The notes under the pieces are model-generated. The model saw only the letters and a program-made list of their open reading frames with translations. It did no database searches and had not been told where the DNA came from. From positions 1 to 64,000 of the forward strand of contig CALSMP010000011.1 in the NCBI GenBank assembly GCA_943787485.1: 64,000 bases of DNA, read 5' to 3'. The DNA comes from an uncultured Luminiphilus sp. (GTDB taxonomy: Bacteria; Pseudomonadota; Gammaproteobacteria; Pseudomonadales; Halieaceae). Position numbers and translations under genes: made by a program. This document shows, piece by piece, positions 1-64,000 of the stretch. Each line of letters starts with the position of its first letter. Within the stretch, counting starts at the first letter, position 1.

Positions 1-117
1 TGACCTTGCATAAATGACACGTCCCCGGGGCGCTGATACCCCCACTCGGTTCAAATGACTAAGGAGCACGGTGGCTCGGGATATTTACGCGCTTCATCTG
101 GGTCTGGACGCCCCCAT

Positions 118-366
118 CTATACCCTATTTTTTTGGGTGGGACAGCGAAATCGCCCCACAGAATAGCCACGTTTCATCTGATGTTTGGTCTTTCTTCCCG
201 AAACACGGCTCCGCCAGAGCCGAAAGGACCCGACTTTCAACTCGCTGCGCATCAGACGAATGACATCAGCTTCAGCGAGGCCATAATCACGCAATATCGC
301 CTCAAAAGGGGTGCGATCTTCCCACGCCATTTCGACAATGCGGCTTCTGTCAGTTGCACTTATCAT
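118..366 (-). CDS. DUF2805 / TIGR03643 family small protein
   Basis: A protein of about 82 residues whose sequence fits the TIGR03643 (DUF2805) family: a short N-terminal helical region, an acidic W-E-D segment near residues 15-17, the central LMRSELK stretch and the conserved SGRKTKH tail motif. Family function is not known; the size and basic helical pattern suggest nucleic-acid binding, which is inference. I chose the internal ATG at 366 (reading MISATDR) because family members start there; an ATG at 384 would add six residues. The last 20 residues after SGRKTKHQ look like a non-conserved extension. It stands alone, with no operon partner on its strand. Confidence 0.72.
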   Translation of the reverse strand: MISATDRSRIVEMAWEDRTPFEAILRDYGLAEADVIRLMRSELKVGSFRLWRSRVSGRKTKHQMKRGYSVGRFRCPTQKNRV

Positions 367-384
367 CCGTCGTTCCTGCCTCAC

Positions 385-722
385 TCTTCAGCTGGTGAAT
401 GCCCTGAAGTCAAGGGTAACCCTAGCACCCCCTAAAATCCGTGATGCACACCAGGCGTTGCTCGGTGAATCACGACAATACAACGACAACATACAAAGAC
501 GACGAAACGACAAAGTGGCCTTTCAGGGGCGCAGCGGCCCATGAAGCCTGCTGTTACCGCCCTGAATCATCTTGTCGATCACCTATGAACGCAACCCTCT
601 TTTCCTTTGGGTTTTTGTATCCAAAACCTCATACAGTACGCTCGACCATTAGAGGTTGAACTTGACGAGTTGCGTTGTGAGAGTATCCTCTTTTTTTGAT
701 GCCATAATAAGAAGACAAGATC
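385..722. other. Gene-free stretch before the 723 lipoprotein gene
   Basis: About 340 bases between divergent genes. The short plus-strand frames here have no recognisable protein features. The last part is AT-rich with a T-run near 692-698, followed by a purine-rich AAGAAGA just before the ATG at 723, which may serve as the ribosome binding site. I see no convincing promoter hexamers. Confidence 0.4.
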
Positions 723-1841
723 ATGAAATCGCTAGCTGTTGGATTAATTTTACCGCTCGTTATTGGGCTTACTGCCTGTTCCGATTCAAACCATACGCCA
801 GCACCGACACCCCCTGCGCCGACACCCGAGCCAGAACCAGAGCCGGTCCCCTTCGCCGAACTCTACGAGCAAGGTGTCGATCGCTATCTCGGCGAATTCA
901 CGCCAATGAGTGCTGCACCCGCAGATGGCATCGTGCAGCACACCTTTGGCGCAGGAGACGGACCGCTTTGCTTGGCAGGTGGCGAGTACACAATGGCCAC
1001 TCGGGATGGTGAAGACGAAACGCTCATGATTTTTCTCGAGGGGGGCGGTGCCTGCTGGAGCGAGTTTTGCCAGGCAACCCAAGAAGCATCTCCCGGTATT
1101 CCAGCCAGAGGGATCTTAGACGGTGCTGGAGCCAACAATCCCGCCGCCGATTTCAATGTGGCTTACTTTCCCTACTGTGATGGCTCAGTTTTCTCCGGCG
1201 ATATCGATATCGACGATGACGACGACGGCGTCATTGATCGAAACCACCGCGGATTAAAGAATCTGTCGGCAGGGCTTGATGTCGTGGCGTCAACCTATCC
1301 CAGTCCTTCAAGGATCGTGCTGACCGGTAACAGCGCCGGAGGGTTTGGGACTGATTACGCGCTGCCGCTCGTCAGAAAGCTTTACCCAGATGTTGCCATC
1401 GAGCTTATCAACGACTCAGGGGTGGGTGTTTCCAAGCCGGGCTTCGTCGACTTCCTCAGCGAGGAATGGAACGCCACCCAATTTATTCCAGCAAGCTGTG
1501 ATGACTGCATTACCGAAGGTGGGCACCTCACGGGCTATCACTTGTACCAGTTAAATGAGGATGCCAATTTGCGCATGGGATTTCTCAGCACAAAACGCGA
1601 CGTTGTCATCGCGGATATCTTTGTCGGAATCGGCGGAGAAGCCTTTGAGACAGAACTCCTCGCGGAAATGGCCGCACTTGAGGAGGGGGAGCCTGATCGC
1701 TTTCGCAGCCTAATCGCTGATGGTAACAGCCACACCTTCCTGCAAGCGCAGTTCACGCGTGAAGTCGGTGGCGTCGCTGTTTATCAATGGGTCACAGACA
1801 TGCTATCCGGCAGTGACGATTGGGTATCCGTTAGCGATTGA
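723..1841 (+). CDS. Pectinacetylesterase-family lipoprotein (alpha/beta hydrolase)
   Basis: A 372-residue lipoprotein. The first 18 residues form a signal peptide ending in an LTAC lipobox (Cys19), followed by a proline/glutamate-rich tether at about residues 25-42, so the enzyme is probably anchored in the outer membrane. The body matches the pectinacetylesterase / vtpJ-therm family: the FLEGGGACW strand near residue 105 and the nucleophile motif G-N-S-A-G-G with Ser near 204. An Asp-rich insertion (about residues 161-168) may bind calcium. The family deacetylates polysaccharides, but the substrate here is unknown. A purine-rich AAGAAGA precedes the ATG. A hairpin at 1849-1874 follows the stop codon. 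It converges with the amidohydrolase at 1887. Confidence 0.75.
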   Translation: MKSLAVGLILPLVIGLTACSDSNHTPAPTPPAPTPEPEPEPVPFAELYEQGVDRYLGEFTPMSAAPADGIVQHTFGAGDGPLCLAGGEYTMATRDGEDETLMIFLEGGGACWSEFCQATQEASPGIPARGILDGAGANNPAADFNVAYFPYCDGSVFSGDIDIDDDDDGVIDRNHRGLKNLSAGLDVVASTYPSPSRIVLTGNSAGGFGTDYALPLVRKLYPDVAIELINDSGVGVSKPGFVDFLSEEWNATQFIPASCDDCITEGGHLTGYHLYQLNEDANLRMGFLSTKRDVVIADIFVGIGGEAFETELLAEMAALEEGEPDRFRSLIADGNSHTFLQAQFTREVGGVAVYQWVTDMLSGSDDWVSVSD

Positions 1842-1848
1842 GTCTGGA

Positions 1849-1874
1849 TTAGCGGTCGGCGCGGAGACCGCTAA
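1849..1874. terminator. Hairpin between convergent genes
   Basis: A 9-base perfect inverted repeat (TTAGCGGTC / GACCGCTAA) with an 8-base loop between two convergent stop codons. There is no clean T-run on either side, so termination is inferred from position and symmetry. Confidence 0.45.
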
Positions 1875-1886
1875 CAATCCAAAAAG

Positions 1887-3755
1887 CTAGCCTGCTCGCA
1901 GTGCCTGACCCAGAGAAGTGGCACCCAGCGCCGGTGTAGCGGCACCCGCCTCCCAAGCAGAGGTTCCAGCAATCCACACTTGGTCGACAATACCCTCGGA
2001 TCTGTTGACCATTTGCGCATGATCAAACACCTCTCGGTGTATCAGCTGACGCGTCTGGTCGGGCTCCCAGGCATCGAGGGCATCGGGATTAATCAACACC
2101 AAATCCGCCTGTGCGCCTATATCGATCGTGCCTACATTCAACCCAAACACCTCGGCGGGCTTGCGGGTGAGCCGATGGACCATCTCAGCGACGGTCGCTT
2201 CACTCTGTTGCTTAGCCAGTTTCAGCGACATCAAGTTGGCATCAAAGAATGCCATGTTGGTGATGTGCGCACCCGAGTCGTTAAACCCCGGCAGAGTATT
2301 TTCTTCCAAGAGTAGCTCTAGTGTAGCCCGGTTACCTTGATTACCGACGTCGGCATAAAACCGGAAGTGTCGATCATAGCGACGGAGCAAATGTAGGATG
2401 AATCCAGCTTCATCCGTGCCGACCTCAGGAAACGAATCAAAAGCCTCCCGTTCTGCTTCGGAGCGCACCGAAGCCGAGTCACCGGCCTTGTAGCGGTTGA
2501 GTCGGGTCATGACTGTCTGAAAACTTTCGCCGTCCCAGTCAGCCACCGGAGCGCCATCAAAGATCAGCAAGGCAGGATCCCGGATCACCAAATTATCCGG
2601 TATACCCATGCGGGTTTTCCAACTGGCAAAATCGCCCCCGGTCCTACCATGCATCCATTCTCGCCTGAATTCCGCCTCCCAAGCCGGATCATTGAGTAAG
2701 GCCATGCGTCCTTCGACATCGTCATACTCCTTAGCAATCAGCTGCGACGTCGAGCTCATTTCCTCAAATAGGGGGCTGACAATGCCATCCGACCACACGC
2801 GAAAGTTTGTTCCCAAGGCCTGAAAATGCATGTCGCCTTTGAAAAGCCGAGAGTTCATGAGCTTGGCAAACTTGAGCAGGGTACGACTAAGTTTAGGTGC
2901 AGCCGTCATTTCCATCGCAGATAGCGCCGAAGTTTTCAGCGTCTTTCCAAACAGTCGGCCGCTGGTCAAAGTGAAATACAAGAACGCCTTCAGTCGATTT
3001 TCTATAATCGGCGTGGTTTGCCAGACGCGATTGTGACGTCGCACCACGGAAAGCAGGCGTTTCAATTCCCCAAAGCTCGCAAATTGGGTCGGTATACGTT
3101 TTTCAGTATTAGGGTCATTGGATAAGTAGTGGAAAGGAAGTCCATCAGTACTCATACCGATGTAGCCCTGGTCCATAGCGTCCTCAAGTAATGACTCCAT
3201 TTTTTCGAGCTCCGCATTGGTGGGCGCTCGGCTTATGCTGTTGTCCAAGCCCATAGCCTCGATCCGGAGCATGGAGTGGGGTACGAAGGCTGCGACGTTA
3301 GGCCCGAGGGGAATGGCGCCGAAGTGGTCGAGGTAGTCGCCGGTATTGTCCCAGGTTAGCGCGTCAGCGCATTTTCGCAGCACCGACTTTGGAATGTTTT
3401 CAACCCGAGTGAAGCAATCCACGATAGGCTCTTGCCCGTTTGCTTCTTGCCGTCCAAAGCATGTTCCAAGACTGCAGTTACCCACCAACACCGTCGTCGT
3501 GCCATGGCGTACCACCTCTGGCAACCCCGGCTCTAGATCAACCTCCAGATCGAGGTGAGTGTGGATATCGAGCATGCCCGGTAACAGCCAGCGGCCCTCG
3601 GCGTTAATCACCTCAGCGGCTATCTCCGGCGGCAGGCTTTCTCCCCTAGCAACAACCCGCCCACCCTTCACGGCTACATCCTGAAACACCGGCGCACCAC
3701 CCGTGCCATCAAACACCTTGGCGCCACTGATAAGTAAATCCCACTGATGTGTCAC
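1887..3755 (-). CDS. N-acyl-D-amino-acid deacylase-type amidohydrolase
   Basis: A 622-residue amidohydrolase of the D-aminoacylase family (amidohydrolase superfamily, composite beta-sandwich plus TIM barrel). The metal site begins with DIHTH (His65, His67), followed by the family's GNCSLG loop near residue 93; the late DSGAH motif near residue 493 supplies the catalytic Asp. Family members hydrolyse N-acyl-D-amino acids or related amides; many have unknown substrates. No signal peptide, so cytoplasmic. It is slightly longer than classical D-aminoacylases (about 480-500 residues), mainly through a central insertion. It sits alone on the minus strand, convergent with the lipoprotein and divergent from the propeller/amidohydrolase gene. 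Confidence 0.8.
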   Translation of the reverse strand: MTHQWDLLISGAKVFDGTGGAPVFQDVAVKGGRVVARGESLPPEIAAEVINAEGRWLLPGMLDIHTHLDLEVDLEPGLPEVVRHGTTTVLVGNCSLGTCFGRQEANGQEPIVDCFTRVENIPKSVLRKCADALTWDNTGDYLDHFGAIPLGPNVAAFVPHSMLRIEAMGLDNSISRAPTNAELEKMESLLEDAMDQGYIGMSTDGLPFHYLSNDPNTEKRIPTQFASFGELKRLLSVVRRHNRVWQTTPIIENRLKAFLYFTLTSGRLFGKTLKTSALSAMEMTAAPKLSRTLLKFAKLMNSRLFKGDMHFQALGTNFRVWSDGIVSPLFEEMSSTSQLIAKEYDDVEGRMALLNDPAWEAEFRREWMHGRTGGDFASWKTRMGIPDNLVIRDPALLIFDGAPVADWDGESFQTVMTRLNRYKAGDSASVRSEAEREAFDSFPEVGTDEAGFILHLLRRYDRHFRFYADVGNQGNRATLELLLEENTLPGFNDSGAHITNMAFFDANLMSLKLAKQQSEATVAEMVHRLTRKPAEVFGLNVGTIDIGAQADLVLINPDALDAWEPDQTRQLIHREVFDHAQMVNRSEGIVDQVWIAGTSAWEAGAATPALGATSLGQALRAG

Positions 3756-3965
3756 GTCTGACTGCCCCCAAATGTACTTTTACGCGGGGCGAAAGTGTGC
3801 CGGCTTTAGCCCCGATTGTCATCTATCGCAGGATCTTTTTGCAGCTTTCTCCGCTTGTGGCCAGGCTCCTCTCTCTCAGCCAAACGTGCTGTCAGCATGG
3901 CCCTTTCCCCTTCTTGACGGTTGTAGTAGTTTCGCACTCCCCCCGCGAAATATCGGATTTAGGCC

Positions 3966-6900
3966 ATGGTCTCAGCTGTCGCTCCAACCACCCGTTCCCG
4001 TCAGACTCACCTGCATGCTCTCTCTCAACGCCGGGTGCTCAACAGTCTACGCCGTATGCTGATCACCTTGCTCACCCTGTCAACGATAATGGCTGGGCAA
4101 ACCCGTGCTGATGAGCAGGAGACATCTTGGAACGTCATGGCACCGCCAGGACCCTGGCGGGACATTTCAATTGATACCACGACAACCACGTGGTCATTTC
4201 TGGACGTTAGCCCCGATGGCCGTGAGATTGTTTTTGATATGTTGGGAGATATCTACACCGTCCCGATTGAAGGAGGTGACGCCGCGCCGCTAACACAGGG
4301 TATCGAGTGGAATTTCCAGCCGACCTACAGCCCGGATGGAGGCTCAATCGCCTTCATCTCGGATCGCGACGGCAACGATAACCTTTGGATTCTGGACCGC
4401 GAGACGGGTTCAGTCAGCCAAGTGTCTAGCGAAAGAAGGTACAACATACACAATCCGGCCTGGTCGCCAGATGGCCAGTGGATCGCCGGACGTAAAGGTA
4501 TCGTCTCTCGGCGAAGCATTCCCGCCGGCGAAATCTGGCTCTATAACGCCATGGGTGGAGGCGGCGTGCCCCTTGTCAAGCATCCAGATGGCGAGAAAGC
4601 TCAAAAGTCTATCGCTGAGCCCGCCTTTACCCCTGATGGAAAACATATCTACTTCAGTCAGGATGTCACGTCGGGCTGGGTTTGGCAGTACAACAAAGAC
4701 TCCACCGGCGAACTCTTCGGGATTAAGCGATTGGATCTAGCCACGGGTGATACGGTCACGGTCACCGGTGGTGCGGGTGGCGCCGTGCGGCCGGTTCCCT
4801 CTCCAAATGGTGACTCTCTGGCCTTCGTCAAGCGGCTTTCGAATTCTAATAGCGCCATTTTTGTCAAAGACCTCAAATCGGGTGCCGAGCGCGCCGTGTA
4901 CAGCACTCTCGAGCGGGACAATCAGGAAACTGCGGGCAGTCATGGCAACACAACCGCCTTCGATTGGCTACCCAACGGCAAGGAGTTGATATTCTGGAGT
5001 GCCGGCCAGTTTCATCGTGTCGATGTGGCCACGGGAGACACGTCGACCATTCCCATCCGCGTAAAAGCTAACCTACAACTTCGTGATACCGTTCGGTTCC
5101 CCGTAGAGGTCTCACCCGCTTCCTTCAACACCAAGATGCTGCGCTGGGCCCAACAGGCACCGGATGCCAAATCCGCCGTATTTCAGGCCCTAGGCCATCT
5201 CTATCGAAAAGACCTCACCGGCGATTCGAGCGCTCCACCGACGCGTCTGACGCGACAGACCAGCGACCTGGAATATTGGCCATCACTAACCGCCGACGGT
5301 CGATCGGTGGTGTACAGCACATGGAATGACAAAACCCTGGGGGCGATCAAAAAAGTGAGTAGCCGGGGAGGCAAGCCCGAGACACTCACCGCCGAGCCCG
5401 GACACTACGTCGAACCGCGCTTTTCACCCGATGGCAAGCAGATCGTCTATCGAAAGATCACAGGCGGTTATCTGCTGAGCCCATTATGGTCGACCGAGCC
5501 CGGCATCTACCGCCTGGCCCTCGATGGCTCCGAGCCCGTCAAGCTCACCCGCTACGGCGCCGACGCCCACTTCAATGCCGAGGGTGATCGCGTGTTTTTC
5601 TCTACCCGTGGCGAGGGTGGCTTGGAGTTGCGAAGCGTTAATTTGCAGGGGCAGGATGAAATAACCCATGCAACCGGACGACAGGTAACCAGCTACTCGA
5701 TCTCTCCTAATGGCAAATGGCTCGCTTTTACCGAGCACTTCACGGCCTATGTCATGCCATTTACCGATACCGGCAGCCCACTCAATATAGCCCGAGATAA
5801 CTCGGCGATTCCAACCAAGGCCGCCTCTCTAAAGGCCGGGGAATTTCTGCATTGGAGTCAGGACAGTAGCGCCCTGCTCTGGTCCAACGGTCCGGTCCTA
5901 ATGCGTCGCGACATGAGTGATATATTTTTGTCGGATGCTTTGACAGATGAAGATGAGTCCGAAGACAAGCCTCAAGCAGAGATAGCTGCGTTTAATCTGA
6001 GCTTCGAAGTGGAAACCGAGATACCGGCCAGTTCTGTTGCCCTGGTTGGAGCAACCGTTGTCACGATGCGGGATGCTGGAGCCGTTCAAGAGGTGATCGA
6101 AAACGGCACCGTCGTTGTCGTCGGCAACCGAATTTCGGCGGTGGGTACGGCCACCGACATCGCCATTCCAAAACAAGCAACGGTTTTAGATGTGACGGGA
6201 AAGACGATTGTGCCCGGCTTCATCGACGCGCACGCCCACGGCGGTATGGCCAGCGAGGAGATAATTCCTCAGCAGAACTGGATGCAATACTCCAACCTAG
6301 CCTTTGGGGTGACAACCATTCACGACCCAAGCAATGACACCAGCGAGATTTTTGCGCATGCCGAAATGCAGCGCACCGGTCAGATCCTGGGGCCGCGCAC
6401 CTACTCGACGGGCACCATTCTCTACGGCGCCAACTCGCCCAGTGCTACCTCGGAAGTCCACAACCTTGATGAGGCTGAATTTCATATCCAGCGACTAAAA
6501 GCCGCCGGGGCTATATCGGTCAAAAGTTACAACCAGCTGGCCCGAAGCGCCCGACAGCAAATTATCGAGGCCGCTGATCGCCACCAGATCATGGTCATGC
6601 CCGAAGGCGGCATGAAGTTTCAGCACAATTTGAACCAGCTGGTAGACGGCCATACCAGCATTGAGCACTCAATCCCCATCGCCCATATCTATGACGATGT
6701 GAAGCAGCTCTGGCGGGCGACCGAGACGGGCTATGTGCCGACCTTCGGTGTCGCCTATGGCGGCATTTCCGGCGAAAACTATTTTTACGATCGGACAGAG
6801 GTTTGGCGTAACGAGCGCCTCATGCGGTACACCCCTAAACAATTTGTCGAACCGCGAAGCATGCGGCGAACAACCGCCCCGGATCACCATTACAATCATG

Positions 6901-7352
6901 TCAATGTAGCCAGCACCGCTAAGGAACTGCGAGACCTCGGCGTACCGGTCATGATCGGCGCCCACGGCCAGCGCGAAGGGCTGGCTGCCCACTGGGAGAT
7001 GTGGATTATGGTGCAGGGTGGATTTAGTCCCTGGGAGGCGCTTCGGGGCGCAACAAGTGACGCCGCCAAGCATCTAGGTATGGACAAGGATCTTGGATCC
7101 ATCGAAGCCGGTAAGCTGGCTGACTTAGTCATCATAGAGGGCGATGTGCTGACTGATATTAGGCAGTCAGAATACATCTCACACACCATGCTCAATGGGC
7201 GACTTTATGAAGCGGCTTCCATGAATGAGGTGGTAACGGGCGATCGGCGTCGCGAGCCCTTTTACTTTGAGGGCATCAGCGGTCACCTCTTGCCCAAAGA
7301 GACCACAGAGGCGATAGAAACCAAAATGGAGCGCCATCACTGGCGGCATTAA
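3966..7352 (+). CDS. Periplasmic TolB-like beta-propeller / amidohydrolase fusion
   Basis: A 1128-residue two-part protein. After a basic leader and a hydrophobic segment (about residues 31-48) come repeated propeller blades of the WD40-like/TolB type, recognisable by SPDG-style turns (SPDGREIVF, SPDGGSIAF, SPDGQWIAG, SPDGKQIVY). From about residue 690 an imidazolonepropionase-like amidohydrolase domain follows, with the metal motif DAHAHGG near residue 755, the IEHS segment and the GAHGQREG segment. The family includes secreted peptidase-like and isoaspartyl-type hydrolases; substrate unknown. A more natural start may be the ATG at 4056, directly before the signal peptide, but neither start has a clear ribosome binding site. 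The MetE-like gene follows after 32 bases, so the two may be cotranscribed. Confidence 0.82.
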   Translation: MVSAVAPTTRSRQTHLHALSQRRVLNSLRRMLITLLTLSTIMAGQTRADEQETSWNVMAPPGPWRDISIDTTTTTWSFLDVSPDGREIVFDMLGDIYTVPIEGGDAAPLTQGIEWNFQPTYSPDGGSIAFISDRDGNDNLWILDRETGSVSQVSSERRYNIHNPAWSPDGQWIAGRKGIVSRRSIPAGEIWLYNAMGGGGVPLVKHPDGEKAQKSIAEPAFTPDGKHIYFSQDVTSGWVWQYNKDSTGELFGIKRLDLATGDTVTVTGGAGGAVRPVPSPNGDSLAFVKRLSNSNSAIFVKDLKSGAERAVYSTLERDNQETAGSHGNTTAFDWLPNGKELIFWSAGQFHRVDVATGDTSTIPIRVKANLQLRDTVRFPVEVSPASFNTKMLRWAQQAPDAKSAVFQALGHLYRKDLTGDSSAPPTRLTRQTSDLEYWPSLTADGRSVVYSTWNDKTLGAIKKVSSRGGKPETLTAEPGHYVEPRFSPDGKQIVYRKITGGYLLSPLWSTEPGIYRLALDGSEPVKLTRYGADAHFNAEGDRVFFSTRGEGGLELRSVNLQGQDEITHATGRQVTSYSISPNGKWLAFTEHFTAYVMPFTDTGSPLNIARDNSAIPTKAASLKAGEFLHWSQDSSALLWSNGPVLMRRDMSDIFLSDALTDEDESEDKPQAEIAAFNLSFEVETEIPASSVALVGATVVTMRDAGAVQEVIENGTVVVVGNRISAVGTATDIAIPKQATVLDVTGKTIVPGFIDAHAHGGMASEEIIPQQNWMQYSNLAFGVTTIHDPSNDTSEIFAHAEMQRTGQILGPRTYSTGTILYGANSPSATSEVHNLDEAEFHIQRLKAAGAISVKSYNQLARSARQQIIEAADRHQIMVMPEGGMKFQHNLNQLVDGHTSIEHSIPIAHIYDDVKQLWRATETGYVPTFGVAYGGISGENYFYDRTEVWRNERLMRYTPKQFVEPRSMRRTTAPDHHYNHVNVASTAKELRDLGVPVMIGAHGQREGLAAHWEMWIMVQGGFSPWEALRGATSDAAKHLGMDKDLGSIEAGKLADLVIIEGDVLTDIRQSEYISHTMLNGRLYEAASMNEVVTGDRRREPFYFEGISGHLLPKETTEAIETKMERHHWRH

Positions 7353-7384
7353 ACGGAGCAAGTAACTCCAGCGGAGGCAAACCC

Positions 7385-8527
7385 ATGACACCCCCAATTA
7401 TTCCCTGCACGCACACGGGCAGTCTGCCACGGCCCGATGAGTTGGTTCGGCTGATGTTCGCGGTTGCCGATGATATTCCCGTGGATCAGTCGGCGCTAGA
7501 CGAGGCAATCACCAAAGCCATCGGCGAGGTCGTTCAAAAGCAAATCGATGCGGGGGTCACGGTGATCAATGATGGCGAAATGTCAAAGCCATCCTACGCG
7601 ACTTACGTGCAAGATCGCTTGTCGGGCTTTCGGGGTGAGTCGGTACAAAATTATTTCTTTGATGACTTGCAGGACTTTCCGCGCAGCGCCGAGATGGTGG
7701 CGGGGAACCCGGGACGACGAAAGCGAAAAGCCCCAAGCTGTACTGAAGCGATTACGGTGGTTAACGGGCAGGCCGCCATCGATGACATGACTGCGCTGGT
7801 CGCTGCCGCCAAGGCCAGAGGCCATGAGCAAATTTTTTCGAGTGCCGCTTCGCCCGGCGTGATTTCACTATTTTTTGGCAATGATTTTTACGACAGCCAT
7901 GAAGAGTATGTTTTTGCGATTGCCGAAGCCATGCGTCACGAGTACGAAGCGATCGCCAATGCCGGCGCGATTGTTCAGCTGGATTGCCCAGATTTAGCCA
8001 TGGGACGCCACTCAGCCTACGCCACCCAAGATCTAGCCGAGTTTCAACAGACTATTGGCACCAACATTGCAGCGCTAAATCACGCGGTCAGAAATATTCC
8101 GGAGGAGCAACTCCGCATGCATCTTTGCTGGGGTAACTACCCGGGCCCGCACCATCACGATGTTCCCATCAAGGACATCATTGACATTGTCTGGACGGCG
8201 AAGCCGCAGACCGTACTGGTCGAGGGGGCCAATTCCAGGCACGCCCATGAATGGGCCGTGCTGAAAGAATTGGGAGTACCGCCACATAAAAAACTGTGCC
8301 CGGGGCTGATTGAACCCCAGTCAAACTACATAGAACATCCGGATCTGGTGGCACAGCGCCTAATGCAGTGGGCGCAAGTCATCGATCCTGAGCGATTAAT
8401 GGCTGGGGTGGACTGTGGATTCTCGGTGCACGTGGGCAGTACAAGCATCGATCCCGATGTCGCTTTTGCCAAGTTGGCTTCCCTGGCCCAAGGTTGCGAA
8501 ATAGCCTCGAAAAAATTGTTTGCCTAG
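7385..8527 (+). CDS. MetE-like cobalamin-independent methyltransferase (C-terminal domain type)
   Basis: A 380-residue protein matching only the catalytic C-terminal half of cobalamin-independent methionine synthase (full MetE is about 750 residues). Visible family motifs are the opening THTGSLPRP (residues 9-17), the INDGEMSKP strand, the zinc-type HLCWGN segment near residue 246 and DCGF near residue 342. Such stand-alone proteins transfer methyl groups to a thiol or act on unknown methyl donors; many are not true methionine synthases. An AGCGGAGG ribosome binding site precedes the ATG. It follows the propeller/amidohydrolase gene closely. In a genome rich in methylated-amine genes, a methyl-transfer role is plausible but unproven. 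Confidence 0.8.
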   Translation: MTPPIIPCTHTGSLPRPDELVRLMFAVADDIPVDQSALDEAITKAIGEVVQKQIDAGVTVINDGEMSKPSYATYVQDRLSGFRGESVQNYFFDDLQDFPRSAEMVAGNPGRRKRKAPSCTEAITVVNGQAAIDDMTALVAAAKARGHEQIFSSAASPGVISLFFGNDFYDSHEEYVFAIAEAMRHEYEAIANAGAIVQLDCPDLAMGRHSAYATQDLAEFQQTIGTNIAALNHAVRNIPEEQLRMHLCWGNYPGPHHHDVPIKDIIDIVWTAKPQTVLVEGANSRHAHEWAVLKELGVPPHKKLCPGLIEPQSNYIEHPDLVAQRLMQWAQVIDPERLMAGVDCGFSVHVGSTSIDPDVAFAKLASLAQGCEIASKKLFA

Positions 8528-8539
8528 ATAGACATGAAG

Positions 8540-8559
8540 GGCAGGCGCCGGCGCCTGCC
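8540..8559. terminator. Perfect GC-rich palindrome between convergent genes
   Basis: A 20-base perfect palindrome (two 10-base arms, GGCAGGCGCC and its complement) lies between the stop codons at 8527 and 8576. It can form a hairpin on either strand. There is no T-run, so its use as a bidirectional terminator is an inference from position. Confidence 0.45.
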
Positions 8560-8575
8560 AAGCACCCGTCACCGA

Positions 8576-9289
8576 TCAGTATTTTGCATCGTGATAGACG
8601 TTTTGCACGTCCTCGCAGGCGTTCAATAGATCGAGGAGTTTTTCAAACTGGGCCAACTCGTCACCTGCAATCGGGGTCTCTCCCTTCGGAACCCACTGTA
8701 TTTCGTCAACGTCAAAATCAATCTCTGGATAGGCGTCTGTGAGCGCATTGCGCGTCTTCGCATACTCGGTATTGGGGGCTATCACCGTGAGCATGCCATC
8801 TTCGTTTTCTATTTCTGTCACGTCGACATCAGCCATTAGCAAGGTCTCCAGAGCTTCCTCCTCGTCGCCCTGAAAAACGAATACCGCTGCGTGATCGAAC
8901 ATATGCGCCACCGTTCCCGGAGTCCCAATCTTGCCCTTACCTTTGGTAAAAGCGGGACGCACATCGCCGATAGTGCGGTTGGCATTATCCGTAAGGCACT
9001 CCACCAGCACCATAACGCCACCGGGCCCAAAACCCTCATAACGCAGGGTTTGATAGTCCTCTCCAATGCCCGAACCCGCTTTATCAATCGCCTTTTCAAT
9101 GACGTGCGAGGGCACCTGATCTTTTTTTGCTCGCTCTATCAGGGACCGGAGCGACAGGTTAGCCGCTGGATCCGTACCACCCGACTTAGCACTCACGTAT
9201 ATTTCTCGGCTGTACCGTGAATAGACGGAGGTTTTCATTGCCGCAGTTTTCGCCATAGATAGCTTGCGGTTTTGATAGGCTCGACCCAT
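8576..9289 (-). CDS. YebC/PmpR family protein, YeeN type
   Basis: A 237-residue YebC/PmpR-family protein. It opens with [15 protein letters not shown] and the [14 protein letters not shown] stretch, a form closer to E. coli YeeN than to YebC. The central R-Y-E-G-F-G-P-G-G motif (around residue 83) and the D-N-A-N-R-T segment are family hallmarks. Members were described as DNA-binding regulators, and more recent work links some of them to relief of ribosome stalling; which applies here cannot be read from sequence. Full length for the family. A monocistronic gene, convergent with the MetE-like gene. Confidence 0.88.
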
Positions 9290-9405
9290 TGATCTTTTCC
9301 TTCAGGAATAACGACGTTACGGATTCACCGGGTCAATGGTAGCCGGAATCATCAGCGGGGTTAAGGCACTCAACCGACCTACGGCGATATTTTAACGCAG
9401 CCCGT

Positions 9406-10287
9406 TTAATCACCCGACGGAGACGGCTGCCGAGATATCAGCCAAACCGCAAGGCCAACAGCGATGCCGCCGACCAGCTGGGATGCTGAAAAACGGGCAT
9501 CGAGAATCGGAACGGAGAGTAAGGCCGTAAAGAATGGCACCAAAAATAAATAACCGCTGGTCACCGTCGCGCCCCCAATATTTAGGGCAGCAAACCAGAG
9601 GCCAAAGGAAACGATTGAACCGGGCACCACCAGCCAACCAAACCAAAGCCAGTCCGACAAAGATGATAAGTGCAGTGCCGGCAGTGCTAATAGCCAAGAG
9701 AGAAGCGCCAGGACCAGCCCGCCGATAAGCATTTGCCAGGCGTTTAAGCTCCAGCCAGAGAGAGGTAGTGCAGACCGCTTGGTATAAATAGTCGCACAGG
9801 CCCAGCTGACAGCACCCGCCAGCGGCAAGAGATACCACTTAAAAAATGATAGCCCCACGATAGAAATCCCGTCTTGCACCACCAATCCGACCCCCACTAC
9901 GCCCAGGAAGATGCCAACTAAGGTTGGTGTGCCCGGCGGTTTTTTATTCAAGACGCTGTCAAATAAAACAACCCATAACGGCATCGTTAGTGTGAACAGC
10001 GCGACGGTCGCAGCACTGAGATGCCTCATCGCCAAAAAACCGGTACCGAAAAGAACCGCGGTCTGCAGTGCGCCTATCAGCGAAACGCCAAACAATTCTC
10101 GAGCCGACTTTGGCGCTTGCAGGGATCGTCTCAAGGCCAAAAAGATAACGGCGAGAATACCTGCAACTATAAACCGTGTTGCGGCTAGACCGGTAGGAGG
10201 GGCCCCCGCCATCAGTAAACTCTTCGCGGCGACAAACGAAGACGCCATGAGTATCACAGAGCTCATCAGATACACATAGTACGTCAT
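9406..10287 (-). CDS. EamA/DMT-superfamily permease
   Basis: A roughly 293-residue membrane protein with ten predicted hydrophobic helices in two EamA halves, typical of the drug/metabolite transporter superfamily. The first helix begins directly at the ATG at 10287 (MTYYVYLMSS), so I prefer this start over an ATG at 10335 that would add a charged 16-residue leader and overlap the SDR gene. The helix 3 to 4 region has the usual conserved stretch ending in TMPLWVVLFD. Substrate unknown; the family exports amino acids, nucleotides or other metabolites. It lies downstream of the SDR gene on the same strand. Confidence 0.78.
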   Translation of the reverse strand: MTYYVYLMSSVILMASSFVAAKSLLMAGAPPTGLAATRFIVAGILAVIFLALRRSLQAPKSARELFGVSLIGALQTAVLFGTGFLAMRHLSAATVALFTLTMPLWVVLFDSVLNKKPPGTPTLVGIFLGVVGVGLVVQDGISIVGLSFFKWYLLPLAGAVSWACATIYTKRSALPLSGWSLNAWQMLIGGLVLALLSWLLALPALHLSSLSDWLWFGWLVVPGSIVSFGLWFAALNIGGATVTSGYLFLVPFFTALLSVPILDARFSASQLVGGIAVGLAVWLISRQPSPSGD

Positions 10288-10321
10288 GGTTAAACTCGAA
10301 CTCTCAAGCGAAGTGCGCGCC

Positions 10322-11146
10322 TCACGCTTCCCCATCGCCCGTGGGAAATCGCCCGGTAATAATGTGGTAGCTAGTGGGCATCAGGAACGTCAGGAGATAG
10401 GCAAACCAAGCGTCTAAGCCGATCAAAATTCTCGGGTTGCCTTTGGCAGCGCCCTTCAAAATAACCTGTGCTGCAGTTCCTGGAGAAGTCTTAGCCAATC
10501 GTCGGAACTGCGCGTCTCGTCCCTCTTCGGTTGACGGCACCGACGACCCATTGGTGCGGGCTCGCCGGGCAATATTGGTCGAGATACCGCCGGGATGCAC
10601 GCAGCTGACCTTGATATGGCTCCCCCGATACTCCGCCTGCAATGACTCGGTAAAGCCTCTCACAGCAAACTTAGACGCATTGTAGGCAGATTGAGTGCTG
10701 ATCCCTACCATGCCGAATATCGAAGAGATATTCACGAGATGTCCAACGGGCGCCTTTTTCAGGAGGGGCATGAATGCCCGTGACGACCAAACCACGCCCC
10801 AAAAGTTGATATTCATCAGCCACTGATAATTTGCATCGGTCGAATCCTCAAAGGGTGCACTGTAGGCCACACCCGCGTTGTTAAACAGCGCATCGATACA
10901 AGATCGTTGCTGACTTATCGAGTCAGCCCACTCATCAATCTGTGCTTGCACGCCACAGTCAACCCTAGCCGATTGGATTACCCCGTTTGAGGTCTTCAAC
11001 AGCGAAACGGTTTCAGCCAGGCGCTGTTCACTAATATCGCACAAAAACAAATCGCAGCCTTGAGCATTCAACTGGATAGCCAGCTCCCGACCAATACCGT
11101 CACCGGCCCCCGTAATCGCAGCGCATTTATTAGAAAAATAGGTCAC
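10322..11146 (-). CDS. Short-chain dehydrogenase/reductase
   Basis: A classical SDR of about 274 residues. It shows the Rossmann glycine motif TGAGDGIG close to the N-terminus, the structural NNAG motif, and the catalytic Ser and Tyr-x-x-x-Lys in YNASK (about residue 152 from the chosen start), followed by CVHPGG. I chose the GTG at 11146 because an AGGGGGG ribosome binding site precedes it; an ATG at 11182 would add 12 residues. The C-terminal tail is hydrophobic (AYLLTFLMP), as in membrane-associated SDRs such as the acyl-CoA reductase/ketoreductase-like group. The substrate cannot be assigned. The EamA gene follows downstream. Confidence 0.8.
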   Translation of the reverse strand: MTYFSNKCAAITGAGDGIGRELAIQLNAQGCDLFLCDISEQRLAETVSLLKTSNGVIQSARVDCGVQAQIDEWADSISQQRSCIDALFNNAGVAYSAPFEDSTDANYQWLMNINFWGVVWSSRAFMPLLKKAPVGHLVNISSIFGMVGISTQSAYNASKFAVRGFTESLQAEYRGSHIKVSCVHPGGISTNIARRARTNGSSVPSTEEGRDAQFRRLAKTSPGTAAQVILKGAAKGNPRILIGLDAWFAYLLTFLMPTSYHIITGRFPTGDGEA

Positions 11147-11377
11147 GGCGCCCCCCCTAGATGGCGAGTGAATGAGCTTCAAGCAATCCTTACACGGCCC
11201 GCTAACGCTCGGCTTTTCCCAAATTGGTCAGAATCATCTGTAAGGGAATAGACGCCATCATAGACGTCAACCTAGGTTTCTGCCACGATTCCCAGCATGG
11301 CTATCTCGTGCATGTCACTCAGGAGACATGGGCGCAGAAATGAAGTCACTCCATAATGACAATAAAGGACCCATACC

Positions 11378-11743
11378 ATGACACAAGAAATTCTGGCAGC
11401 TTTAGCACTATTAGTGGTTCACGTCTGGCTCTTGCCCATGATGCTCAATCTCAGCAATGCCTCCTGGCTGCTGGGTAGTCGCGATGAACCTGTCGAGCTC
11501 TCTGTCCTCACCCAGCGGGCCAAGCGCGCCGCGGCCAACTATATGGAGACAGCGCCGGTGTTTTTGACCTTGGCCCTTATGGCGATGATCCAGCAAATTG
11601 ATCTAAGCGAGCTCGCGATGTATTGGATTGGACTGCGCTTGGTCTATCTGCCGTTGTACGTCGCGGGTGTTGCGTATATTCGGTCGGTGGTTTGGATCGC
11701 CGCTCTGGTTGTGCTGGTCATGATGGCGATGGCTCTCATGTAA
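11378..11743 (+). CDS. MAPEG family membrane protein
   Basis: A 121-residue protein with four hydrophobic segments and the MAPEG-family pattern: a polar R-A-x-x-N-Y-M-E-T-A-P-V-F motif after helix 1 (about residues 48-60) and the WIGLRLVYLPLYVAG stretch between helices 2 and 3. MAPEG proteins act on glutathione and eicosanoid-like substrates in animals; bacterial members are mostly uncharacterised. AATAAAGGACC upstream of the ATG supplies a ribosome binding site. It stands alone and is followed by a strong terminator at 11794-11824. Confidence 0.82.
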   Translation: MTQEILAALALLVVHVWLLPMMLNLSNASWLLGSRDEPVELSVLTQRAKRAAANYMETAPVFLTLALMAMIQQIDLSELAMYWIGLRLVYLPLYVAGVAYIRSVVWIAALVVLVMMAMALM

Positions 11744-11793
11744 AGCTGACATCGAGGGTCGATCGCTGTATCGACTCTCCGCTCTCCCCATGC

Positions 11794-11824
11794 GCCCGCC
11801 TGAGACATATTGCGGCGGGCTTTT
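11794..11824 (+). terminator. Rho-independent terminator
   Basis: A perfect 7-base GC stem (GCCCGCC / GGCGGGC) separated by 13 bases and followed by TTTT, 51 bases after the MAPEG stop codon. Confidence 0.75.
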
Positions 11825-11958
11825 CGCGACAAATTTCAACGTAAAAGCGCCAGCGTCCTGAGCTTGAGGGACTTACCACGGCCTAGTGCGCGAAGCTAGG
11901 CGACCGAGCTGTTGGCAACGTTCGCGCCCGCAGCATAACAACGAGCTGGAGCATAACG

Positions 11959-12714
11959 ATGAAAAAAATTATTGGCAGCTGCGCAGCAGCTTTACTTTTT
12001 TTTGCACCACTTTCATTCGCTGATGATCACATCAAGAGCATGGAAATGTTTGCCTGTAACTACGCCGAGGGTAAGGGCAGGCAAGACGTTCTGGCGGTTG
12101 CTGCCGAGTGGGATAAGTGGGCCGACAGCAATTTTTCAGAGCCCTATCGCGCTTACATGATGACGCCGATGGCGTTTACCAAAAGTGACTTTCCCATGGA
12201 CTGGATTTGGCTCGGGGTCAGCGATTCGCCCTCGCAAATGGGAACGGTCAATGACGAATGGCTGGCAAAAGGCGGCAAGCTGCAAGCCAAATTCGATAAG
12301 GCGTCACCTTGTATGAGTCACAGCTACATGGGCAGCATGGAATTGCGGCCCTACCCGCAGCTCGGTGAAGCTGGGTACGTGCAGGTGCGCTCTTGCACCA
12401 TGAAGCCTGGCGTGAGCTGGGGACAGGTTCGTCGTACCAACATGGAGATTGCCAAATGGATGGAGGAAAAGGGGGTCCCCGGCGGTAACTACCTGTGGTG
12501 GCCCGGTACCGGTTCGGCAATCAAGAGTGATATCGACTTCTATAACGTCTGGATTACCCAATCTTTGGCTGAGCGTGGCAAGGGGCTCGAAATCTTCGGT
12601 GCCAATGACTGGGGCGATGAGTCTTATCACATAGCCGGTGATGACAGCATTGCGCAATGCGATGGCTGGCGCATCTGGCATGCGCAGCCTGTAGGTGGCA
12701 AAGCATCCGACTGA
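11959..12714 (+). CDS. Secreted protein of unknown function, four conserved-looking cysteines
   Basis: A 251-residue protein with a clear Sec signal peptide (residues 1 to about 21, ending SFADD), so probably periplasmic. I do not recognise a family. The mature part is rich in Trp and Gly and contains four Cys residues (in MFACNY, SPCMSH, RSCTMK and AQCDGW), which could form two disulfides. The pattern of two similar halves, each with a charged helix followed by a Trp-rich strand, suggests a duplicated dimeric alpha-beta barrel-like fold; this is speculation. A GGAG ribosome binding site lies nine bases before the ATG. It is followed by the hairpin at about 12774. Confidence 0.65.
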   Translation: MKKIIGSCAAALLFFAPLSFADDHIKSMEMFACNYAEGKGRQDVLAVAAEWDKWADSNFSEPYRAYMMTPMAFTKSDFPMDWIWLGVSDSPSQMGTVNDEWLAKGGKLQAKFDKASPCMSHSYMGSMELRPYPQLGEAGYVQVRSCTMKPGVSWGQVRRTNMEIAKWMEEKGVPGGNYLWWPGTGSAIKSDIDFYNVWITQSLAERGKGLEIFGANDWGDESYHIAGDDSIAQCDGWRIWHAQPVGGKASD

Positions 12715-12773
12715 GCGGACATCTCTTTAGCGGCAGGCATTAGTTGGGAGATTTGTTGTTTCCTAAACAACCC

Positions 12774-12808
12774 ACCAAAAAAAATCCGCCCCTGGGCGAT
12801 TTTTTTAT
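12774..12808. terminator. Bidirectional Rho-independent terminator
   Basis: A-run, CGCCC/GGGCG stem with a two-base loop, then T-run. The symmetric A/T flanks let it act for both the secreted-protein gene (plus) and the CMD-family gene (minus), which converge here. Confidence 0.8.
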
Positions 12809-12833
12809 TTCAAGCCCGCTTAACAGCCCGGCT

Positions 12834-13235
12834 TTACTCAAACATTTTCATAAACGTATCCATATCAAACTCACTGCCATAAAGCATTGAGCTATTAAGC
12901 GCCACGTCAGCGGCGATTGCGACAGCGGTTTTTATCTCTTCCTCCGTCGCACCTGACGCGCGTGCAAAGGTTGCGTGGGCCGGTATGCAGTAAACACATT
13001 TCATGGCCACCGAAGCAGAAAGTGCCGCCAACTGAGCGTATTTCAGCGGGATGGCGCCATTGAACACGTTCTTTTCCACCGCTGCGTAATAGTCACTCGC
13101 GGCCTGCTGTTGGGATTCAGGGTGCAGCAAAATAAAAGGGTTGGCAGTCTTGACCTCTCTCATCTCGTCATCTGCGAGTAGAGCAGGCGAGCAAAACAAG
13201 GCGAACAGGGTTAACGCGGATATTAGTTTTGGCAT
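12834..13235 (-). CDS. Secreted carboxymuconolactone decarboxylase / AhpD-like protein
   Basis: A 133-residue protein with a signal peptide (MPKLISALTLFALFCSPALLA) and one CMD/AhpD domain. The redox motif C-x-x-C-x-x-x-H is intact (CVYCIPAH), as in AhpD-type peroxidase partners. A secreted AhpD-like protein is uncommon because most are cytoplasmic. I chose the ATG at 13235, which has a strong AAAAAAAGGAAAA ribosome binding site; the frame stays open to 13460, but that upstream part lacks any family similarity. The role is probably thiol-based peroxide defence in the periplasm (inference). Confidence 0.8.
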   Translation of the reverse strand: MPKLISALTLFALFCSPALLADDEMREVKTANPFILLHPESQQQAASDYYAAVEKNVFNGAIPLKYAQLAALSASVAMKCVYCIPAHATFARASGATEEEIKTAVAIAADVALNSSMLYGSEFDMDTFMKMFE

Positions 13236-13659
13236 AAATCGTTTTCCTTTTTTTGATGTGGCAAAGCTTTTGACCTGGCAAAGCATCGAGTGTCGGCACT
13301 GGCTGTCCCGCTGAGCATCGCACTGGGTGCGCAAAGGCAGTCGTCGGGCGACAACCACCAAGCTAACCCATCGCCGGACCAGCGCAAGCCCCGGCCACGC
13401 TTTTGGCGCCTTGGCAACCCTATCTGGCGCCTGATAAGACGCAGGCTGCCCGAAAGACACTAGCGAGTGGGCCAGAGACCCTACACCCCTTCCATTCTAT
13501 GGGTGCCATTCCGCGGGTGATATGAGCGATACAATAAATTTTGGTTATGTTTTTAATTTTAATAGGTCATATATGGAATATTTACACGGAAAAATCCAAT
13601 CTGCGGGTGGCAATCGGCGTATACAGACCCATATAAGTAATTACTTTTAAGACTTTATA

Positions 13660-13755
13660 ATGGCTGATATCATGAATCATTCGACTAAAGAGTTACTCAC
13701 GGTGGCGATTGGCGCCCTGGCAATCACGCTACCCCTGCTTATCGCCATCGTTTAG
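13660..13755 (+). CDS. Possible 31-residue single-pass membrane peptide
   Basis: A short reading frame encoding 31 residues: a polar start (MADIMNHSTKELL) followed by an uninterrupted hydrophobic stretch to the C-terminus, as in small bitopic membrane proteins. There are two possible ATGs, at 13660 and 13672. No strong ribosome binding site is visible, and a TATAAT hexamer overlaps the first ATG (13656-13661), so the second ATG could be a leaderless start. A strong hairpin follows at 13778. It is not a recognised family; evidence is the hydrophobic pattern and its isolated position in an otherwise empty 770-base gap. Confidence 0.35.
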   Translation: MADIMNHSTKELLTVAIGALAITLPLLIAIV

Positions 13756-13777
13756 CCCATAGAGAGCCCTCGAAAGC

Positions 13778-13819
13778 GCCGATCGGGGACATTACCCGCT
13801 AAAGTCCCCGACGGTCGGC
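13778..13819 (+). terminator. Strong hairpin downstream of the mini-ORF
   Basis: GCCGATCGGGGAC pairs with GTCCCCGACGGTCGGC around a 13-base loop, giving an interrupted stem of about 13 pairs. There is no clear T-run after it. It may end the mini-ORF transcript or be part of a structured RNA. Confidence 0.45.
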
Positions 13820-13828
13820 ACTAATTAA

Positions 13829-13864
13829 TGGGCTTACTGGGCTTACTGGGCTTACTGGGCTTAT
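13829..13864. repeat. 9-bp tandem repeat, four units
   Basis: Three copies of TGGGCTTAC followed by one TGGGCTTAT, head to tail with no spacers. A nine-base unit would encode three residues if translated, but no gene covers it. It lies about 140 bases before the homocysteine methyltransferase start. Confidence 0.9.
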
Positions 13865-14005
13865 AAACAGTAATGGACTGAAAGAATTCACGCAGTGGGC
13901 TGGCACACGTCACCACTCATGAAAACGACGTTGCCCGATTTAAATCTGGAGCCGGAGTCGGGATTGCCCTAATCTCCCTCTTCAAACAGAGCTAGGGGTT
14001 AGGCA

Positions 14006-14957
14006 GTGCAATCGGATATCACTCTCCTCGATGGCGGGATGGGCCAAGAGTTAATCATGCGTAGCAGTGCCGAGCGGCCGCACCCGCTCTGGTCGATGCA
14101 GGTAATGATCGACGAGCCTCATCTTGTCGCCGAGGTGCATCGGGATTTCTGTCTGGCGGGAGCCAAAGTTCTGTGCCTCAACACCTACAGCTGCACCCGC
14201 CATCGACTGACCAAGTACGCTGACTCAGCTCGCCTTGAAGAATTCTTGAAGCTGGCCTACGAACTCGCCTGTCAAGGAATTGCCGCGGCACAGGTAGACC
14301 GCCGTGATATCGATGTGGTTGCATCCCTGCCCCCGTTGACCGCTTCCTATGTCGTCAAAAGCCCCCTCACCCAAGAGCAAATGATGGCCGAGTATCGAGA
14401 GCTTATCGAACTACAAGAAAAACCACGTCGATGGATTCATCGCCGAAACCCTTGCCTCCCTCGATGAAGTTGATGCCGTGCTTGACGCCGCCGATCAAAC
14501 TGGGGCGAAGCTCTTACTGGGCGTAACCGTACTCGATAGCGATGGCTCGAGACTTCGGTCCGGAGAATCCCTCAAAACTGTAGTCGACAGAGTCGATCAA
14601 AGTAATATCGAAGCCATGCTGGTAAATTGCTCTATCCCGGAAGCCATAGAGCAGGCTTTACCTATCTTGGCGGCGGGCAGCCACCCTTTTGGGGCCTATT
14701 GCAACGGCTTTACGTCGATTGAAGCGCTAAAACCCGGGATGACCATTGACGTATTGGAAGCGCGGAAAGACCTTGGCCCGATAGAGCATGCAGGGTGGGT
14801 GTCACGCTGGCTCGATGCCGGAGCGTCGGTTGTCGGAGGATGCTGTGAGGTGGGGCCCGAGCACATCGCGACACTTCATGCCTTGATTGAGGAAAGAGGG
14901 CAACGGGCCATGGGGATTGGCCAACACCAAATCCAACCGACAACGACGACCCACTGA
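14006..14957 (+). CDS. Homocysteine S-methyltransferase family protein (one frameshift)
   Basis: Two adjoining frames (14006-14467 and 14478-14957) give one protein of about 316 residues if a single A is removed from the five-A run at 14418-14422; the repaired join reads ELQENHVDGFIAETL. The family is recognised by LLDGGMGQEL at the start, the LNTYSC segment and the zinc-binding GGCC motif near the end. Such enzymes methylate homocysteine from S-methylmethionine or, in the BHMT branch, from betaine; the donor is not evident here. A GTG start follows a GGGG-rich stretch. The transporter ATG begins immediately after its TGA, so the two are one operon. Confidence 0.8.
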
Positions 14958-16385
14958 ATGCAGCCCAGCGCCGGTGCCGAGAGATTACCTGTCCACGTCA
15001 AATTTTTCCATGGCATTGGGTCCATCGCCTATGGCATAAAAGACAACGGCTTTGCCTACTTCCTGCTTATGTTCTACAGCACCGTGGTCGGTCTGGATGC
15101 GGAGTTGGTAGGCACAGCGCTACTCATCGCCATGATACTGGATGCCATCAGCGACCCCATTATTGGCTATTTATCCGACCGAACCCGCTCCCGATGGGGG
15201 CGACGACATCCTTTCATGTACGCATCAGCGCTTCCGGTTGCCGCTTGCTATGCGTTGCTATGGAACCCGCCGCAATGGAGCAATGAGGGTCTCTTTTTGT
15301 ACCTCTTGGTTATGGCCGTACTCATCAGAACGCTCATTACGCTGTTTGAAACACCCAGCTCCTCCCTGCTGCCGGAGCTCACCTCGGACTACGACGAGAG
15401 AACATCTCTGCAGTCCTATCGCCACTTTTTCGGATGGACCGGCGGGTCGCTGCTGGCAGTTATCGCCTTTGGTTTTTTGTTGGTGCCCAGCGACGCTCAA
15501 CCCGTTGGCACACTGAATCGGGATGGTTACAGCACCTATGGATGGCTTTCCGCGTGGATCATGTTTTTCGCGATCATGATCTCTGCCCTGGGTACAACAG
15601 CGTCACATACGCTACTTTGGCGACGAGCTTCCTCAACGGAAAGCGTCACTGATGGCAGCCTTCACGGACATTAAAGAGACGTTATTTAATCCAAACTTCT
15701 TTGCGTTGTTTCTGTCAACGATCGCCGGATCGGTCGCCTCTGGGCTAAACGGCCGCCCTGACCTTCCTCATGCTGACCTATTTTTGGGGCTTCAGCTCGG
15801 TACAGATCTTTTATTGGACTGGCCTGGTGGTGATTGCAGCACTCTTGGGTTTTGTCATCGCGCCCCGGGCGGCAAAACGCCTGGGCAAAAAGAAAGCCGT
15901 TATGGTCCTCGGGATCCTGGCGTTTTCAATCCAGCCTCTGCCGGTGTTGCTGCGACTGCTTAACTTGCTCCCTGAAAACGGATCGCCCTTGCTCTTTCCA
16001 CTAGTCGCAACCATAAACACGATTGATCTGGGCTTGATCATTGCCATGCAGATTGTCTCAGCCTCAATGATTGCCGATCTAGTCGAACAGTCGGAGCTTT
16101 CCACGGGCCGGCGAAGCGAGGGGGTGTTTTTCTCGACACTGACCTTTATAAGAAAAAACCAACCAGGGCATTGGCGTCTTTATCGCGGGGGTCGTCCTGG
16201 CGGCGGTGCAGTTTCCTGAAGGTGCGAGCCCTGCGGAGGTTAACGCCGCCACCACCTGGAATCTTGGCGCGGTTCTAGTGCCACTCCAATGGTCGCTTTG
16301 GGCATTAATGCTTTGGGCGCTAGCGTATTATCGGTTGAATAAAAGTGAGCACGAGGCCAATCTGGCCAAGCTCGGGCGACAGTAA
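14958..16385 (+). CDS. GPH-type MFS transporter (three frameshifts)
   Basis: Fragments at 14958-15674, 15604-15770, 15750-16219 and onward to a TAA at 16383 join into a transporter of about 475 residues if one base is removed near 15600, near 15753 and in the A-run at 16153-16158. It is a member of the glycoside-pentoside-hexuronide (MelB-like) branch of the MFS: the helix 2-3 loop reads DPIIGYLSDRTRSRWGRR, a signature of that branch, and twelve hydrophobic segments can be counted across the joined frames. Substrate unknown. It is coupled to the homocysteine methyltransferase gene, so its substrate might be a methyl donor or methylated sulfur compound (inference). It converges with korB. Confidence 0.72.
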
Positions 16386-16420
16386 TACCGGAGCGCGTTT
16401 TTTTTTAGCGGAGCCCCGCA

Positions 16421-17461
16421 TTAATTCGAATCCAGAAATCGTGACCCAGGACCAAAGCTCGTTTTCATCCATCGAATTCAGCGCTCGTCGTGCCGTACCC
16501 AGCTGATCGTGAAGCTCCTCGCTGTCCGCGCTGGATATACAGCAATCCCGTGAGAATCTTGCCTTCCCGGGTGTAATGGCTCGTGGCCTCTAGCGCCGCA
16601 TGACGATCTTCAATATCGTAGTCGTTATCCTGTTTGTATAGCCGGACGACCGAGCCGTCGTGCAATACAAACCTCAAAGGTCGTATCCGGAGTCATACGT
16701 CGCTGTAATTCTCTTCCCTTCATCGGCACGAAATCCACCGGCATCGCATCATTGGACCTTGCGCACATGCCTCATAACTCTTGGTGGATTCGCCATGATT
16801 GTTGAACGTGACGCAGGGCGAGATGACATCAGCAAGCAAAGCCGCGGTGACTAATGGCAGCCTTGATCAACGGCACAAGCTGCTGCTTGTCGCCTGAAAA
16901 ACTTCGACCGACAAAGGTAGCGCCTATTTCGATCGCCAACCTCGCAAGGTCAATGGGGGAATACAAGTTGATATCACCCTTCTTGTTTTTTGCGCCCGTA
17001 TCCATAGTGGCAGAATCCTGCCCCTTCGTAAGACCGTAACAGCCGTTGTTCTCCACAATATAGGTCATGTTTAGATTTCGTCTGACGACATGCGCGAACT
17101 GTCCAAGGCCAATGGATGCGGTATCACCGTCACCCGAGATGCCAATATACGTGAGCTCCCGATTGGCCAGATTTGCGCCCGTTGCGACCGACGGCATGCG
17201 GCCATGAACACTGTTAAAACTGTGTGATCCCGATCAAAAATACGCGGGGGTTTTTGAGGAGCAGCCGATGCCAGAAAGCTTTGCGACTTTGTGCGGTTCG
17301 ATATTGAGCTCAAAACAGGCGTCAATAATAGCCGCACTGATGGAGTCATGGCCACAACCCGCACATAACGTGGATAACCCACCTTCGTACTCAGCACGGC
17401 TTCGGCCTAATTCATTAACTGGCGCATCGGGATGCCTGAATGCTGGCTTAACATAGGTCAC
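16421..17461 (-). CDS. korB: 2-oxoacid:ferredoxin oxidoreductase beta subunit (frameshifted)
   Basis: The thiamine-diphosphate subunit of a KorAB-type 2-oxoglutarate:ferredoxin oxidoreductase, about 347 codons. Starting from a GTG at 17461 that overlaps the korA stop (GTGA), the frame shows CAGCGHDS, then GDGDTASIG and ENNGCYGLTKGQ, which bind ThDP and magnesium. It is broken by an in-frame TGA at 17234-17236 (where Leu is expected in YFLSGSHSFN) and by about five indels near 16828, 16760, 16677, 16555 and 16450. After correction the C-terminal VLHDGSVVRL and TGLLYI motifs are all present and the protein ends at the TAA at 16421. Conservation between the breaks argues for consensus errors. 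Confidence 0.75.
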
Positions 17462-19339
17462 GCCGTAGCCTCCTCTTTCGGTGCTCGTCGCACCAAGGGT
17501 GTGACGTTGCCGTGGGTAATATAGTTTCTAATCATCCCTGCAATTTTCCTCGCAGTGACAGGCAGGCCGTCGTATTCGAGAATGGGAATGAGCTTCTCGT
17601 TAGCGGGGACGCTCGTCTCGTTGAGCAACAACCGGCGCATTTGCCCATCACGATTTTGTTCAATAACAAAAATGCGGTCATGTTCTCTCAAAAACTGCTC
17701 GACATCGGCGTTAAAGGGAAACGCCCGAATACGCATCGTATCCAGCTCGATCCCCTCTTTTTCAAGAATCTCAATCGCCTCATACGCTGGCGAAGCCGTG
17801 GTCCCAAAAACAAACGGCGCCATAGCGTGTTTCTAGGTCGGATTGCTTTATTTTCGGCTCAGGGACAACCGCCTTTGCCGATTCAAATTTTCTGAGCAAT
17901 CGATCCATATTGCGCACATATTCAGCGCCATCCTCTGTATAGGCGGCGTACTCATCCCGTGACGATCCCCGAGTGAAGTAAGCGCCTTTGTCCGGATGCA
18001 CGCCGGGATAAGTCCGGTAAGGTATGCCGTCACCATCGACATCCTTATAACGACCAAAGCGCTCTTCCATCGCATCCAGATCATCTGCGCTAAGCACTTT
18101 CCCCGGTCGTAGCGATAATTATCATCAAACTCGAGGGGCGGCGACATCCACTCGTTCATACCGAGATCGAGATCGCTCATGATGAGGATGGGTGTCTGCA
18201 AGCGCTCGGCCAGATCAAACGCCTCCACCGTCATACTAAAACACTCGGCAGGTGTGGCTGGAAATAACAGCACGTGCTTAGTATCGCCGTGAGAGGCATA
18301 GGCAGCCATGAGTACATCCGACTGCTGGGTCCTTGTTGGCATACCGGTCGACGGGCCCGCTCGCTGCACATCAATAAGAACCGTCGGAATTTCAGCAAAG
18401 TAAGCAAGGCCCAAGAATTCGCTCATCAGCGACATGCCTGGGCCGCTGGTAGCGGTGAAGGCTCTAGCGCCATTCCAGTTCGCACCAATTACCATACCCA
18501 GCGCCGACAGCTCGTCTTCCGCCTGAATAATGGCGTAGTTTTTCTTCCCAGTGCCCGGATCAATACGCAAACGGCGGCAGTACTTATCAAATGCATCAAC
18601 CACCGATGTAGAGGGGCGTAATGGGATACCAAGCCGCCACGGTGGCGCCGGCATACACCGCGCCCAATGCGGCCGCCGTGTTGCCGTCCATTAAAATATT
18701 GTCAAAATCTTCGATATGTTTGGCCACTTTGTGACCGCGCTCAAGGTGAATCCCGATGGGGCAGTCGAAATTCTTGCTGGCGTACTGATGCCCCAACTCC
18801 AGAGCATAAATATTGGGGGTAATCAGCTTCTCCTTGCCCTTGAACTGATCGGCGACCAGATCTTTGAGAACGGCAAAATCAATATTGAGGAGCGCTGATA
18901 GAGCGCCAACATAAATCACGTTTTTAAACAGCAGGCGCTGACGGGCATCGGTATATTCCCGCAAACAAATTTCAGTCAGGGGTATTCCAATGTAATGGAT
19001 ATCCTGTCGAACCAAGCGCAGATCGAGCGGTTTAGTCGAGTCGTAGATAAAATACCCACCAGGATCTACTTCAGCGACGTCACGCTTCATGCTTTGCGGG
19101 TTGACGCACACCATGATATCGATGCCACCGCGCCGCCCCAGATAGCCGTCCTGACTCACCCGCACTTCATACCACGTTGGCATCCCCTGAATGTTCGAGG
19201 GAAATATGTTGCGCGGACTGACTGGGATACCCATGCGGAAGATCGCCTTGGCAAACATGCCATTGGCACTGGCTGAGCCGGTGCCATTTACATTGGCAAA
19301 CTTTATGACGAAGTCGTTAATGGACTGCTTTGCTTGCAT
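17458..19339 (-). CDS. korA: 2-oxoacid:ferredoxin oxidoreductase alpha subunit (frameshifted)
   Basis: The fused gamma/alpha subunit of a KorA-type enzyme, about 627 codons, read from 19339 (MQAKQSIND). The N-terminal gamma domain carries GTGSASANGMFAKAIFR, followed by the pyrimidine-binding alpha domain (WYPITPSTSVVDAF, SGPGMSLMSEF, VQRAGPSTGMPTRTQQSD). Three frame changes occur: an extra C near 18640, a missing base near 18110 and an extra T in the run near 17806-17810. The same protein continues cleanly after each. It starts 37 bases inside the GltD-like gene's end and couples to korB by a GTGA overlap. It converts 2-oxoglutarate to succinyl-CoA with reduced ferredoxin. Confidence 0.8.
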
Positions 19340-21117
19340 GATGTCCCAGCCTTGGTAACGCTGTATAAAAATCGTTGCATATCCCATGCGCCCGTCGGAC
19401 AACGTTCAGCACATAATCCGCAGTGCAGGCAAACATTTTCGTCTTTCACCATGACCCGTTTGGTCTGGTCCAGCGCATCTGATACATAGAGATCCTGTTC
19501 GGCATTGGTGGCAGGCCGTCTCAAGCTGGCACGCAACGCCGGCTCGTCAGCGTTAGTGATGAAGTTGATACAGTCAGTGGGGCAAATATCCACGCATCCG
19601 TCGCACTCGATACACTTCGAGGTCGAGAACACTGTTTGTACATCGCAATTCAAACAGCGCTCGGCTTCAAAATAAGCAACGTCTTTGCTGAAGCCCAGCT
19701 CTACCTCAAGTTTACGATCCCGCAGCGCTTTGTCTTTGCTGACATGTGGCACTGCAAAGCGATCATCTGGCGATACCTCACTGTCATAACTCCACTCATG
19801 CATGCCCATTTTTTGACTGACCAAATTGACGCCAGGTGCGGGCCTATTGGTTACGCTTTCTCCCCGTAAAAACAGGTCAATCGACACCGCAGCCTGGTGA
19901 CCATGAGCAACCGCGGTAATGATGTTCTCCGGGCCGAATGCCGCATCGCCACCAAAGAAGACGTAGGGCAATGTGCTCTGGAAGGTTGTTTTATCAACCA
20001 CTGGCATGTCCCATTTACCAAAATCGATACCCAAGTCACGCTCAATCCACGGAAATGCATTGTCCTGACCAATGGCAATGATGACCTCGTCCGCCTCAAA
20101 AAATACTTCTTCGCCGGTGGGGACAAGACTGCGATTACCCGCTTCGTCGTAGACAACATCAACAACCGTAAACGTCATGCCTTTGAGCTGGCCGTTTTCA
20201 TGAACAAATTCTTTGGGGACATGGTTATTGATGATCGGAATATCTTCGGCAACGGCATCCTCAATTTCCCACGGCGACGCTTTCATGCGCGCGAATTCCG
20301 ATCGGACCACGACCCGAACATCCTCGCCACCTAGTCGCCGCGCGGTTCGGCAGCAATCCATGGCAGTATTGCCGCCACCCAAAACCAGCACACGCTTACC
20401 AATCTTCGATACATGATCGAAGGCTACAGACGCTAGCCAATCAATTCCAACATGAATGGAGGTGGCGCATTCCTCGCGCCCGGGAATATCTAAGTTGCTT
20501 CCCCTAGGCGCTCCTGTGCCGATAAAAATGCCGTGATAGCCCTTATCAACGACACTCTTAAGACTATCTACATAAGTCTCGAAGTGCTGGTGGATCCCCA
20601 TATCGAGAATAAAATTAACCTCCTCGTTCAGCACCTCTGGGGGCAAACGGAAAGCGGGGATTTGGCTGCGCATAAAGCCGCCCGCAAGCGCTTGGTCATC
20701 GTAGAGGTCGATTTGATACCCGAGTGGCGCAAGGTCCCGCGCCACGGTCAAAGAGGCCGGGCCACCACCAATCAGCGCTATTCGCTTGCCATTCTTGGCC
20801 TTGGGCGGCATCTTTGGCAGACGGCCGCTGACGTCGAGTCTTTGTTGTCGGCCGCCACCCGCTTCAGACCGACAGATCGCCACGGGCTCCTCGTCGACTC
20901 TCCCGCGCCGGCAGGCGGGTTCACAGGGACGATCACAGGTCCTACCCAGAATTCCGGGAAAGACGTTTGACTCCCAGTTCACCATATAGGCTTCGGTGTA
21001 TTTTTCGGCGGCGATTAGGCGAATGTATTCTGGTACCGGCGTATGTGCCGGGCAGGCATACTGGCAGTCCACCACCTTGTGGAAGTACTCAGGGTGCGAC
21101 GTGTCGGTTGGTTTCAC
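19303..21117 (-). CDS. GltD-like FAD/NAD(P) oxidoreductase with ferredoxin domains (Kor partner)
   Basis: About 604 residues from a GTG at 21117 (AAGAAGAAA upstream); the open frame extends to 21195, but that part covers a terminator-like hairpin. Order of domains: N-terminal Cys-rich GltD region (CQYACPAHTPVPEY, GRTCDRPCEPACRR), two dinucleotide folds (IGGGPASLTVARDL and VLGGGNTAMDCCR), and a C-terminal pair of 4Fe-4S clusters (CIECDGCVDICP and CLHCGLCAERCP). Located just before korA, it probably passes electrons between the ferredoxin of KorAB and NAD(P), like the KorC idea described for Thauera. A short stretch encoded at about 20835-20875 is out of frame (+1 then +2), turning the expected RLKRVAADNKDD into an odd sequence. 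Confidence 0.8.
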   Translation of the reverse strand: MKPTDTSHPEYFHKVVDCQYACPAHTPVPEYIRLIAAEKYTEAYMVNWESNVFPGILGRTCDRPCEPACRRGRVDEEPVAICRSEAGGGRQQRLDVSGRLPKMPPKAKNGKRIALIGGGPASLTVARDLAPLGYQIDLYDDQALAGGFMRSQIPAFRLPPEVLNEEVNFILDMGIHQHFETYVDSLKSVVDKGYHGIFIGTGAPRGSNLDIPGREECATSIHVGIDWLASVAFDHVSKIGKRVLVLGGGNTAMDCCRTARRLGGEDVRVVVRSEFARMKASPWEIEDAVAEDIPIINNHVPKEFVHENGQLKGMTFTVVDVVYDEAGNRSLVPTGEEVFFEADEVIIAIGQDNAFPWIERDLGIDFGKWDMPVVDKTTFQSTLPYVFFGGDAAFGPENIITAVAHGHQAAVSIDLFLRGESVTNRPAPGVNLVSQKMGMHEWSYDSEVSPDDRFAVPHVSKDKALRDRKLEVELGFSKDVAYFEAERCLNCDVQTVFSTSKCIECDGCVDICPTDCINFITNADEPALRASLRRPATNAEQDLYVSDALDQTKRVMVKDENVCLHCGLCAERCPTGAWDMQRFLYSVTKAGTSCKQSSPLTTSS

Positions 21118-21180
21118 AGTATTTCTTCTTGTTGTATCCCCCAGAGCTAAACCTACACCCCCTTGGCCAGAAATAAAAGT

Positions 21181-21212
21181 GATTCCTAAGGCCAAACACC
21201 TTTCCAGGAATC
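21181..21212 (-). terminator. Terminator-like hairpin after the glucosylglycerate operon
   Basis: GATTCCT and AGGAATC form a 7-base stem extended by AAGG/CCTT. On the minus strand it is followed by ACTTTTATTTC. Its position, 36 bases past the phosphorylase stop, supports the GTG start at 21117 for the next gene. Confidence 0.5.
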
Positions 21213-21247
21213 ATTTATAGCCCGTTTGGATATTCAGCCTAACGTGT

Positions 21248-23013
21248 TCATTTCGCCTCGGGAAGGTTAGTGATCCAGAGCACCTGATAAGGACCGAGCA
21301 GGGTTTCGGAGGACACATCGGAAAGTCGCTGACCAGTCACTAGATCATGCCAGTCGTCCGTCAAAATGAGATTGAGCTCCGACAGCAGTAGGGACTGTGG
21401 CTGGCAGGAAATGTTGTACACGCAAAAAATACTTTGGCGTCGATCAGGGCTTTGCCGCCAGAACCCAAACAGCTCTGGCTTCAGACGCAGGGTAAACTGT
21501 GTCGCATTGGGGTGAAACGCGGGCTGGCGCTGGCGAAGCCCAATCAACGCCGACAGCTGATCGAGCACCATTGACTGTTCCGATTGACAATCTCCGAGCC
21601 TGCTCGCCAAATGGTTAAGGTCCCACTGGTGGCGGTTAATCGATCTATTTCGTCCGGTGTGCTTAACGCGCTCATGGTCATTTCGAGTACCCAATAAGGA
21701 ATGAATATAGAACGCCGGAATACCCTCAAGTCCGAGCATGACAGCGTGCGCGCATAAAAAACGCTCGAGACCGTGTTCATCGGCACCGGCATAAGTGCCA
21801 CCAAGCGCATCCCTCAGGGCGATATTTATTTCGTAGGGCTTTCTGTCCCCCATCAGCGTTTCCCGATAGGACACAAGACCGCCAAAAGACTCCATGGTGT
21901 GAATAAGCCGGTCTATTTCAGCCTCCGTCAACAAACCCTCAGCGGGTCGCAATCCGATACCATCATGAGAAGCAATAAAATTGAAATAGGTCGTGCCATC
22001 CTGTGCCGGCGGCATACTCATCATCCACTGGCTCAAATATCGGCTGTTGCCCGACAGTAAGCAGTCGAGCAACAGGGGCGGCAGCGAAAAGTTATAAACC
22101 GCATGCGCCTCATTGGCATTGCCAAAGTAAGACAGATTTTCTCGATTGGGCAAATTTGTTTCTGTTATCAGCACGGCCTGGGGTTCTGCACACTCCACCA
22201 AAGTGCGGAGCAACCGAACTATGGCATGGGTTTGCGGCTGATTGACGCAGGTCGTTCCCGAGGCTTTCCAAATAAAAGCGACGGCGTCGAGTCGAAACAA
22301 GCGAACACCTGCATCCAGCTGCTGTCTGATGATGCGGAGGAACTCCTCAAGAACAGCCGGATTACGAAAATCGAAGTCGACCTGATCAGCGCTGAAGGTA
22401 CACCAAACCAATCGCTGACCATTGACGGTATCAATCGGCATAAGGAGCGGGCTGGTTCTCGGTCTGACAACCGAACTGGTATCAAAATCAGATTCCGGCA
22501 CATAAAAATAATGGGCGCCGGGATCGCATCCTTGGCGAAAATTCTCAAACCAAGCCGAACGACTCGAGCAGTGGTTGAGAACGACATCTGCCATCACCCG
22601 ATAGCTTTCACTCAAGGCGGTGATGTCACCCCAATCACCCAAGCGATTCGTTTACGCTGGAGTAATCCATCACAGCAAAACCGTCATCCGACGTCCACGG
22701 GTGGAAAGGCAGGACATGCACCCACGTGATTATCGAGGTGAAGTACCGCGCAATCACTTCCCCTAGAACTTGAAGTGGGGCAGTACCCTCGGTGACCACT
22801 GAATCACCATAGGTAATGAGTGCGATGTCTTCAGAAGACCAAAGATTACGATGCGCAGGAGGGGGCACATGATTCGCTGGCAAGCGCATGGTCTCCAAAA
22901 ACTGACCAAGCCAGCGCTGTTGCTCATGCTCGGTCAGAAGGCATCCGCCGTAGACCGTCGCCAGCTGCTCCCGACAGCCGCTCGAGACAGCGCTCGACTG
23001 ATCATGCGCTCAT
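21248..23013 (-). CDS. GH13_18 sugar phosphorylase, probable glucosylglycerate phosphorylase (frameshifted)
   Basis: The long frame 21248-22642 and the frame 22635-22898 join at about 22640 with one extra base (VNES then LGDWGDI), and a further N-terminal segment ([18 protein letters not shown]) extends in-frame to about 22960 and, after another shift, toward an ATG near 23013. The product of about 580 residues belongs to the sucrose phosphorylase family (GH13 subfamily 18). It has the nucleophile region [10 protein letters not shown], acid/base Glu in LITETNLP and the SHDGIGLRP loop. Next to GpgS, GpgP and glycerate kinase homologues it most likely splits glucosylglycerate with phosphate into glucose 1-phosphate and D-glycerate. 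Sucrose phosphorylase activity is the alternative. Confidence 0.78.
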
Positions 23014-23068
23014 ACGGGCGACTTTCGGCAACTCACAGCGCGGCAGAAACTGCCTCGATGGTCGGCCT

Positions 23069-24308
23069 CTACCGCTTGGCGATCAGATTCGTCAAGAGAT
23101 GTCGGGCATGGCGCTGACCACCCGGTTCCAGGTGGGGATAAACGGCGCCTCCGATGGGTCGCTCCAAAAACTGCTCTACCCGCCTCCATGAATATTCTCC
23201 GCGAACAGCTCGATCGGCCTCTTCTTCTCTGATGGATGTCATAACTCGAGGCCATTCATCATGGCGTCGTCGCGATGAGGCCTCGACCAGATCGAGCGCC
23301 ATCCGATAGTAGGTCGCCTTTATCGTCCGGAATGTTTCCTGACTGAATACACGGTGCCCTGAATCGCCAGCTTGCGGATAAATGCGAACGTCGCGATATC
23401 CAGTCGACATGCGCGACAAGCCCGCCGTGGCGTCGTCCAGAGACAAGGTCCTGGTGCTTGTGGTCATAGTTATCGTGCAATGTCGACCTGGCAAATCTGC
23501 CGGTTGTTACTGTTGCTGCGGTACACCTCCGAGACCACCCCGATCTCTAAGACCCCAGTCCGTGGGGATTCGCAGAGTCACCGTTTAGCAGGCGTCTCGA
23601 CGGAACGCAAACTCGCCCGCGAGGATATAACGGTAACTGTCGAGGTAAGCGAGGTAGGGCGACTCCCCGACGACTGCGTTTCATCGCTCGAATCATGGGC
23701 GTTACCAGCAGTCTGACACACCCGGCCGTTGATTTTGTTCTCAGCGATACGCGCGGGTAGTAGCCCTTGCAGAACTCGTAGCCGAAGAGTGGGTTTGCGC
23801 GACCGGATAAACCAGCCGCGCCAGCAAGCTGCGCTCGTAGGTCAGAATGTCGCAGTCGTGCAGCGCGATCGCGTCCGCCCGACCCGTGGCCAATGCGCAT
23901 ACCCCATGCAGTACCAGACGTTGCGCCCCTTGCCCAGCTCTTGCGGCGCCAGCCCCGCCTCCCGCAGCCGCTGCATCAATCGCGCTGTCAGCCGCGGCCC
24001 GTCGTTCCACAGTACCCGATGGTGCTGCGGCAGACCGGCCAAAGAATGCGAGCGCCTGCTGGTACTCGGCCTCGAGTCGCCCGATCGAGCCCGATCACCA
24101 CCTGGCTCAGATAGGGTACCGATTTCTGTAGCTCCCGAATAATGGTGGGGAGCGCATCGGTGGCCAATTCAGAGTAAAGGGATGGCAGGATCAGCCCGAT
24201 CGGCCGTTTCTGGGAAAAGCCAACAAGTGCCTCTTCATAGCTCTCAGTGGAACGGTCACCAAGATTGTGCAGCGTGGTAATGGTGCCATTCTGAAAAAAG
24301 TCGCTCAT
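23069..24308 (-). CDS. gpgS: Glucosyl-3-phosphoglycerate synthase-like glycosyltransferase (many frameshifts)
   Basis: Starting at an ATG overlapping the phosphatase stop (ATGA, 24305-24308), the protein begins MSDFFQNGTITTLHNLGDRS, typical of GpgS-type retaining glucosyltransferases. Following it through all three frames recovers LPSLYSEL, VVIGLDRA, then LWNDGP, the donor/metal motif HDCDILTY, GYEFCKGYY, PYLAYLDSYRY, IPTDWGLEIGVVSEVYR and a C-terminal PFIPTWNRVVSAMPDI ending at a TAG at 23069. At least seven frame changes are needed over 1.24 kb, yet family motifs stay intact in between. The enzyme joins a nucleotide-glucose to 3-phosphoglycerate, the first step of glucosylglycerate synthesis. 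Confidence 0.72.
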
Positions 24309-25141
24309 GCCAGGGCCTCCTCACCAAGCAGGGTGCGCAAAATCGCCTGAACTCCTTCGGTCCACCCCTCTGGCCCGCAGCGATGGCTAAAGTAAATATT
24401 GTGCTTGCGCTCGAGCGAGGGGAACGCGTGGACCGGTGAGCGGATAAGCAGGGCGTGATCTGTGGCCTCGAGTAAAGCGCGATCATTGTCAGCGTCACCG
24501 ATCCCTATGCTAACCAAGTCTCCGCCCAAATAATGGCCAATGGCGAGCTGCAGCCAAGCCATAGCATCCGCTTTCGTGTTGGGGCCCATAAGATGCACAA
24601 AGCGACCACCCCGAACACACTGAAGTCCGCTTTGCGTGACTACAGCTGTAAACTGAGAGTACTCGGCGTCACTGCCGCGCCAGACTAGGGTCTCGGTAAA
24701 GTCTCTCCGCTGCGCGCGCGCCGCCGCACGCGCATCCAACTGCGTCAGTGACATCACGTCCTCAACCGAAAGATCCACCAGCGGTTGATAGCAACGCTGC
24801 CAATCACCTGAAAGCGAATCCAACACCGCGCGCAATGCCGCTCGTGGGTAACCCAAGGAGTGGGACCAATAAGCGCCGATCCGGCCGCTATTGGTCGGCA
24901 TGGGAATAGGCCAGTTTGTGGGTACACAAATCAGGGCCCCGTTCTCGGCGATAAAGGGTCCCGACAACTGCAAGGTCTTGCACAGCGGCACCAGTTCGGC
25001 GGCGGTTTTGCTAGTGCAGGGAATTACCGGGGTACCCAATTGCTCGAGTTGCCGCAGTAGCGGCAGGGCCTCGGTTGCCTCATAGGTGTAGTGATCAAGT
25101 AGCGATCCATCAAGATCGGTGTAAATAACTGGACGTTTCAT
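24305..25141 (-). CDS. gpgP: Mannosyl/glucosyl-3-phosphoglycerate phosphatase (HAD family)
   Basis: A 278-residue HAD phosphatase of the MpgP type. Motif I is YTDLDGSLLDH near the N-terminus, the cap-region signature is PFIAENGALI, and motif IV is GIGDADND. It removes phosphate from glucosyl- (or mannosyl-) 3-phosphoglycerate to give the compatible solute. I chose the ATG at 25141, after a GGGGGAGCC ribosome binding site; it overlaps the glycerate kinase stop by four bases (ATGA), and its own stop overlaps the gpgS start in the same way. This tight coupling supports one operon. Confidence 0.85.
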   Translation of the reverse strand: MKRPVIYTDLDGSLLDHYTYEATEALPLLRQLEQLGTPVIPCTSKTAAELVPLCKTLQLSGPFIAENGALICVPTNWPIPMPTNSGRIGAYWSHSLGYPRAALRAVLDSLSGDWQRCYQPLVDLSVEDVMSLTQLDARAAARAQRRDFTETLVWRGSDAEYSQFTAVVTQSGLQCVRGGRFVHLMGPNTKADAMAWLQLAIGHYLGGDLVSIGIGDADNDRALLEATDHALLIRSPVHAFPSLERKHNIYFSHRCGPEGWTEGVQAILRTLLGEEALA

Positions 25142-26043
25142 TGGCTCCCCCGCCATATCCCGTCAATAGAGCGATCGGCGTTCAACAACCAGACCCGATC
25201 GGCCAAGGCGGGCAACACCTTTAATCCATGCTCGGTCAAACGCTGAAAGTACTGAACAAACTGTGCAATCTGCTGGCGATCCATGATGGCGTGACCGCTG
25301 GACTGGCCCGCTGACGCTCGCCGGGCAGCAAGATGCTCCTCCTGCTCGAACCGCCATCGCGCAACGGCATCGAAATCAGGTGCCTGCAAGACAAACAGCA
25401 AATCGAGACGATCAAAGACCGATTGGTAGTCCTGCAACCGGTGATTAACCTGGGTTCGCCATGATCCATCCGGATCAAGGCGCTGCTCGAGGTCGTTACA
25501 GGGCGCTGACAGTTCGCCCTCGGACTGCGGGGGTATACCGATACACCAGCCCTCCAGGAACACAATATCAACCGGCGCACCAAAATGGTGCCAGCGGTCT
25601 TCCCCGGTGCGATCATCCTCTGCCTTATCGAACTTCGGCGTGATGACAGTGCCTGATCCCGCCAACAGCTCATCAATAGCGCGCTGTAACCAGTCTAGGT
25701 CGTGGGTGCCCGGGACGCCGCGGGTTGTAAAAAGGGCATGAACGTCACGGCCGAGAGCCGCTCTCGACTCCCGCCCCAGATAGAAATCATCAAGGGAAAG
25801 CTGAGCGACCCGAAGCCCCTTTTCCTGGCTGAGCAGAGTCGTCAGCAAATCCGCCAAGGTAGACTTACCCGAGCCCTGACAACCCGAGATGCCCACCAAC
25901 AGGGGGCGGTCGAGCTGCTGAAACCGTGCCGCTATGAGGGCCGTCGCATCGACATACCACACCATAGCAGTATCGACGAAGCCCTCGGGAATACCTCGGG
26001 CTACAGCAAAATCCGCAATTAACCTCGTTGTATCTGGGCTCAC
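25138..26043 (-). CDS. D-glycerate 3-kinase-like P-loop kinase
   Basis: A 301-residue P-loop kinase related to plant/yeast-type D-glycerate 3-kinase and to phosphoribulokinase/uridine kinase. The Walker A motif is GISGCQGSGKST (about residues 52-63), followed by SLDDFYLGR and the late VFLEGWCIG motif typical of this group. The GTG start at 26043 is the first possible start after a stop codon. It is the first gene of the glucosylglycerate operon: it can trap glycerate released by the phosphorylase as 3-phosphoglycerate, which is also the acceptor for GpgS. A divergent TerB-like gene lies upstream. Confidence 0.83.
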   Translation of the reverse strand: MSPDTTRLIADFAVARGIPEGFVDTAMVWYVDATALIAARFQQLDRPLLVGISGCQGSGKSTLADLLTTLLSQEKGLRVAQLSLDDFYLGRESRAALGRDVHALFTTRGVPGTHDLDWLQRAIDELLAGSGTVITPKFDKAEDDRTGEDRWHHFGAPVDIVFLEGWCIGIPPQSEGELSAPCNDLEQRLDPDGSWRTQVNHRLQDYQSVFDRLDLLFVLQAPDFDAVARWRFEQEEHLAARRASAGQSSGHAIMDRQQIAQFVQYFQRLTEHGLKVLPALADRVWLLNADRSIDGIWRGSQ

Positions 26044-26196
26044 AGACCGATTCCCTGTTGCTGACGTCGAGTTTGCACCTGCGGCAACACCCCTTATGCT
26101 GTTGGCTGACTGCGACTATCCTGCAGCGATTTCATTATTAGGAGCAATATTCATGCCTACTTTTTGGTTTTCTCTCGTTTTTGCCGTGGCGTTGCC

Positions 26197-26652
26197 ATGC
26201 TAAGACGCGCCTTTGAGTCCCTTTTTAGGCCCGAACAAGCGGACAATGTCGGTCTATCCCATGAGCTCGCCGCCGCCGCGCTATTAATTGAGGTGGCCAG
26301 AGCTGATTTCGAAATCACGTCCGATGAGCAATCCCGATTGCTTCAGGTATTGTCTACAACCTTCAGTCTAGCCCCTGAGGAGCTAGCGGCGCTCAGTGAA
26401 GATGCCACCCACCAGGTTGAGCAAGCGGTATCGCTCCACGACTTTACCCGGGTAATTAATCAGGCCTACACGCCGGAGGAAAAAAGTGGCTTGGTTGGTC
26501 TGATGTGGCAGATCGCCATCGCCGACGGCGAGATCAGCAAATACGAAGATCATTTGATTCGGCGGGTTGCGGATCTTATCTACGTCCCTCATCACGAGTT
26601 TATTCGCCTGAAACATCAAGCGATGGAGCAGCAGCCATCGCCGCAGACGTGA
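26197..26652 (+). CDS. TerB-like (tellurite resistance family) protein
   Basis: A 151-residue helical cytoplasmic protein with the TerB/DjlA-type fold: two similar helical halves carrying acidic loops (VARADFEITSDEQ and IAIADGEISKYED), which bind divalent metal in TerB. Start uncertain: ATG at 26197 (MLRRAFESLF) fits family members, while the frame opens at 26164 with 11 extra residues; neither has a good ribosome binding site. Divergent from the glycerate kinase. Function in this family is mostly unknown despite the name. Confidence 0.82.
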   Translation: MLRRAFESLFRPEQADNVGLSHELAAAALLIEVARADFEITSDEQSRLLQVLSTTFSLAPEELAALSEDATHQVEQAVSLHDFTRVINQAYTPEEKSGLVGLMWQIAIADGEISKYEDHLIRRVADLIYVPHHEFIRLKHQAMEQQPSPQT

Positions 26653-26769
26653 AGCAAGCGCCCATCCCTTTCAGGGAATTTCATACCGTCCGCCAGCCGT
26701 GACAGCTCGCGCGTTGTGGCGTAGTGTTAAAGCAAACCTAGATAAGGCCAAAGAGTCAGGGAGAGTGTC

Positions 26770-27825
26770 GTGAGCAAGCTTTACACCACCGCAGGCAGAG
26801 GATGCCTTTACAACGACGTTACAGAGACCATCGGGGATACACCCTGTGTTCGTCTCCATCGCATTGCCCCCGATCATGTCAGCCTCTACGTCAAGGTTGA
26901 ATCTTTCAATCCGTTGAGCTCGATCAAGGACCGCCTCGCGCTTAATATTATCGAGGCGGCAGAGCGCGAGGGCAGGCTGTCGCCGGGGCAAACCGTAGTT
27001 GAAGCGACCTCTGGCAACACCGGTATTGGCCTTGCCATGGTTTGTGCTGCCAAGGGATACCCGTTAGTCATTACGATGGCCGACAGCTTTTCCATTGAAC
27101 GTCGACGCCTCATGCGATTTTTAGGCGCCAAAGTGGTCCTGACCCCTCGCGCCGAAAAAGGCATAGGGATGTATCGCAAGGCACAGGCGCTTGCGGAGAA
27201 AAACGGCTGGTTTTTTGCGCGACAGTTTGAATCCTCGGCAAATGCGGACATTCACGAAAGCACCACAGGGCAGGAAATCGTTGCCGATTTTGCTGATATC
27301 GGCCTCGACTATTGGGTTACGGGCTACGGCACCGGCGGCACCGTGTCGGGGGTGGCGCGGGTTCTTCGTCGGGAGCTGCCTGAGTGCAAAATTATTTTGT
27401 CCGAGCCCCACAATGCAAGACTGGTCGGGTCAGGCGAAGCCCAGGCACGCAACGCTGACGACTCACCCGCGAGCAGTCACCCCGCATGGGAACCCCATGT
27501 TATTCAGGGTTGGACGCCAGACTTCATTCCCAAGGTATTGCAGGAAAGCATCGACAACAATGGCTTTGATCAGGTTTTACCCGTCGATGGCAACCTCGGC
27601 ATGCAGTGGGCGGCTCGCTTGGCAGCGGAAGAGGGAATACTCACTGGCGTTTCCGGTGGCTCTACACTCGCCACGGCTATCGAAGTGGCAGAGAGCGCGC
27701 CCGCGGGATCGGTTATCCTCGCCATGCTTCCCGATACCGGCGAGCGCTACCTGTCCACGCCGCTTTTCGAGACTATCCCAGCTGAGATGAGCGACGAGGA
27801 GCAAGCTCTAGCGGATAGCGTGTGA
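26770..27825 (+). CDS. cysK: Cysteine synthase family protein (PLP enzyme)
   Basis: A 351-residue beta-family PLP enzyme. The PLP lysine lies in SSIKDR (Lys53), the substrate loop is TSGNTG (residues 80-85), the phosphate-binding loop is GTGGT, and a VSGGS motif near the C-terminus contacts the pyridine ring. It makes cysteine from O-acetylserine and sulfide. It is longer than typical CysK (about 310-325) because of an insertion after SEPHNARLVG and a C-terminal extension, so a CysK-like enzyme with another nucleophile is possible. The start is GTG at 26770, after GGGAGAG. Confidence 0.84.
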   Translation: MSKLYTTAGRGCLYNDVTETIGDTPCVRLHRIAPDHVSLYVKVESFNPLSSIKDRLALNIIEAAEREGRLSPGQTVVEATSGNTGIGLAMVCAAKGYPLVITMADSFSIERRRLMRFLGAKVVLTPRAEKGIGMYRKAQALAEKNGWFFARQFESSANADIHESTTGQEIVADFADIGLDYWVTGYGTGGTVSGVARVLRRELPECKIILSEPHNARLVGSGEAQARNADDSPASSHPAWEPHVIQGWTPDFIPKVLQESIDNNGFDQVLPVDGNLGMQWAARLAAEEGILTGVSGGSTLATAIEVAESAPAGSVILAMLPDTGERYLSTPLFETIPAEMSDEEQALADSV

Positions 27826-27873
27826 ACCTCTTGAAGGTGGAGTAACCCAGATCCACCGCACTGTGTAAATCTC

Positions 27874-27900
27874 CGCCCCCTTCCTCAGGTCTCGGGGGCG
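27874..27900. terminator. GC-rich hairpin between convergent genes
   Basis: CGCCCCC and GGGGGCG pair around a 13-base loop. The hairpin overlaps the last codons of the GNAT gene and follows the cysteine synthase stop codon. Confidence 0.4.
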
Positions 27901-28373
27901 TCAGCTAATGCGTTAAGGGCGTCGCCTGTCAGGCGATATCCTATCCACTCCGACTGCGGCTTGGCCCCCATCGACTCATAAAAATCGATCGCCGGCTGAT
28001 TCCAATCCAACACGCTCCACTCGAAACGACCACAGCCCTCGGCCACAGCAATTCGTGCAAGGTGCTGCAGTAACGCTTTACCCGCGCCCTTTCCCCGGTG
28101 TTCAGGCGTGACGTAAAGATCCTCGAGATAAAGGCCGTGCCGACCAAGCCAGGTAGAAAAATTATAGAAATACAGAGCGAACCCTATCGGTGTTTGGCCC
28201 TCTCGACACATGACTGCAAAGGCCCGCGGGGATTCACCGAACAATACGCGATGAAAGTCCTGCTCGGTGGCAAGGACCGCATCGGGCTCGCGCTCATAGA
28301 TCGCAAGCTCTGTCACGAAAGCGTGTATTTGCGGAACGTCTTCGGGCCGCGCCGATGCAATATCAATAGCCAT
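27885..28373 (-). CDS. GNAT-family N-acetyltransferase, diamine/SSAT type
   Basis: A 162-residue GNAT enzyme. The acetyl-CoA binding motif A is YLEDLYVTPEHRGKGAGKALL (about residues 81-101), followed by the W-x-V-L-D-W-N-x-x-A-I-D-F-Y-E-S-M-G segment characteristic of diamine acetyltransferase-like members. Substrate is probably a polyamine or amino acid derivative. Full length. It converges with the cysteine synthase gene. Confidence 0.85.
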   Translation of the reverse strand: MAIDIASARPEDVPQIHAFVTELAIYEREPDAVLATEQDFHRVLFGESPRAFAVMCREGQTPIGFALYFYNFSTWLGRHGLYLEDLYVTPEHRGKGAGKALLQHLARIAVAEGCGRFEWSVLDWNQPAIDFYESMGAKPQSEWIGYRLTGDALNALADAPET

Positions 28374-28592
28374 TTGCTCTCCACTTCATGCCACGCGAGG
28401 CTTTGCTTGAGAATTTCCCGTTACACGCCATTGTAGGCACGCCATTTTTCAAAGATTCTCTGCCAAGCCTAGAAGATTGCGCGTCACGTCACAACGGACG
28501 AAGGTCCGCTGTGTTTTGATAGTGAGCATGAGTGTATGCACTACTCCAGAGCCTAGCTCTATGCCTATAAACCCGCCAAGAGGAATAATGAA

Positions 28593-29297
28593 ATGACTAA
28601 ATCCATCTCTTTAATCGCAAGCCTGCTGCTGTGCGTCAGCGCTTCACTCACATCGGCGGCTGATGCCGACACTCCCGTTGTCTCGGTAGTAAACGTACAA
28701 GCCGACAATCCGAATGCGTACGTTGACTTGGTGAGCAAGAATCCGCAAGTGTTTTCAAGCTTAGGAGCACAGGCCGGTGGCACCTGTATGACATTGAGTG
28801 GTCACCGCTACCCCGGCCAAGCCTTTGCCTGGAGCATCTTCGAAAACGCCAGCGCGGCGTTTAAAGGAGCACAGCAATTTGCAACTCGACCACGGAGTGA
28901 GGAGCTCAACGCGGTCAGCAGTGTGGTTTCTACCGAGTTCTACGCTATCTTGAAACCGTTCACTCTGCCCTCAGGCTTTGAACGCCGCTACCAAATAGTC
29001 GTCAACGATGTAGCAGGCTACATCGTAGCGGCAACAGCTCTTGAAAAAGTTATGCAAGAGAACGGTCACAAGGTCGAAGTCGGCATTTTCGCGCCTCTGG
29101 GGAACGGACATCAAAAAGCAAACATGCTCGATGTGAGAATTTTTGCGGTGACTCCCGAGGTCGCCGGGATGATGGTGAACGACTTTCTTCAGCAGGCGCC
29201 CTGGGCGATGGAGCCCTATGCCAAAATGCTGGCAACCATTGAATCCCTGGAGCTCGATACCTTTGAGAGCTGCGCGCAGCACTACACAGCAGATTAA
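28593..29297 (+). CDS. Secreted protein of unknown function
   Basis: A 234-residue protein with a Sec signal peptide (residues 1 to about 23, ending TSAAD). The mature part seems to contain two copies of an alpha/beta unit of about 100 residues (VVSVVNVQADNPNAYVDLV and ADVRI-like strands recur), compatible with a dimeric alpha-beta barrel pair. I cannot assign a family. The general layout resembles the secreted protein at 11959. A GAGGAATAATGAA stretch provides the ribosome binding site. A long hairpin follows at 29337. Confidence 0.62.
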   Translation: MTKSISLIASLLLCVSASLTSAADADTPVVSVVNVQADNPNAYVDLVSKNPQVFSSLGAQAGGTCMTLSGHRYPGQAFAWSIFENASAAFKGAQQFATRPRSEELNAVSSVVSTEFYAILKPFTLPSGFERRYQIVVNDVAGYIVAATALEKVMQENGHKVEVGIFAPLGNGHQKANMLDVRIFAVTPEVAGMMVNDFLQQAPWAMEPYAKMLATIESLELDTFESCAQHYTAD

Positions 29298-29336
29298 GGG
29301 ATAGACCCCCGTCACATTGACCCTCTTTTTGCTGAA

Positions 29337-29376
29337 CTGACAACCCTGCCTGCGGCTTTTGCGGGCAGTTTGTCAG
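29337..29376 (+). terminator. Long hairpin after the secreted protein gene
   Basis: Outer arms CTGACAA/TTGTCAG and inner arms CTGCC/GGCAG (extended by TGC/GCG) enclose a T-rich loop, 40 bases after the stop codon. There is no clear trailing T-run. Confidence 0.5.
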
Positions 29377-29500
29377 GCGGCGCTCTCCCTTCGTTCTGCT
29401 CGACCCTCACTTTCGCTATCTGCAGGCCTTTACTGGTCTAGCGCGGGAACCGGTTTCTCTCTTATATTGAAAGCCCTTGCGCTTGCCGGAGTAGCTCAGC

Positions 29501-30742
29501 ATGCCCACCCATCGATCTACGGCGGTTTTTTTTCATTCTCACTTTTTTGTTGTACTGCTTTTTGTGGGCTGGCTGGTGTCGCCGGCAGCAAGCGCCGCTG
29601 ACCGTGCGCGCGATCTTGGGATCCCTTTTGCTGGCCTACCAGGCCCACAAAATGCCATCACCGACGTCACAGGCATTGAGGTAGGCCATACGACACTCAT
29701 TGCTGGAGGCGGGGCGCTCGAGCGCGGTGTTGGACCCATTCGCACCGGGGTCACCGTGGTTCACCCGCGGGGCAAAAACAGTACTCAAGGCGTTTTTAGC
29801 GGCTGGTTTACCCTAAACGCATCGGGGGAAATGACGGGCACGACCTGGCTTACCGAGCGCGGTTTGATTGAGGGTCCAATAGCCATCACCAACACCCACA
29901 GTGTCGGCATAGTGAGGGACAGCCTTGTCGCGTGGATGGTCGACAAGGGGTGGACCGCCGATTGGCACGCGCCCGTGGTTGCGGAAACCTATGACGGCGC
30001 GCTCAACGATATTAATGGTCAGCATGTGAAGTCCGAGCATGTCCGGACTGCCCTTTTAGATGCCGCTGGTGGCAGGGTTCTGGAGGGCGCGGTCGGTGGC
30101 GGCACCGGCATGGTTTGCAACGGCTTCAAAGGCGGCATTGGCACCGCCTCCAGAGTTCTCGACATTGAAGGTCAGTCCTTTACCGTTGGCGTGTTGGTAC
30201 AGTGCAATTACAACTGGGATGGCGCAGACCTGCGACTGGGCTCAAGGGCAGTCGCCGACCAGCTTCCCGTTGGTGAGCACTGCCACGTCGATACCCAGCT
30301 CACTCGCACTCTCCCCTGGTATCCCTATTGCGAGGCCAACAATGTAACGCTGAACGACCGCACACGAGATGGGTCTATTATCGTCGTCATGGCAACGGAC
30401 GCCCCACTGCTTCCCCATCAACTTACCCGGCTAGCAAAGCGTCCTTCGTTGGCGCTCGGGCGATTGGGGGCGATCAGCACGCCTGGGTCAGGCGATATTT
30501 TCGTGGCCTTTTCCACAGCCAATCCAGCAGCCATGGATGAGAATGTGTTCAGCACGGCAACCGTATTTCCCAACTATGCACTGGGCGACATTTTTAGGGC
30601 CGGCATCGATGCCACGGAAGAAGCCATCGTCAACGCCATGGTCGCGGCGGACACCATGATTGGGATCGACGGCCTCCGCGTTAAAGCATTACCCCATGAG
30701 GAAGTCCGGGAGCTGTTTGCACCGAAGGAGGCTGAGCAATAG
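29501..30742 (+). CDS. Secreted P1 family peptidase (DmpA/BapA-type aminopeptidase)
   Basis: A 413-residue P1/S58 peptidase with an N-terminal hydrophobic signal (cleavage near residue 33, before ADRARDLG), so periplasmic. Family motifs are ITDVTGIEVGHTTL, GTTWLTERGLIEGPIAITNTHSVG, GGGTGMVCNGFKGGIGTASR and the GAISTPGSGDIFVAFST region that holds the N-terminal nucleophile site used in autocatalytic cleavage. Members cleave N-terminal D- or L-residues and beta-amino acid peptides. The full-length fit is good. Single gene. Confidence 0.86.
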   Translation: MPTHRSTAVFFHSHFFVVLLFVGWLVSPAASAADRARDLGIPFAGLPGPQNAITDVTGIEVGHTTLIAGGGALERGVGPIRTGVTVVHPRGKNSTQGVFSGWFTLNASGEMTGTTWLTERGLIEGPIAITNTHSVGIVRDSLVAWMVDKGWTADWHAPVVAETYDGALNDINGQHVKSEHVRTALLDAAGGRVLEGAVGGGTGMVCNGFKGGIGTASRVLDIEGQSFTVGVLVQCNYNWDGADLRLGSRAVADQLPVGEHCHVDTQLTRTLPWYPYCEANNVTLNDRTRDGSIIVVMATDAPLLPHQLTRLAKRPSLALGRLGAISTPGSGDIFVAFSTANPAAMDENVFSTATVFPNYALGDIFRAGIDATEEAIVNAMVAADTMIGIDGLRVKALPHEEVRELFAPKEAEQ

Positions 30743-30770
30743 TCCCCCCACGCAAAAACCCTGGGAGATT

Positions 30771-31493
30771 TCAAGTCAGACGATAGCGATAAAGCGCCTG
30801 ATAATGCTCTTGCATGCTGTTCGCTAGCTCAATCGCGCTTTCATCCTCAAGCTCGCAACTAACCGTAGGCTTACTAAAGCCCGTTGAGGTCTCAACGGCA
30901 TGATACCAATGGCTGGCCCATACTCCGTCACTGTCTCTCAATCCCGCGGGCCATGCGGTCATTGCGGGGACTTCAACTGGCACATCCAGCGCCTCACACA
31001 GCTTACTCATCATAGAGGCGGGGTTTGCTAGCACCTCACCGGCATCAACCACCGGCGGCCGCTTTCCTGTGATCGCGGTAATTTCTTCAAACAAAGCTCG
31101 CTGTCGTGTTATGCCGATGTCCTCTTCACTCACGGCGTTCCGCTTTTTCAAATATGACGCGATTACGGACCCAGGAGAGCGAATAAGAAACGCATGGCGA
31201 CAGGAGGCTGCCCACCCAAGATCGCACCCAAACGGCATGTGGTGTGTCATGTGCTTTTCATATTGCAGGGGGGTCTCTGCCGCGCGCTCGAGCTGGGCGA
31301 TGACCTCTCTACGTTGGGTGGGCTGACTCGCCAGCACCTGCTCGCGGCAGGGGTGATCCGCACCACTTTCAGCCAAGTAGCAGGCATAGAAAGGCTCATC
31401 GATCACCGTGCAGTCAGGGCGATTTTCCCAAGCGCGCATCATCGCCGTCGATATATTGCGCGGACCTGACCACATGGCGATACGTATCGTCAT
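30771..31493 (-). CDS. Sulfotransferase-like protein paired with an aminotransferase
   Basis: A 240-residue protein with the PAPS-type nucleotide loop near the start (WSGPRNISTAMMRAW) and a second phosphate-binding segment (FLIRSPGSVIASYLKKR), as in sulfotransferases. It is shorter than most. The family is often found beside class IV aminotransferases, as here: the aminotransferase ends 18 bases upstream on the same strand. The substrate is unknown, and sulfotransfer itself is not proven for this group. A further protein-level signal or membrane segment is absent, so it is cytoplasmic. Confidence 0.72.
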   Translation of the reverse strand: MTIRIAMWSGPRNISTAMMRAWENRPDCTVIDEPFYACYLAESGADHPCREQVLASQPTQRREVIAQLERAAETPLQYEKHMTHHMPFGCDLGWAASCRHAFLIRSPGSVIASYLKKRNAVSEEDIGITRQRALFEEITAITGKRPPVVDAGEVLANPASMMSKLCEALDVPVEVPAMTAWPAGLRDSDGVWASHWYHAVETSTGFSKPTVSCELEDESAIELANSMQEHYQALYRYRLT

Positions 31494-31511
31494 CGAGCGC
31501 TAATACTCCAC

Positions 31512-32423
31512 TTATTCACATTCCCGGGCAATAAGATGGCGATACAGCTCCTGAAGCCTGTCTACCATTGGCCCGCGCTCTCCAGAGCCAATGATGCGGC
31601 CATCGATATCAACAACCGGTGTCAGGCCCGCAAATGTCCCAGTGACAAATGCTTCATCGGCGCTGTAGCTTTGCATCACGGAGAAGTTTTTTTCAAAGAC
31701 AGGGATGTCATTGGCTTTACAAAGATTGATCACGTTGCGTCTTGTGATGCCATCGAGACAATAGTCGCCGCTTGATGTCCATACCTCCCCTTCACGCACA
31801 ATAAAAAAATGGGTCGAATTGCAGGTTGCCACATGACCATGGGGATCGAGCATTAGCGCCTCATCGTAGCCGGCTTTGGCGGCCTGAATACAGCCAAAGA
31901 TACAGTTCAATTTGGAGTGGCTGTTGATACGAGGGTCCTGAACATCGGCGTAGCCCCGACGTACGTACACGGTATACAAACGAACGCCTCGGTCATTAAG
32001 TTCCGGATCAGCAGACTTGTACTCTGGAATGATGACAACGGTGGGCGGGCTTATTGTGACAGCCGGGTCTTGATAAGGAGTGGACTTCACGCCGCGACTC
32101 ACCATCAAGCGGATATGCACATGATCCTCCATCTGATTAGCCTGCAAGGTGTCATACAGCCGTTGGGCCATCTCGTCCTGAGTCAGGCCGATATCGAGAT
32201 CCAGCGCTTTCGCACCCTCCCATAGTCGCTTCAGGTGCCGGCCAAGAAAGGGGATTCTGCCACGATGTACCCGCAACCCTTCCCAGATTCCGTCACCGAG
32301 AATAAAGCCGCTGTCGAAGACCGACACAACCGCCTGAGCGCGGTGCACCAGCTCCCCATTGATATTAATCAGAATATCGTCGTTTCGTGAATCTTGTGTG
32401 TACGTGTGCGTGCTGTTGCCCAT
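31512..32423 (-). CDS. Class IV aminotransferase (BCAT/DAAT-like)
   Basis: A 303-residue fold-type IV PLP aminotransferase. The conserved SVFDSGFILGDGIWEGLRVHRG opening, Lys in INSHSKLNC (about residue 169, the PLP lysine) and the C-terminal F-V-T-G-T-F-A-G-L-T-P-V segment identify the branched-chain/D-amino-acid group. Where BCATs have an E-G-P-G type loop this protein has C-N-S-T-H, so substrate may differ. I chose the ATG at 32423 because GAGGTAATC lies directly upstream; the frame is open to 32456. It is coupled to the sulfotransferase-like gene. Confidence 0.83.
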   Translation of the reverse strand: MGNSTHTYTQDSRNDDILININGELVHRAQAVVSVFDSGFILGDGIWEGLRVHRGRIPFLGRHLKRLWEGAKALDLDIGLTQDEMAQRLYDTLQANQMEDHVHIRLMVSRGVKSTPYQDPAVTISPPTVVIIPEYKSADPELNDRGVRLYTVYVRRGYADVQDPRINSHSKLNCIFGCIQAAKAGYDEALMLDPHGHVATCNSTHFFIVREGEVWTSSGDYCLDGITRRNVINLCKANDIPVFEKNFSVMQSYSADEAFVTGTFAGLTPVVDIDGRIIGSGERGPMVDRLQELYRHLIARECE

Positions 32424-32666
32424 GATTACCTCGCTAAACCACCGTTCATGCTCCAAATCAGCATGATTCCAAGCCGTTGACGTCTCCGCAAGAACGGCAT
32501 GTCAGATCAGACGTGTACGTTATACCCCGCCGCCGGTTAGCCGCCAGTCGCTCTTTAAGATGTTACTCAGTGAAGCGACCAAAGTGCCACGCTTGAAAAC
32601 AGTCGAGATCCAGTCGGGTCAGTTATACACTCCCGCTTGCTTTTAAACCAAAAAAAGAAGGTAGCC

Positions 32667-33716
32667 ATGACCACGCATTATCAGGAAGACCAGCGACTCG
32701 ATCCTCGATGCGTTGCCGTACTGGAAAATCTCAGCAAGACCAGGTCTAAAAATTTCGACGTGACGTCCCGCGAGGCGTTGATCGAGATTACCTCCCGCCC
32801 AGAGGCCGTCGCCCGCGAAGAACAGACCTACGCTCTCATGGATCTGATGGACAACGAGCGTATCGCGAGCCGAGAAGGGCTACGGATTGAAACCCACGAC
32901 ATTCGCTCGTCGCCCGATGGCAATACCATCAAACTGCAGAGTTTCCGCCCGGATACAGATGAAACGTTACCCTGTGTCTATTACATGCACGGCGGCGGGA
33001 TGATGACAGCATCCTGCTTTCGGGGTTGCTATCAAACCTGGGCACGGTTATTGGCCCATCACAACCTTTGCGTTGTCATGGTGGACTTTAGGAATGCCCT
33101 GCGCCCTTCCTCGGCACCCGAGGTCGCGCCCTTCCCCGCCGGACTCAACGATTGCGTGTCGGGTTTCCAGTGGCTGAAAGCCCATGCAGCGGCGCTCAAT
33201 ATTGACCCTGAATACATTGTTCTCTCGGGCGAAAGCGGCGGCGGCAACCTGAGCATCGCTACCACGATGAAGCTGATACAGGACGGACATCGGGATGCCG
33301 TTGCAGGGCTTTACGCCCTGTGTCCCTATATCTCGGGCGAATGGCCCAGAGATGAGCTCCCGTCCACGCACGAAAATGCGGGGTATTTCATTTCGGTGAA
33401 CAACAATCACGGTGCGATGGCCTACGGCATCGAGCAGTTGGAGGCCAAAAACCCCCTCGCCTGGCCCTACTTCGCCTCGGCCGCCGACGTCGAACATTTT
33501 CCGCCAACAATGATCAGCGTTAATGAGTGCGACCCCTTGCGAGACGAGGGCATTGCCTTCTATCGAACGCTGATGGCTGCGGGAGTGCAAGCGCACTGCC
33601 GCCAAGTTATGGGCACCTTTCATGCGATTGAACTTTTTATCACCGTCTTTACGGATCACACCCGCATGACGGCTGCCGATATTGCGCGCTGGGTAGAGGA
33701 GTGCCGACCCGCCTAG
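32667..33716 (+). CDS. HSL-type alpha/beta hydrolase (esterase)
   Basis: A 349-residue carboxylesterase of the hormone-sensitive-lipase family IV type. The oxyanion motif HGGGM (in YYMHGGGMMTAS) and the nucleophile GESGGGN are intact; the Asp is in NECDPLRDEG and the His in MGTFHAIEL. The start at 32667 has an AAGAAGG ribosome binding site and removes a short upstream TTG-initiated leader. No signal peptide, so cytoplasmic. Substrate unknown. Single gene, divergent from the aminotransferase. Confidence 0.83.
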   Translation: MTTHYQEDQRLDPRCVAVLENLSKTRSKNFDVTSREALIEITSRPEAVAREEQTYALMDLMDNERIASREGLRIETHDIRSSPDGNTIKLQSFRPDTDETLPCVYYMHGGGMMTASCFRGCYQTWARLLAHHNLCVVMVDFRNALRPSSAPEVAPFPAGLNDCVSGFQWLKAHAAALNIDPEYIVLSGESGGGNLSIATTMKLIQDGHRDAVAGLYALCPYISGEWPRDELPSTHENAGYFISVNNNHGAMAYGIEQLEAKNPLAWPYFASAADVEHFPPTMISVNECDPLRDEGIAFYRTLMAAGVQAHCRQVMGTFHAIELFITVFTDHTRMTAADIARWVEECRPA

Positions 33717-33734
33717 CCAATTTGGGCAACACGC

Positions 33735-34211
33735 TCAGGTGTAAGGTCGCAAGGAAGTTTTTTTAGCCAAATAGAGCGGATGCTTAGGCTGACCCAGCGA
33801 CGTTTTTCCCAGGCACATAGGGTCTGTTAAGTATCGCAGCACCCGCGATGCCCTGCCGTTAAAGGTGCCGTGATTGCCCCAAGCGACCACCGCGAGGTCG
33901 CTCTCTGCAAGAGACCGTCTGATCCAGAAATTGTTGCGGGGACCTACTGGATCGATCGACGCTTTCAGATCCTCCGGACGGGTCGCACGAAAGGCAAACA
34001 AGTTGCAGACAATCACACCCCCAAAACCCTCATCCTGAGCAAAAGAAATAACCCGCCGAATGGTGGGATCGTTGGTGTCAGCATCTGCTGTTGACGGATT
34101 TAAGCCTATAAAGGTACAACGCGACAGGGTGGGGTCCCAACAACGGCTGAGTTGGTACCGATACTGTCCGCAGCGTGAGAAATGAGCCGACCCTTTCATG
34201 GGCCAGAGCAT
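33735..34211 (-). CDS. DUF1643 family protein
   Basis: The C-terminal 158 residues of a longer open frame form a complete DUF1643 domain: R-C-T-F-I-G-L-N-P-S-T-A-D, D-P-T-I-R-R-V, V-C-N-L-F-A-F-R-A-T-x-P-x-D and the V-x-A-W-G-x-H-G segment. Function is unknown. I chose the ATG at 34211 (MLWPMKGSAHF); an ATG at 34199 is equally possible. The upstream frame to 34490 overlaps the divergent phosphodiesterase gene and is not family-like. Confidence 0.78.
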   Translation of the reverse strand: MLWPMKGSAHFSRCGQYRYQLSRCWDPTLSRCTFIGLNPSTADADTNDPTIRRVISFAQDEGFGGVIVCNLFAFRATRPEDLKASIDPVGPRNNFWIRRSLAESDLAVVAWGNHGTFNGRASRVLRYLTDPMCLGKTSLGQPKHPLYLAKKTSLRPYT

Positions 34212-34250
34212 AGCACCGGAGGCGCGCGATGAAGTCGATACTGCTCTTCG

Positions 34251-35333
34251 ATGATCTTGATTCTGTTGGAACCTCTCCTTTTGACCAGTAAAGGTCTCGC
34301 GGAAATGTCTGACCCGGATCCCAAGCCTGCTGCGGCCAGTCATGTGATCTTGGTCACCATCGACGGACTGCGCTGGCAGGAAGTATTCAGCGGTGTCGAT
34401 CCGCTGCTTCTGGCCCACAACAGCTATTCTCAGCAGCGCGTCCGACTGGAAGACGCCTATTGGCGCGAGGACCCGTCGGCACGGCGCCACGCCCTAATGC
34501 CCTTCCTATGGGAAACAATAGCCCAAGAAGGTGTTATCTATGGCAATCGAGCCCTGGGCAGTCGGGTCAATGTCAGTAACCAGCAGTGGTTCTCTTACCC
34601 CGGATATAACGAAATCCTCACCGGTGCCGCGGATCATGCGATCGTCAGCAACGCCAAAATCCCCAATCCTAATACCACGGTGCTCGAGTGGATCAACAAT
34701 CAGCCCGGATTTTCGGGCCGCGTCGCAGCGTTTGCTTCCTGGGACGTGTTCCCCTTTATTATCAATGAAGCTCGCAGCGGCATCCCGGTGAATGCGGGTT
34801 TTGATACCGCCACACCGCCCAAGAGCGAGCGAGAAGCGTGGCTCAATACCTTGCAGCAGCAAACCCCCTCACCCTGGTCCTCGGTCCGTCTCGATGTCTT
34901 CACGCACCACTATGCGCTCGAGCACCTTCGCCGCGAGAAACCGCGGCTCATCTACATCGCCTACGGCGAAACCGACGATTTCGCGCATCACGCCGAATAC
35001 CATCAATACCTGGATGCGGCGCATCGCACCGACGGGTTTATCAGAGACCTCTGGTTACAGGTGCAGGCAGACTCTGTTTACCGTGACAAAACAGCGCTCA
35101 TTATTGTTACTGATCATGGCCGGGGTGCAGGCGGTCAGTGGACCGACCACGAAATCGGTATAGATGGCGCCGATGCAATCTGGATTGCGATGCTTGGGGC
35201 TGGCGTTCCTGCACTGGGCGAGGTCTCTGCAGATCAGCAACTCTGGCAGAACCAAATCGCCGCCACCGTTGCCGGTCTTTTAGGTGTAACGCCCGACCTG
35301 CCCCGGATGGGACCGTCAATTCTTGGTAATTAG
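34251..35333 (+). CDS. Alkaline-phosphatase superfamily phosphodiesterase/sulfatase-like
   Basis: A 360-residue protein of the alkaline phosphatase superfamily (NPP/sulfatase-like). The metal site begins at VILVTIDGLRWQEVF and continues at YGETDDFAHHAEYH and VTDHGRGAGGQWTDHE. A hydrophobic start suggests secretion. The true start may lie at the ATG at 34229 (MKSILLF) with one base out of frame relative to MILILLEPLL, because the pieces together make a better signal peptide. The substrate is unknown, and the nucleophile Thr/Ser lies in the N-V-S-N-Q-Q-W-F-S-Y region. Overlaps the unconserved upstream frame of the DUF1643 gene. Confidence 0.75.
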   Translation: MILILLEPLLLTSKGLAEMSDPDPKPAAASHVILVTIDGLRWQEVFSGVDPLLLAHNSYSQQRVRLEDAYWREDPSARRHALMPFLWETIAQEGVIYGNRALGSRVNVSNQQWFSYPGYNEILTGAADHAIVSNAKIPNPNTTVLEWINNQPGFSGRVAAFASWDVFPFIINEARSGIPVNAGFDTATPPKSEREAWLNTLQQQTPSPWSSVRLDVFTHHYALEHLRREKPRLIYIAYGETDDFAHHAEYHQYLDAAHRTDGFIRDLWLQVQADSVYRDKTALIIVTDHGRGAGGQWTDHEIGIDGADAIWIAMLGAGVPALGEVSADQQLWQNQIAATVAGLLGVTPDLPRMGPSILGN

Positions 35334-35374
35334 TTGGAGCGTCAGCTTAAGCCCAGCACCTAGGGATCATCCGA

Positions 35375-37343
35375 TCACCAGCTGACGCCGTGCTCTGCCA
35401 GTGTCGCCTCGAGGGGCGAGAGAAATTCACGATAGTTTTCCCACAGCGCCAGTGCATCGCGGTAAATTGGCTGTCGCACCTGCTCGGAGCTGGCTGTTCG
35501 GACCGCGCGATCTTTCTCGTGGTAACGTAGGCACGCCTCTTCAAAATCCAGCTTGGCGTGAGCGAGTAACTGCCTCACCTGCGTATCGAGATCTTCCACT
35601 ACCGCCTCGTACTGGACCGTCAATAGACCTTCCGGGAAGACACTGTGCCAATGACCCATCAACCGGAGATAGTCGGCGTAATAGCGACCGATGTCCTCCT
35701 GTGAGTAGGTAAACTCCTGGCCACGGGCGAAAAGCTGTTTGAAATTCGCAAAGCACGCCGCCATCGGATGGCGTCGGGCATCGATAATCGTCGCGTTGGG
35801 AAGAATGGTTTTGATCAGGGCCACGTGTTGCCAATTATTGGGCAGCTTGTCGATAAAATGGGATTTTCCAGTTCGATAGCCCGCCGCGAGATCGAGGTAT
35901 TGTTGGCCCCGCTGGCGCCGCTGTTCTGGCGTTAGCTGATGCAACACCGCCGGATACGGAGTGCGCTCTTCGCGGCCGCCCTCCGCCGCAATTTCATTCG
36001 CTATTCTTCCTATGAAAGGAAGCTCCGCAGTCGCCTCGACTTCCGAATGGCTGGCTAAATTTGCTCAAGCAAGGTTGAGCCTGCACGGGGAAGTCCCAGA
36101 ATAAAAATAGGTTCCCGCGATGGATGCCCTCCGCCATCCAAAAGACTCGAGTCGCACTGCGCAATCAAGTTGTCCACACGCTCGCGCGTCTTGTCAGCAT
36201 CATATGCACTGAACTGCCGTTTGATTGCATTACCCTCAGCGTATGCTCGAAAAGATTCATCAAATTCCTCACGATCCTCAAAGGCCTTCCCAAGCGCGAA
36301 CGCCAGGTGAAACTTATTCTCACTCGGCTGCTGCAGTGCGCCAAATTGATCCCTCATCGCGGCGAGGCGCGTGTCGTCAAAGCGAAATGTCTTTAGATTG
36401 GCAAGACTCCAATAGGCCTCACCCGCCGCGGGATCAGGACTCAATCGCCCGCAGATAAATATCGATCGCCTCGACTCCTTTGCCGCCATAGCGCAGCGAG
36501 TGCCCGTAGCTTGTGAGAATCCGCTCACTTGTTGGAGCCCTTTCCAGCGCCCTGGCAAACTCCTCATGGGCCTCTTCAAATCGACCCGCCATCGATAGCG
36601 TTGTAGCAAATTGAACCTGGTGAGAAAGATTATCTGGCTGCTGCCGACGCAGGATTTCATTTTCTCTCACGCGTCCTCAAAACGCTGGAAGCGAGCGAGA
36701 GCTGTGACGTAATTTGCTCTGGCCACGTGAACCCGGGCGCAAGCTCAAGGCAGCGTTCCAGCAGAAGAATGGCCTCTGCCGCCAACCCCACCGCAAGACC
36801 AATTTCAGCCAATAATCTTATGGCGTCCACGTCATGAGGCCGCCGCTTAAGATACTCGCGACAAATGGCCTCCGCCACGCCAAGGCGACCTTGCCCCACA
36901 GACTCAATCGCCTTTTGCAGCAGAGGATCGAGCTTTTTATTCCGCATGCTCTGTCGATAGGCTTCAGCGGCAGCCACGTCGTTACCCTCAGCAGCGTGCA
37001 CCTCATAAAGATCCCGCCAGGCAGCCACTAACTCGGGATTTAACCCGACCGTCCGCTCCAGCGATATCCTCGCCTCAGCCAAGCGTCCTAATCCCACAAG
37101 CGCCTGCCCTAGTTCATGGTGTACCAAATCGACCGAAGGATCTGCACGCAAGACGGCACGCAGCAAAGGTTCTGCCTTGTCATGCTCGCCGAGTCGGCGC
37201 AAAGCAAAGCCATGTAGCATCATCAGCCGCAGATCATCGGGCGCTTGCTTGAGTGCCTCTGCACAAAGATCACGCGCACGTGCGGGCTCCTGATTACGTA
37301 GTGCGTCTCGGGCTTGTTCAAACAGTAGTTCAGTAGATTGCAT
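35375..37343 (-). CDS. TPR-repeat sulfotransferase (frameshifted)
   Basis: Frames 36657-37343, 36434-36670, 36055-36440 and 35375-36057 join into one protein of about 655 residues. The N-terminal half contains tetratricopeptide repeats (LCAEALKQAPDDLRLMMLHG, LLRAVLRADPSVDLVHHELG, AAEAYRQS and others). The C-terminal half is a sulfotransferase with the PAPS loop ILGLPRAGSTLLEQ and FIDKLPNNW. Frame changes fall near 36680, 36440 and 36057 (missing T in the AAATTT stretch). Such TPR-sulfotransferases commonly sit next to TonB-dependent receptors, as here (receptor gene upstream on the same strand). The acceptor substrate is unknown. Confidence 0.76.
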
Positions 37344-37418
37344 TACAGGCTCTTCAGGAATTGCGTCCGAGTAATTGACTGGATGGGAAGTGAGTATGGT
37401 AGGTGGACACTACCAAAG

Positions 37419-37446
37419 CAAAGGGCGTCTCGAGAGACGCCCTTTG
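37419..37446 (-). terminator. Terminator after the TonB-dependent receptor gene
   Basis: CAAAGGGCGTCT pairs perfectly with AGACGCCCTTTG around a 4-base loop, 23 bases past the receptor stop codon. On both sides T-rich tails follow (CTTTGG on minus, TTGTTTT on plus). Confidence 0.75.
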
Positions 37447-37468
37447 TTGTTTTACCGGACTGGGTTAA

Positions 37469-39888
37469 TCAGAATCGCTGCTGCCATCTCACGCCAAACG
37501 TACGGGGCTGGTTGATGGTTATACGCTCATCCCAGTTAACATCGTTAATCCAAACGTCTGCCCGTTCATCGGTCGCATTCTGAACATAGAACTCGGCTGT
37601 CCAGTTACTACGCTGCAGGCCGACAGCGGCGTTCACGACGTCATAGGCATCCTGCTTTTGTCGGAACCCACCAAACAGGTCATTATAAGAGTCACCCGTA
37701 TACATGTAGGCCGCCTGGAGGAACCAATCGTTGTTAAAGGTATAGCGTGTGGACAGGTTCCATTTCACCTCGGGTACGCGTGGAAGCCGCGTGCCTGCGG
37801 CAGCATCGGGTTCAACGCTACTGGGATTCCGTCGGTAGTCTTCTGCCAGCGTCGAGTCGAGGAAGCTCGCGGCACCACTCAGCGTCCAGTTTTCGGTAAT
37901 CAAGGACGTGAAGTCAAACTCCACACCATTACTCTCTGCGGTACCTACGTTGAAGGTAAGTGTGATAGGCGAGATAGAGGTGTCCAAACGAGATAGCTGG
38001 AAGTCATCCCACTCCTGCCAGAACGCCGCTGCGTTAAAGCGCAAACGTCCATCCAAAAGCTCTGACTTCACACCGAACTCATAGGCCGTCAAGATATCGG
38101 ACTCAAAGCGCAACCAATGTTCACGCCGCCCTGACCACCCAGACCATCTGGAATTCGGGTCTCACAAAAGCGGTTCAGACCTCCGGGTCGATAACCTTCA
38201 CCCCAGGTCGTGTACAGCAAAATATCGTCATTTACCTTCCACTCAAGACTCGCTCGATAGACCTCATCCTTACCTGAGGTAGTTCGGCCAACAGAGGCGC
38301 AGTTAGCACCATAGTTACTCTCAGGACGATCGCCCTGAGGCCCAAAACCGCCACAGGGCCACCAGATTGTGCCGAAAATCCGTCCAACGTACTGTCATAG
38401 TCAAACTGTCGGGCGCTACCGGTGATAGTCAGCTGATCAGTGATATCAAAGGACACTTCTCCGAAGAGCGAAGACTCGTCATAGTCTCTCTCAAAGTCGG
38501 TGGTCCAATAGATGTCAGGGGCATCAACCGCCGCCTGCGGCGTATCCGCTAAGCCCAGCACATGCCACTCCGCGTCAGCCGAATTTTCAACCTCAACGTT
38601 GTAATAACCCAGCATATATCTGAAACGCTTCTCGGGATCCGAGGCATAGCGGATTTCAAAGGTCGTACGGTCCTGTTCGTAGACAACGGTATACTGTTGC
38701 CGTGGATCCCCGCAGGTACCAAAGTAGCTGACATAGCAGTTGTAATAAGGCTCGACGTACCCTGAGGCTATATCCTGGTCACTGTAAAGCGAGTAATCGT
38801 TCCAGGTTTCTCCCTCACGGTTCAACACAGCGGCTGTTGCCATCAACGTACCGCCAAACAACTCGCCTTCAATTTTTCCAGAAAACTGGCTCCACTGGTC
38901 ATCTGCCCACTCCGGCAAAAGCAGCATCACCTGCAGGTCACCTACGGTTGGGTCATGGTCCCACACGCCGGTTCGCTCCATGTCCTGAAGCATCGCGCTT
39001 GCAGTAAAGGTCCATGTATCACTGAGATCGACCCGCAATGCCGCCCGGCCACCATAAGTGGTCGCCTCGTTGAAGTTTTCTTCAACGACATCCTGGTTAC
39101 CGACCGTCACGTCCGCAGCGATCGCGCGAAGCGGACTATCCGGGGCTAACCCTGCGCGAATGTTACTGCGACTGAAGGTGTGGCTGCCCGCCACGTTATC
39201 AATGTAACCGCCATCCCGCTTATAAAAACCCATCATGCGCAGGGCAGAGCGCTCACCCAAGGGGATATTCACAAAACCCTCGGCGCGGTAACTCATATCA
39301 CCACTTTTAGGCTGACTGCCGTCAAGGCTGTAGCCCGCGGAGAATTCACCAATTTCAGGGGCGTTGGTAATAATCCGGATCGCTCCCGACTGGGCGTTAG
39401 CACCAAATGTCGTTCCCTGGGGACCCGCCAACACCTCAATACGGTTGATGTCGTAGATATGTGGGTTCAAGTAAGCGCCAACAAGCGTTACCGGCTGCTC
39501 ATCAAGGTAAACGGCTACAGCTGGGTTAGCGCCCAGAAGACTCTCACCGCCACTGGAAATACCGCGGATATAAATATTACCTGTACTTGGGACCCAGCGA
39601 GATGAACCCAACATTGGGCAACATCATCAAGTAGTCTTCCATATCGGTAATGTTCAGATCAGTGAGCTGGGCTTCCCCGAGCACGCTGACAGACATCGGA
39701 ACATCCTGAACGCTCTCGGCGCGACGAGTAGCGGTGACTACAACTTCCTCCAGAGCCTGAGCCTGGGTAGAGGCCACCCATCCGACAGAGCCGATAGCGC
39801 TGCAGGCGGTCGCCACCGCGATCGCCAAAGGTCGGGCTGCCGCTTGCGGCACAGGCATAAAACGTTGCTTTTTAGCTAATTTAGTCAT
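37469..39888 (-). CDS. TonB-dependent receptor (three frameshifts)
   Basis: Frames 39577-39888, 38370-39590 and 37469-38113, with an intervening stretch in the third frame (GFGPQGDRPESN to GGVNIG), make a receptor of about 800 residues. The signal peptide is followed by a TonB box and plug start ALEEVVVTATRRAESVQDVP, then the plug motif IYIRGIS and GPQGTTFGANAQSGAIRI, then beta-barrel strands ending in aromatic RTFGVRWQQRF, as expected for outer membrane insertion. Frame changes fall near 39590 (+1), 38365 (+1) and 38115 (-1). Ligand unknown; the sequence resembles receptors for plant- or algal-derived compounds more than siderophore receptors (weak inference). A candidate -10 lies at 39988. 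Confidence 0.82.
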
Positions 39889-40198
39889 GAGTGACGTTTC
39901 CCCCTTACTGGAAACTGCGGCTTTCGCTGAGAGCCTAGCCGGTTAGCACTTTACCGCCATGCCGAGGACAACAGGCGGCGCTTATAAATTATAGATACAG
40001 CCTCCCATTTTTACCCCGAGAGCACCCTTGAAAGCAACCATTTATCTCTCTTTCTACCTCAAAAAGCCCCCCCACAATCTCACCTCTGAGGTACTCCTGT
40101 GACACCAAGACAGATCTGTAGGCCAGGGTGCGCAAAATCCCGCCAATAAGGTGCATAATCGGAGCGCTCACGATCCGAGTTAACAGGTCGAATACACC
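39889..40198. other. Divergent promoter region
   Basis: About 310 bases separate the receptor (minus) and the FAD oxidoreductase (plus). A TATAAT hexamer on the minus strand (39988-39993) is the only clear promoter-like element; no good -35 sequence lies upstream of it. I see no operator-like palindrome. Confidence 0.4.
39988..39993 (-). promoter_or_regulatory. Candidate -10 element for the TonB receptor gene
   Basis: TATAAT on the minus strand within an AT-rich stretch, about 95 bases upstream of the receptor start. The -35 hexamer at the right spacing is poor, so the assignment is tentative. Confidence 0.3.
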
Positions 40199-41557
40199 AT
40201 GTTTATTGAAGAGAGCCCTAAAAAAACACCCGTCGTTCACCACACCGATGTGCTAGTGGTCGGATCCGGGCCCGGCGGGCTCGCGGCGGCCATCGCAGCG
40301 GCGCGGACCGGAGTCGAGGTCACCCTATTGGAGCGCTATGGTTGCTTCGGGGGCAATATCACCGCGGTTGGGGTTGAGGGTTTCGCCTGGTATCGCCACG
40401 AAAAAACGGTCGATAGTGAAGGTCTCGGGGTGGAATTTGAGCAACGGGCGATCAGCGCGGGTGCCGCTGTGGAGGAGCCCCAATCAGACAGCCATGCGAT
40501 AGACGGCGAGGCCTTCAAATGGGTGGCCGATAAGTTGGTGCTGGAAGCGGGCATCACGCCGATGCTCCACCGGCAGTTTGTGGCCCCCATCATGGAAGAG
40601 GACCACATTCGAGGGGTTATCGTCGAGAGTAAGGCGGGCCGGGAGGCCATCCTCGCCAAACGCGTCGTCGATGCCACCGGGGATGGCGACGTGGCCTTCC
40701 GTGCCGGGGCCCCAACCCACAAGCACCCCAAGGAAGAGATGATTGGTGCATCGGTCATGTTTTCTATGTCTGGCGTCAATAAATCCCGCTTTATCGAGCA
40801 CGTCAAAGCAGACCCCCATACCTACGCCGACTGGGCCTATGGCCAGTGGACCATCGAAACAACGGGCAAAGAAGACGCGATGTTCTCACCCTTTCTTCGC
40901 AAACCCTTTGAGCAGGCCAGAGAAGCAGGATTAATCCCGAAAGAGCTCGATACCATTGCCGGCACCTGGGGGGCTGTTTATGACAGCGGGGATCTAACCT
41001 ACCTCAATCTAGTCCATTTGCTGGGCTTTGACGGCACCGATCCCGACGACCTCACCCGGGGTGAAATGCAGGGGCGAGATCAAGCGATGATGGCCATCGA
41101 AGCACTCAAGCAATACACGCCAGGCTGCGAGGGGGCGAAGATTCGAAACTTTGGCATGACTCTTGGGATTCGGGATACGCGGAAAATCGATGCGGCATAC
41201 AACATGACCGAGCACGATGTGCGTGAGCAAGGCCGTTTTCAAGACAGTATCGGGATTTTCCCCGAGTTCATCGATGGCTATGGCATTTTGATCCTGCCCA
41301 CCACCGGTCGCTACTTTCAACTGCCTTACCGGACCCTATTACCCAAGGGCGTGCGCAATCTGATTTGTGCCGGCCGGATTACTGGCGGCGATCGGGTAAG
41401 CCATGCCGCCACCCGCAATATGATGTGCTGCACGGTCACCGGTCAGGGCGCCGGCGTCGCCGCCGCCCTGGCGGTAAAACAGGACTGCGCCTTCGAGGAG
41501 GTGTCAGTCGCGGCGCTGCAGCAAGCCCTACTCGCTCAAGGCGTCCGACTACATTAA
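40199..41557 (+). CDS. FAD-dependent oxidoreductase (FAD_oxidored family)
   Basis: A 452-residue flavoprotein. The dinucleotide motif V-V-G-S-G-P-G-G-L-A-A-A starts near residue 21, followed by LLERYGCFGGNIT, a segment typical of the FAD_oxidored (pfam12831) group. A second FAD contact is AKRVVDATGDGDVAFRAGAP, and the C-terminal GRITGGDRVSHAATRNM closes the site. No signal peptide. Substrate unknown; related proteins dehydrogenate organic acids or are linked to hypothetical oxidative pathways. Single gene before the serine hydrolase on the same strand. Confidence 0.8.
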   Translation: MFIEESPKKTPVVHHTDVLVVGSGPGGLAAAIAAARTGVEVTLLERYGCFGGNITAVGVEGFAWYRHEKTVDSEGLGVEFEQRAISAGAAVEEPQSDSHAIDGEAFKWVADKLVLEAGITPMLHRQFVAPIMEEDHIRGVIVESKAGREAILAKRVVDATGDGDVAFRAGAPTHKHPKEEMIGASVMFSMSGVNKSRFIEHVKADPHTYADWAYGQWTIETTGKEDAMFSPFLRKPFEQAREAGLIPKELDTIAGTWGAVYDSGDLTYLNLVHLLGFDGTDPDDLTRGEMQGRDQAMMAIEALKQYTPGCEGAKIRNFGMTLGIRDTRKIDAAYNMTEHDVREQGRFQDSIGIFPEFIDGYGILILPTTGRYFQLPYRTLLPKGVRNLICAGRITGGDRVSHAATRNMMCCTVTGQGAGVAAALAVKQDCAFEEVSVAALQQALLAQGVRLH

Positions 41558-41643
41558 TCGCGCGCGAGGCGCGGCTTTAAGAGATCGACGTTGGCGGCAG
41601 CCGCGGAAACATAATTTTGGCTATACAAAAGAGAAATCAACGG

Positions 41644-42969
41644 ATGAACAGCACAAACTCAAGGTCTTTACTTCTGCTATCTCAGCGGTTTCTTTGGAAG
41701 GCGGTTGCTACTGTTTTGCTGACGGTAGCTCCCTTTTTCGCCCTACCAACACATTCGAGTGAGCAGGCCTCTCCCGAAACAGTAGGGATGTCCAGTGAGA
41801 GCCTCAAGTCCATGGCCAGATTGGCTAATCGTCACATCGAGGCGGGACATATTACTGGTGGGGTCACGCTGGTAGCACGGCATGGCAAATTAATTCATCT
41901 AGAGGCCCACGGCCAGCGAGGAACAGATGATGCGCGACCCATGACCACAGATGCGCTCTTTCGCATTTTTTCCATGACCAAACCGATCACCACCGTGGCA
42001 GCGATGATGCTGTACGAGGAAGGTTACTTTCACCTCAACGATCCGGTGGCCAAGTATCTGCCGGAACTCGCAAATCTCGAGATATACCATCAGGGCGAAT
42101 TAGTCCCAGTCGACCAACCCATCACCATCGAACACCTGATGACGCATACCGCCGGACTTACCTACGGCTGGGCCAGCGATCATCCGGTGGAACTGGCTTA
42201 TCAGGAATCCGCCTTGCAATACAGTGAAAACCTCGATGCCTTCCTTACCAAACTGGGCAAGCTGCCCCTGCGTTTTACCCCGGGTGAGCGCTATCACTAC
42301 AGTATTGCCACTGACGTACTGGGCGCTCTGGTCGAACGGTTAAGCGGAGAGACCCTGGAAGCGTTTTTGTCTACCCGACTGTTCCAACCCCTCGGCATGG
42401 ACGATACTTTTTTCAATGTCCCAGAGGACAAACTCGATCGTGTTGTTCCTAACCATGGGTGGAACCCAGAAACCAACACCCTGGGGCCGCTACCTGCCAA
42501 TTACCAGATGCCGATTCAGGGGGTCACCTTGTTCTTAGGGGGTGGCGGTCTGATCTCTAGCGCCAAAGACTATCTGATCTTTTGCGAAATGCTGCGTCAG
42601 GGCGGGTCCTACGGTGGAGTCCGTTTCCTCGGCCCTAAAACCGTTGAGTTCATGACCATGGATCACCTGACAGCAGACGTCCGCAACAAGGGCGCAACTG
42701 AGTATCCAGCGCAGCACCTCTACCCCGGTCAGTCCTTTGGGCTTGGCTTTGGTGTCATCACCAATCCTGCACAGACCGGTGTTATTTCCTCAATGGGCGC
42801 CTACTCCTGGGGTGGCGCTGCCAACACCAAGTTCTGGATAGACCCCGAGGAGGACTTGATCGCTATCTTCATGACCCAAGTGATGAATGCGCCCTTTGGA
42901 GATCAGCTGCGATTCGATATGAAGGTGGCTACCTATCAAGCGATCACCGAGCTAGGCAGTCAGCGCTAG
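41644..42969 (+). CDS. Secreted serine hydrolase, class C beta-lactamase/esterase fold
   Basis: A 441-residue protein with a signal peptide (hydrophobic segment within residues 10-38). The beta-lactamase-related motif S-x-x-K is present as SMTK (Ser about 110), and the catalytic tyrosine lies in YHYSIATD (about residue 217). These features fit family VIII esterases and D-aminopeptidase-like enzymes rather than true beta-lactamases. Late motifs are GGGGLISSAKDY and WGGAANTKFWIDP. I chose the ATG at 41644; the frame opens with a TTG nine codons earlier. The stop overlaps the convergent BCCT-like gene by four bases. Confidence 0.8.
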   Translation: MNSTNSRSLLLLSQRFLWKAVATVLLTVAPFFALPTHSSEQASPETVGMSSESLKSMARLANRHIEAGHITGGVTLVARHGKLIHLEAHGQRGTDDARPMTTDALFRIFSMTKPITTVAAMMLYEEGYFHLNDPVAKYLPELANLEIYHQGELVPVDQPITIEHLMTHTAGLTYGWASDHPVELAYQESALQYSENLDAFLTKLGKLPLRFTPGERYHYSIATDVLGALVERLSGETLEAFLSTRLFQPLGMDDTFFNVPEDKLDRVVPNHGWNPETNTLGPLPANYQMPIQGVTLFLGGGGLISSAKDYLIFCEMLRQGGSYGGVRFLGPKTVEFMTMDHLTADVRNKGATEYPAQHLYPGQSFGLGFGVITNPAQTGVISSMGAYSWGGAANTKFWIDPEEDLIAIFMTQVMNAPFGDQLRFDMKVATYQAITELGSQR

Positions 42970-44099
42970 ACCTGCTGAGGAAGCGACAGCTCGTCACGCT
43001 TTCGCCACACCCTATAAAAAATAGTCAGATAGATGGCGATCACCACCAAGCCTACCCACTCAATCTTAAAGGGCGTGAACTGGTAGAGGAGCACAAGCCC
43101 GAATAGCAGGCCCCAGTGCAGCCCGATGTATCGGACAGTACCCAATCGGGCCACGGTCAAATTGATGTTCTGGGTATACAGACGGGTGAGGGAATCCAGA
43201 GAGTTAATGACGAACAAGATACCAACCGCGATCATGCCCCAGCTCAGGGCAGGGACGATATCAATACCTTCCACGTGATAGTGGTACAGCACCGAGAACC
43301 ACACCGCTATCGGGATGGACGGCACGACCAAGAGAGCAAGGAGTAGCTGCCACGCTTTTATTCCTCCCACAAAGCGCGAGACAAATTGACCAATCATGAT
43401 GCTCCAGGCAAACCACCAGAACAGGTAAAAAGCGTGATAGTCGTTGATGGGCAAAACGAACTTGGGCAGGTTGGGAAAATAATCGCCGAGCGCTACCAGC
43501 GCACCACCCAGGCCGCTCCACCCCATGCCGGACAATAACCACGCGCCCACGATGAGCGTAAAAAACAAGCCGGTAGAGGTAACACTTAGTACCTTAATAA
43601 ACCGCAGGTGGGTGCTGGAGATAACCGCCAGTAACACCACCGTCGCAACAAGGCCAAATCGAACGGGTTCGGAGATTCCCTCTATATAATCGGGGAGGTA
43701 AACCAGAAACAGATAAGCGGTAAAGGCACAGGTACCGATAATCACGCCGTTATTTATGTGTTTTATCCACGGGTTCTCAAACAGCTTGAGCCTCGGCTCG
43801 ACAATGCAGAAGTAAAACGTCGTTAAAAAATAGAAGCCCCAGACAAGAAACCCCCAGAATCCAAACTCAATCGCAAGCGGATTGGTGAAACCGTACTCGG
43901 CCGCCTCGCCATAAGTCTGAAAATCCACCAGCGGGAACATGATCAAGCCGACATCGAGACCGGAGGTAAACAGGATCGCCAAAAACGTAAGCAGCGGCAG
44001 CGGCTCACTGCCCTCACACCGAATATGGCCCCATCGGAGCACCAGCCACACCGAGGTACTCATGGTCAAAATAATTGCTGCGGCCAATAGGGTATTCAT
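42966..44099 (-). CDS. Reduced, divergent BCCT-like transporter
   Basis: A 377-residue multi-helix membrane protein related to the betaine/choline/carnitine transporter family, but 120-150 residues shorter. Recognisable pieces are the glycine-rich helix (LFTSGLDVGLIMF, about residues 43-55) and the substrate-site signature FYLFWWFAW with S-x-F-V-G-G-I-x-A-W-Q-L and VWFSVLY (about 222-275). One of the glycines of the usual G-x-G-x-G stretch is replaced by Asp49. The first helix and the central region around BCCT helices 5-6 have no obvious counterparts. It is the last gene of the betB-phosphodiesterase-betA operon, which points to choline or a related cation as substrate (inference). A GAGGGCGG site precedes the ATG. 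Confidence 0.66.
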   Translation of the reverse strand: MNTLLAAAIILTMSTSVWLVLRWGHIRCEGSEPLPLLTFLAILFTSGLDVGLIMFPLVDFQTYGEAAEYGFTNPLAIEFGFWGFLVWGFYFLTTFYFCIVEPRLKLFENPWIKHINNGVIIGTCAFTAYLFLVYLPDYIEGISEPVRFGLVATVVLLAVISSTHLRFIKVLSVTSTGLFFTLIVGAWLLSGMGWSGLGGALVALGDYFPNLPKFVLPINDYHAFYLFWWFAWSIMIGQFVSRFVGGIKAWQLLLALLVVPSIPIAVWFSVLYHYHVEGIDIVPALSWGMIAVGILFVINSLDSLTRLYTQNINLTVARLGTVRYIGLHWGLLFGLVLLYQFTPFKIEWVGLVVIAIYLTIFYRVWRKRDELSLPQQV

Positions 44100-44124
44100 T
44101 GCGCCGCCCTCGCTACTAACCGCT

Positions 44125-45825
44125 TCACAGACCCGGCAGCTCTCTTACCGGCGATTCACTCCGCTGTCGGGTGGCCCATTCGGGATCCTGCCAGACAGCC
44201 ACATCGGCTCGTTGCATCGGTTTGCCCAAAATGAGATCCGCCGCGCGCTCCGCGAGCATGATGGTGGGGGCGTTTAAATTACCGTTAGGGATCGTGGGAA
44301 AGCTTGAGGAATCCACCACGCGTAAATTCGACACCCCCCGCACCCGACATTCATCATCGAGCACGGCCATGGAGTCTTCATCGCTGCCCATGGGGCAGGT
44401 ACAGGAGGGATGGTAAGCGGTCTCAACATTTTCCCTGACCCACTGATCAACGGCGTTATCGTCAGCCAAATCAATCGCCGGCTGAATTTCGTCACCCCGG
44501 AATCGATCGAGTGCCGGCTGCTGGAGAATCTCCCGGGTCAGGCGGAGACAGAGGCGCCAGTCCTCGCGATCTTTTTCGGTCGCGAGGTAGTTGAACTGTA
44601 TATGGGGCTCACTTTGCGGGTCCGGGCTGGTGAGCTGCACAACACCACGACTCTCGGGTTTGTTGGGGCCTACATGGACCTGAAAACCATGGCCTGCAAA
44701 GGCCGCTTTGCCGTCGTAGCGAATCGCCGCCGGGAGAAAATGGTACTGGATGTCGGGCCAAGGGATCCCTGCGCGGGATCGGATGAAACCACAGGACTCG
44801 AAGTGATTGCTTGCACCCAACCCACTCCGGTTCAGAACCCATTCGGCACCAATCAGAAATTTGGACCACCAATCGAGCTCGCCGTTTAGCGTAATGCCCT
44901 CCTTGCATCGGTACTGGAAATAAACCTCGAGATGATCTTGCAGATTTTCCCCCACGCCGGGTTTATCGAGCACTACTGGAATAGCCATACCCTGCAGCAG
45001 AGTTGCAGGTCCAATACCCGATCGCTGGAGAAGCGTCGGTGATCCTATCGACCCCGACGCCACAATGACCTCCCGACGCGCTTGCACAGAGTAGGTTTGA
45101 CCACCGCGACCATAGGTCACACCGGTCGCGGTCAGACCATCAAATTCAATGCGCTCAGCGGTTGCGCGGTCAATGATGCGGAGATTTTTTCGCGAACGCG
45201 CAGGGTCGAGATAGGCCAGGCGTGTTGAGCAACGTTCACCGTTGCGCACCGTCATATGCATCGGGCCGAACCCTTCCTGGCGAAAGCCATTGTAATCGGC
45301 TGTTTTCCCATATCCCGCCTGACACCCGGCGTCGATAAATGCACGGTATAGCGGGTTCTTCATGTTATTGCCGTTACAAGTCGAGAGTGGCCCCTCGCCG
45401 CCGCGATACTCGTCGCCGCCAGCCATCCAGGTTTCGGCGCGCTGAAAGTAAGGCAAGCAGTCCTGATAACTCCACCCCGTGGCACCTCGCTCTGCCCACT
45501 GATCAAAGTCACACGGATGACCCCGCACATAGACCATGCCATTGATGGCGGAGGAACCGCCGGCAATGCGGCCCCTAGCGCAATCCATACGTCTGCCATT
45601 GAGGGTGGGCTCAGGGGCACTGTAATAGCCCCAGTTAAATCGGGGCATCCCCATGGGGATCGTGAGCGCGGTCGGCATTTTGATAAAAAGCGACGTTTCG
45701 TCGCGGCCAGACTCGAGCAGGAGAACCTGTACCGAGGGATCGGCAGATAAGCGATTCGCCAGGACACAGCCAGCGGATCCTGCACCCACCACGATGTAAT
45801 CGAAGGTCTCTACCACGCTACTCAC
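44125..45825 (-). CDS. betA: Choline dehydrogenase-like GMC oxidoreductase
   Basis: A 566-residue GMC flavoprotein. The FAD motif is [15 protein letters not shown] (from residue 10), GMC signature 1 is [19 protein letters not shown], and signature 2 is the [16 protein letters not shown] segment. The C-terminal catalytic region reads [10 protein letters not shown] and then [19 protein letters not shown], as in BetA. It oxidises choline to betaine aldehyde at the membrane. Start is GTG at 45825 after AGGCAGAA. Located between the phosphodiesterase and the BCCT-like gene, with betB at the head of the operon, so assignment to choline is well supported, although other alcohols are possible. Confidence 0.85.
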
Positions 45826-45861
45826 TTCTGCCTATGTATCCTTTTTATTGGCGGGTATACA

Positions 45862-46917
45862 TCACCGAGCGATGAAGGATGAGCCGTCGAGGCCCTGCCG
45901 GACTGTCTCGGGAATATCCAGTTGCAAATGATCCGCGATGGAGGGGTAGATGTCGACTATCGCTGGCTTGGTATAGAAAGCGGGCTGTAATCGCTGGTTA
46001 TTGGTGACTATCCATGTGGTGCGCTCCCGCTCCGTCTGTCCACCATGATCTCGACCGGTTGCTTCATCGCGTCCGTGATCGGTCGTTACGATCACCAGCC
46101 AATCTTCCCGAGCCGACTGCTGTCGGGATTCCACCGCATTCCAAATCTTGGCGACTTGCTCATCGACCCATTCGACCGCAGCGTCCATCTCCGCACTGTC
46201 GCCAAAATCGTGGCCCACGTCATCGGTGTACTGCAAGTAGACCCACGCCAGGTCGGGCCCCTGCTCCCTGATACTTATCGCCGCCGCATCCGCGACTTTT
46301 TCATCGATGCGTTTAATGCGCTCACTCTCAGGGAGATCGGGAAACAGGCTTTTATCTTTTTCAAAGCCATCGACGACGTAATCTAGCTTGTGGCCTCCAG
46401 CCTCCTCTAAACCCTCCCCGAGCAACACGGTTCGATTGTCGGTCCAAGTGGAGTAGAGCGCGGTTGTTAAGGCTGGATTAGCGTTTTTTGCCAAGCGGAA
46501 AATATCCCAGTAGGCGTAGTTCGGGGATAAATCATAGTTCTCCATCACGCCATGTTTATTGGCCCAAGTGCCTGTAAGCAAGCCCATGTAGCCTGTCGCC
46601 GACACGGTTGGGCTCTCTGCCTGGGACCCCACAGGCCCACCCACATAAGCGCGACCATAGCCCCCCGCAGCGGCGATTTGATCGAGGGTCGGGGTAGCTA
46701 CACGTTCAATGACATCAGCGGGAATACCGTCGGCAATAACAAAGACAACTTTCGGGATCATCGTGATCTTCTCCTGAATATCTTGCGTCAGCTCATGACC
46801 GTCAGCAGCGCAAGGCGTTATCGAGACAGCTATAACCGATGTAAGAGCCCAAGCCAGCAGCGAGGTCTGTCGCCATGCGTCAGTCCACAACCTTTCTGGA
46901 CGAGTCAGCCACACCAT
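45862..46917 (-). CDS. Secreted NPP-like phosphodiesterase within the bet operon
   Basis: A 351-residue alkaline-phosphatase-superfamily enzyme with an N-terminal hydrophobic signal (about residues 18-38). The metal ligands can be traced: Asp63 in FVIADGIPADV, a nucleophile Ser/Thr in ESPTVSATGYMG, GHDFG and VTTDHGRDEATGRDHGG. The loop L-L-T-G-T-W-A-N-K-H-G-V is typical of nucleotide pyrophosphatase/phosphodiesterases. Its ATG overlaps the betB stop by one base (TAATG), and betA follows after 36 bases. The context suggests hydrolysis of choline phosphodiesters or phosphocholine in the periplasm, like NPP6; this is inference, and a nucleotide substrate cannot be excluded. Confidence 0.78.
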   Translation of the reverse strand: MVWLTRPERLWTDAWRQTSLLAWALTSVIAVSITPCAADGHELTQDIQEKITMIPKVVFVIADGIPADVIERVATPTLDQIAAAGGYGRAYVGGPVGSQAESPTVSATGYMGLLTGTWANKHGVMENYDLSPNYAYWDIFRLAKNANPALTTALYSTWTDNRTVLLGEGLEEAGGHKLDYVVDGFEKDKSLFPDLPESERIKRIDEKVADAAAISIREQGPDLAWVYLQYTDDVGHDFGDSAEMDAAVEWVDEQVAKIWNAVESRQQSAREDWLVIVTTDHGRDEATGRDHGGQTERERTTWIVTNNQRLQPAFYTKPAIVDIYPSIADHLQLDIPETVRQGLDGSSFIAR

Positions 46918-48422
46918 TAATATGTTGGCGCCACCGCCCCTAAATTGGCGTAGATGGTTTTGGTCTGCGTGTAGTACTCAATCGCCTGCAACCCGTTCTC
47001 TCGTCCCAACCCCGACTCATGGTAGCCCCCGAAAGGCACCTCGGGCGGCGTGACATTGTAGTCGTTAATCCAGACGATCCCTGCTTGCAGGGCATTGGCA
47101 ACCCGATGGGCCCGCGCAAAATCGGCCGTAAATACCGCCGCCGCCAAGCCAAAGCGCGTAGCGTTGGCTCGCGTAACCACCTCCGATTCACTCTCGAAGC
47201 CAAGCACCGTCATAAAGGGACCAAAAATCTCCTCCTGCACAAAAGGCAACTTATCGCCGGTGGCGGACACCACCGTCGGCGCAACAAAATAGCCTCCCTC
47301 GAGGCCCTCAACGGTGATTGCTTCGCCACCACAAAGCACCTCTGCCTCCGCCGAACTCGCGGCCAACGCCATGTAATGCATAACCCGCTCGCGTTGCTCC
47401 GCCGACACCAATGGCCCCATCTGAGTCGCAGGGTCAAAGGGGTTGCCGACCCGCAGTGCTCGGGTTTTAGCGACCACCCGAGACAAAAACGCTTCTTTTA
47501 GAGATTGGTGGACATAGACGCGCGTGCCATGAGAACAAACCTGACCGGTCGAATAAAAATTTCCCGCCATTGCCGCATTCACGGCGTCCTCAAGATGGCA
47601 GTCTTCGAAAACCACGATCGGCGATTTTCCGCCCAGCTCCAGCGTGACTTTTTTGAGATCGGCCGCGGCAGCAGCCATCACCCGCTTGCCGGTTTCCACC
47701 GACCCGGTCAGGGTGACCTTGGCAATATCGGGGTGGGATACCAACGCGCTGCCTGTTGCCGCAGCACCCTGTACGACATTAAAAACGCCGGAAGGGACGC
47801 CTGCTTCAGCATAAATTTCCGCCAGCCGCAGGGCCGTCAGCGGCGTTTGTTCCGCCGGCTTGAAAATCATCGCGTTGCCACAGGCTAACGCGGGTGCCGA
47901 TTTCCAGAGCGCTATTTGAATCGGATAGTTCCACGCACCTATGCCCGCGCAAATCCCAAGTGGCTCTCTTCGCATAATCGCAAAGGCTTCAGGCGGAAGG
48001 TCGATATGGGATCCCTGAATACCCTGAGCGATACCCGCATAATATTCGAGTACCTCGACCCCCGTGATGACATCGACCACCGATGTCTCCGCAATCGCCT
48101 TGCCGGTATCAAGCGTCTCGAGGGCGGCTAATTCATCATTACGCTCGCGCAACAGCGAGGCGGCGTTCCGCAAGATTTGCCCTCGCTGAGCCGCAGGCAT
48201 CGCGGACCACTGGGCAAAGCCACGCTGTGCTGATTCGACCGCCAGTGCGATCTCGGCATCCCCAGCAATCTCGACCTCACAGATCACCTCACCGGTCCCG
48301 GGATGGCGGGTCTCAAAACACGCACCATTGCTGTTGGACCGCAGCGCACCATCAATGAAGTTACGCTGTCGTGGCAGGGTCGTGGTCACATTCACATCGG
48401 ACAACTCATTGATTTCGGGCAT
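46917..48422 (-). CDS. betB: Betaine aldehyde dehydrogenase
   Basis: A 501-residue aldehyde dehydrogenase close to BetB. The NAD site is in FKPAEQTPLTALRLAE and TLTGSVETGKRV; the general base Glu is in VTLELGGKSP; the nucleophile Cys lies in STGQVCSHGTRVYV, which has the BetB-type flanks. It converts betaine aldehyde to glycine betaine. The ATG at 48422 has an AAGGAAAAAGA ribosome binding site, so the nine codons of open frame before it are left out. First gene of a four-gene operon with the phosphodiesterase, betA and the BCCT-like protein. No BetI-type regulator is nearby. Confidence 0.9.
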   Translation of the reverse strand: MPEINELSDVNVTTTLPRQRNFIDGALRSNSNGACFETRHPGTGEVICEVEIAGDAEIALAVESAQRGFAQWSAMPAAQRGQILRNAASLLRERNDELAALETLDTGKAIAETSVVDVITGVEVLEYYAGIAQGIQGSHIDLPPEAFAIMRREPLGICAGIGAWNYPIQIALWKSAPALACGNAMIFKPAEQTPLTALRLAEIYAEAGVPSGVFNVVQGAAATGSALVSHPDIAKVTLTGSVETGKRVMAAAAADLKKVTLELGGKSPIVVFEDCHLEDAVNAAMAGNFYSTGQVCSHGTRVYVHQSLKEAFLSRVVAKTRALRVGNPFDPATQMGPLVSAEQRERVMHYMALAASSAEAEVLCGGEAITVEGLEGGYFVAPTVVSATGDKLPFVQEEIFGPFMTVLGFESESEVVTRANATRFGLAAAVFTADFARAHRVANALQAGIVWINDYNVTPPEVPFGGYHESGLGRENGLQAIEYYTQTKTIYANLGAVAPTY

Positions 48423-48765
48423 TCTTTTTCCTTTTTGATAGACGCTCAAAGTACCCTCAACCCCACCGGCCGTCCACCCTCTTCAATCGGGTGAGGCCGC
48501 TTTTGACGGGCCGGGACCAAAGAATGGTAAGCCGTGAAAAATCATTTGTATTTTTCGCCTGGAAACTCTAGCTTTTGCCGGACTAATCGAAGGCTGGTGA
48601 GAACATGCTGGGCTCTAAGCTCCCGGTAAACACGAGTAACAGGTCCTCTGGGTTGTCGGCATGGGTAGGCGGCACAAGTCACCTGCGCGGATTGCCCGAT
48701 CGACTCACCGCACCTATAAAACCTACTCAGCGGCCCCGGCCCGACAGAAGTAAGGAACCGTTGCA
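48423..48765. other. Divergent regulatory region upstream of the bet operon
   Basis: About 340 bases between betB (minus) and the dioxygenase (plus). It holds an AT-rich stretch near 48535-48560 and a CTGGAAACTCTAGC segment, but no clear promoter pair or palindromic operator. A 54-residue frame at 48605 is treated as spurious. Confidence 0.4.
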
Positions 48766-49746
48766 GTGAATCAGCAACGGGTTCAGGTGCCCATCATCGA
48801 TCTGACTGCAGCCGATCAAACGGTGTCTATCGCGCTGGACCACGCCTTTGGCGAGATGGGCTTTGCCGTGCTAATTGGCCACGGTATTTCACCCAATGTG
48901 ATCACCGCCGCGCGCGCCGCGGTGGTGTCGTACTTTGAGCAATCCCTCGATCAGAAACTCCAAGATCGCATCAGGCGGGAAAATTATCGCGGATATATCC
49001 CGTTGGGTTTCTTCTCGCCCAACAGTGCCAGCCAAATCCCGGATCGTTATGAGGGATACAAGTTGCATCTTGAGGTCGACGCCGGTGATCCCATTTGCGC
49101 TGCCTGCGATCTGTACGGACCTAATAAGTGGCCCCGGTCTCAACCCCACATGCGCGCGGCTATCCTGAATTACTGGCGTGACTGTGATGCGCTGACCACG
49201 CGATTACTTAAGATCCTGGCCGGGATTTTACAAATCGATGCCACCGGCTTACTCGACGCATTCGATAAGTCGCTGACCAACATGACCTTGCTGCACTACC
49301 CCCCTCAGGATGCTAATGACTCAGGGGTAGGTATCCACGCGCACAAGGACACCGATGCGCTAACCCTGCTGGCGCCCGACCCCGTCGGCGGACTGCTTAT
49401 CAGGCCAAGGGATAGCGACGAATGGATTGCGATTGACGCGCCGGCGAACAGTCTGATCGTCAACATTGGGGATTTGTTGGAGCTTTGGTCGGGCGGGTAC
49501 TTCGTCTCCACGCCCCATAAAGTCATTAATCGGAGTGGCCAAGCGCGCTTCAGCTTCCCCTATTTCGCGGTGCCTCGCTTCGACATCGTGGTGTCGCCGC
49601 TGATCCCCCCGCGTTCCGGTTTCACCCGTTCAGCGGTTCCAGTCGGCGATGTCTCCCGGGAGGTCTGGCGAACAAACTGGCCCGATACCACACCCGGCGG
49701 TCAAGGATATGACCTGGGGACACTCACTGATTATGCAGATCCCTGA
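48766..49746 (+). CDS. Isopenicillin N synthase-like 2-oxoglutarate/Fe(II) dioxygenase
   Basis: A 326-residue oxygenase of the IPNS/2OG-Fe(II) family. The iron triad is H-x-D within GIHAHKDTDALTLL and a distal His in STPHKVIN; the 2-oxoglutarate anchor R-x-S is RFSFPYF. The N-terminal DIOX_N part reads VPIIDLTAAD and FGEMGFAVLIGHG. Start is GTG at 48766 after TAAGGAACCG. Substrate unknown; the surrounding genes for choline and carnitine suggest an N-methylated compound, but no direct evidence exists. Its 3' end overlaps the convergent GDPD gene by 16 bases. Confidence 0.8.
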   Translation: MNQQRVQVPIIDLTAADQTVSIALDHAFGEMGFAVLIGHGISPNVITAARAAVVSYFEQSLDQKLQDRIRRENYRGYIPLGFFSPNSASQIPDRYEGYKLHLEVDAGDPICAACDLYGPNKWPRSQPHMRAAILNYWRDCDALTTRLLKILAGILQIDATGLLDAFDKSLTNMTLLHYPPQDANDSGVGIHAHKDTDALTLLAPDPVGGLLIRPRDSDEWIAIDAPANSLIVNIGDLLELWSGGYFVSTPHKVINRSGQARFSFPYFAVPRFDIVVSPLIPPRSGFTRSAVPVGDVSREVWRTNWPDTTPGGQGYDLGTLTDYADP

Positions 49747-50513
49747 GGGTAAGCAGGGTCAGCGCGCAAAAAGTCCAGCATGGCGCCCGCCCGATCGGTC
49801 ATGATCAGCTCAACGCCCCAATCCAGCAGTCGCCGGCCGGCCTCAAGGTCGTTGACCGTATAACACCTAACCGCGAGACCAGCCTCCTTTATGCTTCTCA
49901 CCTGCCGCTCAGTGAGTGTTGTCCAGTCCAAATGAATCCCTTCCACTCCAAGTTCGCGACAAAAATCAATGGCATCCTCAGGCAGTTCCTCGACGTTAAG
50001 CGCCATGGGAAGGTGGGATAGCATCGGCCGCGCAATTTGGAGAAAGACTCGGTCGAAGGTGGAAAGTAGGTGGCGTCGCCCGTCGGCACCCTGAAGTGTT
50101 TCCGCGATCGCCTCAGCAAACCAGCTGCACCCCTCTTCCGTAGCATCGGGTCCGAGTTTTATCTCCCAATTAATGCTGGGCCTGTCGGAGGATGCTGTTT
50201 GCCAAGCCAGCAGGTCTGACATTTTCAGGGGCCGCTGGCCAGCAAATTCCGGTGACTTCCAGCTGCCCACATCCAGCGGGGAAAGGTCTTTCCATGTCAG
50301 ATCAACGACCCGTGCACTGCCCTCCGCCGTGCGACCCAAGACCAAGTCATGAAATACTGCGAGCGTGCCATCCGCCAACATCTGGATATCTGTCTCGATC
50401 CATCCAGCACCCGCCTCGGCGGCTTTCTGAAATGCCACGCGGGTATTTTCCGGATAGGCTTCACTGGCACCCCGGTGCGCACAGACAAAGGGTGACCAAC
50501 TCCCTACCGTCAC
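49731..50513 (-). CDS. Glycerophosphodiester phosphodiesterase
   Basis: A 260-residue cytoplasmic GDPD. The signature CAHRGASEAYPENT at the N-terminus, followed by ETDIQMLADGTLAVFHD, contains the catalytic His pair and the metal-binding Glu/Asp residues; E-I-K-L and the late YTVN and ELIMTD motifs complete the barrel. It cleaves glycerophosphodiesters such as glycerophosphocholine to glycerol 3-phosphate and the free alcohol. Starts with GTG at 50513, 28 bases after carnitine dehydrogenase, so it is probably the last gene of the carnitine operon and may release choline from imported glycerophosphocholine. Confidence 0.86.
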   Translation of the reverse strand: MTVGSWSPFVCAHRGASEAYPENTRVAFQKAAEAGAGWIETDIQMLADGTLAVFHDLVLGRTAEGSARVVDLTWKDLSPLDVGSWKSPEFAGQRPLKMSDLLAWQTASSDRPSINWEIKLGPDATEEGCSWFAEAIAETLQGADGRRHLLSTFDRVFLQIARPMLSHLPMALNVEELPEDAIDFCRELGVEGIHLDWTTLTERQVRSIKEAGLAVRCYTVNDLEAGRRLLDWGVELIMTDRAGAMLDFLRADPAYPQGSA

Positions 50514-50540
50514 GAAAGCTTGTGCTTAAGGTGGTCTGAC

Positions 50541-51506
50541 TCAGTCACCGGTGATGGCCAGCTGATTCAGGAATGCGCCGGCGGCGGCGTTCTCTGTCCG
50601 CAGCGCTTTGAGAAGTGCCACAAGATTTGCATCGCGCTCCGCCTCAAGTTCACTCACCGACCGACCTGCCGCCTGAGCATCGGATTGCTCGACAATGCGT
50701 GAGATGAGCTGGTCGTCGAGATCGGGCACATCCATGAGTTTGGTCCACGGCCACTGAAGACAGGGACCGAATTGTTCAAGAAAATGACGCATGCCTGCGG
50801 TTCCCCCCGCAACCCGGTAGGTTTCGAATAACCCCTTTTGTGCCCAGCGAAGGCCAAATCCATGGGTCATGATGTCGTCAATTTGCTCCGTCGTGGCCAC
50901 CCCGTCCTTGATCAGCCAGAGTGCTTCTCGCCACAAAGCTTCGAGCAAACGGTCGCCCACATGGGCAGGCACCTCCGCCTTCAGGAGAACTGGCTTCATG
51001 CCAATTTTCGTGAGCAACGACATCGCCCTGTCAGTGACGGCCGCCGTATTTACCGATGACGGAACACACTCAACGATAGGGAGTAAGTAGACCGGGTTAT
51101 AGGGATGGGCAACGAGAATCTGTTCTGGTCGCAGGGCATCCTGCTGCAACTCCGATGGCATGAACCCCGAAGTTGAGGAACCGATAACGGCTCCAACAGA
51201 ACACGCCGCCTGTATCTCTGCAAGGGTCGCGTGTTTGATTGGCAAACGCTCAGGCACCGACTCCTGAATCCACTCCGCCTCGGCGACCGCCTCTGCCAAC
51301 GTCGGGGCGATTATCAGTTCGCCACGAGGGGGCAGATGGTCATAAATTTCAGGCACCCAGCGCGCCGCCGTTTTGACCACCCGATTCACCACCTCGAGCG
51401 CCGCTGGGCTCGGATCATAGAAGTGCACCTGCCAGCCGTGGAGCAAAAACCGGGCAGCCCAACCGGCCCCGATTACGCCGCCGCCAATAATCGCTGCCTT
51501 TTGCAT
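50541..51506 (-). CDS. cdhA: L-carnitine dehydrogenase (3-hydroxyacyl-CoA dehydrogenase family)
   Basis: A 321-residue NAD-dependent dehydrogenase. The Rossmann loop IGGGVIGAGWAARF is at residues 7-20, and the catalytic core has SSTSGFMPSEL and H-P-Y-N-P-V-Y-L-L-P-I-V-E, the latter characteristic of L-carnitine dehydrogenases. It oxidises carnitine to 3-dehydrocarnitine. Some family members carry a fused C-terminal thioesterase; at 321 residues this one does not. Its ATG overlaps the BKACE stop by one base (TGATG), so both are translationally coupled. Lambda-crystallin-like dehydrogenases are the main alternative, but context favours carnitine. Confidence 0.85.
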   Translation of the reverse strand: MQKAAIIGGGVIGAGWAARFLLHGWQVHFYDPSPAALEVVNRVVKTAARWVPEIYDHLPPRGELIIAPTLAEAVAEAEWIQESVPERLPIKHATLAEIQAACSVGAVIGSSTSGFMPSELQQDALRPEQILVAHPYNPVYLLPIVECVPSSVNTAAVTDRAMSLLTKIGMKPVLLKAEVPAHVGDRLLEALWREALWLIKDGVATTEQIDDIMTHGFGLRWAQKGLFETYRVAGGTAGMRHFLEQFGPCLQWPWTKLMDVPDLDDQLISRIVEQSDAQAAGRSVSELEAERDANLVALLKALRTENAAAGAFLNQLAITGD

Positions 51507-52417
51507 CAGGGTGGATCCTGTCGAGTAAGATTGAGTTCCGCTCTGACCTCCGCCGGCGTCATGATGCCCACACCCATGGCTTCTACAATAGTCACTGCGC
51601 GCTCCACCAGTTCGGCATTGCTAGCAAGGCGACCCTTTTCGAGCCAAAGGTTGTCCTCCAAGCCGACTCGGACGTTGGCACCTGATAGCACCGCAGCGGC
51701 GACAAAGGGCATTTGATGGCGGCCAATGGAAAAAGCTGAATAGACCCAATCCCTCGGGATATTATTGACCATCGCCATCAGAGTATTGAGATCATCGGGC
51801 GCCCCCCAGGGGATACCCATACACAATTGCACCATCACTGGTGCGGGAATCGCCCCCTGCTCGACCAAGTGTTTAGCCAACCAAAGATGGCCGGTATCAA
51901 AGGCCTCAATTTCAATCTGTATTCCCAGCTTGGTCATGCGTCGGGCCATGTCATCAAGCATGCCGGGCGTGTTGGTCATCACATAATCCGCCTCGGCAAA
52001 GTTCATCGTGCCGCAATCGAGGGTCGAGATTTCCGGCAGACAGGCTTCCAAATGTGCGACCCGTTCGGCACCAGAGACCATGTCGGTACCTTCCGGATTA
52101 AGCGGTAGCGGCGAGTCGGGAGGACCAAATACAAGATCGCCCCCCATGCCCGAGGTTAGATTGATCACCACATCGACCTCGGATGCGCGAATACGTTCCA
52201 CGACTTCCCGGTACAAATGAACATCCCGGGCGGGCTTACCTGTCTCCGGATCGCGGACATGACAGTGCACGACTGCGGCGCCGGCGCGCGCCGCATCAAT
52301 GGCAGCCTCGGCAATTTGCGCCGGACTACGTGGGACTTTGTCGCTCCTGTCCTGGGTGCTACCCGAACCGGTCAAAGCCGCGGTAATAAATATCTTCTTT
52401 CGCATTGCTAGGGACAT
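51506..52417 (-). CDS. cdhC: BKACE (DUF849) 3-dehydrocarnitine cleavage enzyme
   Basis: A 303-residue beta-keto acid cleavage enzyme. The zinc motif HCHVRD (about residue 47), the TSGMGGD segment, the E-I-E-A-F-D strand and V-R-V-G-L-E-D-N near the C-terminus are intact. With acetyl-CoA, carnitine-pathway members turn 3-dehydrocarnitine into betainyl-CoA and acetoacetate. I start at the ATG at 52417, behind AAGGAACC; the frame opens at 52444. It is coupled to the carnitine dehydrogenase, which supports the substrate assignment. No betainyl-CoA thioesterase lies in the window. Confidence 0.86.
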   Translation of the reverse strand: MSLAMRKKIFITAALTGSGSTQDRSDKVPRSPAQIAEAAIDAARAGAAVVHCHVRDPETGKPARDVHLYREVVERIRASEVDVVINLTSGMGGDLVFGPPDSPLPLNPEGTDMVSGAERVAHLEACLPEISTLDCGTMNFAEADYVMTNTPGMLDDMARRMTKLGIQIEIEAFDTGHLWLAKHLVEQGAIPAPVMVQLCMGIPWGAPDDLNTLMAMVNNIPRDWVYSAFSIGRHQMPFVAAAVLSGANVRVGLEDNLWLEKGRLASNAELVERAVTIVEAMGVGIMTPAEVRAELNLTRQDPP

Positions 52418-52521
52418 GTCCGTCGGTTCCTTTTTGTGGTGCACGCAATTGTTGTGCCCGTGCTGCGATTGTTAGCGCAACACCGCACCTGTTATCCCAG
52501 TCGATTGACAAAGTTCCAAGG

Positions 52522-53736
52522 TCAAATACTCACTCCGCCACACTCACGATTCAGCGCCCTGGCTGTCGATAAGATTTCATCTCGATCAATATAAATACCC
52601 TGCAGGTGGCGGAGACCCTCTCCGGTAAACGCATCACGACCATGCAGAATACGGCGATTATCAAAGCACATGATATCGCCAGCGGAAAGCCGGAATCTCA
52701 ATTCGAAGCGGGGGTCATCCGCCAACTGGTGGAATCGTCGGAGCGCTTTATAGGCGCCATCAACGTCCTCATCGGGCATATCGGGAAAGGCACGCACCGG
52801 GTAAAACGCGCGTATTGTTGGGAGGGTATTACCGAGGGAATAGTCGATGATGGGCGCGGACCATCGGTGATCGATCCCCGGCCCCCGATTAAAAAAAACC
52901 CAGCGCCGGGTTGAGAGCAGCTCGAAATCTTCCGGGTAACTCTCGCGCAACTCTGCCACGATGGCAGCGCCGTCGGTTAGCGTCGAGCTGCCCCCTTCGG
53001 CCTCATTGATCAAACAGTGGAGAAACTGAAACCCCGGTGGTATTTCACGAGTCGGTAAATCCGTATGGGGACCCAGCCGATAACCAGTATTAGCGGTGGT
53101 ATTGGTTTTGGCATCACCCGCTAGCGTCACGTCGGCCCTAACATCCCAAAGCGGTCCAAAATTACTATCGCGCAGGGGTCCGATCACCTGCGCCAAGTCC
53201 TGTAAAAACCCCTGCTCGGTGGGTGCCCGAATAAGAAGACAGGCTCCGTGCAGCACCAGCTCATTTAGCATCGCCGCCCTCTTCTCCGGAACAGCTATGA
53301 CCTCTCGGGCGTCAAAGGTCTTGAGTTTGGGCAGGTCATCGGTAGTCCACACAGCGGGCACCGGCACCCAGCTGCTCGCTAGATGCTTACCATCGGCAAT
53401 GTGCCTCAGCCAGCCCGCGTGATAACAACTCAAGGCGTGATCAGGCTCCCACGAAATTTCCAGATGACCTTCAACGGTCATGGCGGCCGACGCAATAGCG
53501 AGGTCATCCGACAGTTCTGCGGGGTCGAGTAATCCTTCACGGGTTGCGGGGTCGATACCCCCGAGACCGAGGGCGTTTTCGCGCAGCCAGAAACGATGGC
53601 AATGAAGGCTCGCGCCGTCGGACCAGCGCAGGATAACACCCGTTTCGGTCAACGTGATATCAGCGATGGCTGACGGCTCATAGCTATAAAAATCGGGCGC
53701 CATCACCTGGCGGGGAGTATCAGCGGAGGAGTTCAT
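52522..53736 (-). CDS. Gamma-butyrobetaine dioxygenase-like (TauD family with DUF971-type N-domain)
   Basis: A 404-residue 2-oxoglutarate/Fe(II) dioxygenase of the BBOX/trimethyllysine dioxygenase group. The N-terminal domain (about residues 15-90) contains FWLREN but lacks the C-x-C-x-x-C zinc ligands seen in human and Pseudomonas BBOX (here A-L-G-L-G). The catalytic domain has H-T-D (about 223-225), a distal His in RRILHGR (about 365) and a following Arg (GLRHLQG). It would hydroxylate gamma-butyrobetaine to carnitine, feeding the two genes downstream. The phosphonate-linked homologue TmpA is an alternative. The ATG at 53736 has a GAGGGTGA ribosome binding site. Confidence 0.8.
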   Translation of the reverse strand: MNSSADTPRQVMAPDFYSYEPSAIADITLTETGVILRWSDGASLHCHRFWLRENALGLGGIDPATREGLLDPAELSDDLAIASAAMTVEGHLEISWEPDHALSCYHAGWLRHIADGKHLASSWVPVPAVWTTDDLPKLKTFDAREVIAVPEKRAAMLNELVLHGACLLIRAPTEQGFLQDLAQVIGPLRDSNFGPLWDVRADVTLAGDAKTNTTANTGYRLGPHTDLPTREIPPGFQFLHCLINEAEGGSSTLTDGAAIVAELRESYPEDFELLSTRRWVFFNRGPGIDHRWSAPIIDYSLGNTLPTIRAFYPVRAFPDMPDEDVDGAYKALRRFHQLADDPRFELRFRLSAGDIMCFDNRRILHGRDAFTGEGLRHLQGIYIDRDEILSTARALNRECGGVSI

Positions 53737-54092
53737 TTCACCCTCTTGCTCATCAGGCAATACCACTCGGCTATTAACAGGCTAACAGCACGTAATAGGC
53801 TAACAGCACGCAATAGCCTGGCAACACGCTCGAAGCGCCAACCATGCTGCGTCACACTGCTCCTGCGCCGCTCGCGTGCGACGACGAGATTACTTGATAA
53901 CGTTAAATTCCGGAAGCGTTAAATCACACTGGTAGAGCAGCCGATAAAGTCAACTTTGTGCTGGTCAGCCCAGCGTCAATGCTATGCTTGGTTAAGGCTC
54001 AGGTTTTTTATAGGCCCGTTGCTAGGACGCCATCAACGAAAGGCTATCTCTGGCTTCCTCAAGGTTCCCAAGGTCAAAGGAGTTCAAGGTTT
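53737..54092. other. Divergent promoter region of the carnitine operon
   Basis: About 355 bases between the BBOX-like gene (minus) and the M20 peptidase gene (plus). It contains the direct repeat at 53779 and an AT-rich stretch with GATAACGTTAAATTCCGG and a partial second copy (GGAAGCGTTAAATCACAC). The plus-strand open frame from 53958 lacks family similarity before the signal peptide. Confidence 0.5.
53779..53828. repeat. 18-bp direct repeat upstream of the carnitine operon
   Basis: Two adjoining 18-base units (AGGCTAACAGCACG followed by TAAT or CAAT) at 53779-53796 and 53797-53814, then a degenerate third (AGCCTGGCAACACG, 53815-53828). They lie 43 bases upstream of the BBOX-like start, a position suitable for regulator binding. 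Confidence 0.8.
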
Positions 54093-55517
54093 ATGCCCCG
54101 CCGATCCCGCTCTGCCCACGTCTTGTTACTGTGCGCGCTTCTCGCATCATCACCCGCTTTTGCCGTCGAGATCACCCCGGAGGCGATGGAACGCTACGGC
54201 AATATGGCGGAAGCACTTTTGCGCGATGGCGTAAGTCGCAAAACCGTGGCCGGCGCGGGCCACGTGCCAGCTTACGCAAATTTCCTTGCACAAAAGTTTC
54301 AACAAGCGGGCTTTCCGGAGCAAGACATTAAGGTCATCCCCTACGGCGAGACCGCGGCTCTGGTCGTGCGGTACCGCGGCGACGGGTCAAGCAACCGAAA
54401 AAGCATCCTGCTTTCATCCCACATGGATGTGGTGGGCGCCGACCCCGGCGACTGGGAGCGCCATCCCTTCGAACTTCAGGAGGACGATACCTTTTATTTT
54501 GGCCGCGGGGTTCTCGATAATAAATTTGACGTATCTCTGTTAACCACTCTCTTCGTTTGGTTGAAGGCTGAAGGATTTGTCCCCTCCCGGGATTTAATTA
54601 TTGCTTTCACCGGCGATGAGGAATCCTATCAAGAGACCGTCCAGCACCTGACAAATGAATTTCGCAATCTTATCGACGCCGAGTATGCATTGGTCGTCGA
54701 TGGTGGCGGTGGTGCGCTTGATGACACTGGCAAGGCCTTCCAATACCAGATTGGTTTTGCTGAAAAGACCTATGCCACCTTCAGTATGACCGCGCGAAAT
54801 CGAGGCGGCCACAGCTCCATGCCAAGACCGGACAACGCCATTTTCGATCTGGCGGCGGCCATCCAGCGACTTGAAATGCACACCTTTCCCGTGGAGACCA
54901 ATGAAATCACGCTGACTTACTTTGCCCGCACTGCCCCTTTCCTCGAAAACGAGGTTGGGGACGCCATGGCGCGATTTGCCGCCGATCCAAGCGACGAATC
55001 CGCTATTGAAACGTTGAGAGGCAAGCCCGAATACGTGGGCACATTAGGCACCACCTGCATACCAACCATGCTGGAGGCGGGGCATGCGGAGAACGCGCTG
55101 CCGCGTTCCGCAACCGCTACCGTGAACTGTCGTATTTTCCCGGGCAATAGCGTTGAGGACATTCAGCGTGAGCTGCAGGTGGTGGTGGGTAACTCCGCTC
55201 TCGAATGGGCGGTGGTGGGAACTCCCGTATCAAGTGACGCCTCACCTTTCAACCCCGAGGTAATAGACGCGGTAGCGACATCACTCGACCAAATTTATCC
55301 TGGCGTGCCGGTGATTCCCAAGATGGTATCGGGTACGACCGATGGCGCTTACTTTCGCGCTGCGGGCATCCCTAGCTACAGCCTCACCGGTATTTTTCTT
55401 AACCCCGCCGACAGCTATGCCCACGGCTTAAATGAACGGGTCCGCAAAGCCAGTATTCCTGAATCGCTTATTTTTTGGCGCTCAATGATAGCGCTGCTGG
55501 CGGGCCCTCAACAGTGA
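54093..55517 (+). CDS. Secreted M20 family metallopeptidase
   Basis: A 474-residue M20 dipeptidase/carboxypeptidase with a signal peptide (MPRRSRSAHVLLLCALLASSPAFA). Metal-site motifs are SSHMDVVGADP, GRGVLDNKFD, TGDEES and CRIFPGNS; the late GTTDGAYFR supplies another ligand region. The dimerisation (lid) domain lies in the middle. I chose the ATG at 54093 because AAGG lies seven bases upstream and the signal peptide begins there; the frame is open to 53958. Periplasmic. The substrate could be a peptide or an N-acyl amino acid. Confidence 0.84.
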   Translation: MPRRSRSAHVLLLCALLASSPAFAVEITPEAMERYGNMAEALLRDGVSRKTVAGAGHVPAYANFLAQKFQQAGFPEQDIKVIPYGETAALVVRYRGDGSSNRKSILLSSHMDVVGADPGDWERHPFELQEDDTFYFGRGVLDNKFDVSLLTTLFVWLKAEGFVPSRDLIIAFTGDEESYQETVQHLTNEFRNLIDAEYALVVDGGGGALDDTGKAFQYQIGFAEKTYATFSMTARNRGGHSSMPRPDNAIFDLAAAIQRLEMHTFPVETNEITLTYFARTAPFLENEVGDAMARFAADPSDESAIETLRGKPEYVGTLGTTCIPTMLEAGHAENALPRSATATVNCRIFPGNSVEDIQRELQVVVGNSALEWAVVGTPVSSDASPFNPEVIDAVATSLDQIYPGVPVIPKMVSGTTDGAYFRAAGIPSYSLTGIFLNPADSYAHGLNERVRKASIPESLIFWRSMIALLAGPQQ

Positions 55518-55531
55518 ATGTAGTTAGCGAC

Positions 55532-57073
55532 CTACCGACCCTTTAGCAAGCGACAAAGCTCTCGATCGGGGTGCGGTCTAAACGAGACCCCGTCGTTTAA
55601 TACGGCGGTCTGCTGAGTAGCAGACCAGGCGGGCCAAGGCCCTCCCTGATGGCTTTGTGGTCGACCCTGAGTGATAAATGACGTCCAGTAATCAAGGATG
55701 ACTGCGGTCAAATCATCGTCGACCTTGGACGAGGGTAGCCAGGCGTCATGGCGATCAAATACATAGGGAAGTTCCGCGCCGTGATAAGCGCCTATCGCGT
55801 CAAACCCTGGCCTGACACGATCAAATCGATAGACCCACGCGGCACCATCATTCTTTTCTATGAGTGATGCCAGCTCAAGAGAGGGACAGAGAAAATCCAG
55901 CGCCGTCCCCAGCTGGTTTCGCTGGGCCAGTTCATCGCCCGCCCCGCTGAGATACGCCCGTACGTCGTCCTGCTGCGTCAACGCCACCCGACTTTGCAAC
56001 AACTGATCAAGCGTGCCGCCGGCCTTTAAATACATTAAGCGCTCATCCGCATTGGTGCCGATCAGCATGGGAATCGCGGCGATACTGCCGCTTGCAGCCA
56101 TGCTTTCAAGGGTGACTGGGAGACTTTCCGGATCTTCAATGGGATCAAGCTGAAAGTCTGCGTAGACCTCTCCTGCCAGCGCCATAATGCGCTCCGATGG
56201 GACCTGCCTCAGGGCCTCCAACCCCGTCTGCCCATCGAGCGCACGTCGTGCGAGCTCGATGCCACGGGCCGTCGCCTCATTGCGATCGGGCGTGTCATCA
56301 AGCGGCCACCCGCCACTCTGATGGATGAGCCCGCCGACCCGGCCTCGACTCAAGGGGGAGACCGCGAGATGCAAGGCATTGGTCGCACCCGAAGATTCAC
56401 CCGACACGGTGATACGGTTGGGGTCTCCGCCAAATTTCCCAATATGCTGGTACACCCACTCGAGACTCATCGCGAGATCGTAGAGAGCCAGATTACGAGC
56501 TTCCATCTCGGGGTGGCTTAGCCAGCCAAACACCCCTAACCGGTAAGCGACGGTGACCACCACCACGTCCCGCTTTACTAGTGACTCTCCGTGGTAATTT
56601 GGCTCATAGCTCCAACCCCCCGTGTTGGAGCCCCCATGAATGAAGATAAGTACTGGCCGCTTACCCTCCGCATCCATGTCTGTCCAAATATTGAGGTAAA
56701 GGCAATCCTCCGAATAAACCGGGCCTTCCATAAGCGCGGGGTCCACACCCACTCGACGCATCATGCCGTGATACCAAGCCAGTCCGCTGCCGGTTTGCAT
56801 ACAGGCGGGAGCGAAGGCCGTGGCGTCATAGGGTCCTCCGTCACCTTGCCAGGGCACGGGTCGACGCCAACGTCGCTCACCCACCGGCGGTTGGGCAAAA
56901 GGGATGCCTCGAAAGGATTCGACCCCCGTGGAATCACGGTGGCCAATGAATGATGTATCAAAGACTCGCACCTGCGGCGCTTCTGAAGCAGTCGCATGAA
57001 CTGCGAGAAAGGCGAGAGCGCAGAAGCAGAAATAGCACCAAGAACTGATTAGAGCTGTCGTTGTATTGGTCAT
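55532..57073 (-). CDS. Secreted type B carboxylesterase
   Basis: A 513-residue esterase of the cholinesterase/carboxylesterase B family with a signal peptide (cleaved near ATASEA). Motifs: GIPFAQPPVGERRWRRP, the oxyanion H-G-G-S-N, and the nucleophile GESSGAT. Catalytic Glu is expected in NADERLMY and His in GAYHGAELPY. It follows the SDR gene on the same strand, in an island for choline and carnitine, so hydrolysis of acylcholines or acylcarnitines outside the cytoplasm is a reasonable but untested idea. Confidence 0.85.
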   Translation of the reverse strand: MTNTTTALISSWCYFCFCALAFLAVHATASEAPQVRVFDTSFIGHRDSTGVESFRGIPFAQPPVGERRWRRPVPWQGDGGPYDATAFAPACMQTGSGLAWYHGMMRRVGVDPALMEGPVYSEDCLYLNIWTDMDAEGKRPVLIFIHGGSNTGGWSYEPNYHGESLVKRDVVVVTVAYRLGVFGWLSHPEMEARNLALYDLAMSLEWVYQHIGKFGGDPNRITVSGESSGATNALHLAVSPLSRGRVGGLIHQSGGWPLDDTPDRNEATARGIELARRALDGQTGLEALRQVPSERIMALAGEVYADFQLDPIEDPESLPVTLESMAASGSIAAIPMLIGTNADERLMYLKAGGTLDQLLQSRVALTQQDDVRAYLSGAGDELAQRNQLGTALDFLCPSLELASLIEKNDGAAWVYRFDRVRPGFDAIGAYHGAELPYVFDRHDAWLPSSKVDDDLTAVILDYWTSFITQGRPQSHQGGPWPAWSATQQTAVLNDGVSFRPHPDRELCRLLKGR

Positions 57074-57164
57074 AGGAAACGTCTCACACGCAACACTTCA
57101 CAAGGGTCATTTCACAGGGGGTAAGTCAAAAAGGATAGGTCACAAAGTGCATCCAGCGTACCCT

Positions 57165-57935
57165 CTAGGCCAGGGTCTCTGTATGGCCATCGATAGCGAT
57201 AGCCTGCCCGGAGATATTGACGCCACCGGGACCCGCAAGAAACGTCACCATGGCAGCAATATCGTCGGCACTGACAAAGCGCTTAAGCGAGTTCTGTTGC
57301 TCATAGCGGGCTCGAATGTCAGCGGGCGACTGACCTCTCAATGCAGCGTCACGCTCAATAACCTGATCGATACGCGGACCGCTCACACTTCCCGGGCAGA
57401 TGGCGTTGACGCAAATATTCCAAGGGCCAAGCTCCATGGCCCACGTCTTGGCGAGACCCACAGCCGCCCATTTGGATGCGGCGTATGGTGATCGCTGGGG
57501 ACAGCCGAATAACCCGGCGTTGGATGCCATGTTGATAATCACACCGGACCGCTGCTTTTTCATCAGGGGAATGATGTGGCGCGTGACGTAGAAAAGGCTG
57601 TTGAGATCCGTGGCAATGGTGTTCTGCCACTCCTCAACGCCAATTTCTTCGAGAGGCGCCGTGGGGCCAGAGATACCGGCATTGTTCACCAGCAGGTCCA
57701 CCCGAGACAGGGAGGCAAGCAAATCAACAACCACCCTATCAACCGCTACCGGATCGGCAACGTCGCAGTGGATCGCCGTGTCCTCACCGTGGCGGGTACT
57801 GTAGTCCCGAAGAAACTCCCGATTGATATCGAGTACCACCACGCGGTATCCCTGTGTCCATAAAGCATCTGCGATGGTTCGACCGATGCCCGAAGCACCG
57901 GCAGTTACCAGTGCAACGGCTTGATCACTGCTCAC
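57165..57935 (-). CDS. Short-chain dehydrogenase/reductase
   Basis: A 256-residue classical SDR. The cofactor loop is TAGASGIGRTIA (usual G replaced by A in T-A-G-A-S-G-I-G), the NNAG motif is NNAGISG, and the catalytic residues are in N-M-A-S-N-A-G and S-P-Y-A-A-S-K-W-A. The GTG at 57935 overlaps the BCCT gene's end by 11 bases, so it is translated in coupling with the transporter; the open frame to 57971 adds residues without similarity. The substrate may be the compound imported by the transporter or a derivative, such as a hydroxylated betaine. Confidence 0.82.
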   Translation of the reverse strand: MSSDQAVALVTAGASGIGRTIADALWTQGYRVVVLDINREFLRDYSTRHGEDTAIHCDVADPVAVDRVVVDLLASLSRVDLLVNNAGISGPTAPLEEIGVEEWQNTIATDLNSLFYVTRHIIPLMKKQRSGVIINMASNAGLFGCPQRSPYAASKWAAVGLAKTWAMELGPWNICVNAICPGSVSGPRIDQVIERDAALRGQSPADIRARYEQQNSLKRFVSADDIAAMVTFLAGPGGVNISGQAIAIDGHTETLA

Positions 57936-59451
57936 TGACGACACGAGCTGCCGGTACAGGGTGATCCTCATTCAAGGATCGCAGCAGACCAATGGCCGCC
58001 AACCACAGGGTGGCAACCAGCGGTAGGGATACAACCAAGACCGCGGTCTGAGCCTCACGAATGCCCCCCGCATAGATGAGTGCAATGGGCAAAATGGCAA
58101 GCGCACCTGCCCAGAACAGACGATGCCACCGAGGTGGGTCTTCCATAGGATGAAGGGACTGCGTCGCGCTGGCTGCCAGCGTATAGGAAGCACTGTCATA
58201 GGTCGTCGCGCAAAAAATGAGCGTGACCACACAGAAGCTAGCGAGGATGAATTCCGCATAGGGCAGCGTATCCAGTCCCGCCACGATCGCGGCACTGCCG
58301 TCACGCTCAGACATGAGGGCTAAAAGGTCCATAGCGCCGCTAAGCTGTAAGCCAAGTCCGTGATGCCCAAGGACCAGGTAAAACGCCCAACAGCCCAGTG
58401 AGCCCATGACCAGCATACCCACCACCATTTCCCGCAGACTGCGCCCCTGAGAAATGCGGGTGACAAACAAACCCACAAAGGGACCGTAGGAAATCCACCA
58501 CGCCCAGTAAAAAACAGTCCAATCCTCAACAAACCCAGAGTCCGACATGGGATCAGTCCAAAAGGTCATGGCAACGATGTTTTGCATTAGATGGCCGATG
58601 GTGTTGACCGCCATCTTGAGCAGAAACAGCGTGTCACCCAGTACCACTATCAGTAAAAGCAACACAATCGCGATCACAATGTTGATATTGCTTAGCCGAC
58701 GTATCCCTTTGCCCAACCCGAGGCCCACGCTGGTGGCAAACAATACAACGCAAATACCCACGACAACCAACTCGAGGGTGAAGCCCAGGGGAAAGCCGGT
58801 AAGGCGGGATAACAACGCAGAAATTAAGGGCGTAGAGAAACCCAGGGAACTGCCCGCACCGCCGATCAATGCCACCATAAAAAACACATCCATAAGACGA
58901 GAAGGCAGTGAGGTTTCTTCACCTTTAAACCAATAGTGGCCAGAGATACTGTACTTCAGGCGCGGTAATTTCCTGACGTAAAACGGATACGCGATAGCCA
59001 AGGTGGGTAGACAATAAAGCGACCAGGCGATCACTCCCCAGTGGTGTATGCCATAGGAGGCTGCCCACTGATAGGCCTCCGCCGAGCCTGGTTCAGCGCC
59101 GAAGGGCGGTCCATTGACGTAGTAAGCCCACTCAATCCCGCTCCAGTACATCAGTCCAGCCCCAATACCGGCAGCGAACAACATGGCGCCCCAACTAAAG
59201 GTGGAAAATTCAGGTGGCGAGTCACCCAAGCGAATCTGACCATGGCGGCTTATGCCGATGTACAAAACGATGATTACCGCCAACGCACCGGTTAGCACAT
59301 AAAACCAGCCAAAGGAGCGGGTAATCCAGTCATAGGCTGTCTGCAAGACCTCAGCGCTCCATGCCGGGGCAAACAGGAGTGGTATAGCCAAACCCAGCAA
59401 CACGAGGACTGTTAGCGAGAAATTTACTCTATCAACACGCGGTGACGTCAC
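57925..59451 (-). CDS. BCCT family betaine/carnitine/choline transporter
   Basis: A 508-residue transporter with twelve hydrophobic helices. It shows the glycine-rich helix 3 (FAAGIGAGLMYW), the FGLGTS-like segment S-V-G-L-G-L-G-K-G-I-R, and the signature W-T-V-F-Y-W-A-W-W-I-S-Y-G-P-F-V-G-L-F-V-T-R-I-S. In BetP and CaiT the aromatic box has WWxxW; here the last Trp is Tyr. It lacks the long charged C-terminal tail of osmosensing BetP, so it is probably a catabolic uptake system. Start is GTG at 59451 after AAGGAACAGCA. It is coupled to the SDR gene. Confidence 0.9.
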   Translation of the reverse strand: MTSPRVDRVNFSLTVLVLLGLAIPLLFAPAWSAEVLQTAYDWITRSFGWFYVLTGALAVIIVLYIGISRHGQIRLGDSPPEFSTFSWGAMLFAAGIGAGLMYWSGIEWAYYVNGPPFGAEPGSAEAYQWAASYGIHHWGVIAWSLYCLPTLAIAYPFYVRKLPRLKYSISGHYWFKGEETSLPSRLMDVFFMVALIGGAGSSLGFSTPLISALLSRLTGFPLGFTLELVVVGICVVLFATSVGLGLGKGIRRLSNINIVIAIVLLLLIVVLGDTLFLLKMAVNTIGHLMQNIVAMTFWTDPMSDSGFVEDWTVFYWAWWISYGPFVGLFVTRISQGRSLREMVVGMLVMGSLGCWAFYLVLGHHGLGLQLSGAMDLLALMSERDGSAAIVAGLDTLPYAEFILASFCVVTLIFCATTYDSASYTLAASATQSLHPMEDPPRWHRLFWAGALAILPIALIYAGGIREAQTAVLVVSLPLVATLWLAAIGLLRSLNEDHPVPAARVVSEQ

Positions 59452-59646
59452 TGCTGTTCCTTATGGTTATTCGCGGCAGCGCCCAAGCGGGCCATGCTAG
59501 CTTACCATCGGCGAGGTGAAGGCTAGTAAAAATTTATACTGAGCTCCCGGTATTGAGGCATGATAGACGCTCGATCATATTAACCACGTGCCGATAGCCG
59601 TTAGTCAGTAGCCGCAATCGAGATTTAGCCCGGAGAAGCCAAATAC

Positions 59647-60954
59647 ATGAGACTCGAGTCGATTCCCGTCAGATGGCGATTCTTCTCAGTTATTTTTATG
59701 CTGAGCTTTCTGTCTTATCTCATGCGACAGAACATTCATGTGGCGGGCGAACACATGATGCCCGAACTCAATATTTCAGAACTTCAGATGGGCTGGATCT
59801 ATGCCAGCTTTATTTGGGGGTATGCCGCCTGTCAGCTACCCGGCGGAATACTCGGACGCTTGTTCGGACCCCGCAAGACATTGATGGGCGCCGGCTTTAT
59901 CTGGATCCTTGCATCTGGACTCACGGGGTTCCTGCCAGGATCGGTGGTCACCTCAGCTACCGGCGTATTGGTCGCGCTTGTTGTCGTACGTTTCTTTTTG
60001 GGCGCCGCTCATGCGCCGATGTATCCAGTGCAAGCGGCCGCCATAGAGCGCTGGTTTCCAGTGGGACAGTGGGCGCTGCCGAATGCCGTTTCAAGCACCG
60101 GGCTAACACTAGGCGCCGCGTTAGCCCAGCCCCTTGTAGCCATTGTCATGATCAATTGGGGCTGGCGTGCCTCGTTCTACATGTTCGTTCCGCTGGGCAT
60201 ACTGTTCTTCTGGATCTGGTGGTGGTACGCCCGGGATAACCCGGCGGAACATCCGGCCATGACCGAGCAGGAACTCGACTTGATTTACGCTAATCGCAAT
60301 AGCCTTACACAGGAAGCCGGATTTGGCGCCTGGAAGTCGCTGCTGAAAAATCGCGAAACCCTGCTACTTGCAGCGGCTTATTTCACCCAAAACTACGTTT
60401 TCTATTTGTTCTTCACCTGGTTCTTTCATTACCTGGTGACTGAGTTGGGCTTTAGTATTTTAGAGACTGGGTTCCTCGCAGCGCTTCCGTGGATAACGGG
60501 CGCCGTCATGGCGACCCTCGGGGGTCTTACCTGTGATGCCCTCTGTGCTCGCTGGGGGCCCCGACTGGGCTGTCGGGTGCCCGCCATGATCGGGCTGACA
60601 GCTTCAGGAATCTTGCTCTATGTCGGGTTGTACTCACCCTCGCCCTATGTCGCTGTCGCCCTACTTTCGCTGTGCTTTGCCGGCACACAGTTCGCCGAGG
60701 GCGCTTTCTGGTCGGCGCAAATTTTCGTGGCCGGACCTTACAGCGCGCCAGCCTGTGGCTTGATGAACACAGGGGGTAATTCAGCGGGGATCATTGTTGC
60801 GCCCCTGATGCCCTTTTTAGCGATGCACATTGGCTGGGTACCAGCACTCTCAACCGGTAGCGCGCTCGCCTTTATCGGTGCAATTATCTGGCTGTTCATT
60901 CGAGTTGATCGACCCTTCACACCGGCACAGCAAGCGGTATCGGCTGCCATCTGA
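59647..60954 (+). CDS. MFS transporter, anion:cation symporter type
   Basis: A 435-residue major facilitator with twelve helices. The first helices read YLMRQNIHVAGEHM and GYAACQLPGGILGRLFGPRK, which match the ACS (anion:cation symporter) branch used for organic acids and sugar acids. A GGAG site precedes the ATG. The gene is divergent from the BCCT gene and converges with the Rieske gene, so it may import a substrate of the right-edge enzymes (inference only). Confidence 0.85.
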   Translation: MRLESIPVRWRFFSVIFMLSFLSYLMRQNIHVAGEHMMPELNISELQMGWIYASFIWGYAACQLPGGILGRLFGPRKTLMGAGFIWILASGLTGFLPGSVVTSATGVLVALVVVRFFLGAAHAPMYPVQAAAIERWFPVGQWALPNAVSSTGLTLGAALAQPLVAIVMINWGWRASFYMFVPLGILFFWIWWWYARDNPAEHPAMTEQELDLIYANRNSLTQEAGFGAWKSLLKNRETLLLAAAYFTQNYVFYLFFTWFFHYLVTELGFSILETGFLAALPWITGAVMATLGGLTCDALCARWGPRLGCRVPAMIGLTASGILLYVGLYSPSPYVAVALLSLCFAGTQFAEGAFWSAQIFVAGPYSAPACGLMNTGGNSAGIIVAPLMPFLAMHIGWVPALSTGSALAFIGAIIWLFIRVDRPFTPAQQAVSAAI

Positions 60955-60970
60955 GCACGTCCGCGGCCTA

Positions 60971-62242
60971 TTAATCGCCGGTCGGGGGGCAGTTCTGGCT
61001 GAGGGTCTTTCGATACCAGGCAACGAAATGTTTCAGGGTTGCCTCGAATTCCGGATGATAGGGGCCGGGCTCAAAAAACCGTGAATTCACCCCCATGCTG
61101 TTGCGCATGATGATGTATTCGTCCTCCAGCGTCGTGTGGTGCCATAGCCAAGTCACCTCATCAAGCTGATAGTCGACCCCTTCGACGGCATCACCACGGA
61201 CAAACCAAACAACCTCAGCGTCAGTTGCTGTCAGGCTCCTCGGCAAGAATCGATACAGCACGCAGTGATCGGGATAATTAAGCATGAAGCTCAATGGGCC
61301 CATCTGATAATCACCCGCGCCGCCGTCGTAATCTTTGATCTGACCCATCAGAGGCGCCACCGGCTGTCCGTCCTGGCTGCCCGTGACAAAACCCTCGTAG
61401 AGGCCATAACGCATAGTGTGCACGCAGGCACCAAAGCTCTCAGCGTCGCTATAGGTCTTTGTGTAGCGCTTTGACATACCGACCACACCCGTGACCTCAT
61501 CGGATCGCGCCAGCATTGCTTCAACGATAGGCGCCGATTTTTCATAGAGATCTTTAAAGGTGTGCAGCTTAGCGTAAGCACGATGCGACGTGGCGCAGTG
61601 ATAACACTCGAGGTAATTTTCCAGCACCAGCTTCCAGTTTGCATCGATGCGATAGGTATGCCGATGGGCAACTTTTGCATTTGCTAAGTCGTAAGCACCA
61701 AGCGGTTCTCGAAGATTTTCAAGGGGCGCCAAAAAATCTCCCGCGTCGGGGTCGCAGTTAATGAATACTAGACCCACGTACTCAACACACTGCACTGTCT
61801 TTAAGCGGTACTGTGTTGAATCAAAATCCGCCATCACGTGGGTTTCGCGCGCGGCCTTTAGGGACCCGTCGAGCTCGTAAACCCATCCGTGGTAAGGGCA
61901 AACAAAAGTTTTTCGATTACCGGCTCGGTCTTCGCAGACGCGAGCACCTCGGTGTCGGCAAATATTGTGCATGGCACGAATCACGCCGTCTTCACAACGC
62001 ACGATGATGAGTGCGTCTTCCCCGATTTCAAGCAGTTGGTAGTCGCCGACGCTGGGAATTTCGCTGGCATGGAGCGCATAGATCCAACTTTTAAAGATCA
62101 GATGCTCGAGCTCGAGTTCGTGCACGAGATGCGAACGATAAAAGTAGGGATCCATTGCACGCTCGGGCTGGGCACTGTCCGCTGCCAGCTTGGCGCGCAA
62201 TTCGTCGATCGAATCGTCAACGTGAGTCGCTATCAGATGCAT
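60971..62242 (-). CDS. GbcA/CntA-like Rieske non-heme iron oxygenase, alpha subunit
   Basis: A 423-residue Rieske oxygenase. The 2Fe-2S site is C95-x-H97 and C115-x-x-H118. The mononuclear iron site follows at E-N-Y-L-E-C-Y-H-C-A-T-S-H (His215, His220). Residue 212 is Glu where most Rieske oxygenases have the bridging Asp, as reported for the carnitine oxygenase CntA and relatives. The protein fits the glycine betaine monooxygenase, carnitine oxygenase or stachydrine demethylase group. With betaine-forming genes nearby, glycine betaine demethylation to dimethylglycine is most likely. No reductase partner is present in the window. It follows the GcvT-like gene by 36 bases. Confidence 0.83.
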   Translation of the reverse strand: MHLIATHVDDSIDELRAKLAADSAQPERAMDPYFYRSHLVHELELEHLIFKSWIYALHASEIPSVGDYQLLEIGEDALIIVRCEDGVIRAMHNICRHRGARVCEDRAGNRKTFVCPYHGWVYELDGSLKAARETHVMADFDSTQYRLKTVQCVEYVGLVFINCDPDAGDFLAPLENLREPLGAYDLANAKVAHRHTYRIDANWKLVLENYLECYHCATSHRAYAKLHTFKDLYEKSAPIVEAMLARSDEVTGVVGMSKRYTKTYSDAESFGACVHTMRYGLYEGFVTGSQDGQPVAPLMGQIKDYDGGAGDYQMGPLSFMLNYPDHCVLYRFLPRSLTATDAEVVWFVRGDAVEGVDYQLDEVTWLWHHTTLEDEYIIMRNSMGVNSRFFEPGPYHPEFEATLKHFVAWYRKTLSQNCPPTGD

Positions 62243-62278
62243 TGAAAGTCACTCTTCACGGGTTCGCAGACACACGTT

Positions 62279-63463
62279 TCAATGCGGTGGCGCTGGTGTC
62301 TGACGCCGCCGAGCAGGATTGAACAAGGGTGCATCAATGACCTTGCAAGGTGCCAATACCTTTGTCCAATGCAACTCGCGCTGGTAATAAATTTCCGCAA
62401 CAAGCGCATCGGTGGACTCACCATGAGGCATTTGAATTTGTGCAAAGGCGAGGTTTGTTTTGGCTGTTGGGCACCAAGCAGCTGACGTAACGGTGCCTAT
62501 CGTTTTGCCATTTTTTAGAATAAACGAATGATGCGCCGGCTTGTTTCCCTCGACATCGAGTAACACAAAGCGATACGTGCAGCCCGTTTCCTTTTGCCGC
62601 AGCAAGGCCTCCCGGCCGTTGAAGAGCGGCTTGGCAAAATCGACCTGCCACGCCAAACCCAGCTCGAGGGGGGTCCGGGTTCTGCCGGGACGAACAGCTT
62701 CTTCGGCAGGCACGAAGTCTACCCGCGCCTGCAGGAACCCAGCCTCTATACGCGCAATGTTGAGGGCATAAGACCCGATAGGCTTGATGAGATAGTCTTT
62801 ACCCACCTCAAAAAGACGATCCCAGAAAACCTCGGCTTTCTCTGGCGCGATCCAGATTTCATAGCCTAGGTCACCGGTAAATCCGGTTCGACTGACGGCC
62901 AACGGCACACCATCGAATTCATAATGCGCAATACCAAAGGGCTTTAGCTGATTGAGATCGGTACATCCCAAGAGCGTCAGCACAGTGCAAGAGGTTGGGC
63001 CCTGAACCGCCAAGGCAGCAACGTCATCGCTCTCATTCTCAATAACGACATCGAAACCCAGCGCGCACCAAGCTAACCATTCATCGGCTCGCTGATAGGA
63101 GCACAATCTGAACTCGTTCTGGCCAAAACGGAAAATCGTACCGTCATCCAGCATCTCACCTGCATCATTGCACCACACCGCATAACCGACTCGATTGACG
63201 CCAATCTTGCTGACATCGCGGGTTACCATTCTGTTGAGAAATGCCTCGGCATCGGGACCGGTAATGCGATACTTGTTGATAGGGGAAAGGTCGAATACTC
63301 CCGTGGTGCTCCGAATCGCAAAGTATTCAAGTTCGACATCAAAATAGGCGTTGGGCGTGGTGTACCCCATCCACACGCCCCAGTCGTTTAGCTCGCAAAC
63401 GTCGGCGATACACCGATGAAAAGGTGTTGTTAACAACATAAGGTTACGATCTGGCGAGGTCAT
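62279..63463 (-). CDS. GcvT-family aminomethyltransferase-like protein
   Basis: A 394-residue protein of the glycine cleavage T-protein/DMSP demethylase group. It opens with TTPFHRCIADV and then GYTTPNAYFDVELEYFAI, followed by VFDLSPINKYRITGPDAEAFLNRM, which is the folate-binding barrel, and the C-terminal barrel with GLAWQVDFAKPLFNGREALL. Such enzymes move one-carbon units from N-methyl or S-methyl substrates to tetrahydrofolate. The ATG at 63463 overlaps the upstream FAD gene by four bases (ATGA); an upstream open frame is ignored. Between a FAD oxidoreductase and a Rieske oxygenase, it probably handles methyl groups of betaine or dimethylglycine. Confidence 0.8.
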   Translation of the reverse strand: MTSPDRNLMLLTTPFHRCIADVCELNDWGVWMGYTTPNAYFDVELEYFAIRSTTGVFDLSPINKYRITGPDAEAFLNRMVTRDVSKIGVNRVGYAVWCNDAGEMLDDGTIFRFGQNEFRLCSYQRADEWLAWCALGFDVVIENESDDVAALAVQGPTSCTVLTLLGCTDLNQLKPFGIAHYEFDGVPLAVSRTGFTGDLGYEIWIAPEKAEVFWDRLFEVGKDYLIKPIGSYALNIARIEAGFLQARVDFVPAEEAVRPGRTRTPLELGLAWQVDFAKPLFNGREALLRQKETGCTYRFVLLDVEGNKPAHHSFILKNGKTIGTVTSAAWCPTAKTNLAFAQIQMPHGESTDALVAEIYYQRELHWTKVLAPCKVIDAPLFNPARRRQTPAPPH

Positions 63464-64000
63464 GACAACGCTCCTTGCCGCAAAATCTCTTGCGCTGCAT
63501 TCCGTCCAGCAAGCCCCATCAGTCCTCCCCCAGGGTGCGCGCCCGCGCCGCAAAGAAACAGACCTGGCACCGCCGACTGATACTGGGTCGACCCAGGAAA
63601 CGGTCGCATCATAAGCGCCTGATCAATCGACAATTCCCCGTGGTGCCAGTTACCCCCGGTAATTCCGTAGCTCGCTTCAATGTCCGCGGGAGTCAACAAC
63701 TCCACCTGAGTGACAAGCGACTTCAGGCCCGGCGCATAGGCTTCAAGCTGATTAAGTAATTGCGCCACAACCTGCGACCGAATGGCCTCCCAACCCTCCT
63801 TGGGCGAGTGAGGCAGGTAATGAACCAAGGCGGTCATGACGTGCTGACCGGCCGGCGCCAGACTGGGATCTTCAATACTGGCGATACTGATATCAAATAG
63901 CTGTTGATCGCCCACCTCCCCGTACTTAATGGGATTGAGCATAGCCTCCATGTCATCCATCGATGGTGCAATAATCAGCCGCTGAGAGAGCTCCGCGGTG
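63460..64000 (-). CDS. CrtI-like NAD(P)/FAD-dependent oxidoreductase, C-terminal part
   Basis: The last 179 codons of a larger flavoprotein; the frame is open to the window edge. The C-terminal FAD-binding signature is clear: P-G-L-F-L-C-G-A-G-A-H-P-G-G-G-L-M-G-L-A-G, typical of the phytoene desaturase/PYROXD2 family. The N-terminal dinucleotide fold lies beyond the window. It is the first visible gene of a three-gene operon with GcvT-like and Rieske genes, and stops at TGA overlapping the GcvT start. Its substrate is unknown; oxidation of an N-methyl amine would fit the context. Confidence 0.82.
   Translation of the reverse strand, partial: TAELSQRLIIAPSMDDMEAMLNPIKYGEVGDQQLFDISIASIEDPSLAPAGQHVMTALVHYLPHSPKEGWEAIRSQVVAQLLNQLEAYAPGLKSLVTQVELLTPADIEASYGITGGNWHHGELSIDQALMMRPFPGSTQYQSAVPGLFLCGAGAHPGGGLMGLAGRNAAQEILRQGALS

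Follow-up and report, generated by a model that had tools for sequence, protein, structure and literature searches.

Choline- and carnitine-type quaternary amines are probably converted to glycine betaine and then demethylated by a chromosomal catabolic supercluster of Luminiphilus (Halieaceae), the host of this genome and a member of the marine OM60/NOR5 group. In the 64,000-nucleotide stretch of DNA that was analyzed (the window), this island is modular: choline genes of the bet type form one unit, those for the BBOX-like oxygenase, BKACE and carnitine dehydrogenase form a carnitine core, and a demethylation unit is the third part. A sequence-only reading had placed here, from 42966 to 64000, four packed minus-strand operons whose main enzymes could be assigned from their motifs. 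The genes which it named were all found where it had located them, with intact catalytic motifs and with Pfam/NCBIfam support for each family (betB, AP-superfamily phosphodiesterase, betA, BCCT-like, TauD/BBOX-like, BKACE, carnitine dehydrogenase, GDPD, BCCT, SDR, carboxylesterase, GcvT and Rieske). Gaps between neighbors of a run, where there is no overlap, indeed never exceed 91 bases, but three plus-strand genes (IPNS-like oxygenase, M20 hydrolase and MFS transporter) stand between the runs. Moreover, both edges had been drawn too narrowly: on the left, conserved neighbors, among them a TonB receptor, a FAD oxidoreductase and an esterase, start from about 34.3–36 kb and, on the right, the last operon reaches contig base 66649 with two CrtO/phytoene-desaturase-like genes in place of the single FAD gene first counted. 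No regulator was found among the island genes scanned. The features are, by position:

34251–35333, plus strand: second AP-superfamily phosphodiesterase-like gene (PF01663, 5.8e-7), left edge of the conserved block
35375–37343, minus strand: TPR-sulfotransferase gene (TPR and PF13469 matches), three ORFs here
37469–39888, minus strand: TonB-dependent receptor (PF07715, PF00593), three ORFs here
40199–41557, plus strand: FAD-dependent oxidoreductase, FADox40 (PF12831), convergent with the short BCCT unit
41617–42969, plus strand: beta-lactamase-fold esterase (PF00144, 6.7e-67; SMTK motif)
42966–44099, minus strand: short BCCT-family transporter, 377 aa (PF02028, 4.5e-8 over part of the model)
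44125–45825, minus strand: betA, choline dehydrogenase (TIGR01810, 765.4 bits, above the cut-off of 732.1)
45862–46917, minus strand: AP-superfamily phosphodiesterase (PF01663, 7.7e-20)
46917–48449, minus strand: betB, betaine-aldehyde dehydrogenase (PRK13252, 730 bits, above the cut-off of 593)
48766–49746, plus strand: IPNS-like 2-oxoglutarate/Fe(II) oxygenase (PF03171, PF14226; HxD, H and RxS motifs)
49731–50513, minus strand: GDPD, glycerophosphodiesterase, accessory (PF03009, 2.9e-40)
50541–51506, minus strand: L-carnitine 3-dehydrogenase without thioesterase domain (PRK07531, residues 2–315 on the 495-aa model)
51506–52444, minus strand: BKACE, dehydrocarnitine-cleaving type (PF05853, 3.5e-99)
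52522–53766, minus strand: BBOX-like 2OG dioxygenase (TIGR02409; PDB matches TmpA and BBOX)
53958–55517, plus strand: M20-family hydrolase (PF01546, PRK09133), divergent from the BBOX-like gene
55532–57073, minus strand: carboxylesterase, COesterase family (PF00135, 8.6e-84; GESSG motif)
57165–57971, minus strand: SDR dehydrogenase (PF00106/PF13561; YxxSK)
57925–59451, minus strand: full-length BCCT transporter (PF02028, 2.8e-140; TIGR00842, 431/408 bits)
59647–60954, plus strand: MFS transporter (PF07690, 1.1e-48), divergent from the BCCT gene
60971–62242, minus strand: Rieske oxygenase, quaternary-ammonium type (GbcA model; ECYHC motif at 212)
62279–63553, minus strand: stand-alone GcvT-like THF-dependent protein (PF01571, 2.9e-56)
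63460–64000 and on to contig base 65025, minus strand: FAD2, CrtO/phytoene-desaturase-like flavoprotein (L008:8460-10025)
contig 65012–66649, beyond the window: FAD1, CrtO/phytoene-desaturase-like flavoprotein (L008:10012-11649)

A choline unit of the bet type is supported. The best PDB match of BetA is an oxygen-dependent choline dehydrogenase (7e-187), while BetB, above the PRK13252 cut-off, scores 653.5 bits on TIGR01804, under the cut-off of 668.6. The phosphodiesterase encoded between them has a weak PDB match to nucleotide pyrophosphatase/phosphodiesterase and is probably exported. In the short BCCT protein the first helix and a large share of the loop sequence are missing; profile comparison with full BCCTs gave an hhalign value of 94.7%, and its best PDB profile match was a "High-affinity choline transport protein" (1.8e-8). 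A structure prediction from six sequences reached only a pLDDT of 41 and a pTM of 0.31 and was set aside in favor of these profile comparisons. At the left edge, the TPR-sulfotransferase and TonB receptor genes are each a single ORF in relatives (656–668 aa in G008, G015, G016 and G019; 805–812 aa in G008, G016 and G019, respectively). FADox40 adjoins the BCCT genes in genomes with joined as well as split units (78–85% identity; 97% in G002), lies about 4 kb from the short BCCT gene in G713 and has a homolog in HTCC2148 (75%) adjoining betB and BKACE. The beta-lactamase-fold esterase gene is found beside FADox40 in joined genomes and is missing from all five split choline units.

Not every gene of the window is a constant member of the island. 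Both betB and GDPD, which had been counted as members, are present here but vary across relatives: betB was not found at E≤1e-120 in three of the eight genomes searched (G008, G010 and G015; 82, 82 and 99% complete), all three of which have betA, and GDPD, found at the locus in G002 (74%) and in G020, G024, L096 and L098–L100 (46–51%), was not detected there in G006, G008 and G015. Mutual replacement of GDPD and the phosphodiesterase was considered and rejected, the window, G002, G020, G024 and L098 having both; L091–L093 have the phosphodiesterase only and L099–L100 GDPD only. The IPNS-like oxygenase gene is retained in G002, G006, G008, G010, G015, G020 and G024.

As betA and betB are standard osmoprotectant genes, the choline unit could serve glycine betaine synthesis for osmoprotection and not catabolism. 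We consider this highly improbable: the hydrolases, the TonB receptor and the adjoining carnitine-cleavage and demethylation genes all point to nutrition, as does the short BCCT protein, which is devoid of a C-terminal extension; lack of this extension has been put forward as a sign of nutrient and not osmotic choline uptake (PMC4744692).

The carnitine core is likewise supported. BKACE, whose gene overlaps that of carnitine dehydrogenase by one base, is 65–86% identical to the BKACEs of 80 related loci, 69 of which have a carnitine-dehydrogenase homolog (E≤1e-12). Carnitine dehydrogenase itself scores 496 bits on PRK07531 (cut-off 592), a shortfall that may in part be because its C-terminal domain is missing, and 300 bits on PRK07066 (cut-off 414). 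A search for a homolog of the fused betainyl-CoA thioesterase gave nothing above 26–30% identity in five of five Luminiphilus genomes; such homologs were found in G039 (59%) and G044 (47%). As for entry from gamma-butyrobetaine, the BBOX-like protein has the iron motif HxD...H (HTD at 234, LHGR at 374) and is likely a gamma-butyrobetaine 3-hydroxylase, but it falls below both equivalog cut-offs (TIGR02409, 248.8 vs 414.75 bits; TmpA, 250 vs 400) and some of its pocket positions are changed. Taking W181, N191, Y194 and Y366 to be pocket positions in human BBOX numbering, the equivalents of W181 and Y366 are kept in the window protein, with T in place of N191 and N in place of Y194. In a 13-row alignment, the Y194 equivalent is N in all six Luminiphilus-type rows and L129 and Y in the other six, the N191 equivalent is T or S in the six Luminiphilus-type rows and N in four of the seven others, and the W181-equivalent Trp is retained in all six Luminiphilus-type rows.

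These changed positions raise the question of whether the BBOX-like and Rieske enzymes act on other betaines (e.g., proline betaine, a sulfonium analog or an N-methylated amino acid), the island then degrading a broader, or another, range of zwitterions. Consistent with this, the best solved relatives of the Rieske protein are 3n0q and 3vca/4qup, the latter being the stachydrine demethylase Stc2 (named in PMC10952381), and G006 and G008 have an extra OYE/TMADH-like gene together with a second Rieske gene. Such a substrate range is nonetheless doubtful in our view, given that the BBOX-like gene stands in the same run as those for BKACE and carnitine dehydrogenase, that BKACE resembles enzymes whose loci mostly have a carnitine-dehydrogenase homolog, and that the tryptophan is retained.

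The demethylating end that had been proposed is a matter of inference. The Rieske protein has the ECxxC motif ascribed to group V (quaternary-ammonium) Rieske oxygenases (PMC10952381), but it reaches 281 of the 670 bits required on the GbcA equivalog model and no Rieske reductase was found among the island genes scanned, nor GbcB beside the Rieske gene. Elsewhere in the genome there are four PF00848 matches; the two scored on the GbcA model (124 and 82 bits) are below the island protein and were rejected as canonical GbcA. FAD1, FAD2 and GcvT are three genes, the fusion of FAD and GcvT domains typical of dimethylglycine dehydrogenase being absent, and the GcvT-like protein scores 258/1100 bits on the TMAO-demethylase model. 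Its conserved Asp was discarded as a marker of methylene- vs methyl-transfer, the DD position being common to GcvT and SoxA; the final D also occurs in a DmdA-like protein of the alignment. Tentatively, and with more doubt than confidence, FAD1-FAD2-GcvT may be a folate-linked oxidative N-demethylase acting behind the group V Rieske oxygenase, with the short BCCT protein as a minimal choline importer. The two CrtO-like flavoproteins would oxidize an N-methyl group and pass the carbon to the separate GcvT, as a split counterpart of dimethylglycine dehydrogenase, and would have this role in the degradation of betaines from carnitine and choline, both in Luminiphilus and in further Proteobacteria such as Hoeflea marina and G634.

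Taken as a whole, the supercluster would operate as follows. The phosphodiesterases, the carboxylesterase, the beta-lactamase-fold esterase and the M20 hydrolase, all probably exported, would cleave esters and phosphodiesters and release their choline or carnitine head groups. Uptake would occur through the BCCT, short BCCT and MFS transporters, and GDPD may cleave glycerophosphocholine inside the cell. Choline would be converted to glycine betaine by BetA, plus BetB where present. Gamma-butyrobetaine would be hydroxylated to L-carnitine by the BBOX-like enzyme and L-carnitine oxidized to 3-dehydrocarnitine by carnitine dehydrogenase; BKACE would then convert 3-dehydrocarnitine and acetyl-CoA to betainyl-CoA and acetoacetate, and a postulated thioesterase would yield glycine betaine. 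The Rieske oxygenase would remove the first methyl group, the later ones being transferred to tetrahydrofolate by FAD1-FAD2-GcvT. That all substrates lead to glycine betaine and then to demethylation, as initially claimed, remains the best inference, with glycine betaine as common hub, but there is no candidate gene for the step from betainyl-CoA to betaine. Carnitine and choline routes meet at glycine betaine in P. aeruginosa (PMC5806209) and R. pomeroyi (PMC12478193), and Pseudomonas sp. AK1 grows on gamma-butyrobetaine with a hydroxylase and carnitine dehydrogenase (PMC2131755).

Whether the three units form one system or are merely neighboring (a choline unit, a carnitine unit and a Rieske-GcvT-FAD unit for an N-methyl compound, with no single pathway) can be approached from related genomes. 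Of 37 Luminiphilus genomes, many of which are fragmented, 4 have all three in one place. BKACE and the short BCCT gene are at most 30 kb apart in 11 of the 22 Luminiphilus genomes with both, the choline and carnitine units then adjoining, and BKACE and GcvT in 8 of 19. Independence is favored by single occurrence (BKACE alone in 3 of the 37, GcvT alone in 2; 7 have none) and by one coherent clade in which the choline unit is apart, lying 155 kb away in G005 and 146 kb away in G030, both single-contig genomes, and separate also in G016, G019 and G035. In these five genomes the separate unit itself stays together (betB-PDE-betA-BCCTs-FADox40), the phosphodiesterase not being found in G030. FAD1-FAD2-GcvT, which also occurs in other Proteobacteria, adjoins BKACE and carnitine dehydrogenase in only 2 of 12 stretches examined (G634 and Hoeflea marina); the other ten are without both, and elsewhere the trio accompanies an aminotransferase together with an ABC transporter of the polyamine type, without BKACE. 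Among the 80 BKACE loci it was within the 10-kb flanks in Hoeflea only; in Luminiphilus the trio lies beyond flanks of this length.

On the other hand, lineages whose proteins are mostly about 50–86% identical share the joined order, so that the clustering is more than chance, and most other flanking genes are not kept. Indeed, among 27 left and 24 right mechanical ORFs, within the span of the 26 stretches compared and with the nearest relative G002 set aside, only four (36055–39614) recur beside the block, together with the 34251 ORF, which has a 63% match there in G008 only. Furthermore, the carnitine core and the demethylation unit are still joined in G005 and G035, where the choline unit is separate. 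Mere adjacency is hence unlikely, and we favor joint operation. The conservation of gene order put forward as a check thus gave a mixed outcome, the genes being joined in several relatives but split in the above clade; the scattering named beforehand as a refutation is therefore seen in part.

The chemistry of the island is mostly known already. Like the P. aeruginosa caiX-cdhCAB-hocS operon (PMC5806209), it combines a carnitine dehydrogenase, a BKACE-type enzyme leading to glycine betaine and an ester hydrolase, but it adds a BBOX-like gene, has BCCTs in place of the CaiX/ABC system, and has no close thioesterase homolog and, among the scanned genes, no AraC-type regulator. In many Rhodobacterales and Rhizobiales loci, BKACE (about 70% identical) accompanies a carnitine dehydrogenase-thioesterase fusion (about 55%), such as the fusion protein described in S. 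meliloti (PMC12482172), whereas the Luminiphilus protein ends after the dehydrogenase domain. Hoeflea and L168 have, instead of the BBOX-like oxygenase, an acyl-CoA dehydrogenase-ligase-hydratase set that may be a CoA route for gamma-butyrobetaine. With the R. pomeroyi bet operon with betT/betC (PMC4744692), the choline unit shares a BCCT, betA, betB and an AP-superfamily hydrolase; the phosphodiesterase-like protein stands where other bet clusters carry the choline sulfatase betC, the 377-aa BCCT replaces BetT and betI was not found among the scanned genes. A Rieske first demethylase and folate-linked later steps recall GbcAB, DgcAB and SoxBDAG (PMC12093977), yet the Rieske protein is far below the GbcA cut-off without an adjoining GbcB, and CrtO-like flavoproteins with a separate GcvT stand in place of DgcAB. 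Similarly, the GcvT domain is common to dimethylglycine dehydrogenase, TMAO demethylase and SoxA, whereas the island GcvT is unfused and its flavoproteins are of the CrtI/CrtO family. Among the matches listed in our literature search, no paper dealt with carnitine in Luminiphilus or with FAD1-FAD2-GcvT and carnitine.

If choline and carnitine head groups are released, taken up and demethylated by this set, Luminiphilus would be tied to plankton lipid and osmolyte turnover. Joined and split clades offer a natural comparison for the causes of pathway clustering, FAD1-FAD2-GcvT can be tested as a candidate for a demethylation step, and the short BCCT protein may indicate the minimum size of a working BCCT. 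Finally, an SDR match (E≤1e-12) is found in 27 of the 80 BKACE loci, those of Luminiphilus among them, often adjoining carnitine dehydrogenase and mostly near 40% identity outside Luminiphilus; because SDRs are common, a role as D-carnitine dehydrogenase is only a lead. The M20 gene lies beside the core in G002, G005, G006, G008, G010, G015, G020, G024 and G035 and not in G030, and the MFS gene is retained in G002, G005, G006, G008, G015 and G035.

The island at 42966-64000 is a genuine supercluster for quaternary-amine catabolism, modular and joined in part, in a genome (G000; other genomes are numbered likewise, and L numbers denote fetched loci) of 2.67 Mb, 23 contigs and 89.7% completeness, the window being C11:1-64000 of its contigs. 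It comprises a choline unit (betB, an AP-superfamily phosphodiesterase gene, betA and a short BCCT gene), a carnitine core (BBOX-like gene, BKACE, carnitine dehydrogenase) and a demethylation unit (Rieske, GcvT, FAD2, FAD1). All genes named in the sequence-only reading were found in their expected Pfam and NCBIfam families, with active-site motifs intact, and lie where it had placed them; however, it had passed over three plus-strand genes inside the island (IPNS-like oxygenase, M20 hydrolase and MFS), and its last operon does not end inside the window: FAD2 and FAD1, each CrtO/phytoene-desaturase-like, extend it to contig base 66649. Export is predicted for the phosphodiesterase, carboxylesterase, M20 and beta-lactamase-fold proteins, as judged by eye from their hydrophobic N-termini.

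Features at the left side of the block and within it
35375-37343 (-), TPR-sulfotransferase, three ORFs here versus a single ORF of ~656-668 aa in relatives
37469-39888 (-), TonB-dependent receptor, three ORFs here versus a single ORF of ~805-812 aa in relatives
40199-41557 (+), FAD oxidoreductase
42966-44099 (-), short BCCT
45862-46917 (-), phosphodiesterase
48766-49746 (+), IPNS-like 2OG oxygenase, conserved with the joined island, UBA4452 (L101) included
57925-59451 (-), full BCCT

Regarding its borders, mechanical ORFs of the flanks (27 left, 24 right) were searched against 26 stretches of relatives' genomes (E≤1e-20; identity and coverage of 40% or more). Left ORFs 36055, 36657, 37469 and 38232 adjoin the block in relatives of both arrangement types (choline unit near the carnitine core, joined, or elsewhere, split), as does 34251 in G008; these conserved genes are the TPR-sulfotransferase and the TonB-dependent receptor, whose broken ORFs may reflect assembly error or decay, indistinguishably. 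Four right ORFs were matched, solely in the nearest relative G002, and the other flank ORFs had no match beside the block in relatives besides G002, in a partial comparison with stretches ending at differing distances. Whether the arrangement is joined or split, the FAD oxidoreductase gene adjoins the short BCCT (~4 kb off in G713). Once these left genes and the operon end beyond the window are included, the conserved block extends from about 34.3-36 kb up to 66.6 kb. Further right, a reading frame judged by eye to be OYE-like is split into two overlapping ORFs (L008:16211-17445, contig C11 71211-72445).

BKACE matches were found in 32 of 58 genomes, our own counted. The Luminiphilus tally covers 37 genomes (our own and 36 others; four further ones, where BKACE was not searched, were excluded), many of them incomplete, with G713/L101, G006/L091 and G008/L093 each treated as one assembly and the BKACE of G031 being a contig-end fragment. 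BKACE, short BCCT and GcvT were all found in 19 of the 37 and none in seven, the partial sets being BKACE and BCCT (3), BCCT and GcvT (3), GcvT only (2) and BKACE only (3). Where BKACE and short BCCT are both present (22 genomes), the two are no more than 30 kb apart in 11, on other contigs in nine and far apart on one contig in two (155 kb in G005, 146 kb in G030); BKACE and GcvT lie within 30 kb in 8/19 and on different contigs in 11/19. G000, G002, G006 and G008 have all three together. The split choline unit forms a separate ordered block (betB, phosphodiesterase, betA, short BCCT, FAD oxidoreductase) in G005, G016, G019, G030 and G035, lacking the phosphodiesterase in G030, with no BKACE in the 18-20 kb fetched around it in these five genomes; nearby are a full BCCT (G016, G030, G035), a carboxylesterase (G016, G030) and an SDR (G016). 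The split genomes share one supported clade (100/98) of the BKACE tree with G001, G007 and G017, whose arrangement was not scored; no genome scored as joined falls inside this clade. M20, MFS, Rieske, GcvT and the two FAD genes still accompany the carnitine core in G005 and G035 and are missing beside it in G030. Scattering in relatives, named beforehand as the observation that would speak against an island, is thus found in part. It affects the choline unit and, to a lesser degree, the link between core and demethylation unit, which is kept in G005 and G035. G006 and G008 have two additional genes between BCCT and MFS, one OYE/TMADH-like and one for a second Rieske protein (L324:1912-5315, L056:6261-9561), and PhyH-type dioxygenases adjoin the cluster in G006 (L324:6761-7609) and HTCC2148 (L162:3379-4239).

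The BKACE alignment kept 80 loci, the best 80 of at least 574 confirmed candidates; among these, Luminiphilus and Halieaceae assemblies are the closest named relatives, 69 loci hold a carnitine-dehydrogenase homologue (E≤1e-12) and 15 a BBOX-like gene.

BBOX-like gene among the best 80 BKACE loci
Luminiphilus-type (9): L091, L092, L093, L095, L096, L097, L099, L100, L101
Others (6): L104, L106, L107, L129, L162, L168

A single HTCC2148 stretch holds BKACE, the BBOX-like gene, betB, both BCCTs, FAD oxidoreductase and esterase, with no carnitine dehydrogenase match. The carnitine dehydrogenase of L168 and G039 carries a thioesterase domain, unlike the island's protein; with this domain as query, matches reached just 26-30% in five Luminiphilus genomes, versus 59% in G039 and 47% in G044. 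The BBOX-like protein is equally near to the TmpA and BBOX models and under both cut-offs; in the alignment, two pocket positions set the Luminiphilus-type rows apart from most other bacterial ones, and the former also bear an insertion shortly ahead of the iron motif. Gamma-butyrobetaine is most likely its substrate, because the next two enzymes form the dehydrocarnitine route.

GcvT protein matches were found in 15/274 class-sample genomes (E≤1e-40) and 11/398 phylum-sample genomes (E≤1e-60), our own counted. From the former, G177, G212 and G223 (39-55%) were examined, the other 11 (34-38%, mostly in ~750-820-residue frames) not being fetched; from the latter, 8 of 10 others were fetched (G375 and G486 left out). 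FAD1-FAD2-GcvT is contiguous in 12/12 stretches, from 11 genomes of the two samples and Hoeflea marina, the latter found via BKACE and hence not independent of the carnitine link. BKACE and carnitine dehydrogenase lie beside the trio in just two of the 12 (G634, Hoeflea), so that this link is recurrent, not the rule; the other neighbours include a ligase-ACAD-ECH set (44-64%) in G212 and aminotransferase and polyamine-type ABC genes in G177, G223 and G634. Our literature search found no description of the trio neighbouring carnitine genes. A Rieske protein (25-40% to the island's) occurs somewhere in 8/12 trio stretches. In the island's Rieske protein, the Rieske cluster motif is accompanied by ECYHC, which matches the bridging glutamate and cysteine pair of group V enzymes (excerpts of PMC10952381). 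The protein scores 281 of 670 bits with the GbcA model, higher than either of the other two Rieske proteins scored from this genome. The trio could act in dimethylglycine demethylation, since the genome has two SoxA-like frames but no 800-900-residue GcvT-fusion frame as in G005, G030 and G015; this absence, in an incomplete genome and with DgcA outside the search, leaves room for such a role.

Carnitine and choline routes converge on glycine betaine in P. aeruginosa (PMC5806209, in part) and in R. pomeroyi, where CdhABC, BetABC and a BCCT were seen by proteomics (PMC12478193, in part), and the V. penaeicida choline genes are reported to lie directly upstream of betaine catabolism genes (PMC12093977, in part). 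The literature search returned no description of the present gene combination, the short BCCT or the missing thioesterase. BetA scores above its equivalog cut-off (765 versus 732 bits), and BetB above that of PRK13252, below that of TIGR01804. betB belongs to the choline unit in G005, G030 and G035, and none was found at E≤1e-120 in G008, G010 and G015, all carrying betA; in R. pomeroyi, another aldehyde dehydrogenase was suggested to be able to replace BetB, less efficiently (PMC4744692, in part). The phosphodiesterase occupies the same kind of place as betC in other bet clusters. The L099 run GDPD-MFS-betA-short BCCT and the PAF-acetylhydrolase-like protein adjoining the short BCCT in HTCC2148 would be consistent with choline freed from larger molecules. 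The short BCCT (377 aa, a length kept in relatives) aligns with full BCCTs over 267 columns (hhalign probability 94.7%), starting near BCCT residue 62, and the solved structure that it matches best is a 'High-affinity choline transport protein' (E 1.8e-8). At E≤1e-10, it is matched in one of 273 other class-sample genomes (G117, a fragment, 56%) and, outside this sample, in HTCC2148 (62%). In G010, the gene lies in two frames (L059:3371-4484).
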